Of a stretch of DNA of 64,000 nt, positions 1 to 64,000 are shown piece by piece. The first letter of the stretch is position 1. Each line of letters starts with the position of its first letter. The notes below the pieces were generated by a model. The model was given only the letters and a program-made list of their open reading frames with translations, was not told the origin of the DNA and did no database searches. The stretch comes from Macrocystis pyrifera. Its lineage: Eukaryota > Sar > Phaeophyceae > Laminariales > Laminariaceae. A program made the position numbers and the translations under genes. The DNA is taken from the NCBI GenBank assembly GCA_031763025.1, contig JASSKH010000009.1:5214512-5278511 (forward strand), in the 5' to 3' direction.

Positions 1-1219
1 GTCCGAGCATTATCCCAAGTAGAGGGGCCTATTAGGGTCCGTTGATAACAATTTGGGCCCAAACGGCGCAACCCCTAGTTGCACCCCCTATCACGACACG
101 CCTCCGCCGTACACATCGACAGACGCGTGCTACAGCAGTAGGGGTGCATCAACTGGTTTTGAAGCTGCTGACTTGAGGAGCTCTCTGCTACTAGTAAGTC
201 AACCAAAAATTGATTTTTGACAAACATCAAGGTGCAACCCGATGGATACTCCCACGGCCTGCAAAGCCGACGCGCTATACGATAGGGGTGCCACATTTTG
301 CCCAAACCAAATTCTAAACTAACGGGGATCCTAGACCGATGAACTACCCGATATCATCGGCACACCATCGGGTTCCGCTTATCGACAAATGGAATTGCTA
401 CCCGGGTTGAAAACGTTTCAGTTTTCTCCGAGTCAAGGCTAGTGTCGAGTGCATGGAGCTCCTCGAGTTAGGAGGTTCAGAAAGTATCAGGCGCACCTCC
501 ATCGTAACATGCATCGTATACAAAACAGAAGCAGCAGTTTGCATATCAAGGATGGCATTCTTCGACGATTTCAGGTTAAGGAGCCCCGTCTTTCAGAAAC
601 CGTTTTACGTACCCTTAATGTGCCACCTTTTGCATCTATCGGGTGGGTTTGAGAGTTGAGGATATCCTGTACCTTTCGCCGGTGGAAATGTTTGGGGCCT
701 ACTGCAATCAAGTAAGACCCCCGCCGTCGTAGTAGCGCTGTTTCTATGCAGCAACAACAGGTGAAACCGACCGAGGAAGAACTGTAGGCGAGGAGCGGTA
801 CAGTAGCAGGGGACAACGTGAGGCGTTCTTCCTACCAGAAGCGCACGGTAGAACAGTCCGAGTAAAACAAACTATTTCTGCCCCGACGAGAGGCTGTTCA
901 ATCGAGGAGCCAAAAAAAACTAACGCCGTGAGAAATCTACGAGTGTTTTGTCCCAGGACGTTGATTGTACCTCAGGCCATGACATTGTTAGTCGGGTTTC
1001 GTACCGCACTGTTTCTCAAACGCTACGGATAGGGCTTGCGCGAGGGGGCGAGCTCCTCAGGTCTGGAGTCTTAGAACGTTTTGGTGCTCTTTCTATGTAC
1101 TCTTGTCATAGCATGTGTCTGAACATCCGTATGTCACTACGGGATTGTCCACGTGAGTGGTGATACACCGCGCCCGACAGCCTATCGTTTTCATGAAAAA
1201 ATAACATCGGCGTGCGCAC
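1..1219. other. No resolvable gene; 3' flank or intron of the sulfotransferase gene
   Basis: The last recovered exon ends at a GTGCGC donor, so another minus-strand exon is expected at lower coordinates. I read the minus strand down to about 360 and found no segment with a convincing acceptor, stop codon and family similarity. The short open frames here are not distinguishable from chance. Confidence 0.3.
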
Positions 1220-4200
1220 CTTCTGGAATTCGACCTCCCCGGCCTCGTACAACGTTTTGTCCATACGCGTGAGATTGTCGATCTTCTCCCGAACCTGAGA
1301 ACAAGACCGACACGCCGGACGAGGTTTACGTCGCCGCGGCACACGGCAAACAAAAAAATGCCCGCTTTCTAATAGGTCCAACAGCCTATAATGCTGTGTC
1401 TGGGACAATTGCATGCATCTGTTCACCCCAACCATGTGGAAATTATTGACTGTTCCACTTGCCAATATTTTTTTTTCTGGTGGACTGCGTTGAACTTCAA
1501 CCTCGCACGTGCACCGTTAGAGGTCAAACACGTTCGCGCACAGAACTAATCGGGAATTTGACGGCTATCCCTACACAAATATTGTTTCTTAAGCGGAAGG
1601 AAGCCAACGCTCGTCGGCTGAAAAAAAAAGATGTACGCCCATGTGTAGAGCAAATACAAGAGTGCATCCTTATTCTACCGTACAGCTACGAGTAGTGTTC
1701 CACGAATTCCCGGGACATCCAAAATTACACACCGATCGAGGGCAGATGTACCCTTTCGAGCACAGACCAGTTGAGTCTAGCGAAAATCTCTGGCGGTGCT
1801 GTGGCCCTGAACCGGAACGGAAATCACGCAAAGCGCATGAAACTACAGCAATCTGCAGTTTCGGCGAGTTCGCCCGACTCATCGTGCCAATGGTTTTTCT
1901 AAAAAACTCAACTCCTGCGAAACCCGTTTGCGCAAACGCCATCAAATCATTCTCGCTAGCTGTTGCAAAGCTTTTCTTGGACGACCCCATCTCGGAAAGG
2001 GCCGAGCTCTCGACCGGAGTTACCAGCCGTCGTTGAAGCCATACTCGATTGAAATTTTAAGGCGCCTACCTTCCACTGCAAAGCTACCACAGGAACCAAC
2101 GCCAGTGTATCGAAGTTCCCTGTACATCTATTACGGGGGGACTACAGTAAATAGGACCAATTATTGTTGGTAAAAAAAAAGAAAACAAATATGTTTCTGT
2201 GTGTACCGTAGGTCCTAATAACTACGGCCCCGCGTAAAAACACGGAACCAGGCCATCATTGTTTCATCGGGATAAGCCACTGTATTTATATTTCTCGAGC
2301 GTGGTGTTTACACAAAATTGCAAAGAACGTTTTTTCCCGTGAGTATCAAGTTTGATACGATACTTTTAGCAGCTCTGCCGCGGCATCGCTGTACAAGGGC
2401 TCACATGCGAAGGAAGGTCGTCGAAAGGTGACCTGTCGTGCAGGACCTCCCCTTTCTTCCTCAGGCCCTTGGTCTGGTTTAGGTAAACGTACGTCATATC
2501 AATCATGTGCCAACCGAGGATGTGCCGCAGTATCATCAGACTCTCATCAAACTTCTCCGTGATGAGAACCTGCATACGGAAAATCACAGTTTCGGGCGAT
2601 CATGAAGCTGTCGCGGTTAGACCGGACAATGCTGGGAATATTTGTCAAATCTCTTCAGCGGTCGACGGTACGTGACGTTGCATTTCGAAGGTGAACCACA
2701 CCACGATGCCCCGCATGATCGCGAGGGATTTGACCAACGAGTCCAGCGCGGTCGGGGTACATGCTAGGCGAAGCAGGACATTTGAGCGTCTCGAAAAGCG
2801 AACAAGAACGCCACCCTCTATTGACGCCGTTCCACTTAGAGACAATCTCCATTTTATTGTCCAGGCCATGGTTCGTCTGCAACGAGTCGATTGTATCCGC
2901 TCTCTGGCGATTCCGTCCAGCCGTCGGTAATCGGTTTCGTAAGCATGTTTTCTTCGAGACCGCATGCGTAAGACTATACCCAAGAAGACCAGATGCGCCC
3001 GCAGACGTGTCTGAACGATCTTTGATTTTTTTATGATCTTGATGGCCGCGAACAGGCTGTCCACGCCGTCATGTAGTTGTACCATCTATGCATTCGTCGT
3101 CAAAATAATTCTATATTATCAGCACTAAACTCACCAATATTGCCACGAAACGCGGGTTGGGTCCGAACGGCGGCAGGAAGGCTACCCCTATCGCTTTCCA
3201 CATGTTACAGTATGGTGCTCCCCGCACCCGTCGTCAAACACCGTACGAAAAAAACGATTATACAAGAGAAGGCGAACTACCAAGACCTTCATGACCGCTT
3301 TCGCTAGCTTGGTTGTTTGCGAAACCCAGCGCTAGCGGCCAATTTTGTGAAACGTTTACAGATAGCGTGCGTACCCGCGTGGTTAGAGCGGGGCGCGGCA
3401 GGGGTTCGAGCAGCCCGCGCTCGTTCACTACTTGCCCCTGTGTCATATTTCAGACCTTGAATTTGTCCCCTTCGACGGAGTGCTGGCGGAGGCGTTTTTC
3501 GTCAGAAATATATGCACGTATTAACGTCTTCCCTCTGAAATGTCGAAGGATGAACGGAGCAACCCCACGACCACCTTGGAGGTCAGGCAGTGACACGACG
3601 GAGTACGACAACGGGCACTATCCTCTCACCATATCGAACTGAGGGAGCGAATGCGCAATGAAGTGTTCCAACTCTTCCGATGTGTAGAGACCAAACTCCT
3701 GGCAAAGTGAGTTGTCGATGCGCTGGAGAAGGGCCGGGTCTGGGTTCGGTTGGCTCAAAAAGTCCTCAATAGGCATCTTGTTCCCGCAACAAGCGTAAAC
3801 CAAGGGGGCATAGGGGGAAGACCGGTTCGAAAAGGGCATCCGTCAGAAAATGGGCCCTTGCTATATGACCAGCGCCAAAGAAACCTTCGAATTTGCTTGT
3901 TTTTTTTCCCATGGAGGCAACAACGCGTATTTGTTCATGTCTCTGGAGCGTTCGGCTCGATCTCACGACCGCGAACTACACAACCCCGGGGGATTCGTCG
4001 GATATGATGACGGAGTCAACAACGCGACAGGCGAAGAGCAACGCAAGCACAAGAAACACCACCAACCACAACTACTAGAGCAGAGGCGGGGATATAGCCA
4101 GAACAGTGATGACAAACAAGCAGCGACAGCACTGGCAAGAGCAACAGCATCAAGCACAACAGTAACAACAACTACATAAACACTCAACAACAACAAGAAC

Positions 4201-6551
4201 AAGAACCAGAACTAGAAGAACCACTACGTCAACACACCAAAAACGAGAATAAGAGCAAGAACTAGAAGAACAACTACACAAACACAACAAGACCCATAAC
4301 ATGAACTAGAATAACAAACAACTACATAATCACAACAATACCAATAACAAGATCAAGAATAACAGACAAGAGCGATAGCGACAGCAACACCACCAGCGAA
4401 ATTGTGTGTGTGTGTGTGCTGCTGCTGCTTTGCCAGCTCGGTGGTTGGCCGAGCTCGGCTCGTCAAAACCTCTCCCGACACCGACGGGGCAGCCGCGCCG
4501 CCATCACCAGCATCAGAAGCCCGTCGCGACTCACCCGAGTTATCGGCTCGATAAAAAAGGTGTAGTAGCTCAGCAAATGCTCCCGCGGCTCCCTGAAGAT
4601 GGTGATAAAGTTGATGTTCTCAGGGTCGCGGAGGATCTGCTTGTACAACTCCTTCGCCTCGTCCCACGTGCCTATCAACGGCCCGGCATCGCCTATGTGG
4701 TAGTGCATGATATCCACAAACTTCTGACTCTCTTGTGTCTGCCCGGCATGCCCAAGACGTCATAGGGACATCCGCCACGAGAGTCACAAGAGGGAGTCGG
4801 GGTGTGAAGAAGTAAGGAGACAGGCCACGGCAGGGCATGTGAACTAGCGGAGTCCCAGCAAAACAAACCCTACTTTCAACACCTCACGACGCATCGTACC
4901 CCACTCCGAACTGCTCGTACGTTTAACAGCGGCTCGAAGCTGGCGGAGGCCCAACAAAATCAAACCTTGCTTTTAACCACAAACGACGCACCGTGCCGAG
5001 CCGGCCACAGGATACTTCCTGGATAGTTCTTAGAAGTGCAGCCTTAACCCACCTTCCTAGCTGCTTCTGCAATCGGAATGGTCGAGTGTGCGCCCACGAA
5101 CTGCGCCACCTGATGAGTCGGCGGGGGAGGGGAGGGGAGGCACTATGTTGGCTGGCCGTGGCCGCATGACCATCTGCTTTGGTATTCGCACAATGGCGGG
5201 ACGGAGGACGTCGAGTGGTTGCAGGTGGAGGGAAAGGGCAAGAGCAATGCCAGCCTAAGGCGGATCGACAATCAAGGCTAGAAACTCATATTCGTTTCCA
5301 AGCCAACGGCGAGTAAAACAAGGTACCAAAGAAAACATGCCACTGCTGTGATGGTGGGGAGGGGGGGGGGGGGGGGGGCGGTGCGGTTACTTGTGGACTC
5401 GTTTTGTTTGGGCTGGGCTGAAGGGGCGTTTGAGCTCATTCGTTTCTCTGACTGGCGGCGTGACTCGACCTTGGAAACCATCCGAAACGTGTGCAGTCTC
5501 CACCTCGTGTTGAGCAAATATTTCTGAGTGGTGGAGAGCTACCCAACAATATCAATTTTCGTAGTTGTTGGTTCTGACTAAAATGTCCTAGGCCGTCGGA
5601 GAGCTCATCGTGCTAGTCTCCCGTTTTTCTTCTCATCCTCCTTTGGGAGTAACTGGAACACAGACGTCATCAGGCGAGGAAAAGCCTCAGAAGATTATTA
5701 TAAACCTCCTCTGCACCCCTGCCGTAGCGTATGTCAGATCTCACGGGACGGTTGGCTGGGCTGGGCGTACCAGGTGCGAAGAACGTTTCGGAAAGTCCGG
5801 TTCTGGCTCCTGGCGTTCGGATCGAAAAGCAAAATCGACTACAATACCCACCCTACACCCGCAATGACCAATAAGCCCAGGACGTGCCCTGATTTCGGCG
5901 GGATACGGTGACACCGATGGGAATCGTTTCGCGTTCACAACATTGGTGGTGCTGGTCTCAGGTTTTCGGTGAAACGTTGACGTTCCATGATATAGACGAC
6001 GGAGTTGGAACCGAGGAAGCACGCACGTGCAGGTGATGAGAACCCGGCCGATCCTATCAAGCGTTACGCCATGATACGGCGGGAGGAACACACGCACACG
6101 TAACGTAGATTACGTTTGACAGGTAGACCTCCGCTTGCCTCAACCAAACGCAATTTAGAAACCAAAATGTACTTGCCAGCCCGTAAAGCGGGCGCTGGGC
6201 TAGGCACGTAACTTGTGCACGTAACTTGTACACCAGTGAAAAGTCAGACGGGAATACTGCGAGTTTGGAAAAAAAAAACTCTATTTCTCAGACAAGATAT
6301 CCGATTTCTTGTATCAGTACTACTACTGCGCGTGTCTTTGACAGCAGCGTGAGTCATGACTCAAGAATAAGAGACGGGTCTGAGAAATCCATGGGAAGGA
6401 GAGGGGAGGGGGGGAATCCGAACATATTTGTCCCTCCGAAGGGGAGTGCGCTTCTTACCTCTAGGTCGTGTCTTCTGCCGTATCTATACAGCAGGACCGC
6501 GAGCGTTGTGGATCCAGTCTTGTGTGTTCGCATCAACGCCAGATTGCTCAA
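1220..6551 (-). CDS. Carbohydrate sulfotransferase (Gal3ST-like), partial, six exons
   Basis: Predicted Golgi-type enzyme moving sulfate from PAPS to a sugar hydroxyl. Exons on the minus strand, each with AG/GT borders and all in phase 0: 6551-6459 (31 codons), 5109-5053 (19), 4738-4535 (68), 3776-3630 (49), 2569-2405 (55), 1294-1220 (25). Exon 1 carries the 5'-phosphosulfate loop (RTHKTGSTTLAVLLYRYG) and ends at a GTAAGAA donor. Exon 3 carries the 3'-phosphate motif (ITIFREPREHLLSYY) and ends at GTGAGT. Later exons show EDFLSQP, NSLCQEFGLYTSEEL, FDMVLITEKFDESL (across a splice) and IDNLTRMDKTLYEAG, the order seen in galactose-3-O-sulfotransferase-type proteins. The 247 codons joined this way contain no stop. 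The N-terminal membrane anchor and the extreme C-terminus were not found; the end may lie left of the window. Family call is strong; the exact sugar acceptor is unknown. Sulfated cell-wall polysaccharide is plausible if the host is a brown alga. Confidence 0.85.
2131..2237. mobile_element. MITE copy 1 (TTACGGGGG termini)
   Basis: About 107 bp with imperfect terminal inverted repeats: TTACGGGGGG-ACTACAGTAA on the left, and GGTCCTAATAACTACGG followed by CCCCGCGTAA on the right. A TA dinucleotide lies just before the left end. It sits in the sulfotransferase intron between the 2405-2569 and 1220-1294 exons and matches five other copies in the window. Confidence 0.75.
3995..4400. repeat. AAC/CAA-rich low-complexity tract in intron
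   Basis: The plus strand is dominated by AAC, ACA and AAG steps with near-repeats such as ACAAGAACAAGAACCAGAAC, ending in a short (GT)n run at about 4403-4417. It fills much of the sulfotransferase intron between exons 3776-3630 and 4738-4535. No coding signal is apparent. Confidence 0.6.
5355..5378 (+). repeat. Poly-G run
   Basis: An uninterrupted run of 18 G (5361-5378), preceded by GGGGA. It lies inside the sulfotransferase intron upstream of the 57-bp exon. G-quadruplex formation is possible, but the length may also be a sequencing artefact. Confidence 0.8.
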
Positions 6552-6907
6552 CTTGTCCCAAACAACGCAGCGATTCACACACAAAGACAGCAACGGATGG
6601 AAACGAAAAGGAAGGACGACGAGCGGGGTTGATGGACGCACGAAGAAAAGCATTTTTCGGATTCGGAGCCGGTATTTCAAATACGTGACGGCGTATACGG
6701 TAAGAGGACTGACACGGACGCTACGGTGTGCTGAACGTATGCGGTAGACCAACACGGTGTTTCCAACACTGAGTGGCACCTGCACATGTGGTCGATGGAC
6801 GATCCACAGAATCGACGTCATACACGTACCAAGATCTGTGACCCCCCCCCGCCCCCCTGTACGTCGGTTTCATGCAAGAATATCCGTCACAACATTGGTT
6901 CATAGTA

Positions 6908-7085
6908 AGATGCAGCTCACCCTTCATGCGACTCGCTTAACACCCCACGGCGCTTCCCGCTTGGCGCAAGCAAGCAATGTCTGCCTGGTCGGCGAAAACC
7001 CGACGTGGTCTGTCCCGGCATTGTTAGGATGCAAGGGTCTATCGTTAAACCACTACGGCCATGTATGATAATGAGTACACCCCCA
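6908..7085 (+). repeat. Local direct duplication, left copy
   Basis: About 178 bp beginning GATGCAGCTCACCCTTCATG and ending near ATAATGAGTACACCCC. A second copy lies at 7345-7521 with roughly 85-90% identity by eye. Neither copy has a sustained open frame resembling a known protein. Confidence 0.75.
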
Positions 7086-7344
7086 ACCCCCTGCACGTCC
7101 TACATCAATGACTGCCCACCCCCCCCCCGACAATCGAGTTCAATATTGTTTGTGCGGGGAGAACCTTGCCTCCCCACGAGGAGGATGATCGTATCACGTA
7201 GTTTGTATACGTTGAGGCACCCACGAGGCAGTTACATACTGAACCCATTGCTGTCTCAGGAAGTGGCCACACCAGAAATTCAATTAGATATTTGGCGCTG
7301 TCATCCATATGCACAAAAATCCACCTCAAACGCGGTCCATTGAA

Positions 7345-7521
7345 GGATGCAGCTCACCCTTCATGCGACTCGCCTAACAACACCTCACGGCGCTTCGCGC
7401 TTGGTGAAAGCATTGTCTGCCTGGGCGGTCAAACCCCGACGTGCTCCGTCCCAGCATTGAAGGGGTGCAAGGGTCTATAGTAATACGACTACGGCCATGT
7501 ATCATAATGAGTACACCCCGC
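7345..7521 (+). repeat. Local direct duplication, right copy
   Basis: Partner of 6908-7085. The 260 bp between the copies is unrelated. The spacing fits a tandem duplication followed by divergence, or two insertions of a short element; no terminal repeats were seen. Confidence 0.75.
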
Positions 7522-8573
7522 CCGACAACCACTCCAAGCAACCCCTTTTCAGCCAGGCGTATTGACTTTGGTTTACGAGGGACAATCATGCTTCGGTGTT
7601 AGTTCGATATGCGCAAACAAGGTTCCTCGTTGAAAGAAATGGAGACATTGGGTAGCGTCTTTTCCAGAACAAGCCTCCGAAGTTGTTGGAACATTTGTTT
7701 CGATTTCGTCTACCACAATAATGGGCCTGATTAGCTGTGCCCCTCATCCGAGGCCCGCTGTTGATTTGATGTTTTCCCGTGTCTCCATGGGCAATTCCAT
7801 GGCCTAGGAATACAGTGAGTACTACATATACGACAACAAGACTGAAACACATACTGGTATTGTAAATATTTTCGCGTTTTTTTTTAAAGAAATATGCAAT
7901 TCTCCGCTGGAGTGAAATGTGTGCAGAATCGCCCCCCTCCTCCTCCCTATCGTGACTTTGCCAACTGGCAATCGGATCGGTTACGTTTTTGTCACGTCCC
8001 ATTGACTACTGTGATGCGCCTGATCGCGTTGACGCAACACACGGCGTACTAGTAATAGCCGACCGTGAAATCTACTTGCGAGGCTTTCACGCTACTGCCA
8101 GTGTTAAATAAACCCCCACCACACGATGAACTAATGCAGCAGACATATTACGTATGGCACGGCGCTTAAGGTGTCCTGTCGATGTTGGCGGTACTGGTCA
8201 GGCGGAGCACAATGATGTTCCCAAACAGTAGGTTCTAGAACGTGCCCTCGAGGATGTCCGATTTTTAAATTTTGTGCTAAACGTAAAATTCACAAGACGT
8301 GCCGCAAGTAAACTGCACGTTCCGAAACCCTGCAGGTCGGTATTACAAAGGAACTGGTTCCGTGGACATCGCTTCGAGGGCGACACACCATCTCCCGTCC
8401 GCTAGCAAGCTAGGACATAGTACTCGGGGTACGGTCCACCAAGAATACGCCCATCGCGTTAAAGTATCGACTGGTGGATGAGTTGCCCCTTCTGACTTGA
8501 TCATGCCTGGGGATTGCGTTTGTGTGTCAAAATATGTTCAGAAGTGTGGACTGGTTGATAGGCTGGCTCTCAC
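7522..8573. other. Unassigned intergenic or intronic stretch
   Basis: I see no recognisable gene, RNA or repeat. A weakly open minus-strand frame at 7586-8002 has no domain signature and is interrupted in composition by A/T runs. Confidence 0.3.
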
Positions 8574-8689
8574 CTGGCTATCGCTCGTGATAGTGGACAT
8601 GGCCACCAAGCCGTTCAAGTAGTCCCTGCGGTTGAACTCGATCGTGACGGGCATCGCGGACAACATTCCGCGAAGACTGGTGGCTGGTG
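8574..8689 (-). CDS. Candidate internal exon, unknown or upstream sulfotransferase exon
   Basis: On the minus strand, an acceptor (TACATGCGCAG at 8700-8690) opens a 116-bp segment that ends CAG followed by a GTGAGAGCC donor. The frame ending in phase 0 reads MLSAMPVTIEFNRRDY then LNGLVAMSTITSDSQ without stops. Phase 0 at its 3' end matches the phase-0 start of the exon at 6551, so it could be the preceding exon of the sulfotransferase gene. I recognise no domain in it, and it may belong to another gene. Confidence 0.3.
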
Positions 8690-8954
8690 CTGCGCATGTA
8701 CACGAGCAAAAACGAGGTTGACGCCGTTAAATTGGCGCATCACCGCGGGGGCTGGTGTTATCGGCCTCAACCCACAGGTTTCAGGGACAATCCTGAGTCA
8801 CATGCTCTAGAGAACATCAGATCAATAAAAATATTTGACGCGCTAACACGAAACATTCTATCAGGAGCAGGCGCACCTTTCTTGCGCTGAGCGCGTAACG
8901 GCGTGCTTGTACAAAAATATCGACAATCGACAAAGCACTTGGTAGTACATGTTG

Positions 8955-9232
8955 GACACGCCCCCTGTCGATGGTACTCAGATACACGACATATAAGATC
9001 CATCGTAGACTGAGGAGTTCCATGCTGGAAAGGGATTCTGGCAGTAGGGTGTTGGGATATCGGGGTAATGTGTGCCCACCAATGCCTCTCGTCAGGTGTA
9101 ACTCTATACTGCATATGAGGCGAGTCAACTCGACAGCGAGGATGTAATATGAGAGGAGTTTCGTTTCATGTCCAGAGTCAGCCACGCGTTCCCGTGTCAG
9201 CCTATACCTTTAGAGATCAATCAACACACTAG
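8955..9232 (-). repeat. Dispersed 0.27-kb repeat, copy 1
   Basis: Closely matches 16930-17206 in the same orientation (shared blocks include AGATCCATCGTAGACTGAGG and GATATCGGGGTAATGTGTGC). Both copies keep an open minus-strand frame with the shared peptide GGHTLPRYPNTLLPESLS. Substitutions are not concentrated at third codon positions by eye, so coding is doubtful. Confidence 0.7.
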
Positions 9233-9333
9233 TGAATACCGGTGATATTCTATTGGCAAGCGTAGCCGAGGCCAACCTAGAGGGGTGGGAATCTGCTTCC
9301 AGCATGTCTATTATTTTATGATGATGTGCGTAG

Positions 9334-10102
9334 TCAGGCAGTCAGCGTGTGTATTTTGAAGAAGAGATTGAGGTCCTGGAGGAGAGGGCGTGTGCGTGAG
9401 AAGGAGAGGCGGGATAAGCCGCACCAAACGCAGCAGCGATCCCAGCAAGGCCAAGTTTGAGCCGAATCTGGTAAATTCGCTTGGCACTGGCGGTGAAGGC
9501 GCTGGAGAGTAGTAGTTGCAGGGGCAGCAGCAGCTCCAGCAGCACCGTCAGCAGTCAGAGGATTGCCGTACATTTTTTGCGAGGATGAAGCGCATGCAGC
9601 AACCACCGTTACAGCCGCCGCCGTGACCACCGCGCCGCAACCGCCGTCTTCGCTACCGCCGCTGCCGCCGCCGTCGTCTCGACTGCCGCGTAACCGTCGT
9701 TGCTGCAACACCCCGGGATAGCCAGGCATCTGCCTGAATCTGTGGGTTCGCTGCGCGCTGGCTACGTAGATGTAGAACGTATAATAATACCTGAAAGAGG
9801 GAGTTTGGCCGGCAGGAGCCGGGAGGGAAGGTGAAGACCGCGGGAGCGACGGTGAAAGTGTTCTGGCAGAATCGTCTGCCTAGACTGCTGAAGCACCACG
9901 CCCGCACGTGGTTGATGGGGGGGACGTTGCCCCCGAGGATGGAGACAAGGGAGAGAGTGAATATGTGCGCAAGGGGAGGTGTCTGCATCACTTGTTCGGG
10001 ACCAGCGCACGGGCGCGACAGGATGCGCTGCCCCAACAGAGAGAGGATGAAAGAGAAAGGACCGAAGCGCCACCAGCAAGGACTTATGTCCGCACCAGGC
10101 AC
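9334..10102 (-). other. GC-rich block with open minus-strand frames, function unknown
   Basis: This block is clearly more GC-rich than its surroundings, with CCGCCG-type triplets at 9600-9700. Overlapping minus-strand frames include one at 9342-9545 beginning MLLELLLPLQLLLSSAF, which resembles a hydrophobic leader followed by a second hydrophobic stretch. It could be a first exon or CpG-rich promoter of a minus-strand gene, but the triplet repeats also open frames by composition alone. Confidence 0.25.
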
Positions 10103-10227
10103 GTTTGACTTTGTTGATTGATTGCCGTGGCAATTTCCGTTTGTAGATTAATTGTGTATCGATTTTAGAATGGTAGATAATCTCCAAACATTGTAGATTG
10201 AGATTCGGGAATGTTGGAAGTGGAACT

Positions 10228-10625
10228 CACAGCTGACCTATTTCATAATTGTTATTGCCCTCGATGAAATGCATTCGAGCGCTGTTCTCAGCTTGCTTGT
10301 CTCTTTTTCTATGAAATCGCAGGTGGAGTTGTTGAGAGGGACAGAAGAGGCCAATCGGGACCTGCACAGACGGAACCCCAGAGTGCTGTGTTGGCTCAGG
10401 CAGAGCGTCTACTTGTTGACTATCGGAACTACTTGTTATAGTACTCGGCGGGGACATATATCCAGCAACAGCACACGAAGACGAAACGAGCACCCGCACC
10501 AGTACCACAGCAATGGCATCGATATCATTGAGGTGTAATTGGGGTTGCAGGTCTAAGCACAAGACTGTTGGCCAATGAAAAACGAAACATGAACGGAGAG
10601 AGACTTCCAACAATCAGTCAGAAAG
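10228..10625 (+). repeat. 0.4-kb direct duplication, left copy
   Basis: Begins near CCTCGATGAAATGCATTCGA and runs through GATATCATTGAGGTGTAATT to CAATCAGTCAGAAAGCT. The same series recurs at 12715-13155, about 2.5 kb downstream, at roughly 90% identity. The duplicated block has no recognisable protein. Confidence 0.8.
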
Positions 10626-12616
10626 CTCACGACGCTCTCTTGGCCAAAGCAAAACATGTCGGTTGTTTATTACAACAAGTAGACGACAGATTGACAAGAG
10701 ATCTCCGTACCGCGAAATAGTTGTGGTTGGCGAAATGAAAACTGAGATGGATGCATGCTCTAGGGGGCAAGAGTTTGCCGCTGGCGTCCTACGGTATCCT
10801 CCCAAGCCTGAACAAAACCCATTTTTTGTTGTGTGTTGTTACACAATCGGTAGATTGACGTATTTTCAACTGCCGGGTATTATTTTTGCGAGTACCGAAA
10901 CGTACGATGAGGATATCAAAATACAAATAAAGGCGAAAAGTAGAAAGTAATCAACTAACTGCTGTTGTAAAAGACCTTCGATAGTAAGCCTTTTTGGGTC
11001 ATTATTTTTGCGAGTACCGAAACATACGACGAGGATCGCAAAAATACAAATAAAGGCGACAAGTAGAAAGTAATCAACTAACTGCTGTTGTTGTAAAAGA
11101 CCTACGATAGTTAGTATGCAATTTTTTAGTAGTTCACTATTTTTTTTATAGTACTCGTAGATAATTTTGTCGTCGCACTAGAAGTAATTCACTCCCATTG
11201 CTGTAATGTAAAACACCTGCTTGTGCTGTAGTATGCGAAGTTGTTGATGGCCAAATGAGAAATGAGGTGGATGCATGCTCTAGGGGGCAGAAAACATGAC
11301 GAAGTACTCTGGAAATATCCTATCGTATAGGGGGTATATATAGGGTAGCCCTATACTGATACCATGCTCTACTGCTATAGTAAGCGAATGTCGACGCTTT
11401 GTTGGCCAATGAATAACATTCTGTGGGTTGTTACACATTCGACAGATTGATATGTACTTTCAACTGGCGGGTTATTATTTGCGAGTACCCAAACATACAA
11501 TGAGGATCAGCAAACAAATCAAGGCGAAAAGTAGAAAGTAATACACTGCTGCCGGCGGTGTCCTACGGTATCCTCCCAAACCTGAAAAAGCTCATTTTTT
11601 TACTTTCGTTGCTATAAAAGACCTGCGATAGTATGCATTTTTTTTTCCATTCGAGACGGAAACAGCAATACAGCAGTAGTACTTGTAGATGATTTTGCTG
11701 TGGCACAGAAAGTAACCCACTCCTGTCGTACTGTAAAAGACCTGCTATAGTACGCGAATTGACACGCGAAGTACATAAAAAATTACGATAGACGATAGAC
11801 GTTTGTTGTACAGTAACAGTACAAGACCTGCTCGTGCGACGATAGACGACAGGCGCTCGATCTCGACGGAGACTCAGCCCACGGGCAACCCGCTTGGTGG
11901 CGGGAAAGATCACTGGTATAGATGACGGGCTCGAAGAAATGAGGAGGATGCATGCTCCAGGGGGCAGGAGCTTACTGGCGGCGTCCTACGGTATCCTCCC
12001 AAATCTGAAAAGAAGCCCATTTTTTGTCATACGAGATGGATACAGCACTAAGTAGTAGTACTTGTACGAGTCGACGAGACGATTAAAGCGCATGGCTCGA
12101 GCTGTTTGCTGCTGCTTTGACAGTTGCTGATGTTGCCTGTTTGATAATGACTATTTACTCCGATTTACTGTATAGCAGAAAGCGACCCTGTCGAAAAACG
12201 ATACATAATATATTGCAAGGTCCATGGGGTCGTCAAGACCTTGCAGCCAGAAGCGCGCTTGCACGGCCGTTTGTGAGCGGCAGGCAACGACCTCATCAAT
12301 ACCGTTAACGAAACGCGCTGAGCGAGCAGTGCTTCTGCAAGGTAATCCCACTTTTGTTATGATCGATGCGCTGTAGCCAATTTGCGGAATATTTCGCTGC
12401 TCGTGCCGACTCTGACACAAGCGATTGTCCACAAATGGTTGGCCCCCCGGTGAGGCTGGGTCGCGTAGCTCAAGACGCAGGGTTCCGCTGAATCCGAACG
12501 TTGGTCCAGGCTGCTTGTATGTGTGGCCGCTATCGATTCGCGCGGTATACAACTCAACGCCCGGAGCGGTTTGGGACCAGAATTTGCGAGGATTAGAGTT
12601 TCCATGTGATTGCGGT

Positions 12617-12677
12617 CAGACAGACAGACAGACAAGATTGCAATCACCGCAGCTGAGACTCAGTTTTACAAACTGAG
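12617..12677 (+). repeat. (CAGA)n followed by perfect hairpin, copy 1
   Basis: A short CAGA run is followed by CAAGATTGCAATCACCGCAG and then CTCAGTTTTACAAACTGAG (12659-12677), an 8-bp stem with a 3-nt loop. The same arrangement recurs at 14857-14935. Confidence 0.7.
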
Positions 12678-12714
12678 AATTATATAAAAATAAATGAGAT
12701 GCACAGACGTATAC

Positions 12715-13155
12715 GTATATTGTTATTGCCCTCGATGAAATGCATTCGAGCGCTGTTCTCAGTTTGCTTGTCTCTTTTTTGTGAAGTCGCAGGTGAAGTT
12801 GTTGAGAATGACGGGAGAGGCCAGTCGGGACCAGCACGGACGGAACTCCAGAGTTCTGTGTTTGGCTCAGGCAGAGCGTCTACTTGTTGACTAACGGTAC
12901 CACTTGTCATAGTACTCGGCGGGGACATATTTCCAGCAGCAGCACACGAAGACGGAAGGAGCACCCGCACCAGTACCACAGCAATGGGATCGATATCATT
13001 GAGGTGTAATTAATTGGGGTTGCAGGGAATCAGTAGAACTCACAGCTGACGTATTTCAAAATTGAAATTTATAAAATACAAGACTGTTGGCCAATGAAAA
13101 ACGAAACCTGAACGGGGAGAGATCTCCAACAATCAGTCAGAAAGCTGACGACGCT
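12715..13155 (+). repeat. 0.4-kb direct duplication, right copy
   Basis: Partner of 10228-10625. Both copies are followed by the same class of short repeats (GCGAGTACCGAAACATACGA), so the duplication probably involved a larger unit of the 10.2-14.3 kb array. Confidence 0.8.
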
Positions 13156-14298
13156 CTCTTGGGTTAATATTTTTGCGAGTACCGAAACATACGACGAGAG
13201 GATCGCAAAATACAAATAAAGGCGAAAAGTAGAAAGTAATCAACTAACTGCTCTGTGCTGTTGTTGTAAAATACCTACGATAGTATTCAATCTTAAGCCA
13301 TTCTTTTTGCGAGTACCGAAACATACATACGACGAGGATCCCAAAATACAAATAAAGGCGAAAAGTAGAAAGTAATCACTAAACTACTGTTGTTGTAAAA
13401 GACCGACGATAGTCGTATGCATCGCAAACAAATAAAGGCGAAATGTAGAAAGTAATCCACTGCTGCCGGCGGCGTCCTACGGTATCCCCCCAAACCTGAA
13501 GAAAAGCCCATTTTTTACCTTTCGCTGCCGTAAAGACTTGCGATAGTATGCAATTTTTTGCTATTCGAGACCCAGTAGTAGTACTCGTACTGCGTATATA
13601 ATTTTGCTCTGGCACAAAAAGTAACCCACTCCTGTTGTACTGTAAATACCTCCAGTAGTATGCGAATGGATGTAAACGCGAAGTACACCAAAAAAGTATC
13701 ATTTCAGCTCGTGCCCCGATACACGATAGACGCTCGATCTCGACAGAGACTCAGCCCACGGACAACCCGCGCGGTGGCATGCAAGATCAACTAGTATAGA
13801 TGACGGGCTCATAGAAATGAGGTGGATGCATGCTCTAGGGGGCAAGAGCTTGCCGGCAGCGTCCAACGGTGTCCTCCCAAAACTGAAAAAAGCCCATTTT
13901 TTTGCCATTCGAGACGTTTGTTGTACTGATGTACTGATAGACACAATACATTTTTTTGCCATTTGTTATGATACTGCTTGGACACAGCACTCTGCAGTAC
14001 AGCAGTACTCATCCATAATTTTGCTCTCAATCTCGACAGAGACTCAGCCCACGGACAACCCGCGTGGTGGCGGACAAGATCAACTAGTATATATGACGGG
14101 CTCGAAGAAATGAGGTGGATGCATGCTCTAGGGGGCAAGAGCTTGCCGGCGGCGTCCAACGGTATCCTCCCAAAACTGAAAAACGCCCATTTTTTGCCAT
14201 TCGAGACGGATGCAGCAGTAGTAGTACTCATATCTAGTGTTTTTCATCTATTTCGTGCACACCAGCGGCCAATGCGCTGCACTGAGCGTGGGACCCAA

Positions 14299-14522
14299 GC
14301 GTCTGAGCCAACTCTTACTCTTGTATTCATCTCCACTCTTGCACAACAAGACAGCACTACAACAGTAGCAGGCACCTGGTCTGGTGTATAGACGTCTCCC
14401 CAACTCGGTATGGGCGTCTGAGCCAACTCTTGTATTCATCTCCACCCTTGCACAACAAGACGGCACTACAGCAGTAGCAGGCACCTGGTCTGGTGTATAG
14501 TCGTCTCCCCAACTCGGTATGG
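14299..14522 (+). repeat. Tandem duplication, two units of about 110 bp
   Basis: The unit starts GCGTCTGAGCCAACTCTT and ends CCCCAACTCGGTATGGG; units are about 14299-14411 and 14412-14522. They differ mainly by a short internal indel and a few substitutions, suggesting a fairly recent event. Confidence 0.8.
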
Positions 14523-14770
14523 GACATGGGATATGTTGGTATGTTATGTGGGAATATGGTATATGGTAATATGGGATATTAGTGGTATGGTATATGGGGA
14601 TATATATGGGAAAACGACCATATGTGGTATGGTATGTGTTGACGGTATGGTACGGGAAAAACACAGTATGTGGTATAGTACGTTTGTGGTATATGGTACC
14701 ATGGTACGATGTCGTGGTTGTATTATATGGCTAAATTTGCCTTGTGGTATGGTATGTTTCAGTATATAGG
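14523..14770 (+). repeat. GGTATATG-rich low-complexity tract
   Basis: Degenerate repeats of TATGGTATATGG, TGTGGTATGG and related words fill the interval directly after the tandem duplication. No gene seen. Confidence 0.65.
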
Positions 14771-14856
14771 GTCCGTAAGGATCGAAAACGTCGTACGAGT
14801 ATCAATTGTAACGAGCTTATATATCGGCCATTGGGAAGTGTTCGAAAATATAGGCT

Positions 14857-14859
14857 TGC

Positions 14860-14896
<37 letters not shown>

Positions 14897-14935
14897 TGCA
14901 ATTACCGCAGCTGAGACTCAGTTTTACAAACTGAG
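14857..14935 (+). repeat. (CAGA)8-9 followed by perfect hairpin, copy 2
   Basis: A longer CAGA run (14857-14891) precedes the same linker and the hairpin CTCAGTTTTACAAACTGAG at 14917-14935. Conservation of the hairpin and linker while the microsatellite varies suggests this is an end of a mobile or duplicated unit. Confidence 0.75.
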
Positions 14936-15008
14936 AATAAACAGGGTATAGGTATTCTAAAATTGTGTAGGGATGCGTGCGAATGATGTGAGCTAAATGA
15001 CTGCACAA

Positions 15009-16921
15009 TCACCCTTCGCCCATGTCTTTTAGACGTCATTACGCATCATATACAGTAAGAGGATTGATAAGAACACACTATTGATGAGTTTCGCATTGCG
15101 TTGGTCTGATGCTGGCAGAACCGCGCAAGTACAGCAGAAAGAAGTGTATGTGTTGAACCCTTGTGCCTAACTACAGCAACACGTCTGTTAGCGGCATTTC
15201 ACATATTACATCTTTGCATGCGAGTATCTCATTTTTGAGTTCGGGTTGATGTGCAGCAGCTGCTGTGTAGCACGACCCGCGCCACTTGTTACGTACCAAA
15301 AGGCAAGATACATGTGGACGGATAAATACTACACGAGTGAAGTAGCAGTAGAAGTAGTATGGTACCGAGAGCGAGACATCAGAGTATACATTGCACAGAT
15401 TTGCGTAAAATACTGACTGAACTGTAGAGTAGAGGAACACCCCCTCGTCCAGCGTCTGTTGCCCCGGTACTACTGATGATGATGATAGAGTTACGGGTAT
15501 GAGCTGAGACGAGAACAGCTTGCTTGGCACTGCTGTATATGTTCATCAAGTACGTACTGAGGTATATAGTGGTCGAGGAATACATGGGTTTGATGTGGGA
15601 CCGGATATTCTCGTCGACAGGAAACTGTCTATTTGCAGTAGCTTTTGATAAGTTGAACTACAGTGGTAAAGAGGAGTTTGCAAGCTGTGAACGGGTGAAA
15701 AGAGCAAATCGTCCAATGCAGACCTAATCGCTCGAATGCACGTCCCATCCCTTGTGTGTCCCGGGTCAATGCTGCGGAGGCGACGTTTGATTTCACCGGG
15801 GAGGCTAAGCTGGATGACCCGAGCTGCGGTGACGCCATGAGACCGGACGGAGAGGCAGTCGCGGGAGGCAACAGCAGTAGTGTTCGGGGCATCGGGGTGA
15901 TTCTTATTGAAAGGTGGTTGCCAGTGAATCTGGATGAATATTTTCGTTGTTTGTGTTATTGAATTGTTTTTCTGGTCGATTAGCATTTCGCGAGAGTCAC
16001 TGGAGTTTTCGAGTAGTTTCAACGTTGAATAAAATCCAAGTGAAGGAATGTATGCTATCTCGCATTCTCGTCGCGATCTGTTCATCTATGGCGGGGGGAG
16101 TAGGGGAAAAGGGGCGACTCTCGTCCGAAGGAACGGGGTTCCTTGCGATCTCTGGCATTTAATTTCTTGGCTAAGATTTTATTTTTGCTGAGCATGACTA
16201 CTGATCGTGATTTTTTTCCATGATTTGCACTAGTTTCCTACCAGGTATAAAATAAAGAGAGAGCTTTTTAACGAGGCTGACGTGAGACTATGAAGCGCCT
16301 GGGGGCGTGCGCGGTCCATATTCAATGTTTTCTGTCGTGGAAGGTTTGGGTAGTACTTTGGAAAATGAGAGTTTGATTTTTCAGGTTCATGAAAATTTGT
16401 GCTTTTTTGTTCAGAGTCAGTACTGACTGAGTGGTCTAGCAAGTAGTTCTATATAATTCTCTAGGGTGGGTCGGGGTGTCAAGTCTCGCCGAATTCGTAA
16501 GTTGTTATTTTCGAGCGTGCGCATGGAGGCAATACGAATGCTTATGATAGTGGGCCTAGAGGCGTTTGGCGAGGGGAGGGCCCCGGAGATCACTGTTATT
16601 AAGTCGACGAGATTCCGCTGAATATCTTTGGACCAATTCTTCCGCGGAAAAAAAAAAGCCGTTTTACCTGATTGATTCGAAAAGAATGCAGTTATACCTG
16701 GCATTGGATTTCGAGAGTTTTATGTTGGTGCAACAGAGAGGCTGTTGATTTGAGGATTTAAGTGTTGATTCAAGAATTTGATTTTTGAGTTACAGACGGA
16801 TTTTTGAGTTTCTGAGTTTGAGTTGAGTTGATTATGATATTGAGATATACCAGCCCTGCGATGTCGTACATTTTCATGAACAGAGCTGGGGGGATATTGA
16901 AGTATGGTCGTGTATAATGAG
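15009..16921. other. Unassigned stretch with one weak coding candidate
   Basis: No repeat family or recognised gene. A GC-richer island at about 15740-15915 has a plus-strand frame (NAAEATFDFTGEAKL, then DDPSCGDAMRPDGEAV) that could be an exon, but its borders are not convincing and no domain is recognisable. Confidence 0.25.
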
Positions 16922-16929
16922 TAGGGGGC

Positions 16930-17206
16930 ATGTTGATTGTACTCAGACACAAGACATGTATGTAAGATCCATCGTAGACTGAGGAGTTCCATGTTGGAAA
17001 GGGATTCTGGCAGTAGGGTGTTCGGATATCGGGGTAATGTGTGCCCACCATTGCCACTCGTCAGCTGTAGCTCTATACTGCAAATACGGCGAGTCAACTC
17101 GATAGCGAGGATGTTATATACGAGGAGTTTCGTTTCATGTCTGGAGTCAGCCACGGGTTCCCGTGCCAGCTGCGTCTTTATATTTAGAGATCAATCGACA
17201 CCCCCC
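16930..17206 (-). repeat. Dispersed 0.27-kb repeat, copy 2
   Basis: Partner of 8955-9232, same orientation. Homology stops shortly after GAGATCAATC. Its open minus-strand frame extends beyond the repeat into sequence that is not shared, which argues that the frame is fortuitous. Confidence 0.7.
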
Positions 17207-20200
17207 AACGGAAAAGCAGTGGATGCAGCAGGCGGGTATAGCATAGCGGATATGATAGCTAGGGATACTCTAGAGTTTTGGATGAAGGGCAAAGCCTCGC
17301 AACGAACTGATGAAGCGTTCTATTATTACGATAGAGTTTACAATCCCATTTGGGAAACACTTTCTGAGCCACCACAGCGTCCTTACCGGAGCCCAGTGGC
17401 AGAATGAAACGTGTAATGTGTGCTTTACGTTGTCGGACACGCACGAGGTATGTGTGACATCGGTCGTATTCCTATATGTGTCTCCGTTGAATTCCGCATT
17501 ATACCTCGGGGGGACATGGGAGCCTCAGCAAAATTAGGGCGAACGCACCTATCATGAAACGGCTCTGATTTGAAATCAAACGTGTGTACCGTGGAGAAAC
17601 TACGGTACAACTATAATAGTCCGAGGAAAAAAAAAGACAAATATCATTAGGCTGTGCGATAAATTGTCCCACGTTACACTAGCCTGTTTTCAGGTTGTTA
17701 ACGTACTAACCGTTCTCATTCCCAAGGCCCCGGTGATGGCCGTCTTCAACCGCGCCCACAGTCTCTCCTAGGACGGTGTCTCGCAGTGCGGTTTGGCCCT
17801 GTTCATGCGACAGTTAGGACGTCAGAGGATACAATTGTTTAATACGGTATGTATCAGGTGTCGTACCTCGTCACCAAAGCACATACGGAACTGTTGGCAT
17901 ATGAAGCTGGTGTGTGTGGCCCAAACTAGCCCTCGTGAAAACTCAAGACGCGACAATCAACGCGAAGAATGTGACCATTACAGCAGCAACAGCCACAACG
18001 TGAGTGGCGGATGAATGTGTTGAAAGTATGTTGATGTCCAAGTTACGATGCAATAAGTCGTGCGGCACGGCCGCAAACACGATCTACTTGTACTCCGGGG
18101 GGCATACTGCTCGTAGATGATTGAGAACCCAAAACGCTATCAATGATTGGGTCGCGCCCTCGACATCCGCAATCGACGAGGGACGTCATACTGGTTTGAG
18201 ATGGTAAGAGTGAGGAGACGAAGGCGAACTGAAAACGATTGTCAGGATATAACGGTTCCTGGTATATATATACACTCAAGACCGCTGTTAGGCGGAGTCT
18301 CTAACGCCTCCGAAAACAAGGGGTGGGCGCCATACGACAGCGGCCTGCCTCCACATCATGCCCAAGGTGTGTGCTCCGGGGAGTGGGGGCGCTCATCTCA
18401 ATTTACTACCAACACGGATACAAATGAAGGTTTATAGAACGAGCGTATCCAGGTCGATATCTCGAGACGGATTTTGGCTTTGTCCCGGAGTAAGATTGTT
18501 TCCAAACCGAAGAATCATTACACACCTAACGAGGCCAGACAATTAATCCTAGCAACACATCTAAGGAATGTACTCCTTGCCAAGCTATTATTTTACCGTA
18601 CATACTTAGAGACTTGTGTATCTCTGTGGACACTCACCTTGCTGCTGGCATATTTTTCATGCCGGGGTCACAAGCACAACACGACCGTGCAATAGAAAAT
18701 CGATATGTCTTAGGCTACTAAGGACACACGTCGAAATATGCCTGCTGTACCTCTAGCACGACCTAGCGAAGGGCTTACTGTCGTCGATCCTCCCAATAGC
18801 ATACGCGTAGTGAATCAAGCCAATTCAATCTCCATGCGCTCGCGACGTCTGCGTCACATACCGCCACTACTGCTGTTGTGCGCGCACTTGGAGCTGGTTT
18901 GGACACACATTTTCAGAGACCCAGGGATTGAAATTTTCTCCAACCAACAGACGAATCTCAAGCACTGCTGTCTTCTCCATAAAACGAGCAACAGACGACC
19001 GCGACTGAGCTCCCACAAGAAACAGACGACTCCCCAAAACTGCTCTGTCGCCCAAGCGAACTATTGTACCAGAACACTGCGACTGAGCGCCCACCCACGC
19101 AAAACTTCCCAAACGCTTGATATACCTAGTATCATCGAAGAAAGCGCCGGATATACTGCGACCACCGACCCAAGATAAAAAAATATACCAAAATATTTCA
19201 TAACCGACAACCAACTCCCTAAAACTACCGTCTCTCCAAAAAGGTGAGCCGCCAACATTTGTGAGAACACACTTGAGCCAAATTGCGACTAAGCGCCCAC
19301 CAACCCACAAATCCCGAACAATGCCTTCTAGCAGAACGAATCAAAACAAAACTGGGGCATTACACTTCTTCCGTCCCAGTCCAAGAATTGTTGTCACATT
19401 GTCGGCAGAAACTGGAAAATAATGTACTTAGTTGATAAGTCTTCTAGAGTATCTCGGCAAATCTACGACTTGCGAGCACCCTATGTATTTTGCCAGGGTC
19501 GACGCTTGCTTCTGATTTTAAACTCTTATATAGCAAACGCGACGGCGCTGCGTACGACCTCGGCATCCAATATCCTTTTCTGGGCTGGTCCAGCTGGTAG
19601 GATGGTGTCAGTTGTACCTGGTCTCATTATTACTCTCCCGCTATGTAGCCGCAATGTAGCTCGCGGTCTGTCCTATAAAGTATTGGGACGACTCCGACAA
19701 ACTGCCCGCTCGAATGGCAACCCCGGTCAGGTTACCAACCCTCCATTGGTTCCAAAGTTATGGACCAAACAAGCGTGAAAAAGGTCCGGGTACCCACGTA
19801 GTCATAATTTAGCGCGGTTGCCCGGGTACGCGCCCCGAAACAACCGCAAAAAAAAATCTTCGCGAGTATCCGTGTATGATTTCTCCTAGATTTGGCAAGT
19901 ACTCGTTGGCCGCGAGTACTCGCAGCGGTACACCTACACTTATTCATGTACCCAGCAGCAACGGCCGAGGCGATTCAATACGGTTCGTAATTTTGGTGGC
20001 TGCTGGGCGTTTGAGGTTGCGCTCTGCGACACCAAAAATGAGCACGAATGCTCGTGGTACCACTCAGATATACTGGCACTTCTCTACCTGGTACGTATTG
20101 TACCTGTCGAACATTATATTACAGCACATCCAGTAGTACCAACATCATAGATAAGGCTCATTCTTATCGAAGAGTTTTTCTTCCCAGAATATCCTAAGTT

Positions 20201-20460
20201 TGGAATCTATTGGAAGTACGTTATTAATAGTACCAGATACAAAGAAAGGCGTCTGTCACAACTCGTGAAATTCTTCAGAAGCGAAAAAAAAATACATTAA
20301 TTATGTTAGTATTGTCTGTCATTCACGTTTGTGCAAAGATTAAAGATATTCTTCTCTCTTCGCATTTACCAGGTATTATCTTCGCCCATTCTTTTCTCTC
20401 TCCCCTCCTATGATAGTGTGAGTGGATGACCAGCCAGTTTCGTTTTTTTGTATTCCTTGG
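17207..20460. other. Unassigned 3.2-kb stretch
   Basis: No recognised gene, RNA or high-copy repeat. A weak degenerate motif, GCGACTGAGCGCCCAC, recurs near 19000, 19080 and 19285. Open frames are short and without domain signatures. Confidence 0.3.
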
Positions 20461-20570
20461 CGCATCATCTCCGGAGACAGGGGATGGTTGACGAGGCAAG
20501 AAGGGGAGGACAGACGGGATAGGAAGGTACCAGATCGATTATCAGTAGTAGGGAGAACCTGTCTACGCTA

Positions 20571-20680
20571 ATCGTGACCACAGAACTTGTATCTATTCTA
20601 TTAATAGGATTGAAGAATCGGCATGGACACTGGTTGTGCTGGGTGCAGACGGGAGGAAAGAACGGTTTAATGTGAAGAAA
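20571..20680 (-). repeat. R1 foldback arm
   Basis: Reverse-orientation arm of the R1 family (GTGACCACAGAACTTGTATC, then GAAGAATCGGC and GGTTGTGCTGG, ending GGTTTAATGTGAAGAA). Its opposite-orientation partner begins at 21049, so the pair may be the two ends of one element with about 370 bp between. Confidence 0.75.
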
Positions 20681-21048
20681 ACAACAACCAAAACCCGCTG
20701 TGGCTACCTCGAGATAGTTTTTTCTTTTGTGACTCGGATTGCCGGATACTTCCATAGGTTCGCAGTCGTACTCCATTCATGTGTGGTGTTTTCTTTTTTT
20801 TTTTTTTTTTTTGCTGTCTGCCACACCTCCTGTCGGGCGGCTGATCTAAGGATTCCCTGGGCTGGGTAATATATTGATATTTTACCCTTATACTTGTAGC
20901 TCAGAGTAGGTAACACCCTTCACAGCAGGGCACGACATATTCTAGTTTGATGTACCATTCTGGGTTATTTTGACCAGTTTTCCTCTGCTTCGGTCGGTTT
21001 TTCTGTATTGAATTTGTATGTCGTGCCTGTCGTATCGGGTGTGTGTGT

Positions 21049-21300
21049 TAAACAATTCTTTCTACCCGTCGACATCCAGCACAATCAGTGTCCGTGCCGA
21101 CTCTTCAATCCTATTACGTGGGTCCATAGTTAATATAGGACTTATAGTATACAAAAAAACTATATGTGTTTACGTATGTTTACTTATCAATATCATTTTT
21201 TTTGTCATATTTCCTATGGTTCCCCGTAATAGAAGAGATATAAGTTATGTGGTCACAAAGCTACTCCACAGCAGAGACGATGACATGGCCTTGCACTGCT
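21049..21300 (+). repeat. R1 foldback arm interrupted by a MITE
   Basis: Forward R1 arm (TCTACCCGTCGACATCCAGC, then GTGCCGACTCTTCAATCC) broken at a TA by the MITE at 21114-21229 and resuming with GAAGAGATATAAGTTATGTG. Removing the MITE and one TA restores the R1 consensus. Confidence 0.85.
21114..21229. mobile_element. MITE copy 2, inserted in R1, TA target duplication
   Basis: 116 bp with ends TTACGTGGGTCCATAGTTAA and CCTATGGTTCCCCGTAA, flanked on both sides by TA (21112-21113, 21230-21231). The uninterrupted R1 sequence elsewhere has a single TA at this point. This fixes the element borders and the 2-bp TA duplication, as in Tc1/mariner-type elements. Confidence 0.88.
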
Positions 21301-21356
21301 GTTTGTTGTCTACTCTCTACTGCTGTAGAACATTCTAGTGTATCTGCGTCGAAGGT

Positions 21357-21470
21357 TTGTGACTGGTCACGGAGTTTGAATCGCTCTAGGATTGAAGAAT
21401 TAACACGGGCACTACTATTAATAGTTGCGCTGGATGTCGACGGGTAGAGATAACTGCTGTTTAGTGAAAA
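21357..21470 (-). repeat. R1 foldback arm abutting a LINE fragment
   Basis: Reverse R1 arm (GGATTGAAGAAT then GGATGTCGACGGGTAGAG) with a small internal insertion (ACTATTAATAGT). It runs directly into the LINE fragment starting at about 21490. Confidence 0.7.
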
Positions 21471-21489
21471 TTACACACACATGCCTATC

Positions 21490-22010
21490 TACATATATGA
21501 GCGGCATTTTCCACGAAAACGCTGACCTCTCGCTCGACATCGATCGACGAATCCGTCTCATGGGGGCATGCTCCAAATGGTTCGGCCAAGAGTTGTGTGA
21601 TGGGAGGATCGCCCTACTTATTAGTCTGAGAGTGCGTATGCTGAAGGCTGGGGCGATCGAGACCGTGTGTGACAGTGTCCCTCAGAGCGCAACACTCTCT
21701 CAAGCTTCGAACGGCTCACCACCATGACATATATATGTTCTTTGACAAGATCGTGGCTGTGAGCGCCGAGTTCATACAGATCACACCACCCGCTCGTACG
21801 AAAATATCTCAACGCGAGACACACGATGCGAGAGCATCGAAACGACTACCCGTACACAACGCCGGCTCTTTGTTGAGGGGGCCGTGACACGGGACGCAGC
21901 GATTGCCTCGTCGGGATGTTCGGGACGATGTCGAGGTGGACAAAGTAAGCAAGGAGATATCAAAACAGGGTAGCAAGGCACCGGCCCGACTGAAGAGTAG
22001 TGGTATGCCG
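21490..22010 (+). mobile_element. LINE fragment E (C-terminal reverse-transcriptase region and tail)
   Basis: Encodes a degenerate match to the post-palm region of the family (IFHENADLSLDIDRRIRL, LISLRVRMLKAGAIET), compared with IIHENADLSVEIERRIRL in the better copy at 61.8 kb. It is 5'-truncated and interrupted by several frameshifts and stops. The family tail motif (GGGTAGCAAGGCACCGG) is reached near 21970. Confidence 0.8.
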
Positions 22011-22169
22011 AGTAGACTCGTTTCGCCAACTATTAATAACTGCTGTTCCAGTAGCTGGTTCGAACGCCAATCAATATCTGACGTTTTTTTCTTCCTTTCG
22101 CGCGTTGATTTTCCTTGATTTTCCCGTTGATTATTTCATATAATTTGTTATTTCTTGTCCTCACGACAG

Positions 22170-22545
22170 CAAGAGTCTTGTGGCGTGGTTGGATGACTCG
22201 CCTGTTTCGCTTGTTTCGTATCGTCTAAGGCGGGATGGGGCGTGGTTGAAGAAAGCAGAGCGAAGATGGCCGACCGGTTATCGTACCGAACCGACAACTG
22301 CTGTAGTAGTAGGTGGGACCTGTCTATGTTTCTCGTACGACAATCTGCTGCGGCTGCAGGGTGATTTCTTTTCGTTGTGCTTCGGTTTTCCGGACTGTTT
22401 CCCTTGGTTCTAAGTCCTACTCTTTTCACATGTCATCATGGTTTTGTTGTTCTCTAGCTCGTTATGTAGTGTCTGCCACACCCCCTGCGGGGAGGCAGGG
22501 CCGTTTATTCTTTTCTTTTTACCTTTTCTCCCTCGATTTAAATTG
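22170..22545 (+). repeat. LINE tail repeat unit
   Basis: Carries the tail words GGATGACTCGCCTG, TTGCTTGTTTCGTAT(C/T)GTC, an 'ACAACTGCTG' block and GTCTGCCACACCCCCTGC. These recur in the same order downstream of LINE fragments throughout 20-62 kb. Interpreted as 3'-UTR-derived sequence of the LINE family; it has no own coding potential. Confidence 0.6.
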
Positions 22546-22591
22546 TATTTATTAGGTAGCATTTTTCTTTAGTTGATCTAAATGCGAACTA

Positions 22592-22696
22592 TTACGGGGG
22601 TACATAGTTAAAGGGACCAAATTTTGTTAGTAAGAATAGGTAAATGTATAGGTTTTATGTACACCATATAGTCCTGTTAACTATGGACCCCCGCAA
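22592..22696. mobile_element. MITE copy 3
   Basis: 105 bp, ends TTACGGGGGTACATAGTTAA and TAACTATGGACCCCCGCAA, with TA on both sides (22590-22591 and 22697-22698). Confidence 0.85.
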
Positions 22697-22699
22697 TAA

Positions 22700-23138
22700 C
22701 TGTTACAGGAAATTTTTCCTGAGCTCACACAACTGGGTTTTCAGGGTGAATATACGCGTTTTATTCAGCGGGACAGCCAACAAACAACGGTAGATTCCTC
22801 AGAATACTCCCCGGAGTTTTTTAAGAGCTTTAGGGAGAAATTTCCCGTTTCTCGAGAGACCTACTCGTACTGTAGTCTGAGTTTTGGAGCAGCCAATCAG
22901 CTTCCTCCGGAGGATGAAAAAAATAAGGCTGTTTGACAATACTGGGGCCAGGAATAACGAATCATTAAAGTTTTTCGTGAAAATTCATGTTGTCCTCAGA
23001 ACTGGAAATGTGGATGAACAAGCAGTCCAACTACGAGAAAACGAGAAAATCTTCCCGAAAGCTCAAAAAAAAGCTCCGGCGAGCATTATGAGAAGTCTAC
23101 CGGTGTTTTTGGCTGTCCCGCCGAGGACGACCCAAGGC
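22700..23138. other. A/T-rich flank of an inverted-repeat element, no gene
   Basis: No gene seen. Short words such as GGAAATTTTTCCTGAGCTC and CCTCAGAACTG have weak inverted counterparts at 23810-23850, so the inverted-repeat element described next may once have had longer arms. Confidence 0.3.
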
Positions 23139-23803
23139 TGACTCGTATGGGACCAGAAACCAGAAAACAAAACAGGTTTTCCCCTTTACTGTGTTGAAAC
23201 CCACACAGCCGATGAGTAAATATTATATTTGGTATGCCACAGCAGGGGTAGCAGCGCTTTCAACACATAACACCTACCACCGCTGATGACCCCTCGCCTC
23301 ACAGGGCACGAAATGATGCTAAACCTTCAAGGCCATACTCTTCACTGCTCTGAGAGTGCTCGCTACCAAGCTTGAGGGTCGTTGGTGCTGTGTGGCCGGA
23401 GTTCTCGCTCAACACGTGAGAGCCTGGCCCATTTCTGGACTGTTTCGTTTTAGACGAAACTGGGTCCCATTTCCGTCTGGGACCAAATCGGCCAGAAATG
23501 GGTCAGCCTCCGATGTCTTGAGCGAGAAAACCTGCCACACAGCTTCCAACTTGGTAGGGAGCACTCTCAGAGCAGTGGGGCATACGGCCCCGAAGAAGGT
23601 TTGACGTCATTTCGTGCCCCGTGAGACGAGAAATCGGCGGCGGCGGCGGTGGGTGCTGTCTGTGTGTTGAAAGCACAGGTTTTCATGTTTGGGCAGTGAA
23701 TCGGAAATGGCTCATGTTCACCAACGGCGCTACCCTGGGATTTTCTACACGATGAAGGGAAAATCCGGTTTTTACTTTTCTGGTTTCTGGTCCCATAAGA
23801 GTC
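23139..23803. mobile_element. 0.66-kb long-inverted-repeat element, complete-looking copy
   Basis: Outer ends are inverted (TGACTCGTATGGGACCAGAA on the left; TTCTGGTCCCATAAGAGTCA on the right). The symmetry continues inward through a GTGTTGAAA segment, GCCTCACAGGGCACGAAATG / CATTTCGTGCCCCGTGAGAC and CTGCTCTGAGAGTGCTCGCT / GAGCACTCTCAGAGCAGTGG, to a centre near 23460. Most of the element could fold into one hairpin. No transposase frame and no clear target duplication were found, so it is a non-autonomous foldback or MITE-like element. A truncated relative lies at 44166-44735. Confidence 0.8.
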
Positions 23804-24084
23804 ATCCTAAACACGCAGTTCTGAGAGCTCAGAAAAAATTTCCCATTGTAGTTGGTCATATTTTCTTCCATATATTTGGAAAACAAAATCAGGAAAATCT
23901 GTATGATTAAAAATTTGCGCGAAAAAAAACATGAAAGATATTGGGAAAAAGGCTCTCCGATAAGAATGACCCGCACGGCATATTTTTGTCCCAGCTGTTT
24001 GTCTTATTCATTCTATGTGCATGAGTACCAAGTACGATGATGACAGCAGTACTGTGTCTCGTCTTTTTTTTCACCCCGGGGCGA

Positions 24085-24640
24085 TACGAAAAAACAAGAA
24101 AAAAAGGCTCACACCTCTCACACGCACCCAGCTACAGCAAGGCAGCAGCAGGTGTTGATCATGCTGCAACCCAGCAGCAGCACCCATGACCAACAAAAGC
24201 ACTGACGATTGATGAAACTCTTGGGGAAGCTTGCGTCGTCCTGATGAAGCGGCGCCCACGGGGGGAGGCACGCCGCCCCCTCTTCGCGCCTGTCGCTCAG
24301 GTGGTACAGCGCGGAGCAGTCCCTCACGTTTATCCTCCGGCTTTTGAACTGGTGCGTTTAGTGGGGCCGATGGTGCGGCACTCGTACTCGACAGCGACAA
24401 AGCTCAGGGTGATCGACTACACCCGCCTTCGCTGCAGCGACGGCGGCCATAGGAGAAACCGTGGGACGGCGACCGGACTGGGACAGGAGCTGTGTCCGCG
24501 TCTAACTTTGTCTGTTTCGCTTTTGCTGCGCAAAACAGGACCAACCCACATCCCAGGCATGAAGTTTCCAGTGAAAAGCACGCCTTTGGCAGCTTCGGAA
24601 ACAGCTCCATCTCCTACACCACTCTAACAGACTTGCCATC
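24085..24640 (-). CDS. GC-rich unique block with possible terminal exon, unknown
   Basis: This block stands out from the A/T-rich repeats by composition. On the minus strand, an AG at the end of GGCGGGTGTAG near 24418 could open a short exon reading ITLSFVAVEYECRTIGPTKR, then TSSKAGG and a stop at about 24333-24335. Upstream in another frame is GVLFTGNFMPGMWVGPVL near 24520-24600. I do not recognise the family. Splice support is modest and no cognate exons were found, so this is only a candidate for a host gene fragment. Confidence 0.25.
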
Positions 24641-24829
24641 TCTGCCACGGGACAGGGGACTTTGACCAAAACAAACAATTGCCACATCCCTTGGGGGGAG
24701 GCATGACAGCAGTAGTTATTTTCTTTTCTTTTCTTTTCTGTTTTTTTTTTTTCTTTATGTTTTCTTGTTTTGTTTTCTTTGTTTCATTTCGTTTTCTCTC
24801 TTTCAAAGAATATGTATGTCGTGCTTGTG

Positions 24830-25505
24830 CCTGTCATGACCCAGTATGATGAACATGGCCTTGCATGCGGGCAGGGGGGGGGAGAGCAGTAGAAGGGAAA
24901 CTGCAGTGGACGAAAGGAGGAAGGAGGAAGGAGATGGCAGACAGGGGAGCAAGGCACCGGGCAGACTAGGAGGTAGAACATGCCTGTACTACTCGTGCCA
25001 CTAACTGGTGCAGCTGGTTCGAACGTGGTCTTCCTTCGTCTTCCATTTTTTTTATTTGTTGCGTTGATCCTCTGTGATTTTGATTTTATTTATTTCTCTT
25101 CCTTTCTTCGATTGATGGAGTCTTATTGAAGGAGTCGTGTGGCGTGGGTGGATGACGAGCCTGCTTTGCTTGTTTCGTTTTGTCTGACGCCGAGGGGCCG
25201 GGCATAGTTCACGAACGCAGGACAGAGGCGGCACAGGCAGGGTATAGCAAGGTACCGGTTGGACTAGCAGGGAGAACCTGGCTACGCCACTCGTACCACA
25301 AACTGCTGCCGCTACCTGGAGTATGCTGTGTGCTTAGGTTTGCCTGTTATTTTCCCTCGGCTCTTAGTCTTACTGTATTGACGACGCGTAGTGGTGTGTT
25401 TCTTCTTTCTCCCTTTGTATTCCAGCTCTTTTCAAGTGTCTGTCACATCCTCTGCGTCGGGGGCACGACAGTTTGTTTTTAATAGTTATTTATTTTCTTG
25501 TTTCT
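24830..25505 (+). repeat. LINE tail repeat, two units
   Basis: Two successive tail units (AGATGGCAGACAGGGGAGC at about 24930 and GGCAGGGTATAGCAAGGTACC at about 25235) with the shared words GTCGTGTGGCGTGGGTGGAT, GCCTGTTATTTTCC and GTGTCTGTCACATCCTCTGC. The arrangement closely parallels 28310-28985. Confidence 0.65.
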
Positions 25506-25509
25506 CTAT

Positions 25510-25705
25510 TTCATGGAATGTGTAGGTCGTGTCTATCGTATCCGGTATGATGACGTGGCATTGCGTTGCCCACTATGTGCTTACGGCATACATGGCAACG
25601 TAGTCTTTGTGACCATATAACTTGTATCTCTTTTATGATTGAACATTCGGCACGGATACTGTTTGGCTGGATGTCGACGGGTAGGAAAAATCTTTTCATG
25701 TGAAC
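25510..25705 (-). repeat. R1 foldback arm
   Basis: Reverse R1 arm including the outer part (GAATGTGTAGGTCGTG, TATGATGACGTGGCATTGCG) and the inner part (ATTCGGCACGGATACTG, GGATGTCGACGGGTAGG). It ends where the T-rich tail of the next SINE begins. Confidence 0.75.
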
Positions 25706-25740
25706 AACCCACATTGTTGTGGTTACCGCATACCTTTTTT

Positions 25741-26070
25741 TTCTCTTCTTTTTTTTTTTCATCATCACTTTTACTTTCCAGCCCACTCGTAGGAGGTTTC
25801 ACCTTCGACGATCTTCTGGACAAGCCGTGGTCACAGGTGTCGTCCCTGTTCTCCCCCCCGGTACGTGCCTTTAGTGTTTATCGCGCATAGGGTTCAGCAT
25901 TCCCACTGCTCGTCGAATTTCATCGAATGTACAGCTAACTCACGCTCTCGCGCTTTCCGCTAGTCAATTTTATGCAAGAAAAAGTCCCTACGAGCATGCA
26001 CTCGGTGAGACTCGACCCCACGAAATTGATCTTGATAGGCTCGCGGACCACCTACCAAGCCACCGGGGTA
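25741..26070 (-). mobile_element. tRNA-derived SINE copy 1
   Basis: Reads on the minus strand from CCCCGGTGGCTTGGTAGG to an A-rich tail (T-rich on the plus strand at 25735-25760). It has an A-box-like TGGCTTGGTAGG and a B box near GGGTCGAGTCTC. The body shares AGCGCGAGAGCGTGAGTTAG and ACGACACCTGTGACCACGGC with the other copies. Confidence 0.85.
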
Positions 26071-26109
26071 CCTGGTACCTAACAATACAGAATATATAGC
26101 GTAGTTTTC

Positions 26110-26330
26110 TTATCACAGAACTTACGGCTCTCTAGGATTGAAGATTCGGCACAGATACTGGTTGTGCTGGATGTCGGCGGATAGAAACAACGGTTTGATG
26201 TTTGTGTTCTTCACATCAAACCGTTCCTTTCTACACGTCGACATCTAGCACAACCAGTGTCCGTGCCGATTCTTCATTCTTCGAGAGATACAAGTTCTCT
26301 GTCGTCACAAAACTGCGGCACATACAGATA
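26110..26330. repeat. R1 palindrome: two arms head to head
   Basis: A reverse arm (26110-26210) is followed almost immediately by a forward arm (26215-26330), giving an imperfect inverted repeat with arms of about 95 bp around GGTTTGATGTTTGTGTTCTT. Outer sequence continues to about 26430 (GGTGCTGGATATGACAGGCA). This is the most compact R1 pair in the window. Confidence 0.85.
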
Positions 26331-26389
26331 CTACATTGTTACTTATGCATAAACAACAGGAGTACATAATGCAACGCCATGTTCATCAT

Positions 26390-27210
26390 ACCAGGTGCTG
26401 GATATGACAGGCACGACATAAATATCCTATCAGACAAAACAAAAGAAACACAAAGAAAGAGAAGAACAAAGAATAAACAGAAAACAAATGAAAAAAGGTA
26501 CGTTGAAAAGAGCTAAAAAATAAAAAAATAAAATGTCGCGCCTCTACGCAGGAGATGTGGCAGACACTAAAGCAAGAAACACCTACTGTACTCTACTAAT
26601 ACTACTTCTAAATATTATAATCTGAGCTGGAATCCAATCAAACTGAAACCAAGAGGCAAACGTGTAGCACAAAGAACCTCCAGGTAGCGGCAGAAGTCTG
26701 TGGTATGCGCACGCAGCAACTACTATTGTTAATAGTCCACTTGAGACCTTGTTACCCTGTCTGCCGTCTCCATCCTGTGTTCGTCAACTATAGCCCGCCC
26801 CTCAGCGTAATGAACAACACACACGCATGCCATCATACTGGATGCGACAGGCACGACATACACATTCGCATGAAAGAGAGAACACGGAAGAAAACCAAAG
26901 CAAAGAAACACACAAAAAAATAGGAAAACACTCGAAAGAGGATAAGGGGAAAAAAGAGATAGTCTCAGTTGTCGCGCCTCCCCGCAGGAGATGTAGGAGA
27001 CACTCGAGACGAACGAGCTGAGGAGAAAACATCATACAGATAAATGAAGTAAAGGAACCGAGGGAAAATAGCAGGCAGACCGAAGCACAAAGCACGCTCC
27101 AGGTAGTCGCAGCAGTTTGTGGTACGAGTAGCATAGTAGATAGCCAGGTTCTCTCTATAATAGTCCGCCTGGTACCGTGCTACGCTGTCTGGCGTCTCGC
27201 GTTCGTCAAC
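26390..27210 (-). repeat. LINE tail repeat, two reverse units
   Basis: Reverse-complement tail words GGAGATGTGGCAGACAC (near 26555), GGAGATGTAGGAGACAC (near 26985), CTCCAGGTAG(C/T)(G/C)GCAG (near 26685 and 27095) and TACGCTGTCTGGCGTCTC (near 27180). A/T-rich linkers separate them. No coding. Confidence 0.6.
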
Positions 27211-27239
27211 TATGGCCTTGTCCGCCGGCGTCAGACAAT

Positions 27240-27315
27240 ACGAAAAGTTGTGTGGCCACGGAGCTTGTAAGTCTCTAGGATTGAAGAATCGACACGGTCA
27301 CTGGTTTCTCAATGT
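27240..27315 (-). repeat. R1 partial arm
   Basis: Reverse R1 fragment (GGAGCTTGTAAGTCTCTAGG, GAAGAATCGACACGGTCACTGG). Confidence 0.6.
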
Positions 27316-27527
27316 GATGAATACATGCATGTTGGCAGGCAGTGTTCTTCATCGTTCATTGCGCACGTGAGATGTAGAGATGTGGTCTCCGTGGTACAAA
27401 GCTGTTGCCGTACACACCTTTTGACAAAAAAATGAACCAAGAGATATATGATGTTGAAATAAGTTGATTATGAGGCTGCGAATACAGCGCACTCGTGTTT
27501 TATCTCGGGAATGGCTCGAGAGATTTG

Positions 27528-27834
27528 TTTTTTCACTTTGACTTTCCAGCCCACTCGTAGGAGGTTTTACCCTCGACGATCTTCTGGACAAGCCGTGGTC
27601 ACAGGTGTCGTTCCTTCTCCACCCCGGTACGTGCTTTTTTTTTTATCGCGCATAGGGTTCAGCATTCCCACTGCTCGTCGATTTCCATCGAATGTAGCTA
27701 ACTCACGCTTTCGCGCTTTCCGCTTATCAATTTTTTATGCAAGAAAACGTCCCTACGAGCATGCACTCGGTGAGATTTGAACCCACGAAATTGATCTTGA
27801 TAGGCACGCGGACCACCTACCAAGCCACCGGGGA
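27528..27834 (-). mobile_element. tRNA-derived SINE copy 2
   Basis: Reverse copy from CCCCGGTGGCTTGGTAGG (about 27831) through the B-box region GGGTTCAAATCTC to the GGCTGGAAAGTCAAAGTG tail. Very similar to copies 1, 3 and 4. Confidence 0.85.
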
Positions 27835-27877
27835 CATAAAATGAAACAACACATTCACGCTATGTTGTGTGTTTCTT

Positions 27878-27985
27878 TCACTAACCGTTCTTTTTGCCGT
27901 CTACATCCAGCACAACCAGCGTCCGTGCCAGCTTTTCGATCCTAGAGAGATACAAGTTCTGTTGTCACAAACCTACGCCGCACGG
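27878..27985 (+). repeat. R1 foldback arm abutting a LINE fragment
   Basis: Forward R1 arm (GTCTACATCCAGCACAACCA, then GAGAGATACAAGTTCTGTTG) followed at about 27998 by LINE-derived sequence. Confidence 0.7.
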
Positions 27986-27997
27986 ATACTATTAATA

Positions 27998-28370
27998 GAC
28001 TTGGCATAGATGCATAATCGAAGACCTTAGGGAGTTTCGAGACACCGAAGGGTCAACGGAACCTGCCCCATTGGTGTTTGGAGTTGAGACTGCGCTGTGG
28101 TCCTTGCTGCTGCCGAACGGCTCATGGTGAGATGGAACGAGGCTGTGGCAGAGCTGAGTAGGCAGCACCGCGCATCCGCCGTTGGTGGTGTCCAAGGGCA
28201 TGGGGTGGGGGGGGGGCAACAGGAGGAGTGGCAGAAAACCCGACCAACGGAATGCGGAGAGGGGGGGGAACAGGAGGAGTAGAAGGAGACCTGCGGTGTG
28301 GTCGAGAGTAGAAAGGAGATGGCAGACAGGGTAGCAAGGCACCAGGCCGACTAGCAAGTCAGAAGTAGAA
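27998..28370 (+). mobile_element. LINE fragment F (3' end of ORF and tail)
   Basis: Begins GACTTGGCATAGATGCATAA and matches 45330-45740: the frame region IVEDLREFR, the segment ATGGTGAGATGGAACGAGGC, a G-rich stretch, and the terminal words ATGGCAGACAGGGTAGCAAG. It is strongly 5'-truncated. Confidence 0.8.
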
Positions 28371-28985
28371 CATACCTATACTACTGGTGCCACCAACTGG
28401 TGCAGCTGGTTCTAACGTGATCTTCCTTTGTCTTCCTTACGATTTGTATTTGGTTTCTTGCGCTGACCCTCGGTGATTTTTATTTTATTTATTTATCTTC
28501 CTTCTTCGATTGATAAGGTTAACTTCATTGAAGGAGTCGTGTGGCGTGGGTTGATGACGAGCCTGCTTTGCTTGTTTCGTATTGTCAGAGCCCGAGGGGC
28601 CGGGAATATAGTTGACGAACGCAGGACGGAGGCGGCAGACAGGGTAGCAAGGTACCCGGCGGACTAGCAGGGAGAAGATGGCTATGCTACTCCTACCCCA
28701 AACTGCTGAGGCTCGGTGCTTTGGTTTGCCTGTTATTTTCTCTTGGTTCTTAGTCTTTCTCTGTTTACGACGAGTAGTGGTGTTTTTTATATTTTTCCTT
28801 CTCTTTCCAGCTCGTTCTTTTCTAGTGTCAGCTACATCCCCTGCGCAGGGGGCACGACAATTTGTTCCTTATATTTCATCTTTTTTCTTTTTGTCTTTTG
28901 ATCTCTATCGTTTGTTTTTGTTTTATTTTCTTTGTTTCGTTTCGTTTATCTATTAAATGGAATGTGGATGTCGTGCCTATCATAT
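28371..28985 (+). repeat. LINE tail repeat unit
   Basis: Same order of words as 24960-25505: CAACTGGTGCAGCTGG, GGAGTCGTGTGGCGTGGG, GCAAGGTACCCGGCGGACTA, GCCTGTTATTTTCTC and CCCCTGCGCAGGGGGCACGA, ending with an R1 outer fragment near 28965. Confidence 0.65.
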
Positions 28986-29029
28986 CCAGCATGATGACAT
29001 GTTGTTGTTGTTGTTTTTGTTGTTGTTGT

Positions 29030-29225
29030 TTTCTTCACATTAAACCGTTCTTTCTACGCGTCGACATCCAGCACAACCAGTGCCCGTGCCGATTCTTCAA
29101 ACCTAGAGAGATACAAGTTATTTGGTCACAAAGCTACGCCACAGAGATACTACGTTGCCACGTATGTAATGCAATGCCATGTCATCATACTGCGTACGAC
29201 AGGTACGACATACACATTCCATGAC
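29030..29225 (+). repeat. R1 foldback arm
   Basis: Full forward arm: TTCTTCACATTAAACCGTTC, CGTCGACATCCAGCACAACC, GAGAGATACAAGTTATTTGG, then the outer part GCCATGTCATCATACTGCG and CGACATACACATTCCATGA. Confidence 0.85.
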
Positions 29226-29325
29226 TTAGAGAAACAAAAACGAAACAAAGAGAAAAAACAAAAACAAAAACAAAGGCAATTCGAAAGAGAAAAGAAACAA
29301 AAAAAAGAAACTAAAATATACCTGG

Positions 29326-29978
29326 TATATGTATATACTTCAGTATAGCAACAAACCATCGTACCCCCACGTAGGGGACGTGGCAGACACTTGAAAAGAA
29401 CGAGCTGGAAAAAAAAAAAAAAGAAAAGAAGAAAACACCACTAGTCGTCAACAGAGTAAGACTAAGAACCAAGGTAAAAATAACAGTCGAACCAAACAAA
29501 GAACAAGGCATGCTCCAGGTAGCGGCAGCAGTTTATGGTACGAGTAGCACAGCCAGGGTCTCCCTGCTGGCCCGCCTGGTACCTTGCTACCCTGTCTGCC
29601 ACCATCGTCCAGCGTTCGTCAACTATGCCCGGCCCCTCGGCGTCAGACAGTACGGAACTAGCAGAGCAGGCTCGTCATCCACCCACGCCACACGACTCCT
29701 TCAATAAGGCTTATCAATCGGAGAAAGGAAGAGAAATGAAAATCACATAGGGTCACCGCAAAGAAGACAATAAAATGAAATAAACAAAAACAAAAACAAC
29801 AGGAGGACAAAGGAAGACCACGTTCGAACCAGCTGCACCAGTTGGTGGTACGAGTAGTATAGGCATGTTCTACTTCTTAGTCTGCCCGGTACCTGGCTAC
29901 CCTATCTGCCATCTCCTTCCTACTTTCGTCCACTGCAGTTTCCCTGCTACTCCTCTTCCCCCCCCTCTCCGCATTCCC
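29326..29978 (-). repeat. 0.65-kb tail-repeat duplication, left copy
   Basis: Nearly identical to 34104-34757 in the same orientation, from ACCTGGTATATGTATATACT to CTCTCCGCATTCCC. It contains reverse LINE tail units (CTGGTACCTTGCTACCCTGT, GGCCCCTCGGCGTCAGACAG). The high identity points to a recent duplication. Confidence 0.85.
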
Positions 29979-30145
29979 TTGGTCGGGATTCCTGCTACTC
30001 CTCTTGTTGCCCCTCCTCCCCCCATTCCCTTGGACACCACCCACGGCGGATGCGCGGCGCTGCCTGCTCAGCTCAGCCTCAGCCTCGTGCCACCTCACCA
30101 TGAACCGTTCGGCTGCTTCCAGGATCCCCCGGTACCACTTACCGT
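29877..30145 (-). mobile_element. LINE fragment G (extreme 3' end)
   Basis: Reverse LINE 3' end encoding the recurrent peptide KWYRGILEAAERFMVRWHEA followed by a G/R-rich low-complexity region and MADRVARYRAD. It abuts the 3' end of zinc/OTU copy A. Confidence 0.8.
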
Positions 30146-30336
30146 CATGTCGTGTACATATATAACTGCAATTAATTGGCGACATAGCCCAAAGCCAACC
30201 AAACTAAATGTATTGGTGTAGGAAACGGTGAAGGATGTAATAATCGCGTTTATTTATGAATGTAATGTGAAACGTAAGATCGGGTGACGCAAGAGTAAGA
30301 ATGACATTCGTCTAATAATAAGAATAACATATTTCA

Positions 30337-30669
30337 TCAGTGTGGGGAGAGAGTGGAGTAGTGCTGGGCATGTGGATGATATACAACATACAGGCTGTTG
30401 TTTAAAGGAAGGTTTGGGACAGGAGAGAAAGCAGCAGTGCCGGCAACGACAACGGTTATGGAAATGTTGTATAGTTTGTTGCTGGGCGGCCGCGATTTCG
30501 ATGTAGCTAGCATAGGAGTTTGGATGAGACATGATATATATGTGTAAATAGTCTTCCAGGACGCTGTAGTAACGAGGCGGGAGGCCCAGAATGTGGATCT
30601 GTTCGCTGTTGAACCCGTTGGATATGTGTAGGAAGAAATAATCGTGGTTTTGGGAAATGTGGGAAACAA
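30337..30669 (-). CDS. OTU-like C-terminal segment in copy A
   Basis: The minus-strand frame ends LYNISITVVVAGTAAF, SLYVVYHPHAQHYSTL and a stop. The I-x-V strand followed by a hydrophobic strand and a final HYSTL resembles the last part of OTU deubiquitinase folds, where the catalytic His sits in an 'HY' motif. The Cys-containing N-terminal OTU motif was not found. The assignment is weak by itself but is supported by conservation in three copies. Confidence 0.4.
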   Translation of the reverse strand: MFPTFPKTTIISSYTYPTGSTANRSTFWASRLVTTASWKTIYTYISCLIQTPMLATSKSRPPSNKLYNISITVVVAGTAAFSPVPNLPLNNSLYVVYHPHAQHYSTLSPH

Positions 30670-31058
30670 TTTGTTTCCTTTCGTTCGTCCTGGATGGCGA
30701 CAATCTGCTTGGCGTACTGCTGCGGAATTCCGCGAAGCCCTGGAGCAGGCGAAATGGAAGGGAGTCTTTTTGCGCTTGATGACGATGTCTCCGTCTTTGG
30801 TGGTGGAGTCCGTCAGGCGGCAGTTGTAGCACTTGCCACGGACCTGGTCGAAGTAAACATATAGGGTGCGCGGGACGGGAGTGGCGTGCAGGGAATGGCG
30901 GGGGAGAGGGGGGGGCAGAGTTCATTATTTGTACTACTCTACAGCGGCACAACAGCACCACGTAGTCGCTCGCTATACGACGGCAGCAGCAGCAGCAGAA
31001 GCAGCAAGTACGTAATTTCATTGACGATACAGAAATATGTAGACACACAAGTGTACCG

Positions 31059-31380
31059 GCGTCCCCGGTGGCTTGGTAGGTGGTCCGCGTGCCTATCAAG
31101 ATCAATTTCGTGGGTTCAAATCTCACCGAGTGCATGCTCGTAGGGACTTTTTCTTGCATAAAAAATTGATAACGGAAAGCGCGAGAGCGTGAGTTAGCTA
31201 CATTGGATGAAAATCGATGAGCAGTGGGAATGCTGAACCCTATGCGCAACACAAAATAAAGGCAAGTACCGGGGGGGAAAAGGGACGACACCTGTGACCA
31301 CGGCTTGTCCAGAAGATCGTCGAGGGTAAAACCTCCTACGAGTGGGCTGGAAAGTAAAAGTGATGATGAAAAAAAAAAAA
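31059..31380 (+). mobile_element. tRNA-derived SINE copy 3, nested in zinc/OTU copy A
   Basis: Cleanest copy: GGCGTCCCCGGTGGCTTGG, A-box TGGCTTGGTAGG, B box GGGTTCAAATC, body AAGCGCGAGAGCGTGAGTTA, and an A-run tail (about 17 A) ending near 31386. The uninterrupted sequence at 59200-59215 in copy C shows the empty site. A GTAC-containing sequence flanks both sides, compatible with a short target duplication. Confidence 0.9.
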
Positions 31381-31619
31381 AAAAAAGTACAGTACAGTAC
31401 ACACACAAATCACGTCCAGCATGACGTACGGCAACAACGCAGCAGCACCACAAAAAAAATCGTTGACGATACAGAAATATATCAGATATACACACGCACA
31501 AGTTTAAGTGTCATAGCCCCACACAAATCATGTCCAGCATGATGTACGGCAACAACTCAGCAGCGCCACAAAACGACCAGGAAACACAATTATCCGAGTA
31601 CATACAAACATTCAGTGAA

Positions 31620-31640
31620 TATTGCGGCAACACTAAAAGC

Positions 31641-31676
<36 letters not shown>

Positions 31677-32760
31677 GCAGAAGCAGCAACGGATCGCCAC
31701 AGCGATGGCAGCAGCAGCATATGAAAAGAAGGGAGAAAAAAAGTATGTACCCCGAGGCCGTCCGAAAAGTATTTTCGGTACCTCACTATAGACCCACCTC
31801 CGCATGCTGTACGGCAACAACGCAGCAGCAGCATAGCAACAACACGAAATACGAGAAAAAGTAGTACGTACGCAAAATGCAGGAGCAAAACGACCAAAAT
31901 ATTTTTTTTACGTATAAAAAAAAACATTTGGGTACAAAAATGGCCAATAAAAACAATAATCCGCGTTGGCAGCAACCGCATACGTAGCAACGATATGAAA
32001 ATAAGGAAGAAAAAAAGTATGTACCCTGGTATGCCGCAATCGCAAAACCTACGGAATTTCATTGACGATACCGAAATATGTACACACAAAAGTGCAGCAT
32101 GATGTACGGCAACAAAAAACGCAACAGCACCACAGCAGCAACATAGCAACGATATATATGAAAATAACCAAGCCAAAAACGAGAAATTGCAGTACGTACG
32201 CAAAATGCAGGAGCAAAACGACAAAAAAAAAAAAATCACGTATCAAAAGGAACCATTTGAGTACAAAAACGACCAAGAAAAACAGTAATCCGAGTACATA
32301 CGTACGAACATTCAGTGGATATTGCGGCAGCATTAGCAGCAGCAGCAGCAGAAAGCAGCCACAGCATTAGCAGCAGCAGAAGCTGCAACGAATCGCCGCA
32401 GCGTTGGCAGCGTTGGCAGCAGCAGCAGCAGCAGCATAGCAACGATATGAAAATAAGGAAGAAAAAAAGCATGTACGCTGGTATGCCGCCATCGCAAAAC
32501 CTACGGAATTGACGATCCGAAAATATGTACGATTCCAGCATGATGCACGGCAACAACGCAGCAGCACTGCATACAGCAGCAGCAGCAATTGCACAGGAGC
32601 AGCAGGTGAACAGCACGGCAACAACGCAGCAGCACTACAGCAGCAGCGAGTGCACAGGAGAAGCAGGTGCACAGCAGCAGCAGCACTCATCGCGTGGCGC
32701 TGACAGCAGCAGCAGCAGCAGCGGCAGCCGAAAACGAGCAAAAAATGAGTACGTGAGGTA
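31620..32760 (-). repeat. CAG/CTG repeat array of copy A
   Basis: On the plus strand, many CAG runs separated by recurring spacers (GCAACGATATGAAAATAAGG, GGTATGCCGC(A/C)ATCGCAAAACC, ATTCAGTG(G/A)ATATTGCGGCA). The pattern is nested: CAG microsatellites embedded in longer tandemly reused spacers. It lies between a GTGAGT donor and the 3' coding segment of copy A, so it is probably intronic. Confidence 0.8.
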
Positions 32761-33778
32761 ACCAAAACATGTACACACAGAAATCGTGTGCATGCACCGA
32801 AAATGCACCACAGTAGCAGCTGCACTCACGTCGTTCGGTGCAGCGGTGACGGCGACAGCTGAATCCTCCGTTCCTTCGTTCACGTCCCGCAAACAGTTGT
32901 GCATGTGCGCATTCGCGTGCACTGTGTGTAAGAGGAGCCGACGCAACGCACGAAGGGGAAAGCACGAGCATGGATGAGTCAAAAAAAAAAAAAAAAAAAC
33001 GCTTTGACGTAGGATTGCATGCAAAAAGGCAATTGAAAACCCCCAAAAAACGTACTGGCAACATACAGCATGCACAATAGACGTAAGACACTCACCACTG
33101 TCAGCAGTCTCGAGGGAGTACGAGACAGTCCCTTCCTTGATCGGGCGAGCACAGAACTCGCAGTCGGTTGCCCTGTCAGGATGATCCCGCCACCACGCAC
33201 GTGAGATCCTTGCAGGTGGCGAAGGCCACGTTTTTGCCACCAGGCGCGGAGTTCTTGACCAAGTGCTGATCCGTGCACTGGTCGCAAACAACAGCCGGCA
33301 CCAGGTCGGTATTTGTCGTTGCCGCTCTCTTGCCAGAGGGCGAGGACCACGCGCCTCTCGACGAGGGGGAGGTGAGCTTAGGGGGCGTGGAGAAGGGAGA
33401 GGCGGGGGTTGCAGCACCAGCAGGTTCGCCACCGACAGCAGCAGCTTGGCTGCCGACAGCTGCACCTATCTATGCCGTTCGTCGAAGGCGAGACGGCTCT
33501 TTTAGGCGCCGTGCGAAGAGCTGTCTTTGGTTGGCAGTTTGCGGAAGAAGAAAGAAGAAAAGGTCGTTTGGCTGTTTGGCGAAGAAGAAAGAAGAAAGGT
33601 TGTTTGTGGCATTTCGGCTGTTTCAAAGAAGGAAGAAAGGTTGTTTGGCTGTTCGGCTGTTTCAAAGAAGAAGGGTTGTTTGCGAAGAGCTGTCTATCAG
33701 TCGGTCTGTCTGCCAAGAGCTAGCAAGTGACAACGACCTCAAAAATCGTAATTATAGTTGTATCTATATATATATATT

Positions 33779-34094
33779 TTTACTCATCACTTTCACTTTC
33801 CAGCCTAATTCGTAAGAGGTTTTTACCCTCGACGACCTTCTGGACAAGCCGTGGTCACAGGTGTCTTCCCTTCTCCCCCCCGGTACGTGCCTTTATTTTT
33901 TATCGCGCATAGGGTTCAGCATTCCCACTGCTCGTCGATTTTCATCGAATGTAGCTAACTCACGCTCTCGCGCTTTCCGCTAATCAATCCCTTTTATGCA
34001 AGAAAAAGCCCCTACGAGCATGCACTCGGTGAGACTTGAACCCACGAAATTGATCTTGATCGGCACGCGGACCACCTACCAAGCCACTGGGGAC
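33779..34094 (-). mobile_element. tRNA-derived SINE copy 4
   Basis: Reverse copy from GTCCCCAGTGGCTTGGTAGG to TGGAAAGTGAAAGTGATG. Its tail directly abuts the A/T-rich 5' leader of zinc/OTU copy A. Confidence 0.85.
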
Positions 34095-34103
34095 GCAGAT
34101 ATA

Positions 34104-34757
34104 CCTGGTATATGTATATACTTCAGTATAGCAACAAACCATCGTACCCCCTCGTAGGGGACGTGGCAGACACTTGAAAAGAACGAGCTGGAAAAAAAAG
34201 GAAAAAAAGAAAACACCACTAGTCGTCAACAGAGTAAGACTAAGAACCAAGGGAAAAATAACAGGCAAACCAAACAAATCACAAGGCATGCTCCAGGTGG
34301 CGGCAGCAGTTTATGGTACGAGTAGCACAGCCAGGGTCTCCCTGCTGGCCCGCCTGGTACCTTGCTACCCTGTCTGCCACCATCGTCCAGCGTTCGTCAA
34401 CTATGCCCGGCCCCTCGGCGTCAGACAGTACGAAACAAGCAAAGCAGGCTCGTCATCCACCCACGCCACACGACTCCTTCAATAAGGCTTATCAATCGGA
34501 GAAAGGAAGAGAAGTGAAAATCACATAGGGTCACCGCAAAGAAGACAATAAAATGAAATAAAAATAAACAAAAACAATAGGAAGACAAAGGAAGACCACG
34601 TTCGAACCAGCTGCACCAGTTGGTGGTACGAGTAGTATAGGCATGTTCTACTTCTTAGTCTGCCCGGTACCTGGCTACCCTATCTGCCATCTCCTTCCTA
34701 CTTTCGTCCACTGCAGTTTCCCTTCTACTCCTCTTCCCCCCCCTCTCCGCATTCCCA
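34104..34757 (-). repeat. 0.65-kb tail-repeat duplication, right copy
   Basis: Partner of 29326-29978. Homology ends at CTCTCCGCATTCCC, where this copy switches to ATGGCATTTAATTGCCCACT, the start of a different repeat block. Confidence 0.85.
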
Positions 34758-35396
34758 TGGCATTTAATTGCCCACTATGTGCTTACTGCATGTGTGTGTG
34801 TGTTCTTCACATTAAACCGTTCTTCTACTCGTCGACATCCAGCAAGCCCAGTGTCCGTGCTGATTCTTCACCCTAGAAAGATACGAGCTCTGTGGTCACA
34901 GACTACGACACAGATATAACACACCGTAATGCATTAATAGCCTACGCAATGCCATGCCTTCGCACTAGGTGCGGCCGACACAACATACATATATACATTC
35001 GCCAGCAACCAAAATACACCATAAAGAAAGAGAAGCAACGAAGACACCAAACCGAAAAAGAAAAAGAAAATGAGAAGAATCCCAAATAAATAAATAAAAT
35101 GGGAAGCCACAAAGCTCACACACATACTTACCCCGAGCATGAACCAAAAGGGACGTGCAAGGGGGAAGAAACGAGAAGGGAAAAGGGAACTATAATATGC
35201 ATCCCGGTGAACACTTAACTAAGTAAAACGAGAAATAATGAGTGGGCCAAAATACGCTCGTCACCCACCCACTATGTGGTACTTCTTTCATAGGGAAAAG
35301 AAGGGGAAAATATAGGAAAAAGTTAATTCATGGAAAAAAAATCAAAGCACCAAGCCAATACATACCGAACGGCCGCAGCAGTTGCACACGTGGCAA
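34758..35396 (-). repeat. 0.55-0.6-kb block duplicated in inverted orientation
   Basis: Contains an R1 arm (about 34795-34990) and continues through GCCGACACAACATACATATA, CCCAAATAAATAAATAAAAT and GGTGAACACTTAACTAAGTA to GAACGGCCGCAGCAGTTG. The same block lies inverted at 62700-63255. No gene seen within it. Confidence 0.8.
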
Positions 35397-35545
35397 CATA
35401 GTATCTCTGTAGCGTAGCTTTGTGACCACAGAACATCTTGCATCTCTTCTAGAGGACTGAAGATTCGGCACGGACACTGGTTGTGCTGGATGTCGACGGG
35501 CAGAAAGAATTTCAAGAACGGTTTAGTGTGAAGAACACACACAGG
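35380..35545 (-). repeat. R1 foldback arm
   Basis: Reverse arm (GTAGCTTTGTGACCACAGAA, GAAGATTCGGCACGGACACT, GGATGTCGACGGGCAGAAAG, GGTTTAGTGTGAAGAACAC). It forms an inverted pair with the arm at 34795. Confidence 0.75.
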
Positions 35546-35549
35546 GGCA

Positions 35550-36684
35550 TGGGCGCTCTCTATGCATCATGTACGGGCTATGATCCTGCCCACAGCAGTA
35601 TACAGCTTCCTGAAAGGTGTACTACAGCAATAGTGTGAGATACAGACTCCTATAAAACCGAGCAAAGAGACTACGAGTACATCAAATAAATTCCTAATTC
35701 CTGAAATGCGATGCCAATCGACAAAAGAGCGCAGAGCTCGCAACTTAACCCCCAAGTGTCTCTGAGAACTAGTTATGCAGTAACATTTATAGGCTGTTTT
35801 GATAGTCCCACCCATCGGTACAGGTACAGGATACACACATACTCCTGTACATATTCATGAATCGTACGAGGGGAAGACGGTCTAGGCCGGGTCTCCATCA
35901 ATTGGACGATGAGAGTGTTCTCCACCACCAGCCACAGTAGTAACTTCTCCAACCAGGGGCTGTGATCTTCCAAGGTACTCGTAAAACCTCCTTGTAGTTT
36001 GTCCCTGAATCTCGGCCTGCCTTTCACTTTTTTATTTTCATGTTGCACGCCTGGTACCTGCTACGCCATTCATTGCCTTAAATTTCCATTGATTCTAATA
36101 GTAATTGATCAAATTGCGCCATACCTGGTACAGTTTAACACGTAAACGGTAATGCGGTGTGTGTTCCGGGTAGCCGGGCCGCACTACCCAAGTTCCTGCG
36201 CGTAAAACAACGGGTATATCCGGCCACTGATGATACATACAGGTATCTATACTGCTGTAGTATTCCTGCCGAATACCTGCTTGTTCCCGTTTGGTCCGTT
36301 TACCGGACGAGGTACTGTTCTCCACGCTTAACGGCTCTTTACACCCGTCGACAACCAGCACGCTCAGTGCTTCACGTGTAGTACTTTTGGTGGTCTGCAT
36401 TTTGTTACTGCTACTGTATCGTGGATGTTATGTGGGCACCAACGCTCAACACTGATTACGCAAATAAAAAAATATCCTACATCGAGACGAATGCTCTGTG
36501 AACTCGGTGATCCACCACTCATTTTTGACAATGTGATCCACTAAACCAGGGGATCCACTAACAACGCATTAAAAATGTGGTCACAAATCCACGACGCAGG
36601 GATGACACTGCTGTACATTGTTGGACTGTTATGCAGCAATCAGGATGGACAATACGGACCCATATCATCGCTCTGGAGCCAGCG
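35550..36684. other. Unassigned stretch with a small R1 fragment
   Basis: No recognised gene. An R1 inner fragment occurs at about 36335-36380 (CCCGTCGACAACCAGCACG). A minus-strand open frame at 35773-36048 has no domain signature. Confidence 0.35.
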
Positions 36685-37012
36685 CGTCCCCGGTGGCTTG
36701 GTAGGTCAGGTGATGCGTGTGCGTACCATTACCAAGTTCGTGGGTTCGAGTCTCATCGAGTGCATACTCGCAGGCACCTGTTCTCGAATGAAAACGTGCT
36801 ATTGATATTAATAGTAGCGGAAAGCGCGAGAGCGTGGGCTAGCATAATTTCGACGAAAGAAACCGACGAGCAGGACGAATGCAGAACCCTTTGCGCGATG
36901 AGCATGAAGGCACGTAGCGGGGGACCACGACATATCCAGAAAATCTCTGAGGGTAAAACCCCCTACGCCTTTGCACAGGATGGAAGGTAAGAGCGATGAT
37001 CGGGAAAACAAA
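36685..37012 (+). mobile_element. tRNA-derived SINE copy 5 (diverged)
   Basis: Forward copy: GTCCCCGGTGGCTTGGTAGG, B box GTGGGTTCGAGTCTCATC, body AAAGCGCGAGAGCGTGGGCT. It is more diverged than copies 1-4, suggesting an older insertion. Confidence 0.8.
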
Positions 37013-37130
37013 AAACGAGAGGAGCGACATACATATTTTACACCAATAGCATGCGTTGAAAGAGAGAAAAACCAAGAAAAAAAACAAAACAAAAAACTAA
37101 TTGAATCAAAACGCTTCAGAGATCTCTAAA

Positions 37131-37512
37131 CGAGAAGTCTTGGTCACAGGTGCCGTCTCTCCTTCCCCCCGGTACGCGCCTTGATTTTCAGTGCGCGTAG
37201 CGTTTAAGATTCAGCATTCCCGCTGCTCGTCGACTTCATCGAATGTTGGTAACTTCCGCTCTGTCTTGCGCTTCCCGCTATCACTGGGCACCACCGCAGT
37301 AAATAAGACCTACGGTGCACACAAACACCTATATATTATATCTTTTTTTACGAACACTCTTTGGTCTTATTCACTATGGTGCACAATAATAGTAACATTT
37401 TTTCACGCAAAAAAAAGTCCCCACGAGTATGCAATCGGTGAGGCTTGAACCCTCGAAGTTGAGAAAGTACTATTAATAGGCACGCGGACCACCTACCAAG
37501 TCACCAGGGACG
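37131..37512 (-). mobile_element. tRNA-derived SINE copy 6, interrupted by a MITE-like insert
   Basis: Reverse SINE with head near 37512 (TCCCTGGTGACTTGGTAGG) and body running to about 37131. Between CGCTATCA and TAACATTTTTTCACGC lies about 110 bp with inverted ends (37284-37392). Diverged, like copy 5. Confidence 0.75.
37284..37392. mobile_element. Variant MITE inserted in SINE copy 6
   Basis: Ends CTGGGCACCACCGCAGTAAA and TTCACTATGGTGCACAATAA are inverted, and the interior (AATAAGACCTACGGT, CCTATATATTATA) matches the TTACGGGGG MITE family. The outermost bases differ, so it is a related subfamily or a diverged copy. Confidence 0.55.
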
Positions 37513-37894
37513 CGGGGGCTGCACGAAGCAAGCAATAATGTGTTACCGCAACCAGCCACATAAACATATCGTAGCGCAAGACTAGTTGTAGTACGAACGA
37601 AAGGAAAGGAAAGGCAAACCTACTCAACCGAAGACAGGTAGCCTTACCTATTTGTGGTACAAGTAGTATGGGCAGGTTTCAACTCTCACTGCTGTACTCC
37701 AGAGTATATATTTGGTGAAATACCCAGTAGTCTTAAGTATTTCGCTACCCCGTCTGCCGTCTCTTCCCGTGCTTTCGCCAACAACCGCGGGTTACCTACC
37801 ACTGCTGTTGCGCCCCCCCCCCACCCCCTGTACTGCTTGAAAAGAATGACTCAAAGAGCAGTCTCAGCCAGGAAAAACGAAAAAAAAAACCCAC

Positions 37895-37990
37895 CTCACT
37901 TGCCTCGACGGTGATTGCCGTCGACAGCCCCGGCAGGGTCGCAAATAGCAACCCTAACGCCAACGCCCAGGATCTTGCCGCAGGCACCAT
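37895..37990 (-). CDS. Candidate first exon encoding a signal peptide
   Basis: The minus-strand ATG at 37990 starts MVPAARSWALALGLLF then ATLPGLSTAITVEASE, a basic start, a hydrophobic core and an S-T-A cleavage-type site, followed immediately by a GTGGGT donor in phase 0. An in-frame upstream ATG at 38026 would add 12 residues. No downstream exon was identified in 35.5-37.8 kb, which is partly occupied by SINEs. A secreted-protein gene or a gene remnant are both possible. Confidence 0.4.
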
Positions 37991-37999
37991 GACACCAAC

Positions 38000-38834
38000 A
38001 CGCTCTCCCGCGCGCCGATCCTTCATGCCCTATCCTCTGACGTGTCGCAGTAGCTATCCCGCCGACTGGATGAGCTCCCGCCAAGAACGATTGACAGGGA
38101 TTACAGCAGTTGTTCCTACTACCTTTCAGGTGTTCGATGAGCTATATGCTGGCGCCGGGATTTTTAGGGTATGGGCGGTAGGCGGGCCCCGACACCGCTG
38201 CAACCAGAATCCGCAAATCACTATTAATGTTAATTAATACCGTCAACCGCAACCGGCACTGCATCCACGAAAAGCAGCTCAAAAACGCGAACAACCCAAA
38301 AAACCCGAAGTATAAGAACAGCAAAGAAAGTCTCAACGAGTTAATATTTGCCGTGTACCTCGTACGAACAGCGGGATAAACCTGATCTGGATGCTGCTGT
38401 ACACCAGGTGCTCGCAAATTCCCCTCGTTTGTTATTTTCTGTCTAGGAACTTCCGTCAGTCACGACTAGCGAAAACACACATAATTGGCGGCTTTTGCCA
38501 AAGAATCTGCCGCAGGACGCTCGCAGTATACTGCATTAGTGAGTTGCTCTCTACCGATAAAGCGTCGGGTCTGTGCCTCGCACGAGCGCTGTCGGGCTTG
38601 TCCACAAACTTGGCTTGGGGCTGGCAGTGATGTCATGTTGACCTGTTGGGAGTGTCTCATCTACCGAATAAATAACCATATTGATGATGATTGTGTCACA
38701 TTAGCTCAGTTCTGAAATTCCCTAAAATCCTGTCTGTTGCACAAACTCCGGCTGTGAGAACAAAATGCATGCTCACTCGTATCGATGGGCGAAAACAAAC
38801 CATTCAAAAAATAGTGCGGACGTCAGCATCACAC
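38000..38834. other. Unassigned stretch
   Basis: No recognised gene or repeat. Plus-strand frames at 38485-38715 and minus-strand frames around 38466-38660 lack domain signatures. Confidence 0.3.
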
Positions 38835-38836
38835 TA

Positions 38837-38940
38837 TTACGGGGAACCATAGTAATATGACCAAATATTGATAGTAAAAATAGGTGAATATATGGGTTTT
38901 GACGTATACCATAAGTCCTATTAACTATGGACCCCCGTAC
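38837..38940. mobile_element. MITE copy 4
   Basis: 104 bp, ends TTACGGGGAACCATAGTAA and TATTAACTATGGACCCCCG, TA on both sides (38835-38836, 38941-38942). Confidence 0.85.
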
Positions 38941-38960
38941 TAGTCCGGTACTGCAAATGA

Positions 38961-39392
38961 ATGTGGTATAATATGCTGGCAAACGACTCCGTGAGCCACA
39001 AATTGCAGGTTAGCTCTCACCGACACGTTTTTCCGCACGCTCTAAAGGGTGGGATATCGGATACACCCAACGGCACCAGCCCGAATGACCATAAACGGAT
39101 CGCCTATATCTTAGCCCGTCAAGCCCATCAACGTAGAGCACAAGATGTTAAATTCGTCCTACAGCAGTCGTCTGCCCTAGCTAGGTGTTATGATACTGCT
39201 TTGTATGAGATTGAAAGCCCGGTAACTACCTGGGTTCAGTCACTGGGAACGTATTTTTGTAATACTTGGAAGACGTATCTAACATGGAAAACCAGGGGTT
39301 TTCCAGAGACGCACGAGCTTGGTCTCAGTATCCACGGGCACGAAAGCAATAAAACTGCTCTTCTTGTATTGCTAAGCAAGCAATACACGTGA
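38961..39392 (+). CDS. Open frame of 143 codons, unknown
   Basis: An uninterrupted plus-strand frame outside any identified repeat; includes the segments KRIYAILARQAHQRRAQDV-like (read as KRIAYILARQAHQRRAQDV) and LTWKTRGFPETHELGL. No recognised domain, no nearby partner, and no expression signal could be judged. It may be chance or an exon. Confidence 0.2.
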   Translation: MWYNMLANDSVSHKLQVSSHRHVFPHALKGGISDTPNGTSPNDHKRIAYILARQAHQRRAQDVKFVLQQSSALARCYDTALYEIESPVTTWVQSLGTYFCNTWKTYLTWKTRGFPETHELGLSIHGHESNKTALLVLLSKQYT

Positions 39393-39984
39393 GTACCAAC
39401 GATCACCGGCTAAAAAGGCAGACCTGTCCAGGGATACAAAGCGTCCCGCAACCTTGATCTTAACGTAAGCAAGGCTGACTCAGACCAAAACATCTTTGAA
39501 TCAAAGTCCGACGAAGCAATTTGCGCCCAACACACAAACACGAAGACTGACTCAACGCCGAGAGTTCGATTTGCAGCTTTTTTATGTCTGATGACGACGA
39601 GTAGTCGCGAGGGTCATTTCCACTTTCAACCAGCATATCCAGCCCTGTAGTACACCTGGCATCAATAAGTTTTTCACAACGGCTATTATTGTTGATGGGC
39701 TGTGGGGTCGAAAAAGAGGCACCACCCCCTTTATGTCGCCATCGCAGACGCGAATGTTGTGACTCTGCCGAAACTTCGCCGCATTCATGTGAGCATGGAC
39801 AGCGAGGCAAAATGCACGACAATTTTCGCGTGCCCACCCCGGGATAGAACCACGTGGTTCACACTAAAAGGTCTGCGTGTGCGAACCTGCAGGAGGTGAT
39901 TACCGCAGGACTGCATGCATGCGTACTTCGAAAAGTACGTCGCCGGAACCGAATGACTGCTGCTGTTTTTGTTGTTGTTGTTGT

Positions 39985-40095
39985 TATCTTCACATTAAAT
40001 CGTCCTTTTTACCCAGCGTCATCAGTACACCCAGTGTCCGTCCTGACTCCTTATCCTAGAGAGATACTGATTCCGTGGTCACAGACTGTGAGACA
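39985..40095 (+). repeat. R1 foldback arm (diverged)
   Basis: Forward arm (TCTTCACATTAAATCGTCC, AGTGTCCGTCCTGACTCC, GAGAGATACTGATTCCGTGG), more diverged than average. Confidence 0.65.
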
Positions 40096-40672
40096 GCGGA
40101 AGACCAAAACAAAAATAAAATAAAATAATAATCGCAAATTCAAGTGTCAACCAAGTGAAATGCCAGCGTACCGGGTACGAGGACACAACAAGACCAAAAC
40201 AAATGAGAACAAGAAGAAAATAAAAACAAAAAAACAAAAAATTGAATTGAAACAGAATACTATCGACGTAAGGACTTCAGGAAGGCTGCCAGACGGAAAG
40301 CATGCGTACTCAAGGAGGACAGATGTCTGCTGCGTGGACGAAGCAACACGGAAGATAGGGAGCTACAGGAAAAATTCTATAAGAGCTAGTCGAACCGATA
40401 CCTAGCCACCCGATCTACCATTTCGTTCTGCATTCGTCGACAGCTGTATCACTACGGCTGCCCTTCCCCCTTCTCCCCCCCATCCCGTTGTCGCCGTTTT
40501 TGGCGTCCTCAGCTGCGTGGCGCAGCCGGCTGCTCAGTGCCTCGTCCCTGTGCCACCTCGCCATGAAACAGTCCGCCGCTGTGACGACTCCCCGGTACCA
40601 CTTCCCGCTCTTCTTAGCCTTTCTCCGCCATAACACCGTTTCTACTCCCAACAGCAGAGGGGAGCTTTCCGT

Positions 40673-41164
40673 TCACCCCTCGGTGGCTTGCAAAACCCTA
40701 AGGTCGTCTGCTAGACATTGGGCCCAGTTCTTTTCCGGTCGGCCTGGTCCTGGGTTCTCCCCACCAACCATCGTCCCAAACATCACCCGGCGGGTCAGCC
40801 GCTCATTGGTCGCGCGCTGTACGGCCCCCGCAAAGAGGAGGCGTCTTTTGCGGATGGTCGTCTCAGCGCTCTCGCATTGTGCCTTTTTGAGGGCCTTGGC
40901 GTACGACACGATGTGGTCAGTGCGTTGCCGGCGCTGGAAGCCAATGATCCGTTGGAGGAGTTTGTACTGTGTTGTTCGGAGTTCAGCGAAGTGCTCCTGA
41001 CCAAGAGTCCACGTCACGCACCCGTACAGCAGGGTCTCCATCACATCGGCCTTTAGCATGCGCACTTTTAGAGTGAACGGGGCATCCTCCATATCATACA
41101 GTTCCCGTTTGAACCGATTGTAGCATGCCCATGCGAGTCGGATCCGCCGTGTGATCTCTGGCAT
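40673..41164 (-). pseudogene. LINE A: C-terminal reverse-transcriptase region
   Basis: A 163-codon open block covering the region after the palm: RRIRLAWACYNRFKRELYD, LKADVMETLLYGCVTWTL and MFGTMVGGENPGPGRPEKNW. The same series occurs at 61800-62285, 45023-45388 and 21490-21730, which defines the family. Confidence 0.85.
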
Positions 41165-41193
41165 AATGTCAGCGCTTGCGACGACAAGACCGC

Positions 41194-41953
41194 TCAGCTA
41201 CAAAAAAACTGCATCGTCTGTCTATATCTCTGTCCCGCTGCTTCGATGACGAGCGGTGAGGCCTGGCATGCCTGATTCGGTGTCCGCAGCAGCATGGTCT
41301 CTGTTATATTTTGGGATACGGTGAGGCCTGCTCCTTCGAAAACGGTCACAATGACAATCATCATCTTCGCAAGGCCTTCCGCCGACTTAGACACAATGCT
41401 TGCATCGTCCGCGTACAGCATACTCCATACTGCCGTTCGTACGCAAGTTAGTGGGTCAATCTTCACCCAGTCCTCGCCGAGGTCCTCCTCGAGGTGAACC
41501 AAGTCCCTCAAATTATCTGGGTCTTCACTTAGTACCAGCACGGCGTGTATCACAGCAGCGAAGAAGACATTGAACAGAAGTGGTGACAAGACACATCTTT
41601 GCCGCAGCTCTTGAGTGACGTCGAACCATCCAGTGCTCGCCGTCATCCGTACGCACGCGGGCTCGCATGCCTTCGAGAAACTGGCGGATAACGGTTGGCA
41701 TCTTCTCTGGTACGCCGAAGCGTGCGAGCACCACCCACAGCAGCTCACGGTCATCGGAGTCATATGCGTTCTGCAGGTCGACGAAGCAAATGTACAGGAG
41801 GATTTGTTTAGCTCGTCCGAGTTCTTGGAGTCGGTGCACGACGAAAAGCATGTTGACCGTTGATCGTGCTGGGCGAAAGCCCCACTGTTCCTCGGGGAGT
41901 ATCCCTTCGGCCTCGCAGTAGATACTGCGGCGGGACGCGACCATTTTCAGCAA
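41194..41953 (-). pseudogene. LINE A: reverse-transcriptase palm
   Basis: Two overlapping frames carry the palm. The upstream one (41953-41525) holds [10 protein letters not shown] and the [10 protein letters not shown] motif; the downstream one (41763-41194) holds [15 protein letters not shown] and LYADDASIVSKS with the two catalytic Asp residues. A frameshift lies between them. Confidence 0.85.
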
Positions 41954-42489
41954 AACCTCGCCTGAATGGGCAACAAGCGAAATCGCCCGGTAATTGTTGC
42001 AATCAAAGCGATCCTTCTTTTTATGAAGGCCTCTTTCCAGTGCTGGCGGACGTTACACGTTCTCCACACGTTGACAAGTAAGTTGTGGAAGTACCGGATT
42101 AGTTCGGGGTGGTCGATTTTCAGTCTGTTTCCACCGCTTTCCAGTTTGACATACCCCGAGTTACTGCCGTCATATCATCCATGGTCGGTTCATCTCCAAG
42201 CGATGGTGCCAACGGCCGTTACGGAAGTAGGGCGCTGATGGTTGGGCCAACCGTAGAATATTTCGTGGTCAGGGGGGGGGCAAAAAAACCTCGCCCACCG
42301 TTCAAGAAGGCGCACCTTGTCCCTTAGTAGCGTGCCATCTTCGTCCCGGACGAACTGCTCGCTTCTCGACTTTCGACCGTCCAATCATACCGTGCCCTTC
42401 AACTGTTTGTAGGAACTCCGCTGGTTGTTGTCGGCGACCAGTCTCTCCGTTTCAGCAAAGTACTCTTCGAAGACGACTACCTGGTAGTA

Positions 42490-43379
42490 GCGAAACACGA
42501 CCAGACAGGGGGGATTCTACAAGCACCTGAATAAAGAGTGCGGTAGGATTAGAAGGGACTAGAGCGATGAGCGATCAGCTCGTTAGGGACGAAGATGGTA
42601 CGCTGTTGCCGGATAAAGGGAAAATTCGTGAACGATGGTCGGGGGGCTTTTATCACACACTCTTGAACACGAAGTCGCTGCAAATCGATCCTACGATCAT
42701 CAACCTCTCGCCACGACGACCGGTTAACTGTCGCTCGGACATGAATCATTCATGGACGAGATGACGGAAGCCCTTTAAGGGGGTGTCAAATCGGAAAGCT
42801 GTTGAGCAAGATTGTCTACCGGCCGAACTTCTAAACGTACACCACCCCGCGTTCGCCCAGTGCTTTCACACCACCTTTGTTGATGTTTGAGGAACAGGAG
42901 AAGTCCCCTAGCAATGGAAAGATGCGATCAAGATCCTCCACGGAGCGAAGGACCGAACTACAGGTACTAATGAAACAACTGCAGAGGGATTTCGCTTGTC
43001 GCCCACCTAGGCAAAGTTTTGTTGAAATTCGTCGCGTCCCGCGTGAGCAACTACTGCAAGACCAATGGAATGCCAATGTCATTCACAAAAAGAAGGACCG
43101 AGCTGATTGAAGGAACTACCGAGGGATGTCACTGGTTGTCCACGCACGCAAAGCTTTGTTGGAAATCATCGCGTCCCGCCTCGGCGACTAATGATGCGAG
43201 ACTGAGGGGTTACTCCCGGAGGAACAGCGCGACTTTCCCCCCCGCACGATAAGCGATTGATATGTTGTTTGTCGTGCGCCGGTTGCAAGAGCTCGGAAGA
43301 CAGAGGAACCCCCCCCTGTACGTGTGGTTGGTCAATTTGCAGAAAACGTAGTGTTCTGTCGACCGAAAGCTGCTATTTG
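42490..43379 (+). mobile_element. LINE B, degenerate copy head-to-head with LINE A
   Basis: Forward fragment of the same family: QLVRDEDGTLLPDKGKIRERW (near 42580), a GEVPQQWKDAIKIL segment (near 42900), several broken versions of the [10 protein letters not shown] region, and LLPEEQ- and RRLQEL-like remains, ending in a damaged FVDLQ motif near 43370. At least six stops or frameshifts. A SINE follows exactly where the LINE homology stops. Confidence 0.8.
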
Positions 43380-43706
43380 CTTTTTTGTTCTTTTTTAATC
43401 ATCACTTTTGTTTTCCAGCATAGCTCGTAGGAGATTTTACCCTCAGCGATTGTCGGGACAAGCCGTGGTCACAGGTGCCGTCCCTTCTCCCCCCCCCGGT
43501 ACGTGCTTTTAATTTTTGTCGCGCATAGGGTCCAGCATTCCCATGTCTTATCGATTTTCATCGAATGTAGCTAACACACGTTCTCGCGCTTTCCGCTTAT
43601 CAACTTTTATGTAAGAAAAGTCTCTACGAGCATGCACTCCGTGAGACTCGAACCCACAAAATTGATCTTGGTAAGCACGCGGACCACCTACCAAGCCACC
43701 GGGGAC
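43380..43706 (-). mobile_element. tRNA-derived SINE copy 7
   Basis: Reverse copy with head GTCCCCGGTGGCTTGGTAGG (about 43706), B box TGGGTTCGAGTCTCAC and a T-rich (minus-strand A-rich) tail against LINE B. Confidence 0.85.
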
Positions 43707-43756
43707 GTTATGGGAGGTACCCACACGCTCTGGCGTACCAACCTCTCCATTAATAG

Positions 43757-44165
43757 AGGTAGGTACCTATTATAGCTGTTTCAGCAGGCGTACTATAGAC
43801 GAGCAAGCGTCTTGTGGCGTAGAAACTCCAACGGCCGAGGGAGCTCGCACCGCTCCTCCATCCCGTACTCGTGCTGCTGCTTGGTGCTGTGTGCGGCATC
43901 TCTAGTGTGAGGGCTTTGCGAGGGTACGTTAGTGTGCCACAAATGAACAGGGAATAATAGCGCTACTGATAGCACCAGCCTCAACCGCCGGAGTGCCGCC
44001 CGTTTTGCGAGCTTGTGCGAGATTCCTCTGATGCTGAGCCTGTGTGTGAGTGCGTGTGAGTTCGTTCGCTGGGTGCTGTGTGCTCTTCGTGATACGTTCC
44101 AAATAATTGCGCGGGTTTCCACTTGAACTAACGTGCCTTTTGTTTGTTGGCAGGTTCTGAAGCTG
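43757..44165 (+). repeat. Dispersed repeat R3, copy 1
   Basis: From GAGGTAGGTACCTATTATAG through GAGGGAGCTCGCACCGCTCC and GTGCTGTGTGCTCTTCGTG to TTGGCAGGTTCTGAA. Shared with 60485-60960 (same strand) and 46012-46477 (inverted). Homology ends where the long-inverted-repeat element begins. Confidence 0.75.
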
Positions 44166-44735
44166 TGACTCTTATATGGGACCAGAAACCGGAAAACAAA
44201 ACAGGACTTTCCCTTCATCGTGTATAAACCCCATGGTAGGGCCGTCGGTAGACATGCTCCAATTCCGACCACTACCCAAACATGAAAACCTTTGCTTTCA
44301 ACACACAGCCCCCACTTCCGCCGCCGGCGATTTCTCGCCTCACATGGCACAAGATGACGTCAAAGCTTCGAGGTCGTATGCCCCACTGCTCTGAGAGTAC
44401 TCGCTACCACGTTTGAGGGTCGTCAAAGCTGTGTGGCAGGAGTTCTCGCTCAAGACATAGGAGCCTGATCTATTTCTGGCCGGTTTTTCTCCAGGCGGAA
44501 ATGGGACCCAGGGTCGTCTATAAACAAACGGACCAGAAAGGGGCCAGGCTCTCACGCCTAGAGCGAGAACGCCGGCCACATAAACGACCTTCAAATGATA
44601 GCGAGCACTCTCAGGGCAGTGGAGCATATACCCGCGAAGGTTGGGCGTCATCTCGTGCCCTGTGAGGCGAGGGATCATCGGCGGTGGTGGGTGTTGTGTG
44701 TTGAACGCGCAATTTTTTCCTGCCGCGGTATACCG
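44166..44735. mobile_element. 0.66-kb long-inverted-repeat element, truncated copy
   Basis: Left end GACTCTTATATGGGACCAGAAACC and an interior inverted symmetry (CTGCTCTGAGAGTACTCGCT / GCGAGCACTCTCAGGGCAG) as in 23139-23803, but the right terminal arm is missing. It sits directly against repeat R3. Confidence 0.7.
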
Positions 44736-44985
44736 AATAATATCTCCAAATGGCTGTGTGGGTTTCCTGAGCAAGCGGCTTTACGGAGGCTGGCGACGAT
44801 GCTAACAATATTCCGTAAGGCCATGATGCTATGTCATCGTACTGGATATGACAGGCACGAGATACATATCCTATGAGAAAGAAGAAGAAAACGATAGAAT
44901 ATATAAACAGAAGAAAATAAATCAAAGCAGAAGAGAAAAAGGAAAAATGGAAAGGAAAAGAAAACCCGTCGTGCCTCCCTGCCCC

Positions 44986-45780
44986 TCTCAGCCTGAAAGT
45001 TCGAATGCTGAAGATCGGATGATTGAGACCCTGTGTGACGTGGACCCTCAAAGCGGAACACTTTGCCAAGCTTCGAACGGTTTACCACCAAGTCGTTTCG
45101 CGAGTTATGGGCTTCCGGCACCGACTTCGTGCTGACCATACCACCCTCTCGTACGCGAAGGCCCTCAAGATGACACGTTGCGAGAGCATCGAAACGACCA
45201 TCCGCAAACGGCGGCTCTTCTTCGCGGGGGGGGTGGCAAGGAAGACCAAGGAACGATTCCCCAGTCGGGTAATGTTCGGGACGATGGCTGGTGGGGAGAA
45301 CCCGAGACCTGGCGGACTGTTTAAGATTGGGCATAGATGCATAGTCGAAGACCTTAGGGAGTTTCGAGCCACCGACGGATCAACGTAACTTGCCCCCGTA
45401 GTGTTTAGAGTTACGACTGCACTGTGGTGCACAAAAAAGGCGGAGAAGGGGTATCGGAGAACCCTCGAAGCAGTCGAACGGTTTATGGTGAGGTGGAACG
45501 AGGATGAGGCACAGCTGAGAAGGCAGTGCCGCGCATCCGCCATGGGTGATGTCCAAGGGAATGGGCGGAAGGGGGGTAAGAAAAAGAGGAATGGCAGGAA
45601 ACCCGACCAAGGGAATGCGGGGAAGGGGGGGGACAGGTGGAGTTGAAATGAAACCGCAGTGGACGAAAGTAGGAAGGAGATGGCAGACAGGGTAACAAGG
45701 CACCAGGCCGACTAGGAAGTAGAACATGCCTATGCTGCTCGTGCCGCCAACTGGTGCAGCTGGTCCGCACGTTGTCTTCC
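44986..45780 (+). mobile_element. LINE fragment D (C-terminal region and tail)
   Basis: Carries CVTWTLKAEHFAKLR, HTTLSYAKALKMTR, ESIETTIRKRRLFFAGG and MFGTMAGGENPRPGG, then the 3' block ending MADRVTRHQAD-like. 5'-truncated and frameshifted near its start. Confidence 0.85.
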
Positions 45781-46011
45781 GTTGTCTTCTTTATTTTTGT
45801 TTTCTTGTTTTTGCGGTTGATCGTCAGTGATTTTCATTTTATTTCTTTCTCTTACTTTCTGCTATTGATTGGGAGTGGTGCGGCGTGGGTGGATGACGAG
45901 CCTGCTTTGCTTGTTTGGTATTGTCCAACGGCGAGGGGCGGAACATACATAGTTGACGAACACAGGACGGATACGCTAGACAGGGTAGCAAGGTCTCAAG
46001 CGGACTACTAC
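45781..46011 (+). repeat. LINE tail repeat unit
   Basis: Tail words GTTGTCTTCTTTATTTTTG, GGATGACGAGCCTGCTTTGC and GACAGGGTAGCAAGGTCTC, ending where inverted R3 begins. Confidence 0.6.
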
Positions 46012-46477
46012 AGCCGCCGTTAATCCGCCTGGGCAGGCGAAGTTTCAGAACCTGCCAGCAAAAAAAAGCACGTTATTTCCAGTGGAAACCCGCACAATGT
46101 TTTAACATCACCACAAAGAGCACACAGCGCCCAGCGAACGAACACACACACGCATACACTAGCTCACTCCGCAGTATTATAGACTCGCACAAGCTCGCAA
46201 AGCGGGTGGCCTGAAGTGGCGGCTCTTCCGTGGGTGCGGCTGGTGCTAGTAACAGTGCTATTATACCCTTGTCGCTTATTGTACACAGACAGACGCTCTC
46301 GCACGCAAGCTCTCACGCTAGAGCCACCGCACACAGCACCAAGCAGCAGCAGCAGCAGCATGATCAGGGGATGGAGGAGCGGCACGAGCTCCCTCGCCGT
46401 TGTAGTTGCTACGGCACAGGAGGCGAGTACCGCTGCTACAGGTATAGATACCTACCTCTAGCGAGAGAAGCAACAAG
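46012..46477 (-). repeat. Dispersed repeat R3, copy 2 (inverted)
   Basis: Reverse copy: AATCCGCCTGGGCAGGCG, AAGTTTCAGAACCTGCCAGC, through CGGCACGAGCTCCCTCGCCG to ATAGATACCTACCTCTAGCG. It includes a (CAG)5 run at about 46343-46360. Confidence 0.75.
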
Positions 46478-46622
46478 ACATAATCTCGAAATTACAAGAA
46501 ATGACACTATCAATACTCGTAAAGAACAACGATATTTTATACTTCGAAAGCACTACTACTATTAATGCCAGTTATGTCTTTATTATTCGGGGATACTGCG
46601 TCACATACCACTCTGAATACTA

Positions 46623-46727
46623 CTACGGGAGACCTCATCAAATAGGATCAAATATTATTGGTTAAAATATTTAAATATGTAGGTTTTTGTGTATACCGTA
46701 GGTCCTGTTAACAATGGTCCTCCGTAA
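46623..46727. mobile_element. MITE copy 5 (diverged)
   Basis: Ends CTACGGGAGACCTCATCAAA and TAACAATGGTCCTCCGTAA, interior GTGTATACCGTAGGTCC. The terminal symmetry is weaker than in copies 2-4 and 6. Confidence 0.75.
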
Positions 46728-46949
46728 AAATGAAAAACCGTTCCAAGTCTAATATCGAAATTAATCGAACCAAGTAATCATTAATCCGGCCAGCGTGGTA
46801 CTTACTGCTGTACCAACACGAACAACCACACACGGACATGCTGTCGATGATTGAGCATATACCTGGTACATCAATGTTCGTTGGTACTGCTGTAAACCTA
46901 CTGCCGTGTACGTACACAGCAAGCAGCAAGTTGTTGTTGTTGCTGTTGT

Positions 46950-47175
46950 TTTTTCTTCACATTAAACCCTTCTTTCTACCCGTCGACATCCAGCACAACC
47001 AGTGTCCGTGCCGACTCTTCAATCCTAGAGAGATACAAGTTCTCAATCCTAGAGAGATACAAGTTCTGTAGTCACAATGCTACGCCACAGCAGTAGAGAT
47101 ACTACGTTGCCACGTATGCAATGCAATGCCATGTCATCATACTGCGTACGACAGGCACGACATACACATTCCATG
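46950..47175 (+). repeat. R1 foldback arm with internal 25-bp repeat
   Basis: Forward arm with TCAATCCTAGAGAGATACAA followed immediately by a second copy of the same words (47025-47068). It ends at CACGACATACACATTCCATG, just upstream of an (AAC)n run and zinc/OTU copy B. Confidence 0.8.
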
Positions 47176-47213
47176 ACCTAGAGAAACGAAACGAAACAAC
47201 GAGAAAAAAAGAA

Positions 47214-47250
47214 AAACAACAACAACAACAACAACAACAGCAACAACCAA
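47214..47250 (+). repeat. (AAC)n microsatellite
   Basis: About 11 AAC/CAA units with one interruption. A similar AAC or GTT run follows several R1 arms. Confidence 0.8.
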
Positions 47251-47327
47251 ACCATAGACAATTCGAAAGAGAAAAAGAAACAAGAGAAAAAAAAAAACAA
47301 AATATATACCTGGTATATAAATACAAC

Positions 47328-47620
47328 TATAATTACGAGTTTTGGGGTCGTTGTCACTTGCTAGCTCTTCGCAAACAGCCCTTCTTCTTTGAAACAGCCG
47401 AACAGCCGAACAACCTTTCTTCTTTCTTTTTTCTTCTTCGCAAACTGCCAACCAATAGACAGTTCCTCGCACAGCGCCTCGTAAAAGAGGCGTCTCGCCT
47501 TCGACGAACGGCATATATAGGTGCAGCTGTCGGCGGCCAAGCTGCTGCTGTCGGTAGCGAATCTGCTGGTGCTGCAACCCCCGCCTCTCCCTTCTCCACG
47601 CCCCCTAAGCTCACCTCCCC
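47328..47620 (+). repeat. 3.3-kb zinc/OTU unit, copy B, 5' part
   Basis: Leader (ACAACTATAATTACGAG), GAAACAGCCGAACAGCCGAA repeats and the Ala/Pro-rich start (GAAVGGQAAAVGSESAGAA), ending TCACCTCCCC where the copia element enters. The homologous uninterrupted sequence is at 56852-57215. Confidence 0.85.
47616..47620 (+). other. Target-site duplication, left (TCCCC)
   Basis: TCCCC precedes the 5' LTR and is repeated at 53881-53885 after the 3' LTR. Copies A and C have a single TCCCC at the corresponding point. Confidence 0.93.
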
Positions 47621-47888
47621 TGTTCGTTTGGATCGTTCCAGCAGCGACGGTTACAAGTTGTAGAGGGTTGCGTATATCTTCGCAGGCGTTATGTTGAATT
47701 ATGCCGTGTGTTCACGAGGAGAGTTTGAGCACTCCGTTCTCTACTCCGTTCTCTGCTCCGTTCTCTGCTCCGAGCTACGAGCTAGGCTCCGCTCTCTCTC
47801 CCCTCCTCTGTCCTCTAATACAACGATTATAAAGAAACTCATCAGACCACGTGATGGTCAGGGCATCCAGGCTTGGACTCTACGAACA
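47621..47888 (+). repeat. 5' LTR of the copia element
   Basis: 268 bp, starts TGTTCG and ends CGAACA (6-bp inverted termini, TG..CA). It contains tandem CTCCGTTCTCT units near 47736-47770 and a TATA-like ATTATAAAG near 47828, a probable promoter. Confidence 0.93.
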
Positions 47889-47929
47889 CACTAGTGCTCT
47901 TGAACGTTTGAGGTCAGGTACCAGACGCC

Positions 47930-49560
47930 CACGATGCCCTCGAAGGGATCGGCTCAAGAAGAGCGCGACTCTCCAAGTGACGTTGAAACGCTGCGACACG
48001 AGATCGAACTGGCGATGGAGAACAGCGAGGCGTCGATGCTGAACGCCATGAGGGAAATGATGGCCGAGTTCATGAGGAATAACGGTCGATCGAAGCCAGG
48101 CAGCGCTGAAGGCAGCGTTGCTGTAGGAGAAAGTCCAGCAGAGGTAGGAACCACTGCTGTAGGGGAAAGCCCAAGAGGGGCAGTATCCACTGCTGAAGTA
48201 CGAGAGACTACTGCTGTTGTTGAAGCAGGCATTGGTCGATCGGAGTCCGGCAGCGCTGAGGGTAGCGCTGCTGTAGGGGAGAGCCCACAAGGGGCAGTAC
48301 CCACTGCTGTAAGAGAGATTGCAGCAGAAGAGGAGACAAATTTGCGTGAGGGCGCCTCGCCAGATTTCGGAGCAACTGGACGCGGAGGAACCGCGTTGCC
48401 TGTCGAGGTTGGCCCACCGAGGGGTCAGCCAGACCAGCACGGGAGGACAGGACGATGGGGTGCATACCCCGGCGGTGAGTTGGGTGGTGGATTTGATCTG
48501 CCTCTATCGCACCATTTGGCCTTCAAACACACTCCTGTGCCATCGTTTAGTGGGCTAAAATCTGAGTTCAACCCCTGGACAAGAGACGCTCGGTATTACG
48601 CCAAAGGAGTTGGTTTCTTGTCTGTTTTCGTGTCGGATCCACCACAGTACATTCCCGTAGGGGAATTAGACACCGAAAACTCGATGCTTGTCGCTAGGGG
48701 GTTTAGCCGCGAAAGTGTGCACAGGCATACACTGGCATGGAATTTCCTGTCGACGGCCCTCAAGAGCAAGAGCGATAAAAGCATTTTGCACCGGTGTACC
48801 TCGCCGAGGCAAGCGTGGGACGCTCTCCTTGCGTGGTACGGCCCTCAGACGACGGGGGCCAAATCAAACCTCTCCCGACGCCTTAACAGTTTTAAGATGG
48901 CGCCGGGGAGCAACCCGCTCGAGGAGATGGGCAGGATCGAGGATCTTGCCGCGGAAATGCGAACAGCAGGAATGTCAGTAGACGACCACATGCTGTACAC
49001 CATATTTATTGACGCTCTGCCTGCCGAATACGAAGTGGAGGCTCGGAACCTGGCATCACGTGACAGCATCGGCCGTGATGACATCATCAAGGCTGTTCGA
49101 GAACGGCATCACCGACTTTCTGGAAACAGGAAGAAAGGGTCCAACGCTGGCCACGCAGGCCATGCTATGTACGCCGGCGGCGGCGGCGGTGGCGGTGGTC
49201 GCCGGAAAGGTGGAGGAAATGGCAAAGAAAAAGGTGGACGACGGGGTCACGGACGAGGCGGTAGAGGCTCCAACGAGGACGGTGGTGGCTCGGCCGCGGC
49301 TGCTGGTGGCAATGGTAATGACGCCAAAGCCGCCAGCGGAAGTACTCCAGTCGGCAAGTGCCATAGGTGTGGCAAGAAGGGCCATTGGAGGAGCGAGTGT
49401 ACGGCGAAGCTATGCAGTCGATGCCAGGGACGCGGGCACTCTGCCGATGCCTGTCCCATGTCCACGGATCGATGCAGTCGATGCAACGGACCGGGGCACG
49501 CTGCTGATGTCTGCCCCTCGTCGAAAGAAGAAGCTGTCATGGCGGTGACGAGTAAGGATG
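47930..49560 (+). pseudogene. gag: copia gag region (fossil)
   Basis: Starts at an ATG at 47934. It has an acidic N-terminus with degenerate repeats around VGESP, a capsid-type region, a Gly-rich basic stretch, and three CCHC zinc knuckles near 49360-49515 (CHRCGKKGHWRSEC, CSRCQGRGHSADAC, CSRCNGPGHAADVC). Three knuckles is more than most copia gags carry. Confidence 0.9.
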
Positions 49561-49649
49561 GGGCAAGGGACGACGACCCGGAAAAAGGTACGGTCCAGGC
49601 CTCAGCTTTCAAGGCCGAAGAGACAGGCAAGTGGAGCGATGGTTCGGGG

Positions 49650-52600
49650 GAAGGGGAGTCTGCTTGGCAGGTAGGAGACGAGGCTTGGATATGTGATAGT
49701 GGTGCGTCTACTCACATGACGCCCTCCGCTGACTGCATGATCAATTATAGAGAATGCAACTTGACTCTCCGAATCGCTGACGGATCCACCCGAGCGATCG
49801 AAGGTTACGGTGACGTGAGTGTTGTCTTTCGGTCCGGAAACGGTCCCGTGCAAATGCTGCTTACGAACGTTGCGCACGTGCGGAGCTCCGCTACCACTTA
49901 TTTTCCCTGCCCACTCTGGTCAAAAACGACCATACTTTCGAAGGGCGCCCCACGGGGGTTGTAATCAGGCTCAAGTCGGAGCGTTCGATCGTGTTCCCGT
50001 TGAGTGGGACTCTCTACAGCCTGTACGGCTACCGGGTCGACCGCAGTTGTGGGGAAAATGCCTGTGCTGTACTCGCCCCGGGACAACTGCCCAACAAGTC
50101 TGCAATCAACATCAACGATTTCCACTGCGCTGCTGGACACTCCCACGAGGTACTACTTCGCGAGACCGCGGAGCAGCAAGGGATTGTCCTCGAGGGAAAG
50201 CTGCTGGAGTGCAAGGGGTGCTCCATGGCAAAGGGTCTCCGCAAAGGTATCAAGCAGTCCACACACACACGAGCAGATAAGAAGCTCGGGAGGGTTTTTG
50301 TGGATTTGAGTGGACCAAAGGTGGTAGAGTCTCTCGGGCGGAAGCGGTATACTCTCATCGTGCGCGACGATTTTTCACGGTATACGTGGGTGTACTTTAT
50401 GCGCCACAAGTCGGACGCCGCGGAAATGTTTGAGCTGTTCCTTGCGGATTCTCGTGCAGACGGTGTACCACCGTGGTGGTAATCGTCCGATCTGATGGGG
50501 GTGGTGAATTCCGCGGGGGAAAGTTTGACGACCTGTGTAGATCACGAGGGATCAAGCAGGAATTCACGACGGCCGACAGTCCCCAATACAATGGAGTAAC
50601 AGAGCGCGCGCTAGGTTTGATAGAGACGGCCGCAATGGCGGGCCGAATCCAGGCTCAAGAGCTTTTACCTGGCGCGAAACTCCCGGCCAGGCCGTCGTTG
50701 TGGGCGGAAGCGTCCCACTGGGCGTGTGACGCCTTGAACCACACAGCAACAATAGCTAACCCGCAGAGCAAGTCGCCACATGAGATGTGGCATGGTAGCC
50801 CCCCCCCGGTAGTACTACTGCCCTTCCTCAAGCCTGGCTATTGCAAGGTGAAGAGGGAAAACAAGTCACAGGCGAAAGCGCAAGAGTGCTTTTACCTCGG
50901 CCCTGCAACAAACTACCCCGGTGATTCAGTACGAGTGCTGACAAAGAGCCGCACTGTGCTAATAACGCGCAATGTCACCTGGCAACGCGTGTCGCCTGCA
51001 CCACCTGTACCTGCCCAGGCGAATGACTCCCTGTCTACGGAAAAGGGGGGGTCAGAGGCAGACGACGTGAGCACGTCGGATCGAGGTGGTGGGGGGGGGG
51101 GGTGGATGAGCTGGACAACGGTCTGGCTCACTTGAACGACCTCGACGTGACGTGGGGTTTTGACTGGACGCGTTTATGCAGGAGGGCGCACAGCAGGCAC
51201 CTGCCGCCGGCGAGACCGGCGGCGAAACACCCGAGACGATGGGTTCGTCTCAAGGGGGCGCCGTGGACGCCTACTCGGTCCCGACAGGGAGGGCCGAAAC
51301 AGCCGAGACGATGGATTCGTCTCAAGGGGGCGCCGTGGACGCCTCCTCGGTCCCAACAGGGAGGGTCGGAAACGACCCGGGCGCTGCATCAGCCTCCGAC
51401 ACCGGGCAAGGGGACGGTGAGGATCCCCCCGCAGTGCTGTCGGGGAGGCCAGCACACGAGCTCAGCAGCTGGGGCCGGCTCCCCCCGACTGTACGGGGCC
51501 GGACCCGGGGTCAAAGCCAACGCCCGGAGGGTGAACCTGCTGTGCACCAGATAAGGATGGATGGATGAAAGGACCGCAGACGCGCTGCTTGCGGCAGCGT
51601 ACGAGTCGTGGACGAAGCCTGGGAGAATGCTGGATCGTACGCCCTGGACGACGGAGGACGCAGTGGCTTTGATGGCCGGAGGACCTGCTGCGGAGAACAA
51701 AGGGGAGTTGAGCGTGTGCATGCCGAGTGGTTTCCCGGAAGACGTAGAACCGCCCCCACAGTCCGTAGCAGATGCAGAGCGTTCTCAATACAAAGCGGCG
51801 TGGCACAAGGCCATGAAAATTGAGTTGGACGGTAACAAAACGACCGGTACGTACGAAGCCGCGACACCGCCAAAAGGGCGGAAACCTGTAGGTGCGAAGT
51901 GGGTGTTTACCTACAAGACGGATAAGGATGGCTTGATAGTAAAGACAAAAGCCAGACTTGTGGCCAAGGGTTTTAGCCAGGTGCAGGATGTAGATTATTT
52001 TCAAACGTTTGCACCGACTCCCTCGTCAGCGTCAGTTAAAATTCTGGCGGCTGTTGCAAATGAACATGGTTCAAAGATTTTTCATCTAGACGTCGCACAA
52101 GCTTTTGTTCGCGCGAAACTCGACGCCGAGATATACATGAAACTGCCCGGTGGGTGTGGTGACATGCCAGGAAAGATCGTCCGCCTAAACAGATCACTGT
52201 ATGGTCTAAAGCAGAGCGGACGGTAGTGGTCCGGATTATTGGTAGAGACCGTGGTAGAGTACGGAATGGAGCAGTGTAGGTCTGACCCGTGTGTGTTTCG
52301 CATGGTTGTGGACGGCAAGGTAGAACTGATCATGGCCGTTCATGTAGATGACATCGTGATCGCAGGATCGGATGAGACATGTAGAGATTTCCATGCCGCG
52401 CTAGCTATGAAATTTCCCACGAATAACCTTGGCGAACTGACTTGGTACACTGGTTGTGCTTTCTAACGCGACTGGGAACTGGGGACATTGGAGATTACGA
52501 AGAAGGCGTTCATTGAGAGCATGCTGAATCGTTTTGGTGTTAACTCATCCTCTGATATCCCCGCGACCCCCGGTGTGGAACTAGGTCCAAGAAAGGAGGG

Positions 52601-53300
52601 CGAACTTGGAGTAGACTGGCCGTACAGGGAGGCTGTGGGCAGCTTGATGTGGCTGTCGACCATGACGAGGCCGGACATCTCGAACGCTGTGCGTGCTGTG
52701 GCGCGCCACTCCCACAACCCAACGGAGAGGCACTGGAAGGCAGTTTTGAAGATTATGGCTTACCTCCATGGGACCAGGTTTATGGGATTGACTTTTGTAC
52801 GGGGCTCGGGTTTGGATTTGACTGCGTATAGTGATGCTGATTATGCGGATAAGTCGAACGATAGGCGCTCGGTATCGGGGACGGTAATTACCCTAGGGGG
52901 TGCGGCCGTCAGTTGGGCAAGTAGTACGCAGAGGTGTGTTACGTTGTCGACAGCAGAAGCAGAGTATGTCGCCCTGGGTGAAGGGGTGAAGGAAGCTTTG
53001 TTTACGGGCCCGGTGTTGTCATTTATCTGTCCAGAGCTAAGCGGATCATGTGTCCGGGTTTTCGAGGATAACCAGGGGGCCATAGCGTTGGCTGAAAACC
53101 CTCTTAGGTCTGCTCGGAGTAAGCATATCGACGTGCTTTTTAATTTTGTCAGAGAGCTACTTCGTGCTAAGAAGATCGACATTCAGTTCGTAGCTTCGGA
53201 AGAGCAGCACGCGGATATTTTGACGAAATCCCTTCCTGCGACCCCTTTTAAGTCTCATCGTAGGTTCTTGTTGAATCTGCCTTTGGAGGGTGAGTGAGGG
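49650..53300 (+). pseudogene. pol: copia pol region (fossil): PR-IN-RT-RH
   Basis: Protease signature WICDSGASTHMT near 49690. Integrase zinc-binding HH-CC region near 50120-50220 and catalytic core near 50290-50620 (FVDLSGP, RSDGGGEFRG, NGVTERALG). Reverse transcriptase near 51800-52470 (GAKWVFTYKTD, SLYGLKQ, VHVDDIVIAG). RNase H near 52800-53200 (YSDADYADK, STAEAEYVAL, DNQGAIAL). Several breaks; not functional. Confidence 0.92.
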
Positions 53301-53597
53301 GTATGAGCATTATTCGATGAGTACCATGTTTGAGTGATGCAAGGAAAAATTTGTCAGGTCGCCAACCCTGCGCTACTTTGAGGGGCATGGGGGAGTAGGG
53401 CATCCCTTGGCATTTTATTTTCTGGCCATGGTCATCGTTTGGAATGCGGCCGTTGTTTCAATGGCAATGGTTTGGAGTATATGTGTTATACAGGGGGGTC
53501 TGACCCGGTGGTCGGGTTTCCTCCTGCGGGACTGTCGTTGGCTGTTCTTAGGTCCTAGCAAGTCTTGAATGTCTTTTCGGTCTCGTCACTGCTGTGA

Positions 53598-53611
53598 AGA
53601 GCCAGGGAGGG
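53598..53611 (+). other. Polypurine tract of the copia element
   Basis: The purine-rich AGAGCCAGGGAGGG abuts the 3' LTR, the position where plus-strand priming occurs in this group. I could not match the sequence after the 5' LTR to a known tRNA primer. Confidence 0.7.
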
Positions 53612-53880
53612 TGCTCGTTTGGATCGTTCCAGCAGCGACGGTTACAAGTTGTAGAGGGTTGGTTGCGTATATCTTCGCAGGCGTTATTATGAATTATGTC
53701 GTGTGTTCACGAGGAGAGTTTGAGCACTCCGTTCTCTACTCCGTTCTCTGCTCCGTTCTCTGCTCCGAGCTACGAGCTAGGCTCCGCTCTCTCTCCCCTT
53801 CTCTGTCCTCTAATACAACTATAAAGAAACTCATCAGACCACGTGGTGGTCAGGGCATCCAGGCTTGGACTCTACGAACA
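53612..53880 (+). repeat. 3' LTR of the copia element
   Basis: 269 bp, direct repeat of 47621-47888 with a handful of substitutions and small indels. Confidence 0.93.
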
Positions 53881-54579
53881 TCCCCCTCGTCGAGAGGCGC
53901 GTGGTCCTCGCCCTCTGGCAAGAGAGCGGCAACGACAAAGACCGACCTGGTGCCGGCTGTTGTTTGCGACCAGTGCACGGACCAGCACTTGGTCAAGAAC
54001 TCCGCGCCTTGTGGCAAAAACGTGGCCTTCGCCACCTGCAAGGATCTCACGTGCGCTGGTGGCTGGATCATCCTGACAGGGCAACCGACTGCGAGCTCAG
54101 TGCTCGCCCGATCAAGGAAGGGACTGTCTCGTACTCCCTCGACACTGCTGACGGTGGTGAGTGTCTTATGTCTTTTGTGCATGCTGTATGTTGCCAGTAC
54201 GTTTTTTTTTGGGGGTTTTCAATTGCCTTTTTGCATACAAACCTACGTCAAAGCGTTTTTTTTTTATTTTACTCATCCATGCTCGTTCTTTCCCCTTCGT
54301 GCGTTGGGTCAGCTCCTCTTACACACAGTGCACGCGAACGCGCACATGCACAGCTGTTTGCGGGACGTGAACGAAGGAACGGAGGATTCTGCTGTCGCCG
54401 TCACCGCTGCACCGAACGACGTGAGTGCTGCTGCTACTGTGGTGCATTTTCGGTGCACACGATTTCTGTGTGTACATGTGGTTTTGGTGACCCTACTCGC
54501 TCATTTTGCTCGCTTCGCAATTTCAAGTAAAAAAAAAACACATCCCTAAAGATCCCGTCTCCCAGATTGCTAAACCTCC

Positions 54580-55635
54580 TCGGCTGCCGCTGCTGCTGCT
54601 GCTGCTGTCAGCTCCACGCCACCATGAGTGCTGCTGCTGCTGTGCACCTGCTTCTCCTGTGCACTCGCTGCTGCTGTAGTGCTGCTGCGTTGGTGCCGTG
54701 CTGTGCACCTGCTGCCCCTGTGCGCTTGTTGCTGCTGTATGCAGTGCTGCTGCGTTGTTGCCGTGCATCATGCTGGAACTGGGAAGCGTACATATTGTCG
54801 GATCGTCAATAAAATTCCGTAGGTTTTGCGATGGCGGCATACCAGGGTACATGCTTTTTTTCTTCCTTATTTTCATATCGTTGCTATGCTGCTGCTGCTG
54901 CTCTGCTGCTGCCAACGCCGCGGCGACTCGTTGCAGCTTCTGCTGCTGCTAATTCTGTAGCTGCTGCTGCTGCTGCTGCTGCTGCTAATGCTGCCGCAAT
55001 ATCCACTGAATGTTCGTATGTACTCGGATTACTGTTTTTCTTGGTCGTTTTTGTACCCAAAAGGTTCTTTTGATACGTGATAAAAATATTTTTGTCGGTC
55101 GTTTTGATCCTGCATTTTGCGTACGTACTGCTTTTTCTCGTTTTTGGCTTGGTTATTTTCATATCGTTGCTATGCTGCTGCTGCTGTGGTGCTGCTGCGT
55201 TGTTGCCGTACAACATGCTGCACTTGTGTGTGTACATATTTCGGTATCGTCAATGAAATTCCGTAGGTTTTGCGATTGCGGCATACCAGGGTACATACCT
55301 TTTTTCTTCCTTATTTTCATATCGTTGCTATGCTGCTGCCAACGCGGATTATTGTTTTTATTGGCCGTTTTTGTACCCAAATGTTTTTTTTGATACGTAA
55401 AAAAAACATTTTGGTCGTTTTGCTCCTGCATTTTGCGTACGTACTACTTTTTCTCGTATTTCGTATTTTGTTGCTATGCTGCTGCTGCGTTGTTGCCGTA
55501 CAGCATGCGGAGGTTTATCTATAGTGAGGTATCAAAAATACTTTTCGGACGGCCTCGGGGTACATACTTTTTTTTTCTCTTTTTTTCATATCGTTGCTAT
55601 GCTGCTGCTGCCAACGCCAACGCCGTGGCGATCCG

Positions 55636-55675
<40 letters not shown>

Positions 55676-55995
55676 TAGTGCTGCCGCAATATTCACTGAA
55701 TGTTTGTATGTACTCGGACAATTAATTGTGTTTCCTGGTCGTTTTGTGGCGCTGCTGCGTTGTTGCCGTACATCATGCTGGACATGATTGTGTGTGTCTA
55801 TTGTGCGTGTGTACCTATTTCTGTATCGTCAATGATTTTTTTTGTGGTGCTGCTGCGTTGTTGCCCTACATCAAGCTGGACGTGTTTTGTGTGTGTACTG
55901 TACTACACTTGTGTGTGTACATATTTCTGTATCGTCAATGAAATTACGTAGTTGCTGCTTTTTTCTGCTGCTGCTGCTGCTGCCGTCGTATAGCA
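54580..55995 (+). repeat. CTG repeat array of copy B
   Basis: Runs of 3-12 CTG separated by reused spacers: TTATTTTCATATCGTTGCTA (five times), CATACCAGGGTACAT, GCCGCAATATCCACTGAATG and GTTGTTGCCGT. Long open frames here (poly-Leu, Ala or Cys) are a product of the triplets. Confidence 0.85.
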
Positions 55996-56279
55996 AGCGA
56001 TTACGTACTGCTGCTGCTGTGCCGCTGTAGAGCAGTACAAATAATGAACTCTGCCCCCCCCCCCCGCCATTCCCTGCACGCCACTCCCGCCCCGCGCACC
56101 CTATGTTTACTTCGACCAGGTCCGTGGCAAGTGCTACAACTGCCGCCTGACGGACTCTACCATCAAAGACGGAGACATCATCATCAAGCGCAAAAAGACT
56201 CCCTTCCATTTCGCCTGCTCCAGGGCTTCGCGGAATTCCGAAGCAGTACGCCAAGCAGATTGTCGCCACCCAGGACGAA

Positions 56280-56616
56280 CGAAAGGCAACAAATCGTTTC
56301 CCACATTTCCCAAAATCACGATTATTTCTTCCTACACATATCCAACGGGTTCAACAGCGAACAGATCCACATTCTGGGCCTCCCGCCTCGTTACTACAGC
56401 AGCCTGGAAGACTATTTACATATCATGTCTCATCCAAACTCCTATGCTGGCTACATCGAAATCGTGGCCGCCCAGCAACTATACAACATTTCCATAGCCG
56501 TTGTCGTTGCCGGCACTGCTGCTTTCTCTCCTGTCCCAAACCTTCCTTTAAACAACAGCCTGTATGTTGTATATCGTCCACATGCCAAGCACTACTCCAC
56601 TCTCTCCCCGCACTGA
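56280..56616 (+). CDS. OTU-like C-terminal segment in copy B
   Basis: Best-preserved version: QIVSHISQNHDYFFLHIS, ILGLPPRYYSSLEDYLHIM, SYAGYIEIVAAQQLYNISI, SLYVVYRPHAKHYSTLSPH and a stop. The layout (an E-I-A-A helix after an aromatic residue, an I-x-V strand, a final strand and HY) resembles the C-terminal half of OTU cysteine proteases. The upstream CYNC...HFAC segment is in a different frame, so an intron, a frameshift or gene death separates them. Confidence 0.45.
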
Positions 56617-57656
56617 TGAAATATGTTATTCTTATTATTATTAGACGAATGTCATTCTTACTCTTGCGTCACCCGATCTTACGCTTCACATTACATTCAT
56701 AAATTTACGCGATTATTACTTCCTTCACCGTTTCTTACACAAATATATTTAGTTTGGTTGGCTTTGGGCTATGACGCCAATTGCAGTTACATGTACAAGA
56801 CACAACGGAATACCCACTCCGAAGGAAAGCCTTGTATATATATATATATATAAATACAACTATAATTACGATTTTTGAGGTCGTTGTCACTTGCTAGCTC
56901 TTGGCAGACAGACCGACTGATAGACAGCTCTTCGCAAACAGCCCTACTTCTTTGAAACAGCCGAACAGCCGAAACATCCTTTCTTCCTTCTTTGAAACAG
57001 CCGAAATGCCAAACAACCTTTTCTTCTTTCTTCTTCCGCAAACTGCCAACCAATAGACAGCTCTTCGCACGGCGCCTAAAAGAGCCGCCTCGCCTTCGAC
57101 GAACGGCATAGATAGGTGCAGCTGTCGGCAGCCAAGCTGCTGCTGTCGGTGGCGAACCTGCTGGTGCTGCAACCCCCGCCTCTCCCTTCTCCACGCCCCC
57201 TAAGCTCACCTCCCCCTCGTCGAGAGGCGCGTGGTCCTCGCCCTCTGGCAAGAGAGCGGCAACGACAAAGACCGACCTGGTGCCGGCTGTTGTTTGCGAC
57301 CAGTGCACGGATCAGCACTTGGTCAAGAACTCCGCGCCTGGTGGCAAAAACGTGGCCTTCGCCACCTGCAAGGATCTCACGTGCGTGGTGGCGGGATCAT
57401 CCTGACTGGGCAACCGACTGCGAGTTCTGTGCTCGCCCGATCAAGGAAGGGACTGTCTCGTACTCCCTCGAGACTGCTGACAGTGGTGAGTGTTTTACGT
57501 CTATTGTGCATGCTGTATGTTGCCAGCACGTTTTTTTGGGGGTTTTCAATTGCCTTTTTGCATACAATCCTACGTCAAAGCGTTTCTTTTTCTTTTTGAC
57601 TCATCCATGCTCGTGCTTTCCCCTTCGTGCGTTGCGTCGGCTCCTCTTACACACAG

Positions 57657-57748
57657 TGCACGCGAACGCGCACATGCACAACTGTTTGCGGGACGTGAAC
57701 GAAGGAACGGAGGATTCAGCTGTCGCCGTCACCGCTGCACCGAACGAT
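57657..57748 (+). CDS. Exon-like block of copy C
   Basis: A 92-bp segment between TTACACACAG and GTGAGTGCTG. Its open frame (NAHMHNCLRDVNEGTEDSAV, then AVTAAPND) joins in frame with the segment ending SYSLETADS before the donor at 57486. Conserved in all three copies, with His and Cys spaced for metal binding after the upstream CEFC. Confidence 0.5.
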
Positions 57749-57849
57749 GTGAGTGCTGCTGCTACTGTGGTGCATTTTCGGTACATGCACACGATTTCTG
57801 TGTGTACATGTTTTGGTGACCCCACGTACTCATTTTTTGCTCGTTTTCG

Positions 57850-58141
57850 GCTGCCGCTGCTGCTGCTGCTGCTGCTGTCAGCTCCACGCCATGAGTGCTG
57901 CTGCTGCTGTGCACCTGCTTCTCCTGTGCACTCGCTGCTGCTGTAGTGCTGCTGCGTTGTTGCCGTGCTGTGCACCTGCTGCTCCTGTGCAATTGCTGCT
58001 GCTGCTGTATGTAGTGCTGCTGCGTTGTTGCCGTGCATCGTGCTGGAAGCGTACATATTTTCGGATCGTCAATTCCGAGGGTTTTGCGATGGCGGCATAC
58101 CAGGGTACATGCTTTTTTTCTTCCTAAATTTCATATCGTTG

Positions 58142-58176
<35 letters not shown>

Positions 58177-58916
58177 ACACTGCCAACGCTGCCAACGCTG
58201 CGGTGATTCGTTGCAGCTTCTGCTGCTGCTAATGCTGTGGCTGCTTCTGCTGCTGCTGCTGCTAATGCTGCCGCAATATCCACTGAATGTTCGTATGTAC
58301 TCGGATTACTGTTTTTCTTGGTCGTTTTTGTACCCAAATGGTTCCTTTTGATACGTGAAATTTTTTTTTTTGCAGTTTTGCTCCTGCATTTTGCGTACGT
58401 ACTGCAATTTCTCGTTTTTGGCTTGGTTGTTTTCATGTATGTCGTTGCTATGCTGCTGCTGTGGTGCTGCTGCGTTGTTGCCGTTCATCATGCTGCACTT
58501 TTGTGTGTACATATTTCGGTATCGTCAATGAAATTCCGTAGGTTTTGCGAATGCGGCATACCAGGGTACATACTTTTTTTTCTTCCTTATTTTCATATCG
58601 TTGCTACGTATGCTGCTGCTGCCAACGCGGATTATTGTTTTTATTGGCCATTTTTGTACCCAAATGGTTTTTTTTGATACGTAAAAAAAAAAAAATTGGT
58701 CGTTTTGCTCCTGCATTTTGCGTACGTACTACTTTTTCTCGTATTTCGTGTTGTTGCTATGCTGCTGCCGCGTTGTTGTCGTACAGCATGCGGAGGTGGG
58801 TCTATAGTGAGGTACCAAAAATACTTTTCGGACGGCCTCGGGGTACATACTTTTTTTCTCCCTTCTTTTCATATCGTTGCTATGCTGCTGCTGCCAACGC
58901 TGTGGCGATCCGTTGC

Positions 58917-58970
<54 letters not shown>

Positions 58971-59295
58971 TAGTGCTGCCGCAATATTCACTTAATGTTT
59001 GTATGTACTCGGATAATTGTGTTTCCTGGTCGTGTTGTGGCGCTGCTGCGTTGTTGCGGTACATCATGCTGGACATGATTTGTGTGGGGCTATGACACTT
59101 AAACTTGTGCGTGTGTACATATTTCTGTATCGTCAATGATTTTTTTTGTGGTGCTGCTGCGTTGTTGCCGTACATCATGCTGGACGTGATTTGTGTGTGT
59201 ACTGTACTACACTTGTGTGTCTACATATTTCTGTATCGTCAATGAAATTACGTACTTGCTGCTTCTGCTCCTGCTGCTGCCGTCGTATAGCAAGC
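57850..59295 (+). repeat. CTG repeat array of copy C
   Basis: Same architecture as copy B. The longest pure run is about 18 CTG units at 58914-58968. Spacer words and order match the other copies while individual CTG runs differ in length. Confidence 0.85.
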
Positions 59296-59399
59296 GATCA
59301 CGTGCTGCTGTTGTGCCGCTGTAGAGTAGTACAAATAATGAACTCTGCCCCGCCCCCTCCCCCGCCATTCCCTGCACGCCACTCCCGCCCCGCGCACCC

Positions 59400-59921
59400 T
59401 ATATGTTTACTTCGATCGGGTCCGTGGCAAGTGCTACAACTGCCGCCTGACGGACTCCACCACCAAAGACGGAGACATCATCATCAGGCGCAAAAAGACT
59501 CCCTTCCATTTCGCCTGCTCCAGGGCTTCGCGGAATTCCGAAGCAGTACGCCAAGCAGATTGTCGCCATCCAGGACGAACGAAAGGAAACAAATTGTTTC
59601 CCACATTTCCCAAAACCACGATTATTTCTTCCTACACATATCCAACGGCCACAACAGCGAACAGATCCACACATCTGGGCCTCCCGCCTCGTTACTACAG
59701 CGTCCTGGAAGACTATTTACATATATATCATGTCTCATCCAAACTCCTATGCTGGCTACATCGAAATCGCGGCCGCCCAGCAACTATACAACATTTCCAT
59801 AACCGTTGTCGTTGCCGGCACTGCTGCTTTCTCTCCTGTCCCAAACCTTCCTTTAAACAACAGCCTGTATGTTGTATATCATCCACATGACAAGCACTAC
59901 TCCACTCTCTCCCCACACTGA
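59400..59921 (+). pseudogene. CYNC zinc segment and OTU-like C-terminus, copy C
   Basis: The zinc segment (CYNCRLTDSTTKDGDIIIRR then TPFHFAC; a C-x2-C and H-x2-C arrangement) and the terminal segment (SYAGYIEIAAAQQLYNISIT, HYSTLSPH, stop) are both present, in different frames. Confidence 0.45.
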
Positions 59922-60484
59922 TGAAATATGTTGTTCTTATTATTAGACTAATGTCATTCTTACTCTTACGTCACTCGATCTTACGTTTCACATTACATTC
60001 ATAAATAAACGCGATTATTACTTCCTTCACCGTTTCTTACACAAATACATTTAGTTTGGTTGGCTTTGGGCTGTGTCGCCAATTAATTGCAGTTATATGT
60101 ACACGAAACGACGGAATACCCACTCCGAAGGAAAGCCTTGTATATAGATATATCACAACAAACCATCGTGCCCCCCCCCGCAGGGGATCTGGCAGACACT
60201 TGAAAAGGAGCTGAAAAGAAGAAGCATGCATCACGTTCGTTCGTGCATCAGTACATCATCGTCGGAAATATAATTGCGCTCATTTTCGATATTAGACTCC
60301 AAACGGTATTATATTATCGTCCAGAGTGTTACGTGTGAGCACCCCCCCCAAATTTGTTTTTGTCCTTTCAACCTATAAAATGCCGTTCGTTATGCTTTAC
60401 GAGTAGTGTATTAATAATAGTACAGCAGTAGTAGTGGTTTTTCCTGCAATGACGAGATTCTGTCTTGTTGCTTTTCTCGCTAGA

Positions 60485-60960
60485 CGTAGGTACCTATACT
60501 ATATGTTTAGCAGGGGTACTATAAACGAGTAACTAGCCTGCTGTGCCGTAGCAGCTACAACAGCGAGGGAGCTCGTGCCGCTTCCCTATCCCCTGCTCGT
60601 ACTGCTATTGCTCCTCTATCCCCTGCTCGTGCTGCTACTGCTGCTGCTTTTGTGGTGCTGCGTACGGCAGCTCGTGTGTGAGAGCTGCGTGCGAGAGTAC
60701 GTCTGGGCACAATAAACGGCCAGGAAAATAATAGCACTAGCACCAGCCGCACCCCGCGTAGAGCCGCCCGCTTTGCGAGATACCTTTGCCAGGTTCTCCT
60801 GCTGCTGAGCTGGCGTGTGCGTGCGAGTGTGTTCATTCGCTGCGCGCTGTGTGCTTTTTTTCGTGGTGATTTCTAAACGTTTGTGCGGGTTTTCACTGGA
60901 GATAACGTTTTTTTTTGCTGGCAGGTTCTGAAACATCGCCTGCGCAGGCGGATTTACGAC
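60485..60960 (+). repeat. Dispersed repeat R3, copy 3
   Basis: Forward copy with a local tandem expansion (CTATCCCCTGCTCGT twice, near 60590-60630). It ends TTCTGAAACATCGCC followed by the palindrome CGCCTGCGCAGGCG. Confidence 0.75.
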
Positions 60961-61350
60961 GGCTGGGACTACTAGCAGGGAGAATCTGGCTATGCTGCTC
61001 ATGCCACAAATCAATTGCTGCCGCTACTTTGTGCCTCGGTTTGCCTGTTCTTTTCCCTTGGGGCGTTATTAGTCTCACTCTGCTTATTACAGCAGTGGAG
61101 TGGTGTCTCTTTTTATAGCACGTTTTTTTCTTTGTTTTTTTCAAGTGTCTGCCACATCCTTTTCTTTTCTTCTCTCCTCTTTCGATTTTTGTTTCCCTTT
61201 TTTTCTCTGTTCATCTTGTCTTTGTTTTTTTCTTTGGTTTTCTCTTATAGAATACGCATGTCGTGCCTGTCATATTCAGTAGTACCTGGTATGATGACAG
61301 GGTATTATATTGTATACTGCTGCTGCTCTTATCCGTAGGTAACAATACAA
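60961..61350 (+). repeat. LINE tail repeat unit
   Basis: CTAGCAGGGAGAATCTGGC, GCCTGTTCTTTTCCCTTGG and AAGTGTCTGCCACATCC, then an R1 outer fragment (GTCGTGCCTGTCATATTCAG). Confidence 0.65.
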
Positions 61351-61374
61351 TGTAGTATCGCTGTGCCGTACGTA

Positions 61375-61605
61375 GTTTGTTGTAGTTTGGTGCCCGCTAA
61401 ACTTGTTTCTCTTCTATTACGGGGGACCATTGTGAATAAGACCTACGGTACATACAAAAACCTATATATTTACGTATTTTTACGAACAATATTAGATCCT
61501 ATTTACTATGGACCCCCGTAATAGGAGTGAAGAATCGGCACCGACACCGGTTGTGCTGGGTGTCGACGGGTAAAAAGAACAGTTGAAAGTGAGGAACACA
61601 CACAT
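61375..61605 (-). repeat. R1 foldback arm interrupted by a MITE
   Basis: Reverse arm (GTTTCTCTTC, MITE, GGAGTGAAGAATCGGCACC, GGGTGTCGACGGGTAAAAAG). The MITE lies at the same TA of the R1 sequence as the one at 21114, on the opposite strand. The arm runs directly into LINE fragment C. Confidence 0.85.
61417..61521. mobile_element. MITE copy 6, inserted in R1
   Basis: 105 bp with ends TTACGGGGGACCATTGTGAA and TTTACTATGGACCCCCGTAA, TA on both sides (61415-61416, 61522-61523). The best-preserved terminal repeats of the family. Confidence 0.9.
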
Positions 61606-62700
61606 ACTTGCACTCGAAGTCGGCGGAAGGCCTTGCAAGAATGATGACAGTCATCGTGACTGTCTTCGAATCAGTAGGTCTCACGGTATCCGAGAAGAAG
61701 ACAGAGACGATGCTCCTACGAACACCGGATCAGACGTTTACCACCTCACCGCTCGCGATCGAAGCTGCAGGCCAAAAGTATAAACAGACGACCTAGTTTT
61801 TGTACCTAGGAGGCATTATCCACGAGAACGCTGACCTCTCCGTCGAAATCGAGCGACGAATCCGTCTGATGCGGGCATGCCTCAAACGGTATGGTCCGGA
61901 ACTGTACGATAGGACGAACGCACCGCTTAGTCTGAAAGTCCGGATGCTGAAGGCCGAGGTGATTGAGACCTTGCTGTACGGTTGCGTGACGTGGACCCTC
62001 AATGCGGACCACTTCGCCAAGCTTCGATCAGCCCACCACGACGTCCTTCTGCGAGTCATTGGTTTCCAGCGCCGACTACGCACCGACCACACCACCCTCT
62101 CGTATGCGAAGGCGCTCAGGATAACACGATGGGAAAGTATCGAAACGACCATCCGTAAACGGCGACTCTTCTTTGCGGGGGCTGTGGTGCGGCAACACGA
62201 GGCGATTGCCCAGTCGGTTGATGTTCGGGACGATTGCTGGTGGGGGGAGCCCGAAACCAGGCGGGCAGCCCAAGACTTGGCCTAGGGCAATTGCTGAGGA
62301 CCTTAGAGTGTTCAAAGCCACCGAGGGATCAACGGAAGACTCCCCCTTAGTCTTTGGAGTTGGGACCGCACTGTGGCCCACTGCAGCAAAACAGACGGGA
62401 AAGTGGTACCGGGGAATCCTCAAAGCAGCTGAACAGTTCATGGGCAGGTGACACGAGGCTGAGGCAAAGCTGCGTAGACAGCGCCGTGCATCCGCTGCAG
62501 GTAGTGTTAGAGGGAATGGGGGGAGGGGTAACAGCAGGAGGGGTAGAGGGAACACCGTACAAGTGTATGGGGGCAGGGGGGGGGGACAGGAGGAGTAGAA
62601 GGGAAACCGCGGTAGAAGAGAGTAGCAGAGAGACCGCAGATAGGGTAGCAAGGTACCAGGCCGACTAATAGGTTGGACTTTTCTTTGGTACTCGTACCGC
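61606..62700 (+). mobile_element. LINE fragment C (from after the catalytic motif to the 3' end)
   Basis: Starts just after the catalytic site (SKSAEGLARMMTVIVTVF, SEKKTETMLLRTPDQTF), has one in-frame stop before FLYLGGIIHENADLSVEI, then an open block through IETLLYGCVTWTLNADHFAK, AKALRITRWESIETTIRK and RLFFAGAVVRQ. A frameshift follows. The 3' block has KWYRGILKAAEQFMGR and the tail word GATAGGGTAGCAAGGTACC. Least damaged copy of this region. Confidence 0.87.
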
Positions 62701-63255
62701 CAACTGCTGCGGCCGTTCGGTATGCATTTTGATTTTTTTCCCTTCTTATCATTATGAAAGAAGTACTACATAGTGGGTGGGTGACGAGCGTATTTTGGCC
62801 CACTCACTATTGCTCTTTTTACTTAGTTAAGTGTTCACCGGCATGCATAGTCCCCTTTTTCCTTCTCGTGTATTTCCCCTTGCACGTCCCTTTTGGCTCA
62901 TGCTCGGGGTAAGTACGTATGTGTCTGAGCTTTGGCTTCCCATTTTATTTATTTATTTGGGATTCTTCTCCTTTTCTTTTTCTTTTTCTTGTTCTTTTTC
63001 GGTTTGGTTTTTTCGTTGCTTCTCTTTCTTTATGGTGTATTTTGGTTGCTGGCGTATGTATGTATGTTGTGTCGGCCGCACCTAGTGCGAAGGCATGGTA
63101 TTACGTAGGCTATTAATGCATTACGGTGTGTTATCTCTGTGTCGTAGTCTGTGACCACAGAGCTCGTATCTTTCTAGGGTGAAGAATCAGCACGGACACT
63201 GGGCTTGCTGGATGTCGACGAGTAGAAGAACGGTTTAATGTGAAGAACACACACA
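62700..63255 (+). repeat. 0.55-kb block, inverted partner of 34758-35396
   Basis: From CAACTGCTGCGGCCGTTCGG through GTACTACATAGTGGGTGGGT and TTCGGTTTGGTTTTTTCGTT to an R1 arm (63075-63252: GGTGAAGAATCAGCACGGAC). Identity to the inverted partner is high, suggesting recent duplication over 28 kb. Confidence 0.8.
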
Positions 63256-63264
63256 CACATTATA

Positions 63265-63640
63265 GTGTCTCTATGTGTGGTGTAGTTTTGTGACCACAGA
63301 ACTTGGATCTCTTCTAGGATTGAAGAAGAATCGGCGCGGACACTGGTTGTGCTGGGTGTCGACGGGTAGAAAGAACGTTCGAACTGGTTGTGCTGGATGT
63401 CGACGGGTAGAAAGAACGTTCGAACTCGTTGTGCTGGATGTCGACGGGAAGAAAGTACATTTACATCCAGGACAACCAGTGTCTGTGCTGATTATTCAAT
63501 CCTAGTGAGTCACAAATTATGAAGTTACGAAACTACGCCACGCAGATGTTACATTGTCATTCAGTAAGCAGAGGATAAGAGCGAAAATGTCATGGTACGT
63601 ATCATACTGGATACGACAGGCAAAACATACCCATATACCT
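63265..63640. repeat. R1 pair with a tandem triplication between the arms
   Basis: Reverse arm at 63280-63380; a unit of about 41 bp (TTGTGCTGGATGTCGACGGG followed by TAGAAAGAACGTTCGAAC) occurs three times to about 63455; forward arm at 63462-63640 (GACAACCAGTGTCTGTGCTG). Confidence 0.8.
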
Positions 63641-64000
63641 GTTATTCTATAAATTAGGGCCAGTCCTAATAACGGGGGCAAAAAAAACGAAAAAAAACGA
63701 AATAAAAATGATGGGTGCCAAGTAAACAAAATACGAGTATGGGATACCCAGAGTCGAAGAGGAACATAGGAGGAGCTCGAAGCGTTGGGATGAAGTTCCA
63801 ATAAAGTTTCTACGACCGGTTGGCAAGCGCACGATGCCCGAGGTAGTGCATGTGGCTGCCACGCGGCTTGTCTGCTGACGGCGCGGGTAGGGATTTACCA
63901 TGGGGTGCCCTCGCAAGAAACCGGGGGATCAGGAAGTGGCTGTGGTGGTATATTTTTCGACAAGAGTCCCACTCATTAACATTCAAACGTCTGCCATCGA
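63641..64000. other. Unassigned right edge
   Basis: No recognised gene or repeat. The minus-strand frame at 63647-63916 has no domain signature. Confidence 0.3.

Follow-up and report, generated by a model that had tools for sequence, protein, structure and literature searches.

The three 3.3-kb repeats found in a 64,000-nucleotide stretch of the Macrocystis pyrifera genome (hereafter, the window) are best read as copies of a non-autonomous Helitron (a rolling-circle transposon), derived from a Helitron of ~11.5 kb in the same genome that carries a zinc-binding gene and a gene for a fused Rep-helicase-OTU protein; we put the probability of this reading at roughly 0.95. The family they form is new, but it is of an established type within the Helitron superfamily; its ends lack the canonical TC and CTRR. 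An earlier note on this DNA knew of no named family with such a layout, and our literature searches likewise gave no named match for the element among the matches listed. The layout is now resolved as that of an abundant transposon family with an identified partner.

How are the copies arranged in the window? As the earlier note had described, copies A, B, and C follow a common plan and are versions of one unit, pairwise 94–96% identical (A–B 94.1%, A–C 96.4%, and B–C 94.0%, counting aligned bases only). The copies contain CxxC segments, GTGAGT sites, a short exon-like block, CTG arrays, a CYNC..HFAC segment, and an OTU-like end. Copy A is missing its final 26 bases, where LINE-like DNA starts, while B and C lie head to tail with a TA run between them. 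The features, with strand where assigned, are as follows:

30142–33764, minus strand: copy A, read as a non-autonomous Helitron, with a SINE-like insert within it and its 3' end cut at LINE-like DNA
31056–31384: SINE-like insert in copy A
47320–47620, plus strand: copy B, 5' part, as far as the copia insertion
47621–53880: copia LTR element interrupting copy B
53886–56834, plus strand: rest of copy B, closing with the conserved 3' terminus CCGAAGGAAAGCCTTG
56284–56616, plus strand: OTU tail of copy B (the same tail as in copy C), a single open frame
56853–60140, plus strand: copy C, complete unit of 3,288 bp
57200–57485, plus strand: putative first exon of the Helitron zinc gene, decayed, copy C (VCDQC.., CEFC..), with a possible donor GTGAGT at 57486
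57657–57748, plus strand: putative exon 2 remnant, copy C (HANAHMHNC..), with a possible donor GTGAGT at 57749
57849–59336, plus strand: presumed intron, copy C, repeat-rich with CTG arrays; the partner at C209 has a longer one
59353–59578, plus strand: putative exon 3 remnant, copy C (CYNC..HFAC), 85% identical to partner L045 at 2228–2444
59578–59583, plus strand: junction of the ~5.1-kb internal deletion, copy C, with a different gene on each side
59583–59921, plus strand: last ~110 codons and stop of the Rep-helicase-OTU gene, copy C, with one frame break
60114–60140, plus strand: 3' terminus GAATACCCACTCCGAAGGAAAGCCTTG of copy C, followed by TA, with two small predicted stems

Copies of the unit lie dispersed through the 537-Mb genome to which the window belongs. 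Counting them and defining their ends, as the earlier note had suggested, gave 1,120 exact 5' ends, 558 exact 3' ends, and 803 exact internal deletion junctions (reversed controls, 0 in each case), with shared termini of the form [A/G]ATACAAC...CCTTG. Among the copies examined—those best matching a query from the 5' end, with 40 of 1,533 candidates scored and only ends still fitting the end pattern taken into the end counts—TA closes 29 of 30 distinct 5' flanks and opens all 29 distinct 3' flanks, against a TA frequency of 5.1% in the window. The one exception is a variant tandem join in L024. These flanks fit insertion between A and T, and a 2-bp TA duplication would look identical; the sites are TA runs, in which target duplications of 0 and 2 bp look alike. 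No clean empty site was found among these copies, six exact head-to-tail junctions were, and of 32 distinct 5' flanks five were flagged as tandem and three as a LINE palindrome site. That palindrome was dropped as a specific target, since genome copies sit at TA sites of many kinds. Two properties of the termini count against the Helitron reading: the absence of the canonical 5'-TC and 3'-CTRR and the shortness of the 3' stems, of which copy C has two predicted within its final ~30 nt, each of 4 bp (a canonical Helitron1 has a hairpin 10–12 nt from the 3' end). Terminal inverted repeats, which Helitrons lack, were also sought in copy C, where the outer 60 and 150 bases match no better than shuffles; over the outer 300 bases, the inverted match equaled the largest among 300 shuffles and is positioned internally.

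Longer partners in the same genome (11.5 and 11.7 kb in the two measured) carry the unit's ends, the 3' end in five of five (L045–L049) and the 5' end in both that were read far enough (L051 and L052). In L046 and L047, the 3' flank holds no TA run. A 1-kb Rep query matched 11 places over its full length at ≥95% (27 candidates, all 27 scored), and two of the five partners fetched encode an unbroken Rep/Pif1-helicase frame of 1,623–1,646 aa with a complete OTU domain at its end. The Pfam matches of these two frames include PIF1 (E = 4e-57 and 2e-57), Pif1_2B (5e-13), Helitron_like_N (5e-38), and OTU (about 8e-9). A Rep/HUH endonuclease with a tyrosine pair and a Pif1-family helicase, the combination by which a Helitron is recognized, occur in one partner protein. 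No reverse transcriptase is among its 11 Pfam matches, and scans of the two ORFs gave neither an AP-type C-terminal endonuclease family at E ≤ 0.01 nor a VTD family. The OTU domain matches OTUD1 (E = 8.9e-9) across DGACLLRA, which aligns to DGNCLYRA of OTUD1, and HYSTL lies near the protein's C-terminal end; with this putative catalytic-Cys motif and C-terminal His, the domain fits an OTU protease.

Comparison of unit and partner accounts for the odd layout of blocks, which would be that of a Helitron that lost most of its genes and kept an OTU tail and a broken zinc gene. In the partner, the zinc and OTU parts belong to separate neighboring genes, the zinc gene lying upstream. Two stretches of the partner are missing from the unit: ~400 bp in which the zinc gene probably starts, and ~5.1 kb that runs from where this gene ends into the OTU domain. 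The repeat-rich intron is also shorter in the unit, but the two termini, the expected sites of transposase action, are both kept. The ~5.1-kb deletion brought the zinc and OTU parts together from two genes, and they are not one protein. Judged by sequence, the OTU end is the final ~110 codons of the partner's Rep-helicase-OTU protein. The partner's zinc-binding gene, with its apparent introns, survives in decayed form as the CxxC, CEFC, and CYNC..HFAC segments, in keeping with the suggestion of "introns, decay or both."

Could the repeats instead be copies of a host zinc-finger/OTU gene that segmental and tandem duplication has recently multiplied? The earlier note had weighed this against a gene carried by an unrecognized element, and it would suit the head-to-tail order of B and C, the seemingly kept introns, and the CxxC and OTU-like frames. 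L017 and L027 also have common flanks; therefore, some copies did spread via segmental duplication. However, the ends are fixed at TA while the adjoining flanks mostly differ, a single deletion junction recurs in 803 exact copies, comparison between the window copies gives no clear sign of selection, and the partner keeps the zinc and OTU parts as separate genes. We consider a host gene very improbable; the alternative of an unrecognized element is borne out by a truncated Helitron with fixed ends at TA sites. Even less probable is a LINE-mobilized element copied via RNA. Stems at the 3' terminus with TA runs of varying length behind them are what it would predict, but the partner protein belongs to Rep and helicase families with no reverse transcriptase match, intron-like regions are still present, the 3' flanks of L046 and L047 have no TA run, and the head-to-tail joins are exact. 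The (TA)n beyond the 3' end had been considered as a retroposon tail and was dropped, given the varied TA sites of the genome copies.

From the window alone, the OTU identity is weak, and it becomes certain only via the genome partner. A profile match, which the earlier note had looked to for support, was obtained for the open frame of copy B (E = 0.016, no second family) but falls under the Pfam curated cut-off; a frame of copy C gave E = 0.049, and a read-through of the tail matched zero Pfam families. Among solved structures, the tail came closest to a pair of OTU2 chains (E = 0.31 for one and 1 for the other), and a single-sequence AlphaFold model reached a pLDDT of 39. The resemblance to an OTU C terminus is nevertheless confirmed by the partner, to whose complete OTU domain the copy B tail is 92.7% identical in amino acids over 110 residues; the window copies hold only the later part of the domain, without the Cys region. 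The zinc segments gave no Pfam match, or one at chance level, and nothing under E = 0.2 among solved structures. Rfam, at its gathering threshold, gave no useful match, and searches were unproductive for OTU-tail relatives in viral and genome contig collections and for the exact CYNC 20-mer and the copia reverse transcriptase in viral contigs. Differences among A, B, and C look neutral, and the CTG arrays themselves are probably noncoding. Between unit and partner, by contrast, changes in the three zinc segments pooled number 25 at synonymous and 19 at non-synonymous positions (P = 2e-5 in a rough binomial test). If the frames were chance ones in noncoding DNA of a satellite-like kind, the CTG arrays, broken frames, and neutral-looking differences would be explained but neither these substitution counts nor an OTU tail so close to part of a complete domain, and we give this reading hardly any weight.

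As Helitron copies, the units would be mobilized in trans by the partner protein, which may nick the ends, peel off one strand, and insert this strand at the A^T of a TATA site. Tandem copies could arise from end bypass or from circles. The zinc gene would be spliced from three exons, and OTU activity might shield the transposase or its cofactors against ubiquitin-dependent loss. We suggest more tentatively, at somewhat under even odds, that the family belongs to a lineage inserting at A^T like Helitron1 without TC or CTRR and bearing an intron-containing zinc gene under selection, perhaps as part of the transposition machinery. The element provides a well-defined case in which OTU is fused to a RepHel protein and a zinc gene stands apart from it, with ends, sites, and copy numbers given. 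Because transposon OTU domains have so far gone without activity tests, according to PMC9741609, the partner's complete domain is a ready subject. In genome annotation, these loci should be masked and not called OTU or zinc-finger genes.

How does the element compare with known systems? The earlier note had foreseen a reassignment should transposon proteins be matched, and the partner protein matches the Helraiser transposase (PDB 7lcc, which we take to be that of a bat Helitron) at E = 3e-97, with its best stretch at query 53–721. The two are alike in their RepHel architecture, and RGLVHAHI and YLYKY, presumably the catalytic HUH-type and tyrosine-pair motifs, align to RGLPHAHI and YLFKY of Helraiser. 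Unlike Helraiser, the partner protein has an OTU domain fused to its C-terminal end, and the element has an extra zinc gene and no TC/CTRR ends. Helentrons and zebrafish Helitrons with OTU or VTD deubiquitinase domains resemble the present family in pairing RepHel with OTU-type genes or domains and in having non-autonomous relatives; tandem arrays are described for Helitrons there as well (PMC4067079, PMC9741609). They differ in that endonuclease and VTD families are absent from the partner's Pfam matches, and the site here is TA, whereas Helentrons are described as inserting at TT (PMC5148889). The non-canonical, Helitron2-like Helitrons of Fusarium have asymmetric terminal inverted repeats in that account, of which copy C has none in its outer 60 or 150 bases, but they share ends without CTRR, and joined-end copies are described for them (PMC5148889). 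The Gypsy-like DDE integrase, TIRs, and CCGG/CCGT duplications of Ginger1, as described in PMC2836005, are not seen in the Macrocystis element; what the two have in common is a transposase with a C-terminal OTU domain.

How is the 3.3-kb unit organized in the window, and how far is it dispersed beyond it? Self-comparison found the unit three times, once on the minus strand (copy A) and twice on the plus strand (copies B and C), with identities over aligned bases of 94.1% (A–B), 96.4% (A–C), and 94.0% (B–C); all of the unit's elements listed in the earlier note were located in these copies. B and C stand head to tail with a TA run between them. B is interrupted by a copia-type element with Pfam matches to gag and reverse transcriptase, at a site where C has uninterrupted sequence. 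Copy A carries a ~330-bp insert, one end of which was judged tRNA-like by eye, and lacks the last 26 bases of the unit, where LINE-like DNA begins.

Features of the window
56853-60140, plus strand: copy C, complete, 3,288 bp, both ends located
47621-53880: copia-type LTR element inside B, with TCCCC on each side, splitting B in two
25746-26068, 27533-27835, 31056-31384, 33777-34095, 43392-43707: ~320-bp SINE-like repeat, one end tRNA-like by eye
29316-29349, 34099-34132, 47304-47318, 60141-60223: LINE 3' region with the TA-rich palindrome ATATACC[A/T]GGTATAT

The LTRs of the Ty1/copia-type element are about 95% identical, its flanks are 5 bp long, and its open frames lie in several pieces.

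Outside the window the unit is dispersed and keeps fixed ends. The earlier note had suggested that a genome search with C would give a copy count and the ends, and that search returned dispersed copies with one 5' end and one 3' end. The genome containing the window (537,376,219 bases, 223 contigs) was searched with 1,001 bases of C. Of 1,533 first-look candidates, 40 were scored; 40 of the 41 matches listed were at least 95% identical. Junctions read in fetched loci place the common 5' end at [A/G]ATACAACTATAATTACGATTTTTG and the common 3' end at CCGAAGGAAAGCCTTG. Exact copies across the whole genome number 1,120 for the 5' end, 558 for the 3' end, and 803 for the deletion junction described below (reversed controls, 0 in each case). 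The DNA flanking the ends mostly differs between fetched loci; the exceptions are L017 and L027, which share flanks, L010 and L014, which sit within one and the same repeat, and a recurring LINE site and SINE tail. We surveyed the flanks of ends still fitting the end patterns in 33 stretches, comprising 26 of the 28 loci L001–L028 (all but L001 and L008, the window's own copies), L045–L049, and two window regions. TA terminated 29 of 30 distinct 5' flanks, the exception being a variant tandem join in L024, and began 29 of 29 distinct 3' flanks, a count that includes tandem neighbours and takes the near-identical L017 and L027 as two; TA makes up 5.1% of window dinucleotides. The survey also contained six exact head-to-tail junctions.

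Two other repeats recur beside the unit. The tail of the SINE-like repeat adjoins the Helitron TA run at 6 of 61 distinct flanks, as though one element favoured the ends of the other. The LINE palindrome region has received Helitron insertions in both orientations (A; B–C), and also in L002, L004, and L018. Its core, TACCNGGTA, occurs at 12 places in the 64-kb window (e.g., 16239, 20085, 29319, 46860, and 61283), which from the raw count seems above expectation.

Does the unit's end resemble the last part of an OTU protease, as the earlier note had noticed? Alone, the window copies match weakly. The terminal part of B is a single open frame, and its last 111 codons hit Pfam OTU as the sole family at E 0.016, below the curated cut-off, and two OTU2 chains in PDB at E 0.31 and 1. 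A typed C frame gave Pfam OTU at E 0.049, a typed tail read-through matched no Pfam family, and the remaining window frames gave none or one chance-level match. The likeness was made certain by an autonomous partner in the same genome. Among 16 places found there by a Pfam OTU search, the B tail matched 10 (L029–L038) at E 9e-68 or better, e.g., 92.7% over 110 residues in L029–L033, and L040 at 7e-16 with 43.5% identity; it had no credible match to the other five.

Regions fetched around five of the matching OTU places contain long frames in L045 (1,646 aa) and L046 (1,623 aa) and frame-broken partner copies in L047, L048, and L049. The two intact proteins match Pfam PIF1 (4e-57 and 2e-57), Helitron_like_N (5e-38), Pif1_2B (5e-13), and OTU (about 8e-9), a Rep-helicase (RepHel) layout with a C-terminal OTU domain. 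The N-terminal part aligns with Helraiser at 3e-97, placing RGLVHAHI on RGLPHAHI and YLYKY on YLFKY, which we take to be the HUH and catalytic tyrosine positions. The OTU domain matches OTUD1 (E 8.9e-9), with DGACLLRA aligned to DGNCLYRA, presumably the catalytic motif. All five partners (L045–L049) end in CCGAAGGAAAGCCTTG followed by TA, and in L045 the 5' end of another unit follows directly. The unit's 5' end begins L051 (for L049) and L052 (for L046), both read far enough, and the start of L050 is internal to the element; two measured partners span 11,507 and 11,653 bp. A genome search with a 1-kb Rep query scored 27 candidates and yielded 28 matches, of which 11 cover the full length at no less than 95%. 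In long aligned blocks, identity is about 99% among the five fetched partners (L035–L037, about 96%), while units are 94–98% identical to C; by this measure some RepHel copies look more recent than the bulk of the non-autonomous copies. L040 (C127:3027785) has a Rep-like match in the DNA 3 kb upstream (C127:3024797) and is probably a second, diverged OTU-bearing Helitron.

Comparison with the partner bears on the origin of the unit. C 59353-59578, the CYNC exon, corresponds to L045 2228-2444 (85%), and C from 59583 to L045 from 7580 (91%); the ~5.1 kb of L045 between these blocks is absent from C. By this comparison the zinc and OTU parts come from two genes. The earlier note had ascribed the lack of a single frame to introns, decay, or both, which holds; by this alignment the break at 59578-59583 is a deletion junction between the two genes. 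The putative GTGAGT donors are kept. On its 5' side the partner also has ~400 bp that are missing from the unit and in which the zinc gene probably has its start codon. Exons 2 and 3 are separated by a repeat-rich stretch that is longer in the C209 partner than in the unit, and exon 1 shows small length differences; in L050, the sole partner copy translated there, its frame is interrupted near a run of A.

The partner's upstream zinc gene has three putative exons, carrying VCDQC/CEFC, HANAHMHNC, and CYNC..HFAC. GTGAGT directly follows exons 1 and 2 in both unit and partner, and we infer that the gene is spliced. Partner exon 3 reads GGKCYNCRLTNSIIKEGDIIIKRKKTPFHFACSRASRK..., with the same stop in four of five copies; L048 is frame-shifted near its end, and L049 has stops just 5' of the segment. 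The earlier note proposed searching the CYNC segment against zinc-finger families; exon 3 matched no Pfam family. Between C and the partner, synonymous/non-synonymous differences are 8/1 for CEFC, 8/8 for VCDQC, and 9/10 for CYNC (38 codons; 11/18 over a wider exon 3 stretch), and the B OTU tail has 7/8. Binomial P is 2e-5 for the three zinc segments pooled and 0.0002, 0.05, and 0.03 singly (OTU tail, 0.06), values that are rough because the segments were picked after inspection. These values support a real zinc gene in the partner lineage.

Among the window copies, the last 65 OTU-tail codons in register with the stop differ by 1/6 (A–B), 0/3 (A–C), and 1/5 (B–C), where about 0.73 of the changes would be expected to be non-synonymous; a longer count, partly out of register because of a one-base insertion in C, is not relied on, nor are its binomials. 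The CEFC frame gives 0/5, 0/1, and 0/6, and exon 2 shows the opposite trend (2/1, 2/0, and 2/1). These differences look roughly neutral but are few, and we conclude only that A, B, and C show no clear sign of maintenance as genes.

How might the unit move? The Helraiser mechanism serves as a model for RepHel action. By analogy, the partner's RepHel protein probably acts on the conserved ends in trans, probably inserting single-stranded DNA at A^T. The Helitron mechanism underlying this analogy is outlined in the background section of PMC5148889. Head-to-tail copies would fit end bypass or circular intermediates, as reported in other Helitrons in passages of PMC4067079 and PMC5148889. The OTU-type deubiquitinase might shield transposition proteins, in analogy to the protective role proposed for Helitron VTD deubiquitinases in a passage of PMC9741609, which states that transposon OTU domains had no activity tests.

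OTU-bearing Helitrons are already known (passages of PMC2836005, PMC4067079, and PMC9741609). The literature listings searched yielded no published account of this family; a paper on Ectocarpus transposable elements reports 13 Helitron families, with 0 occurrences of "OTU" in its main text (PMC12477816). Canonical Helitron1 has TC/CTRR ends, whereas the Macrocystis family is without them and so is not canonical Helitron1. Helentrons carry an endonuclease; the partner has no recognisable one and by that test is not a Helentron. Helitron2 has terminal inverted repeats, but none was found in copy C, so the unit is not a typical Helitron2. We file the unit and partner family in the Helitron superfamily, at no finer rank.
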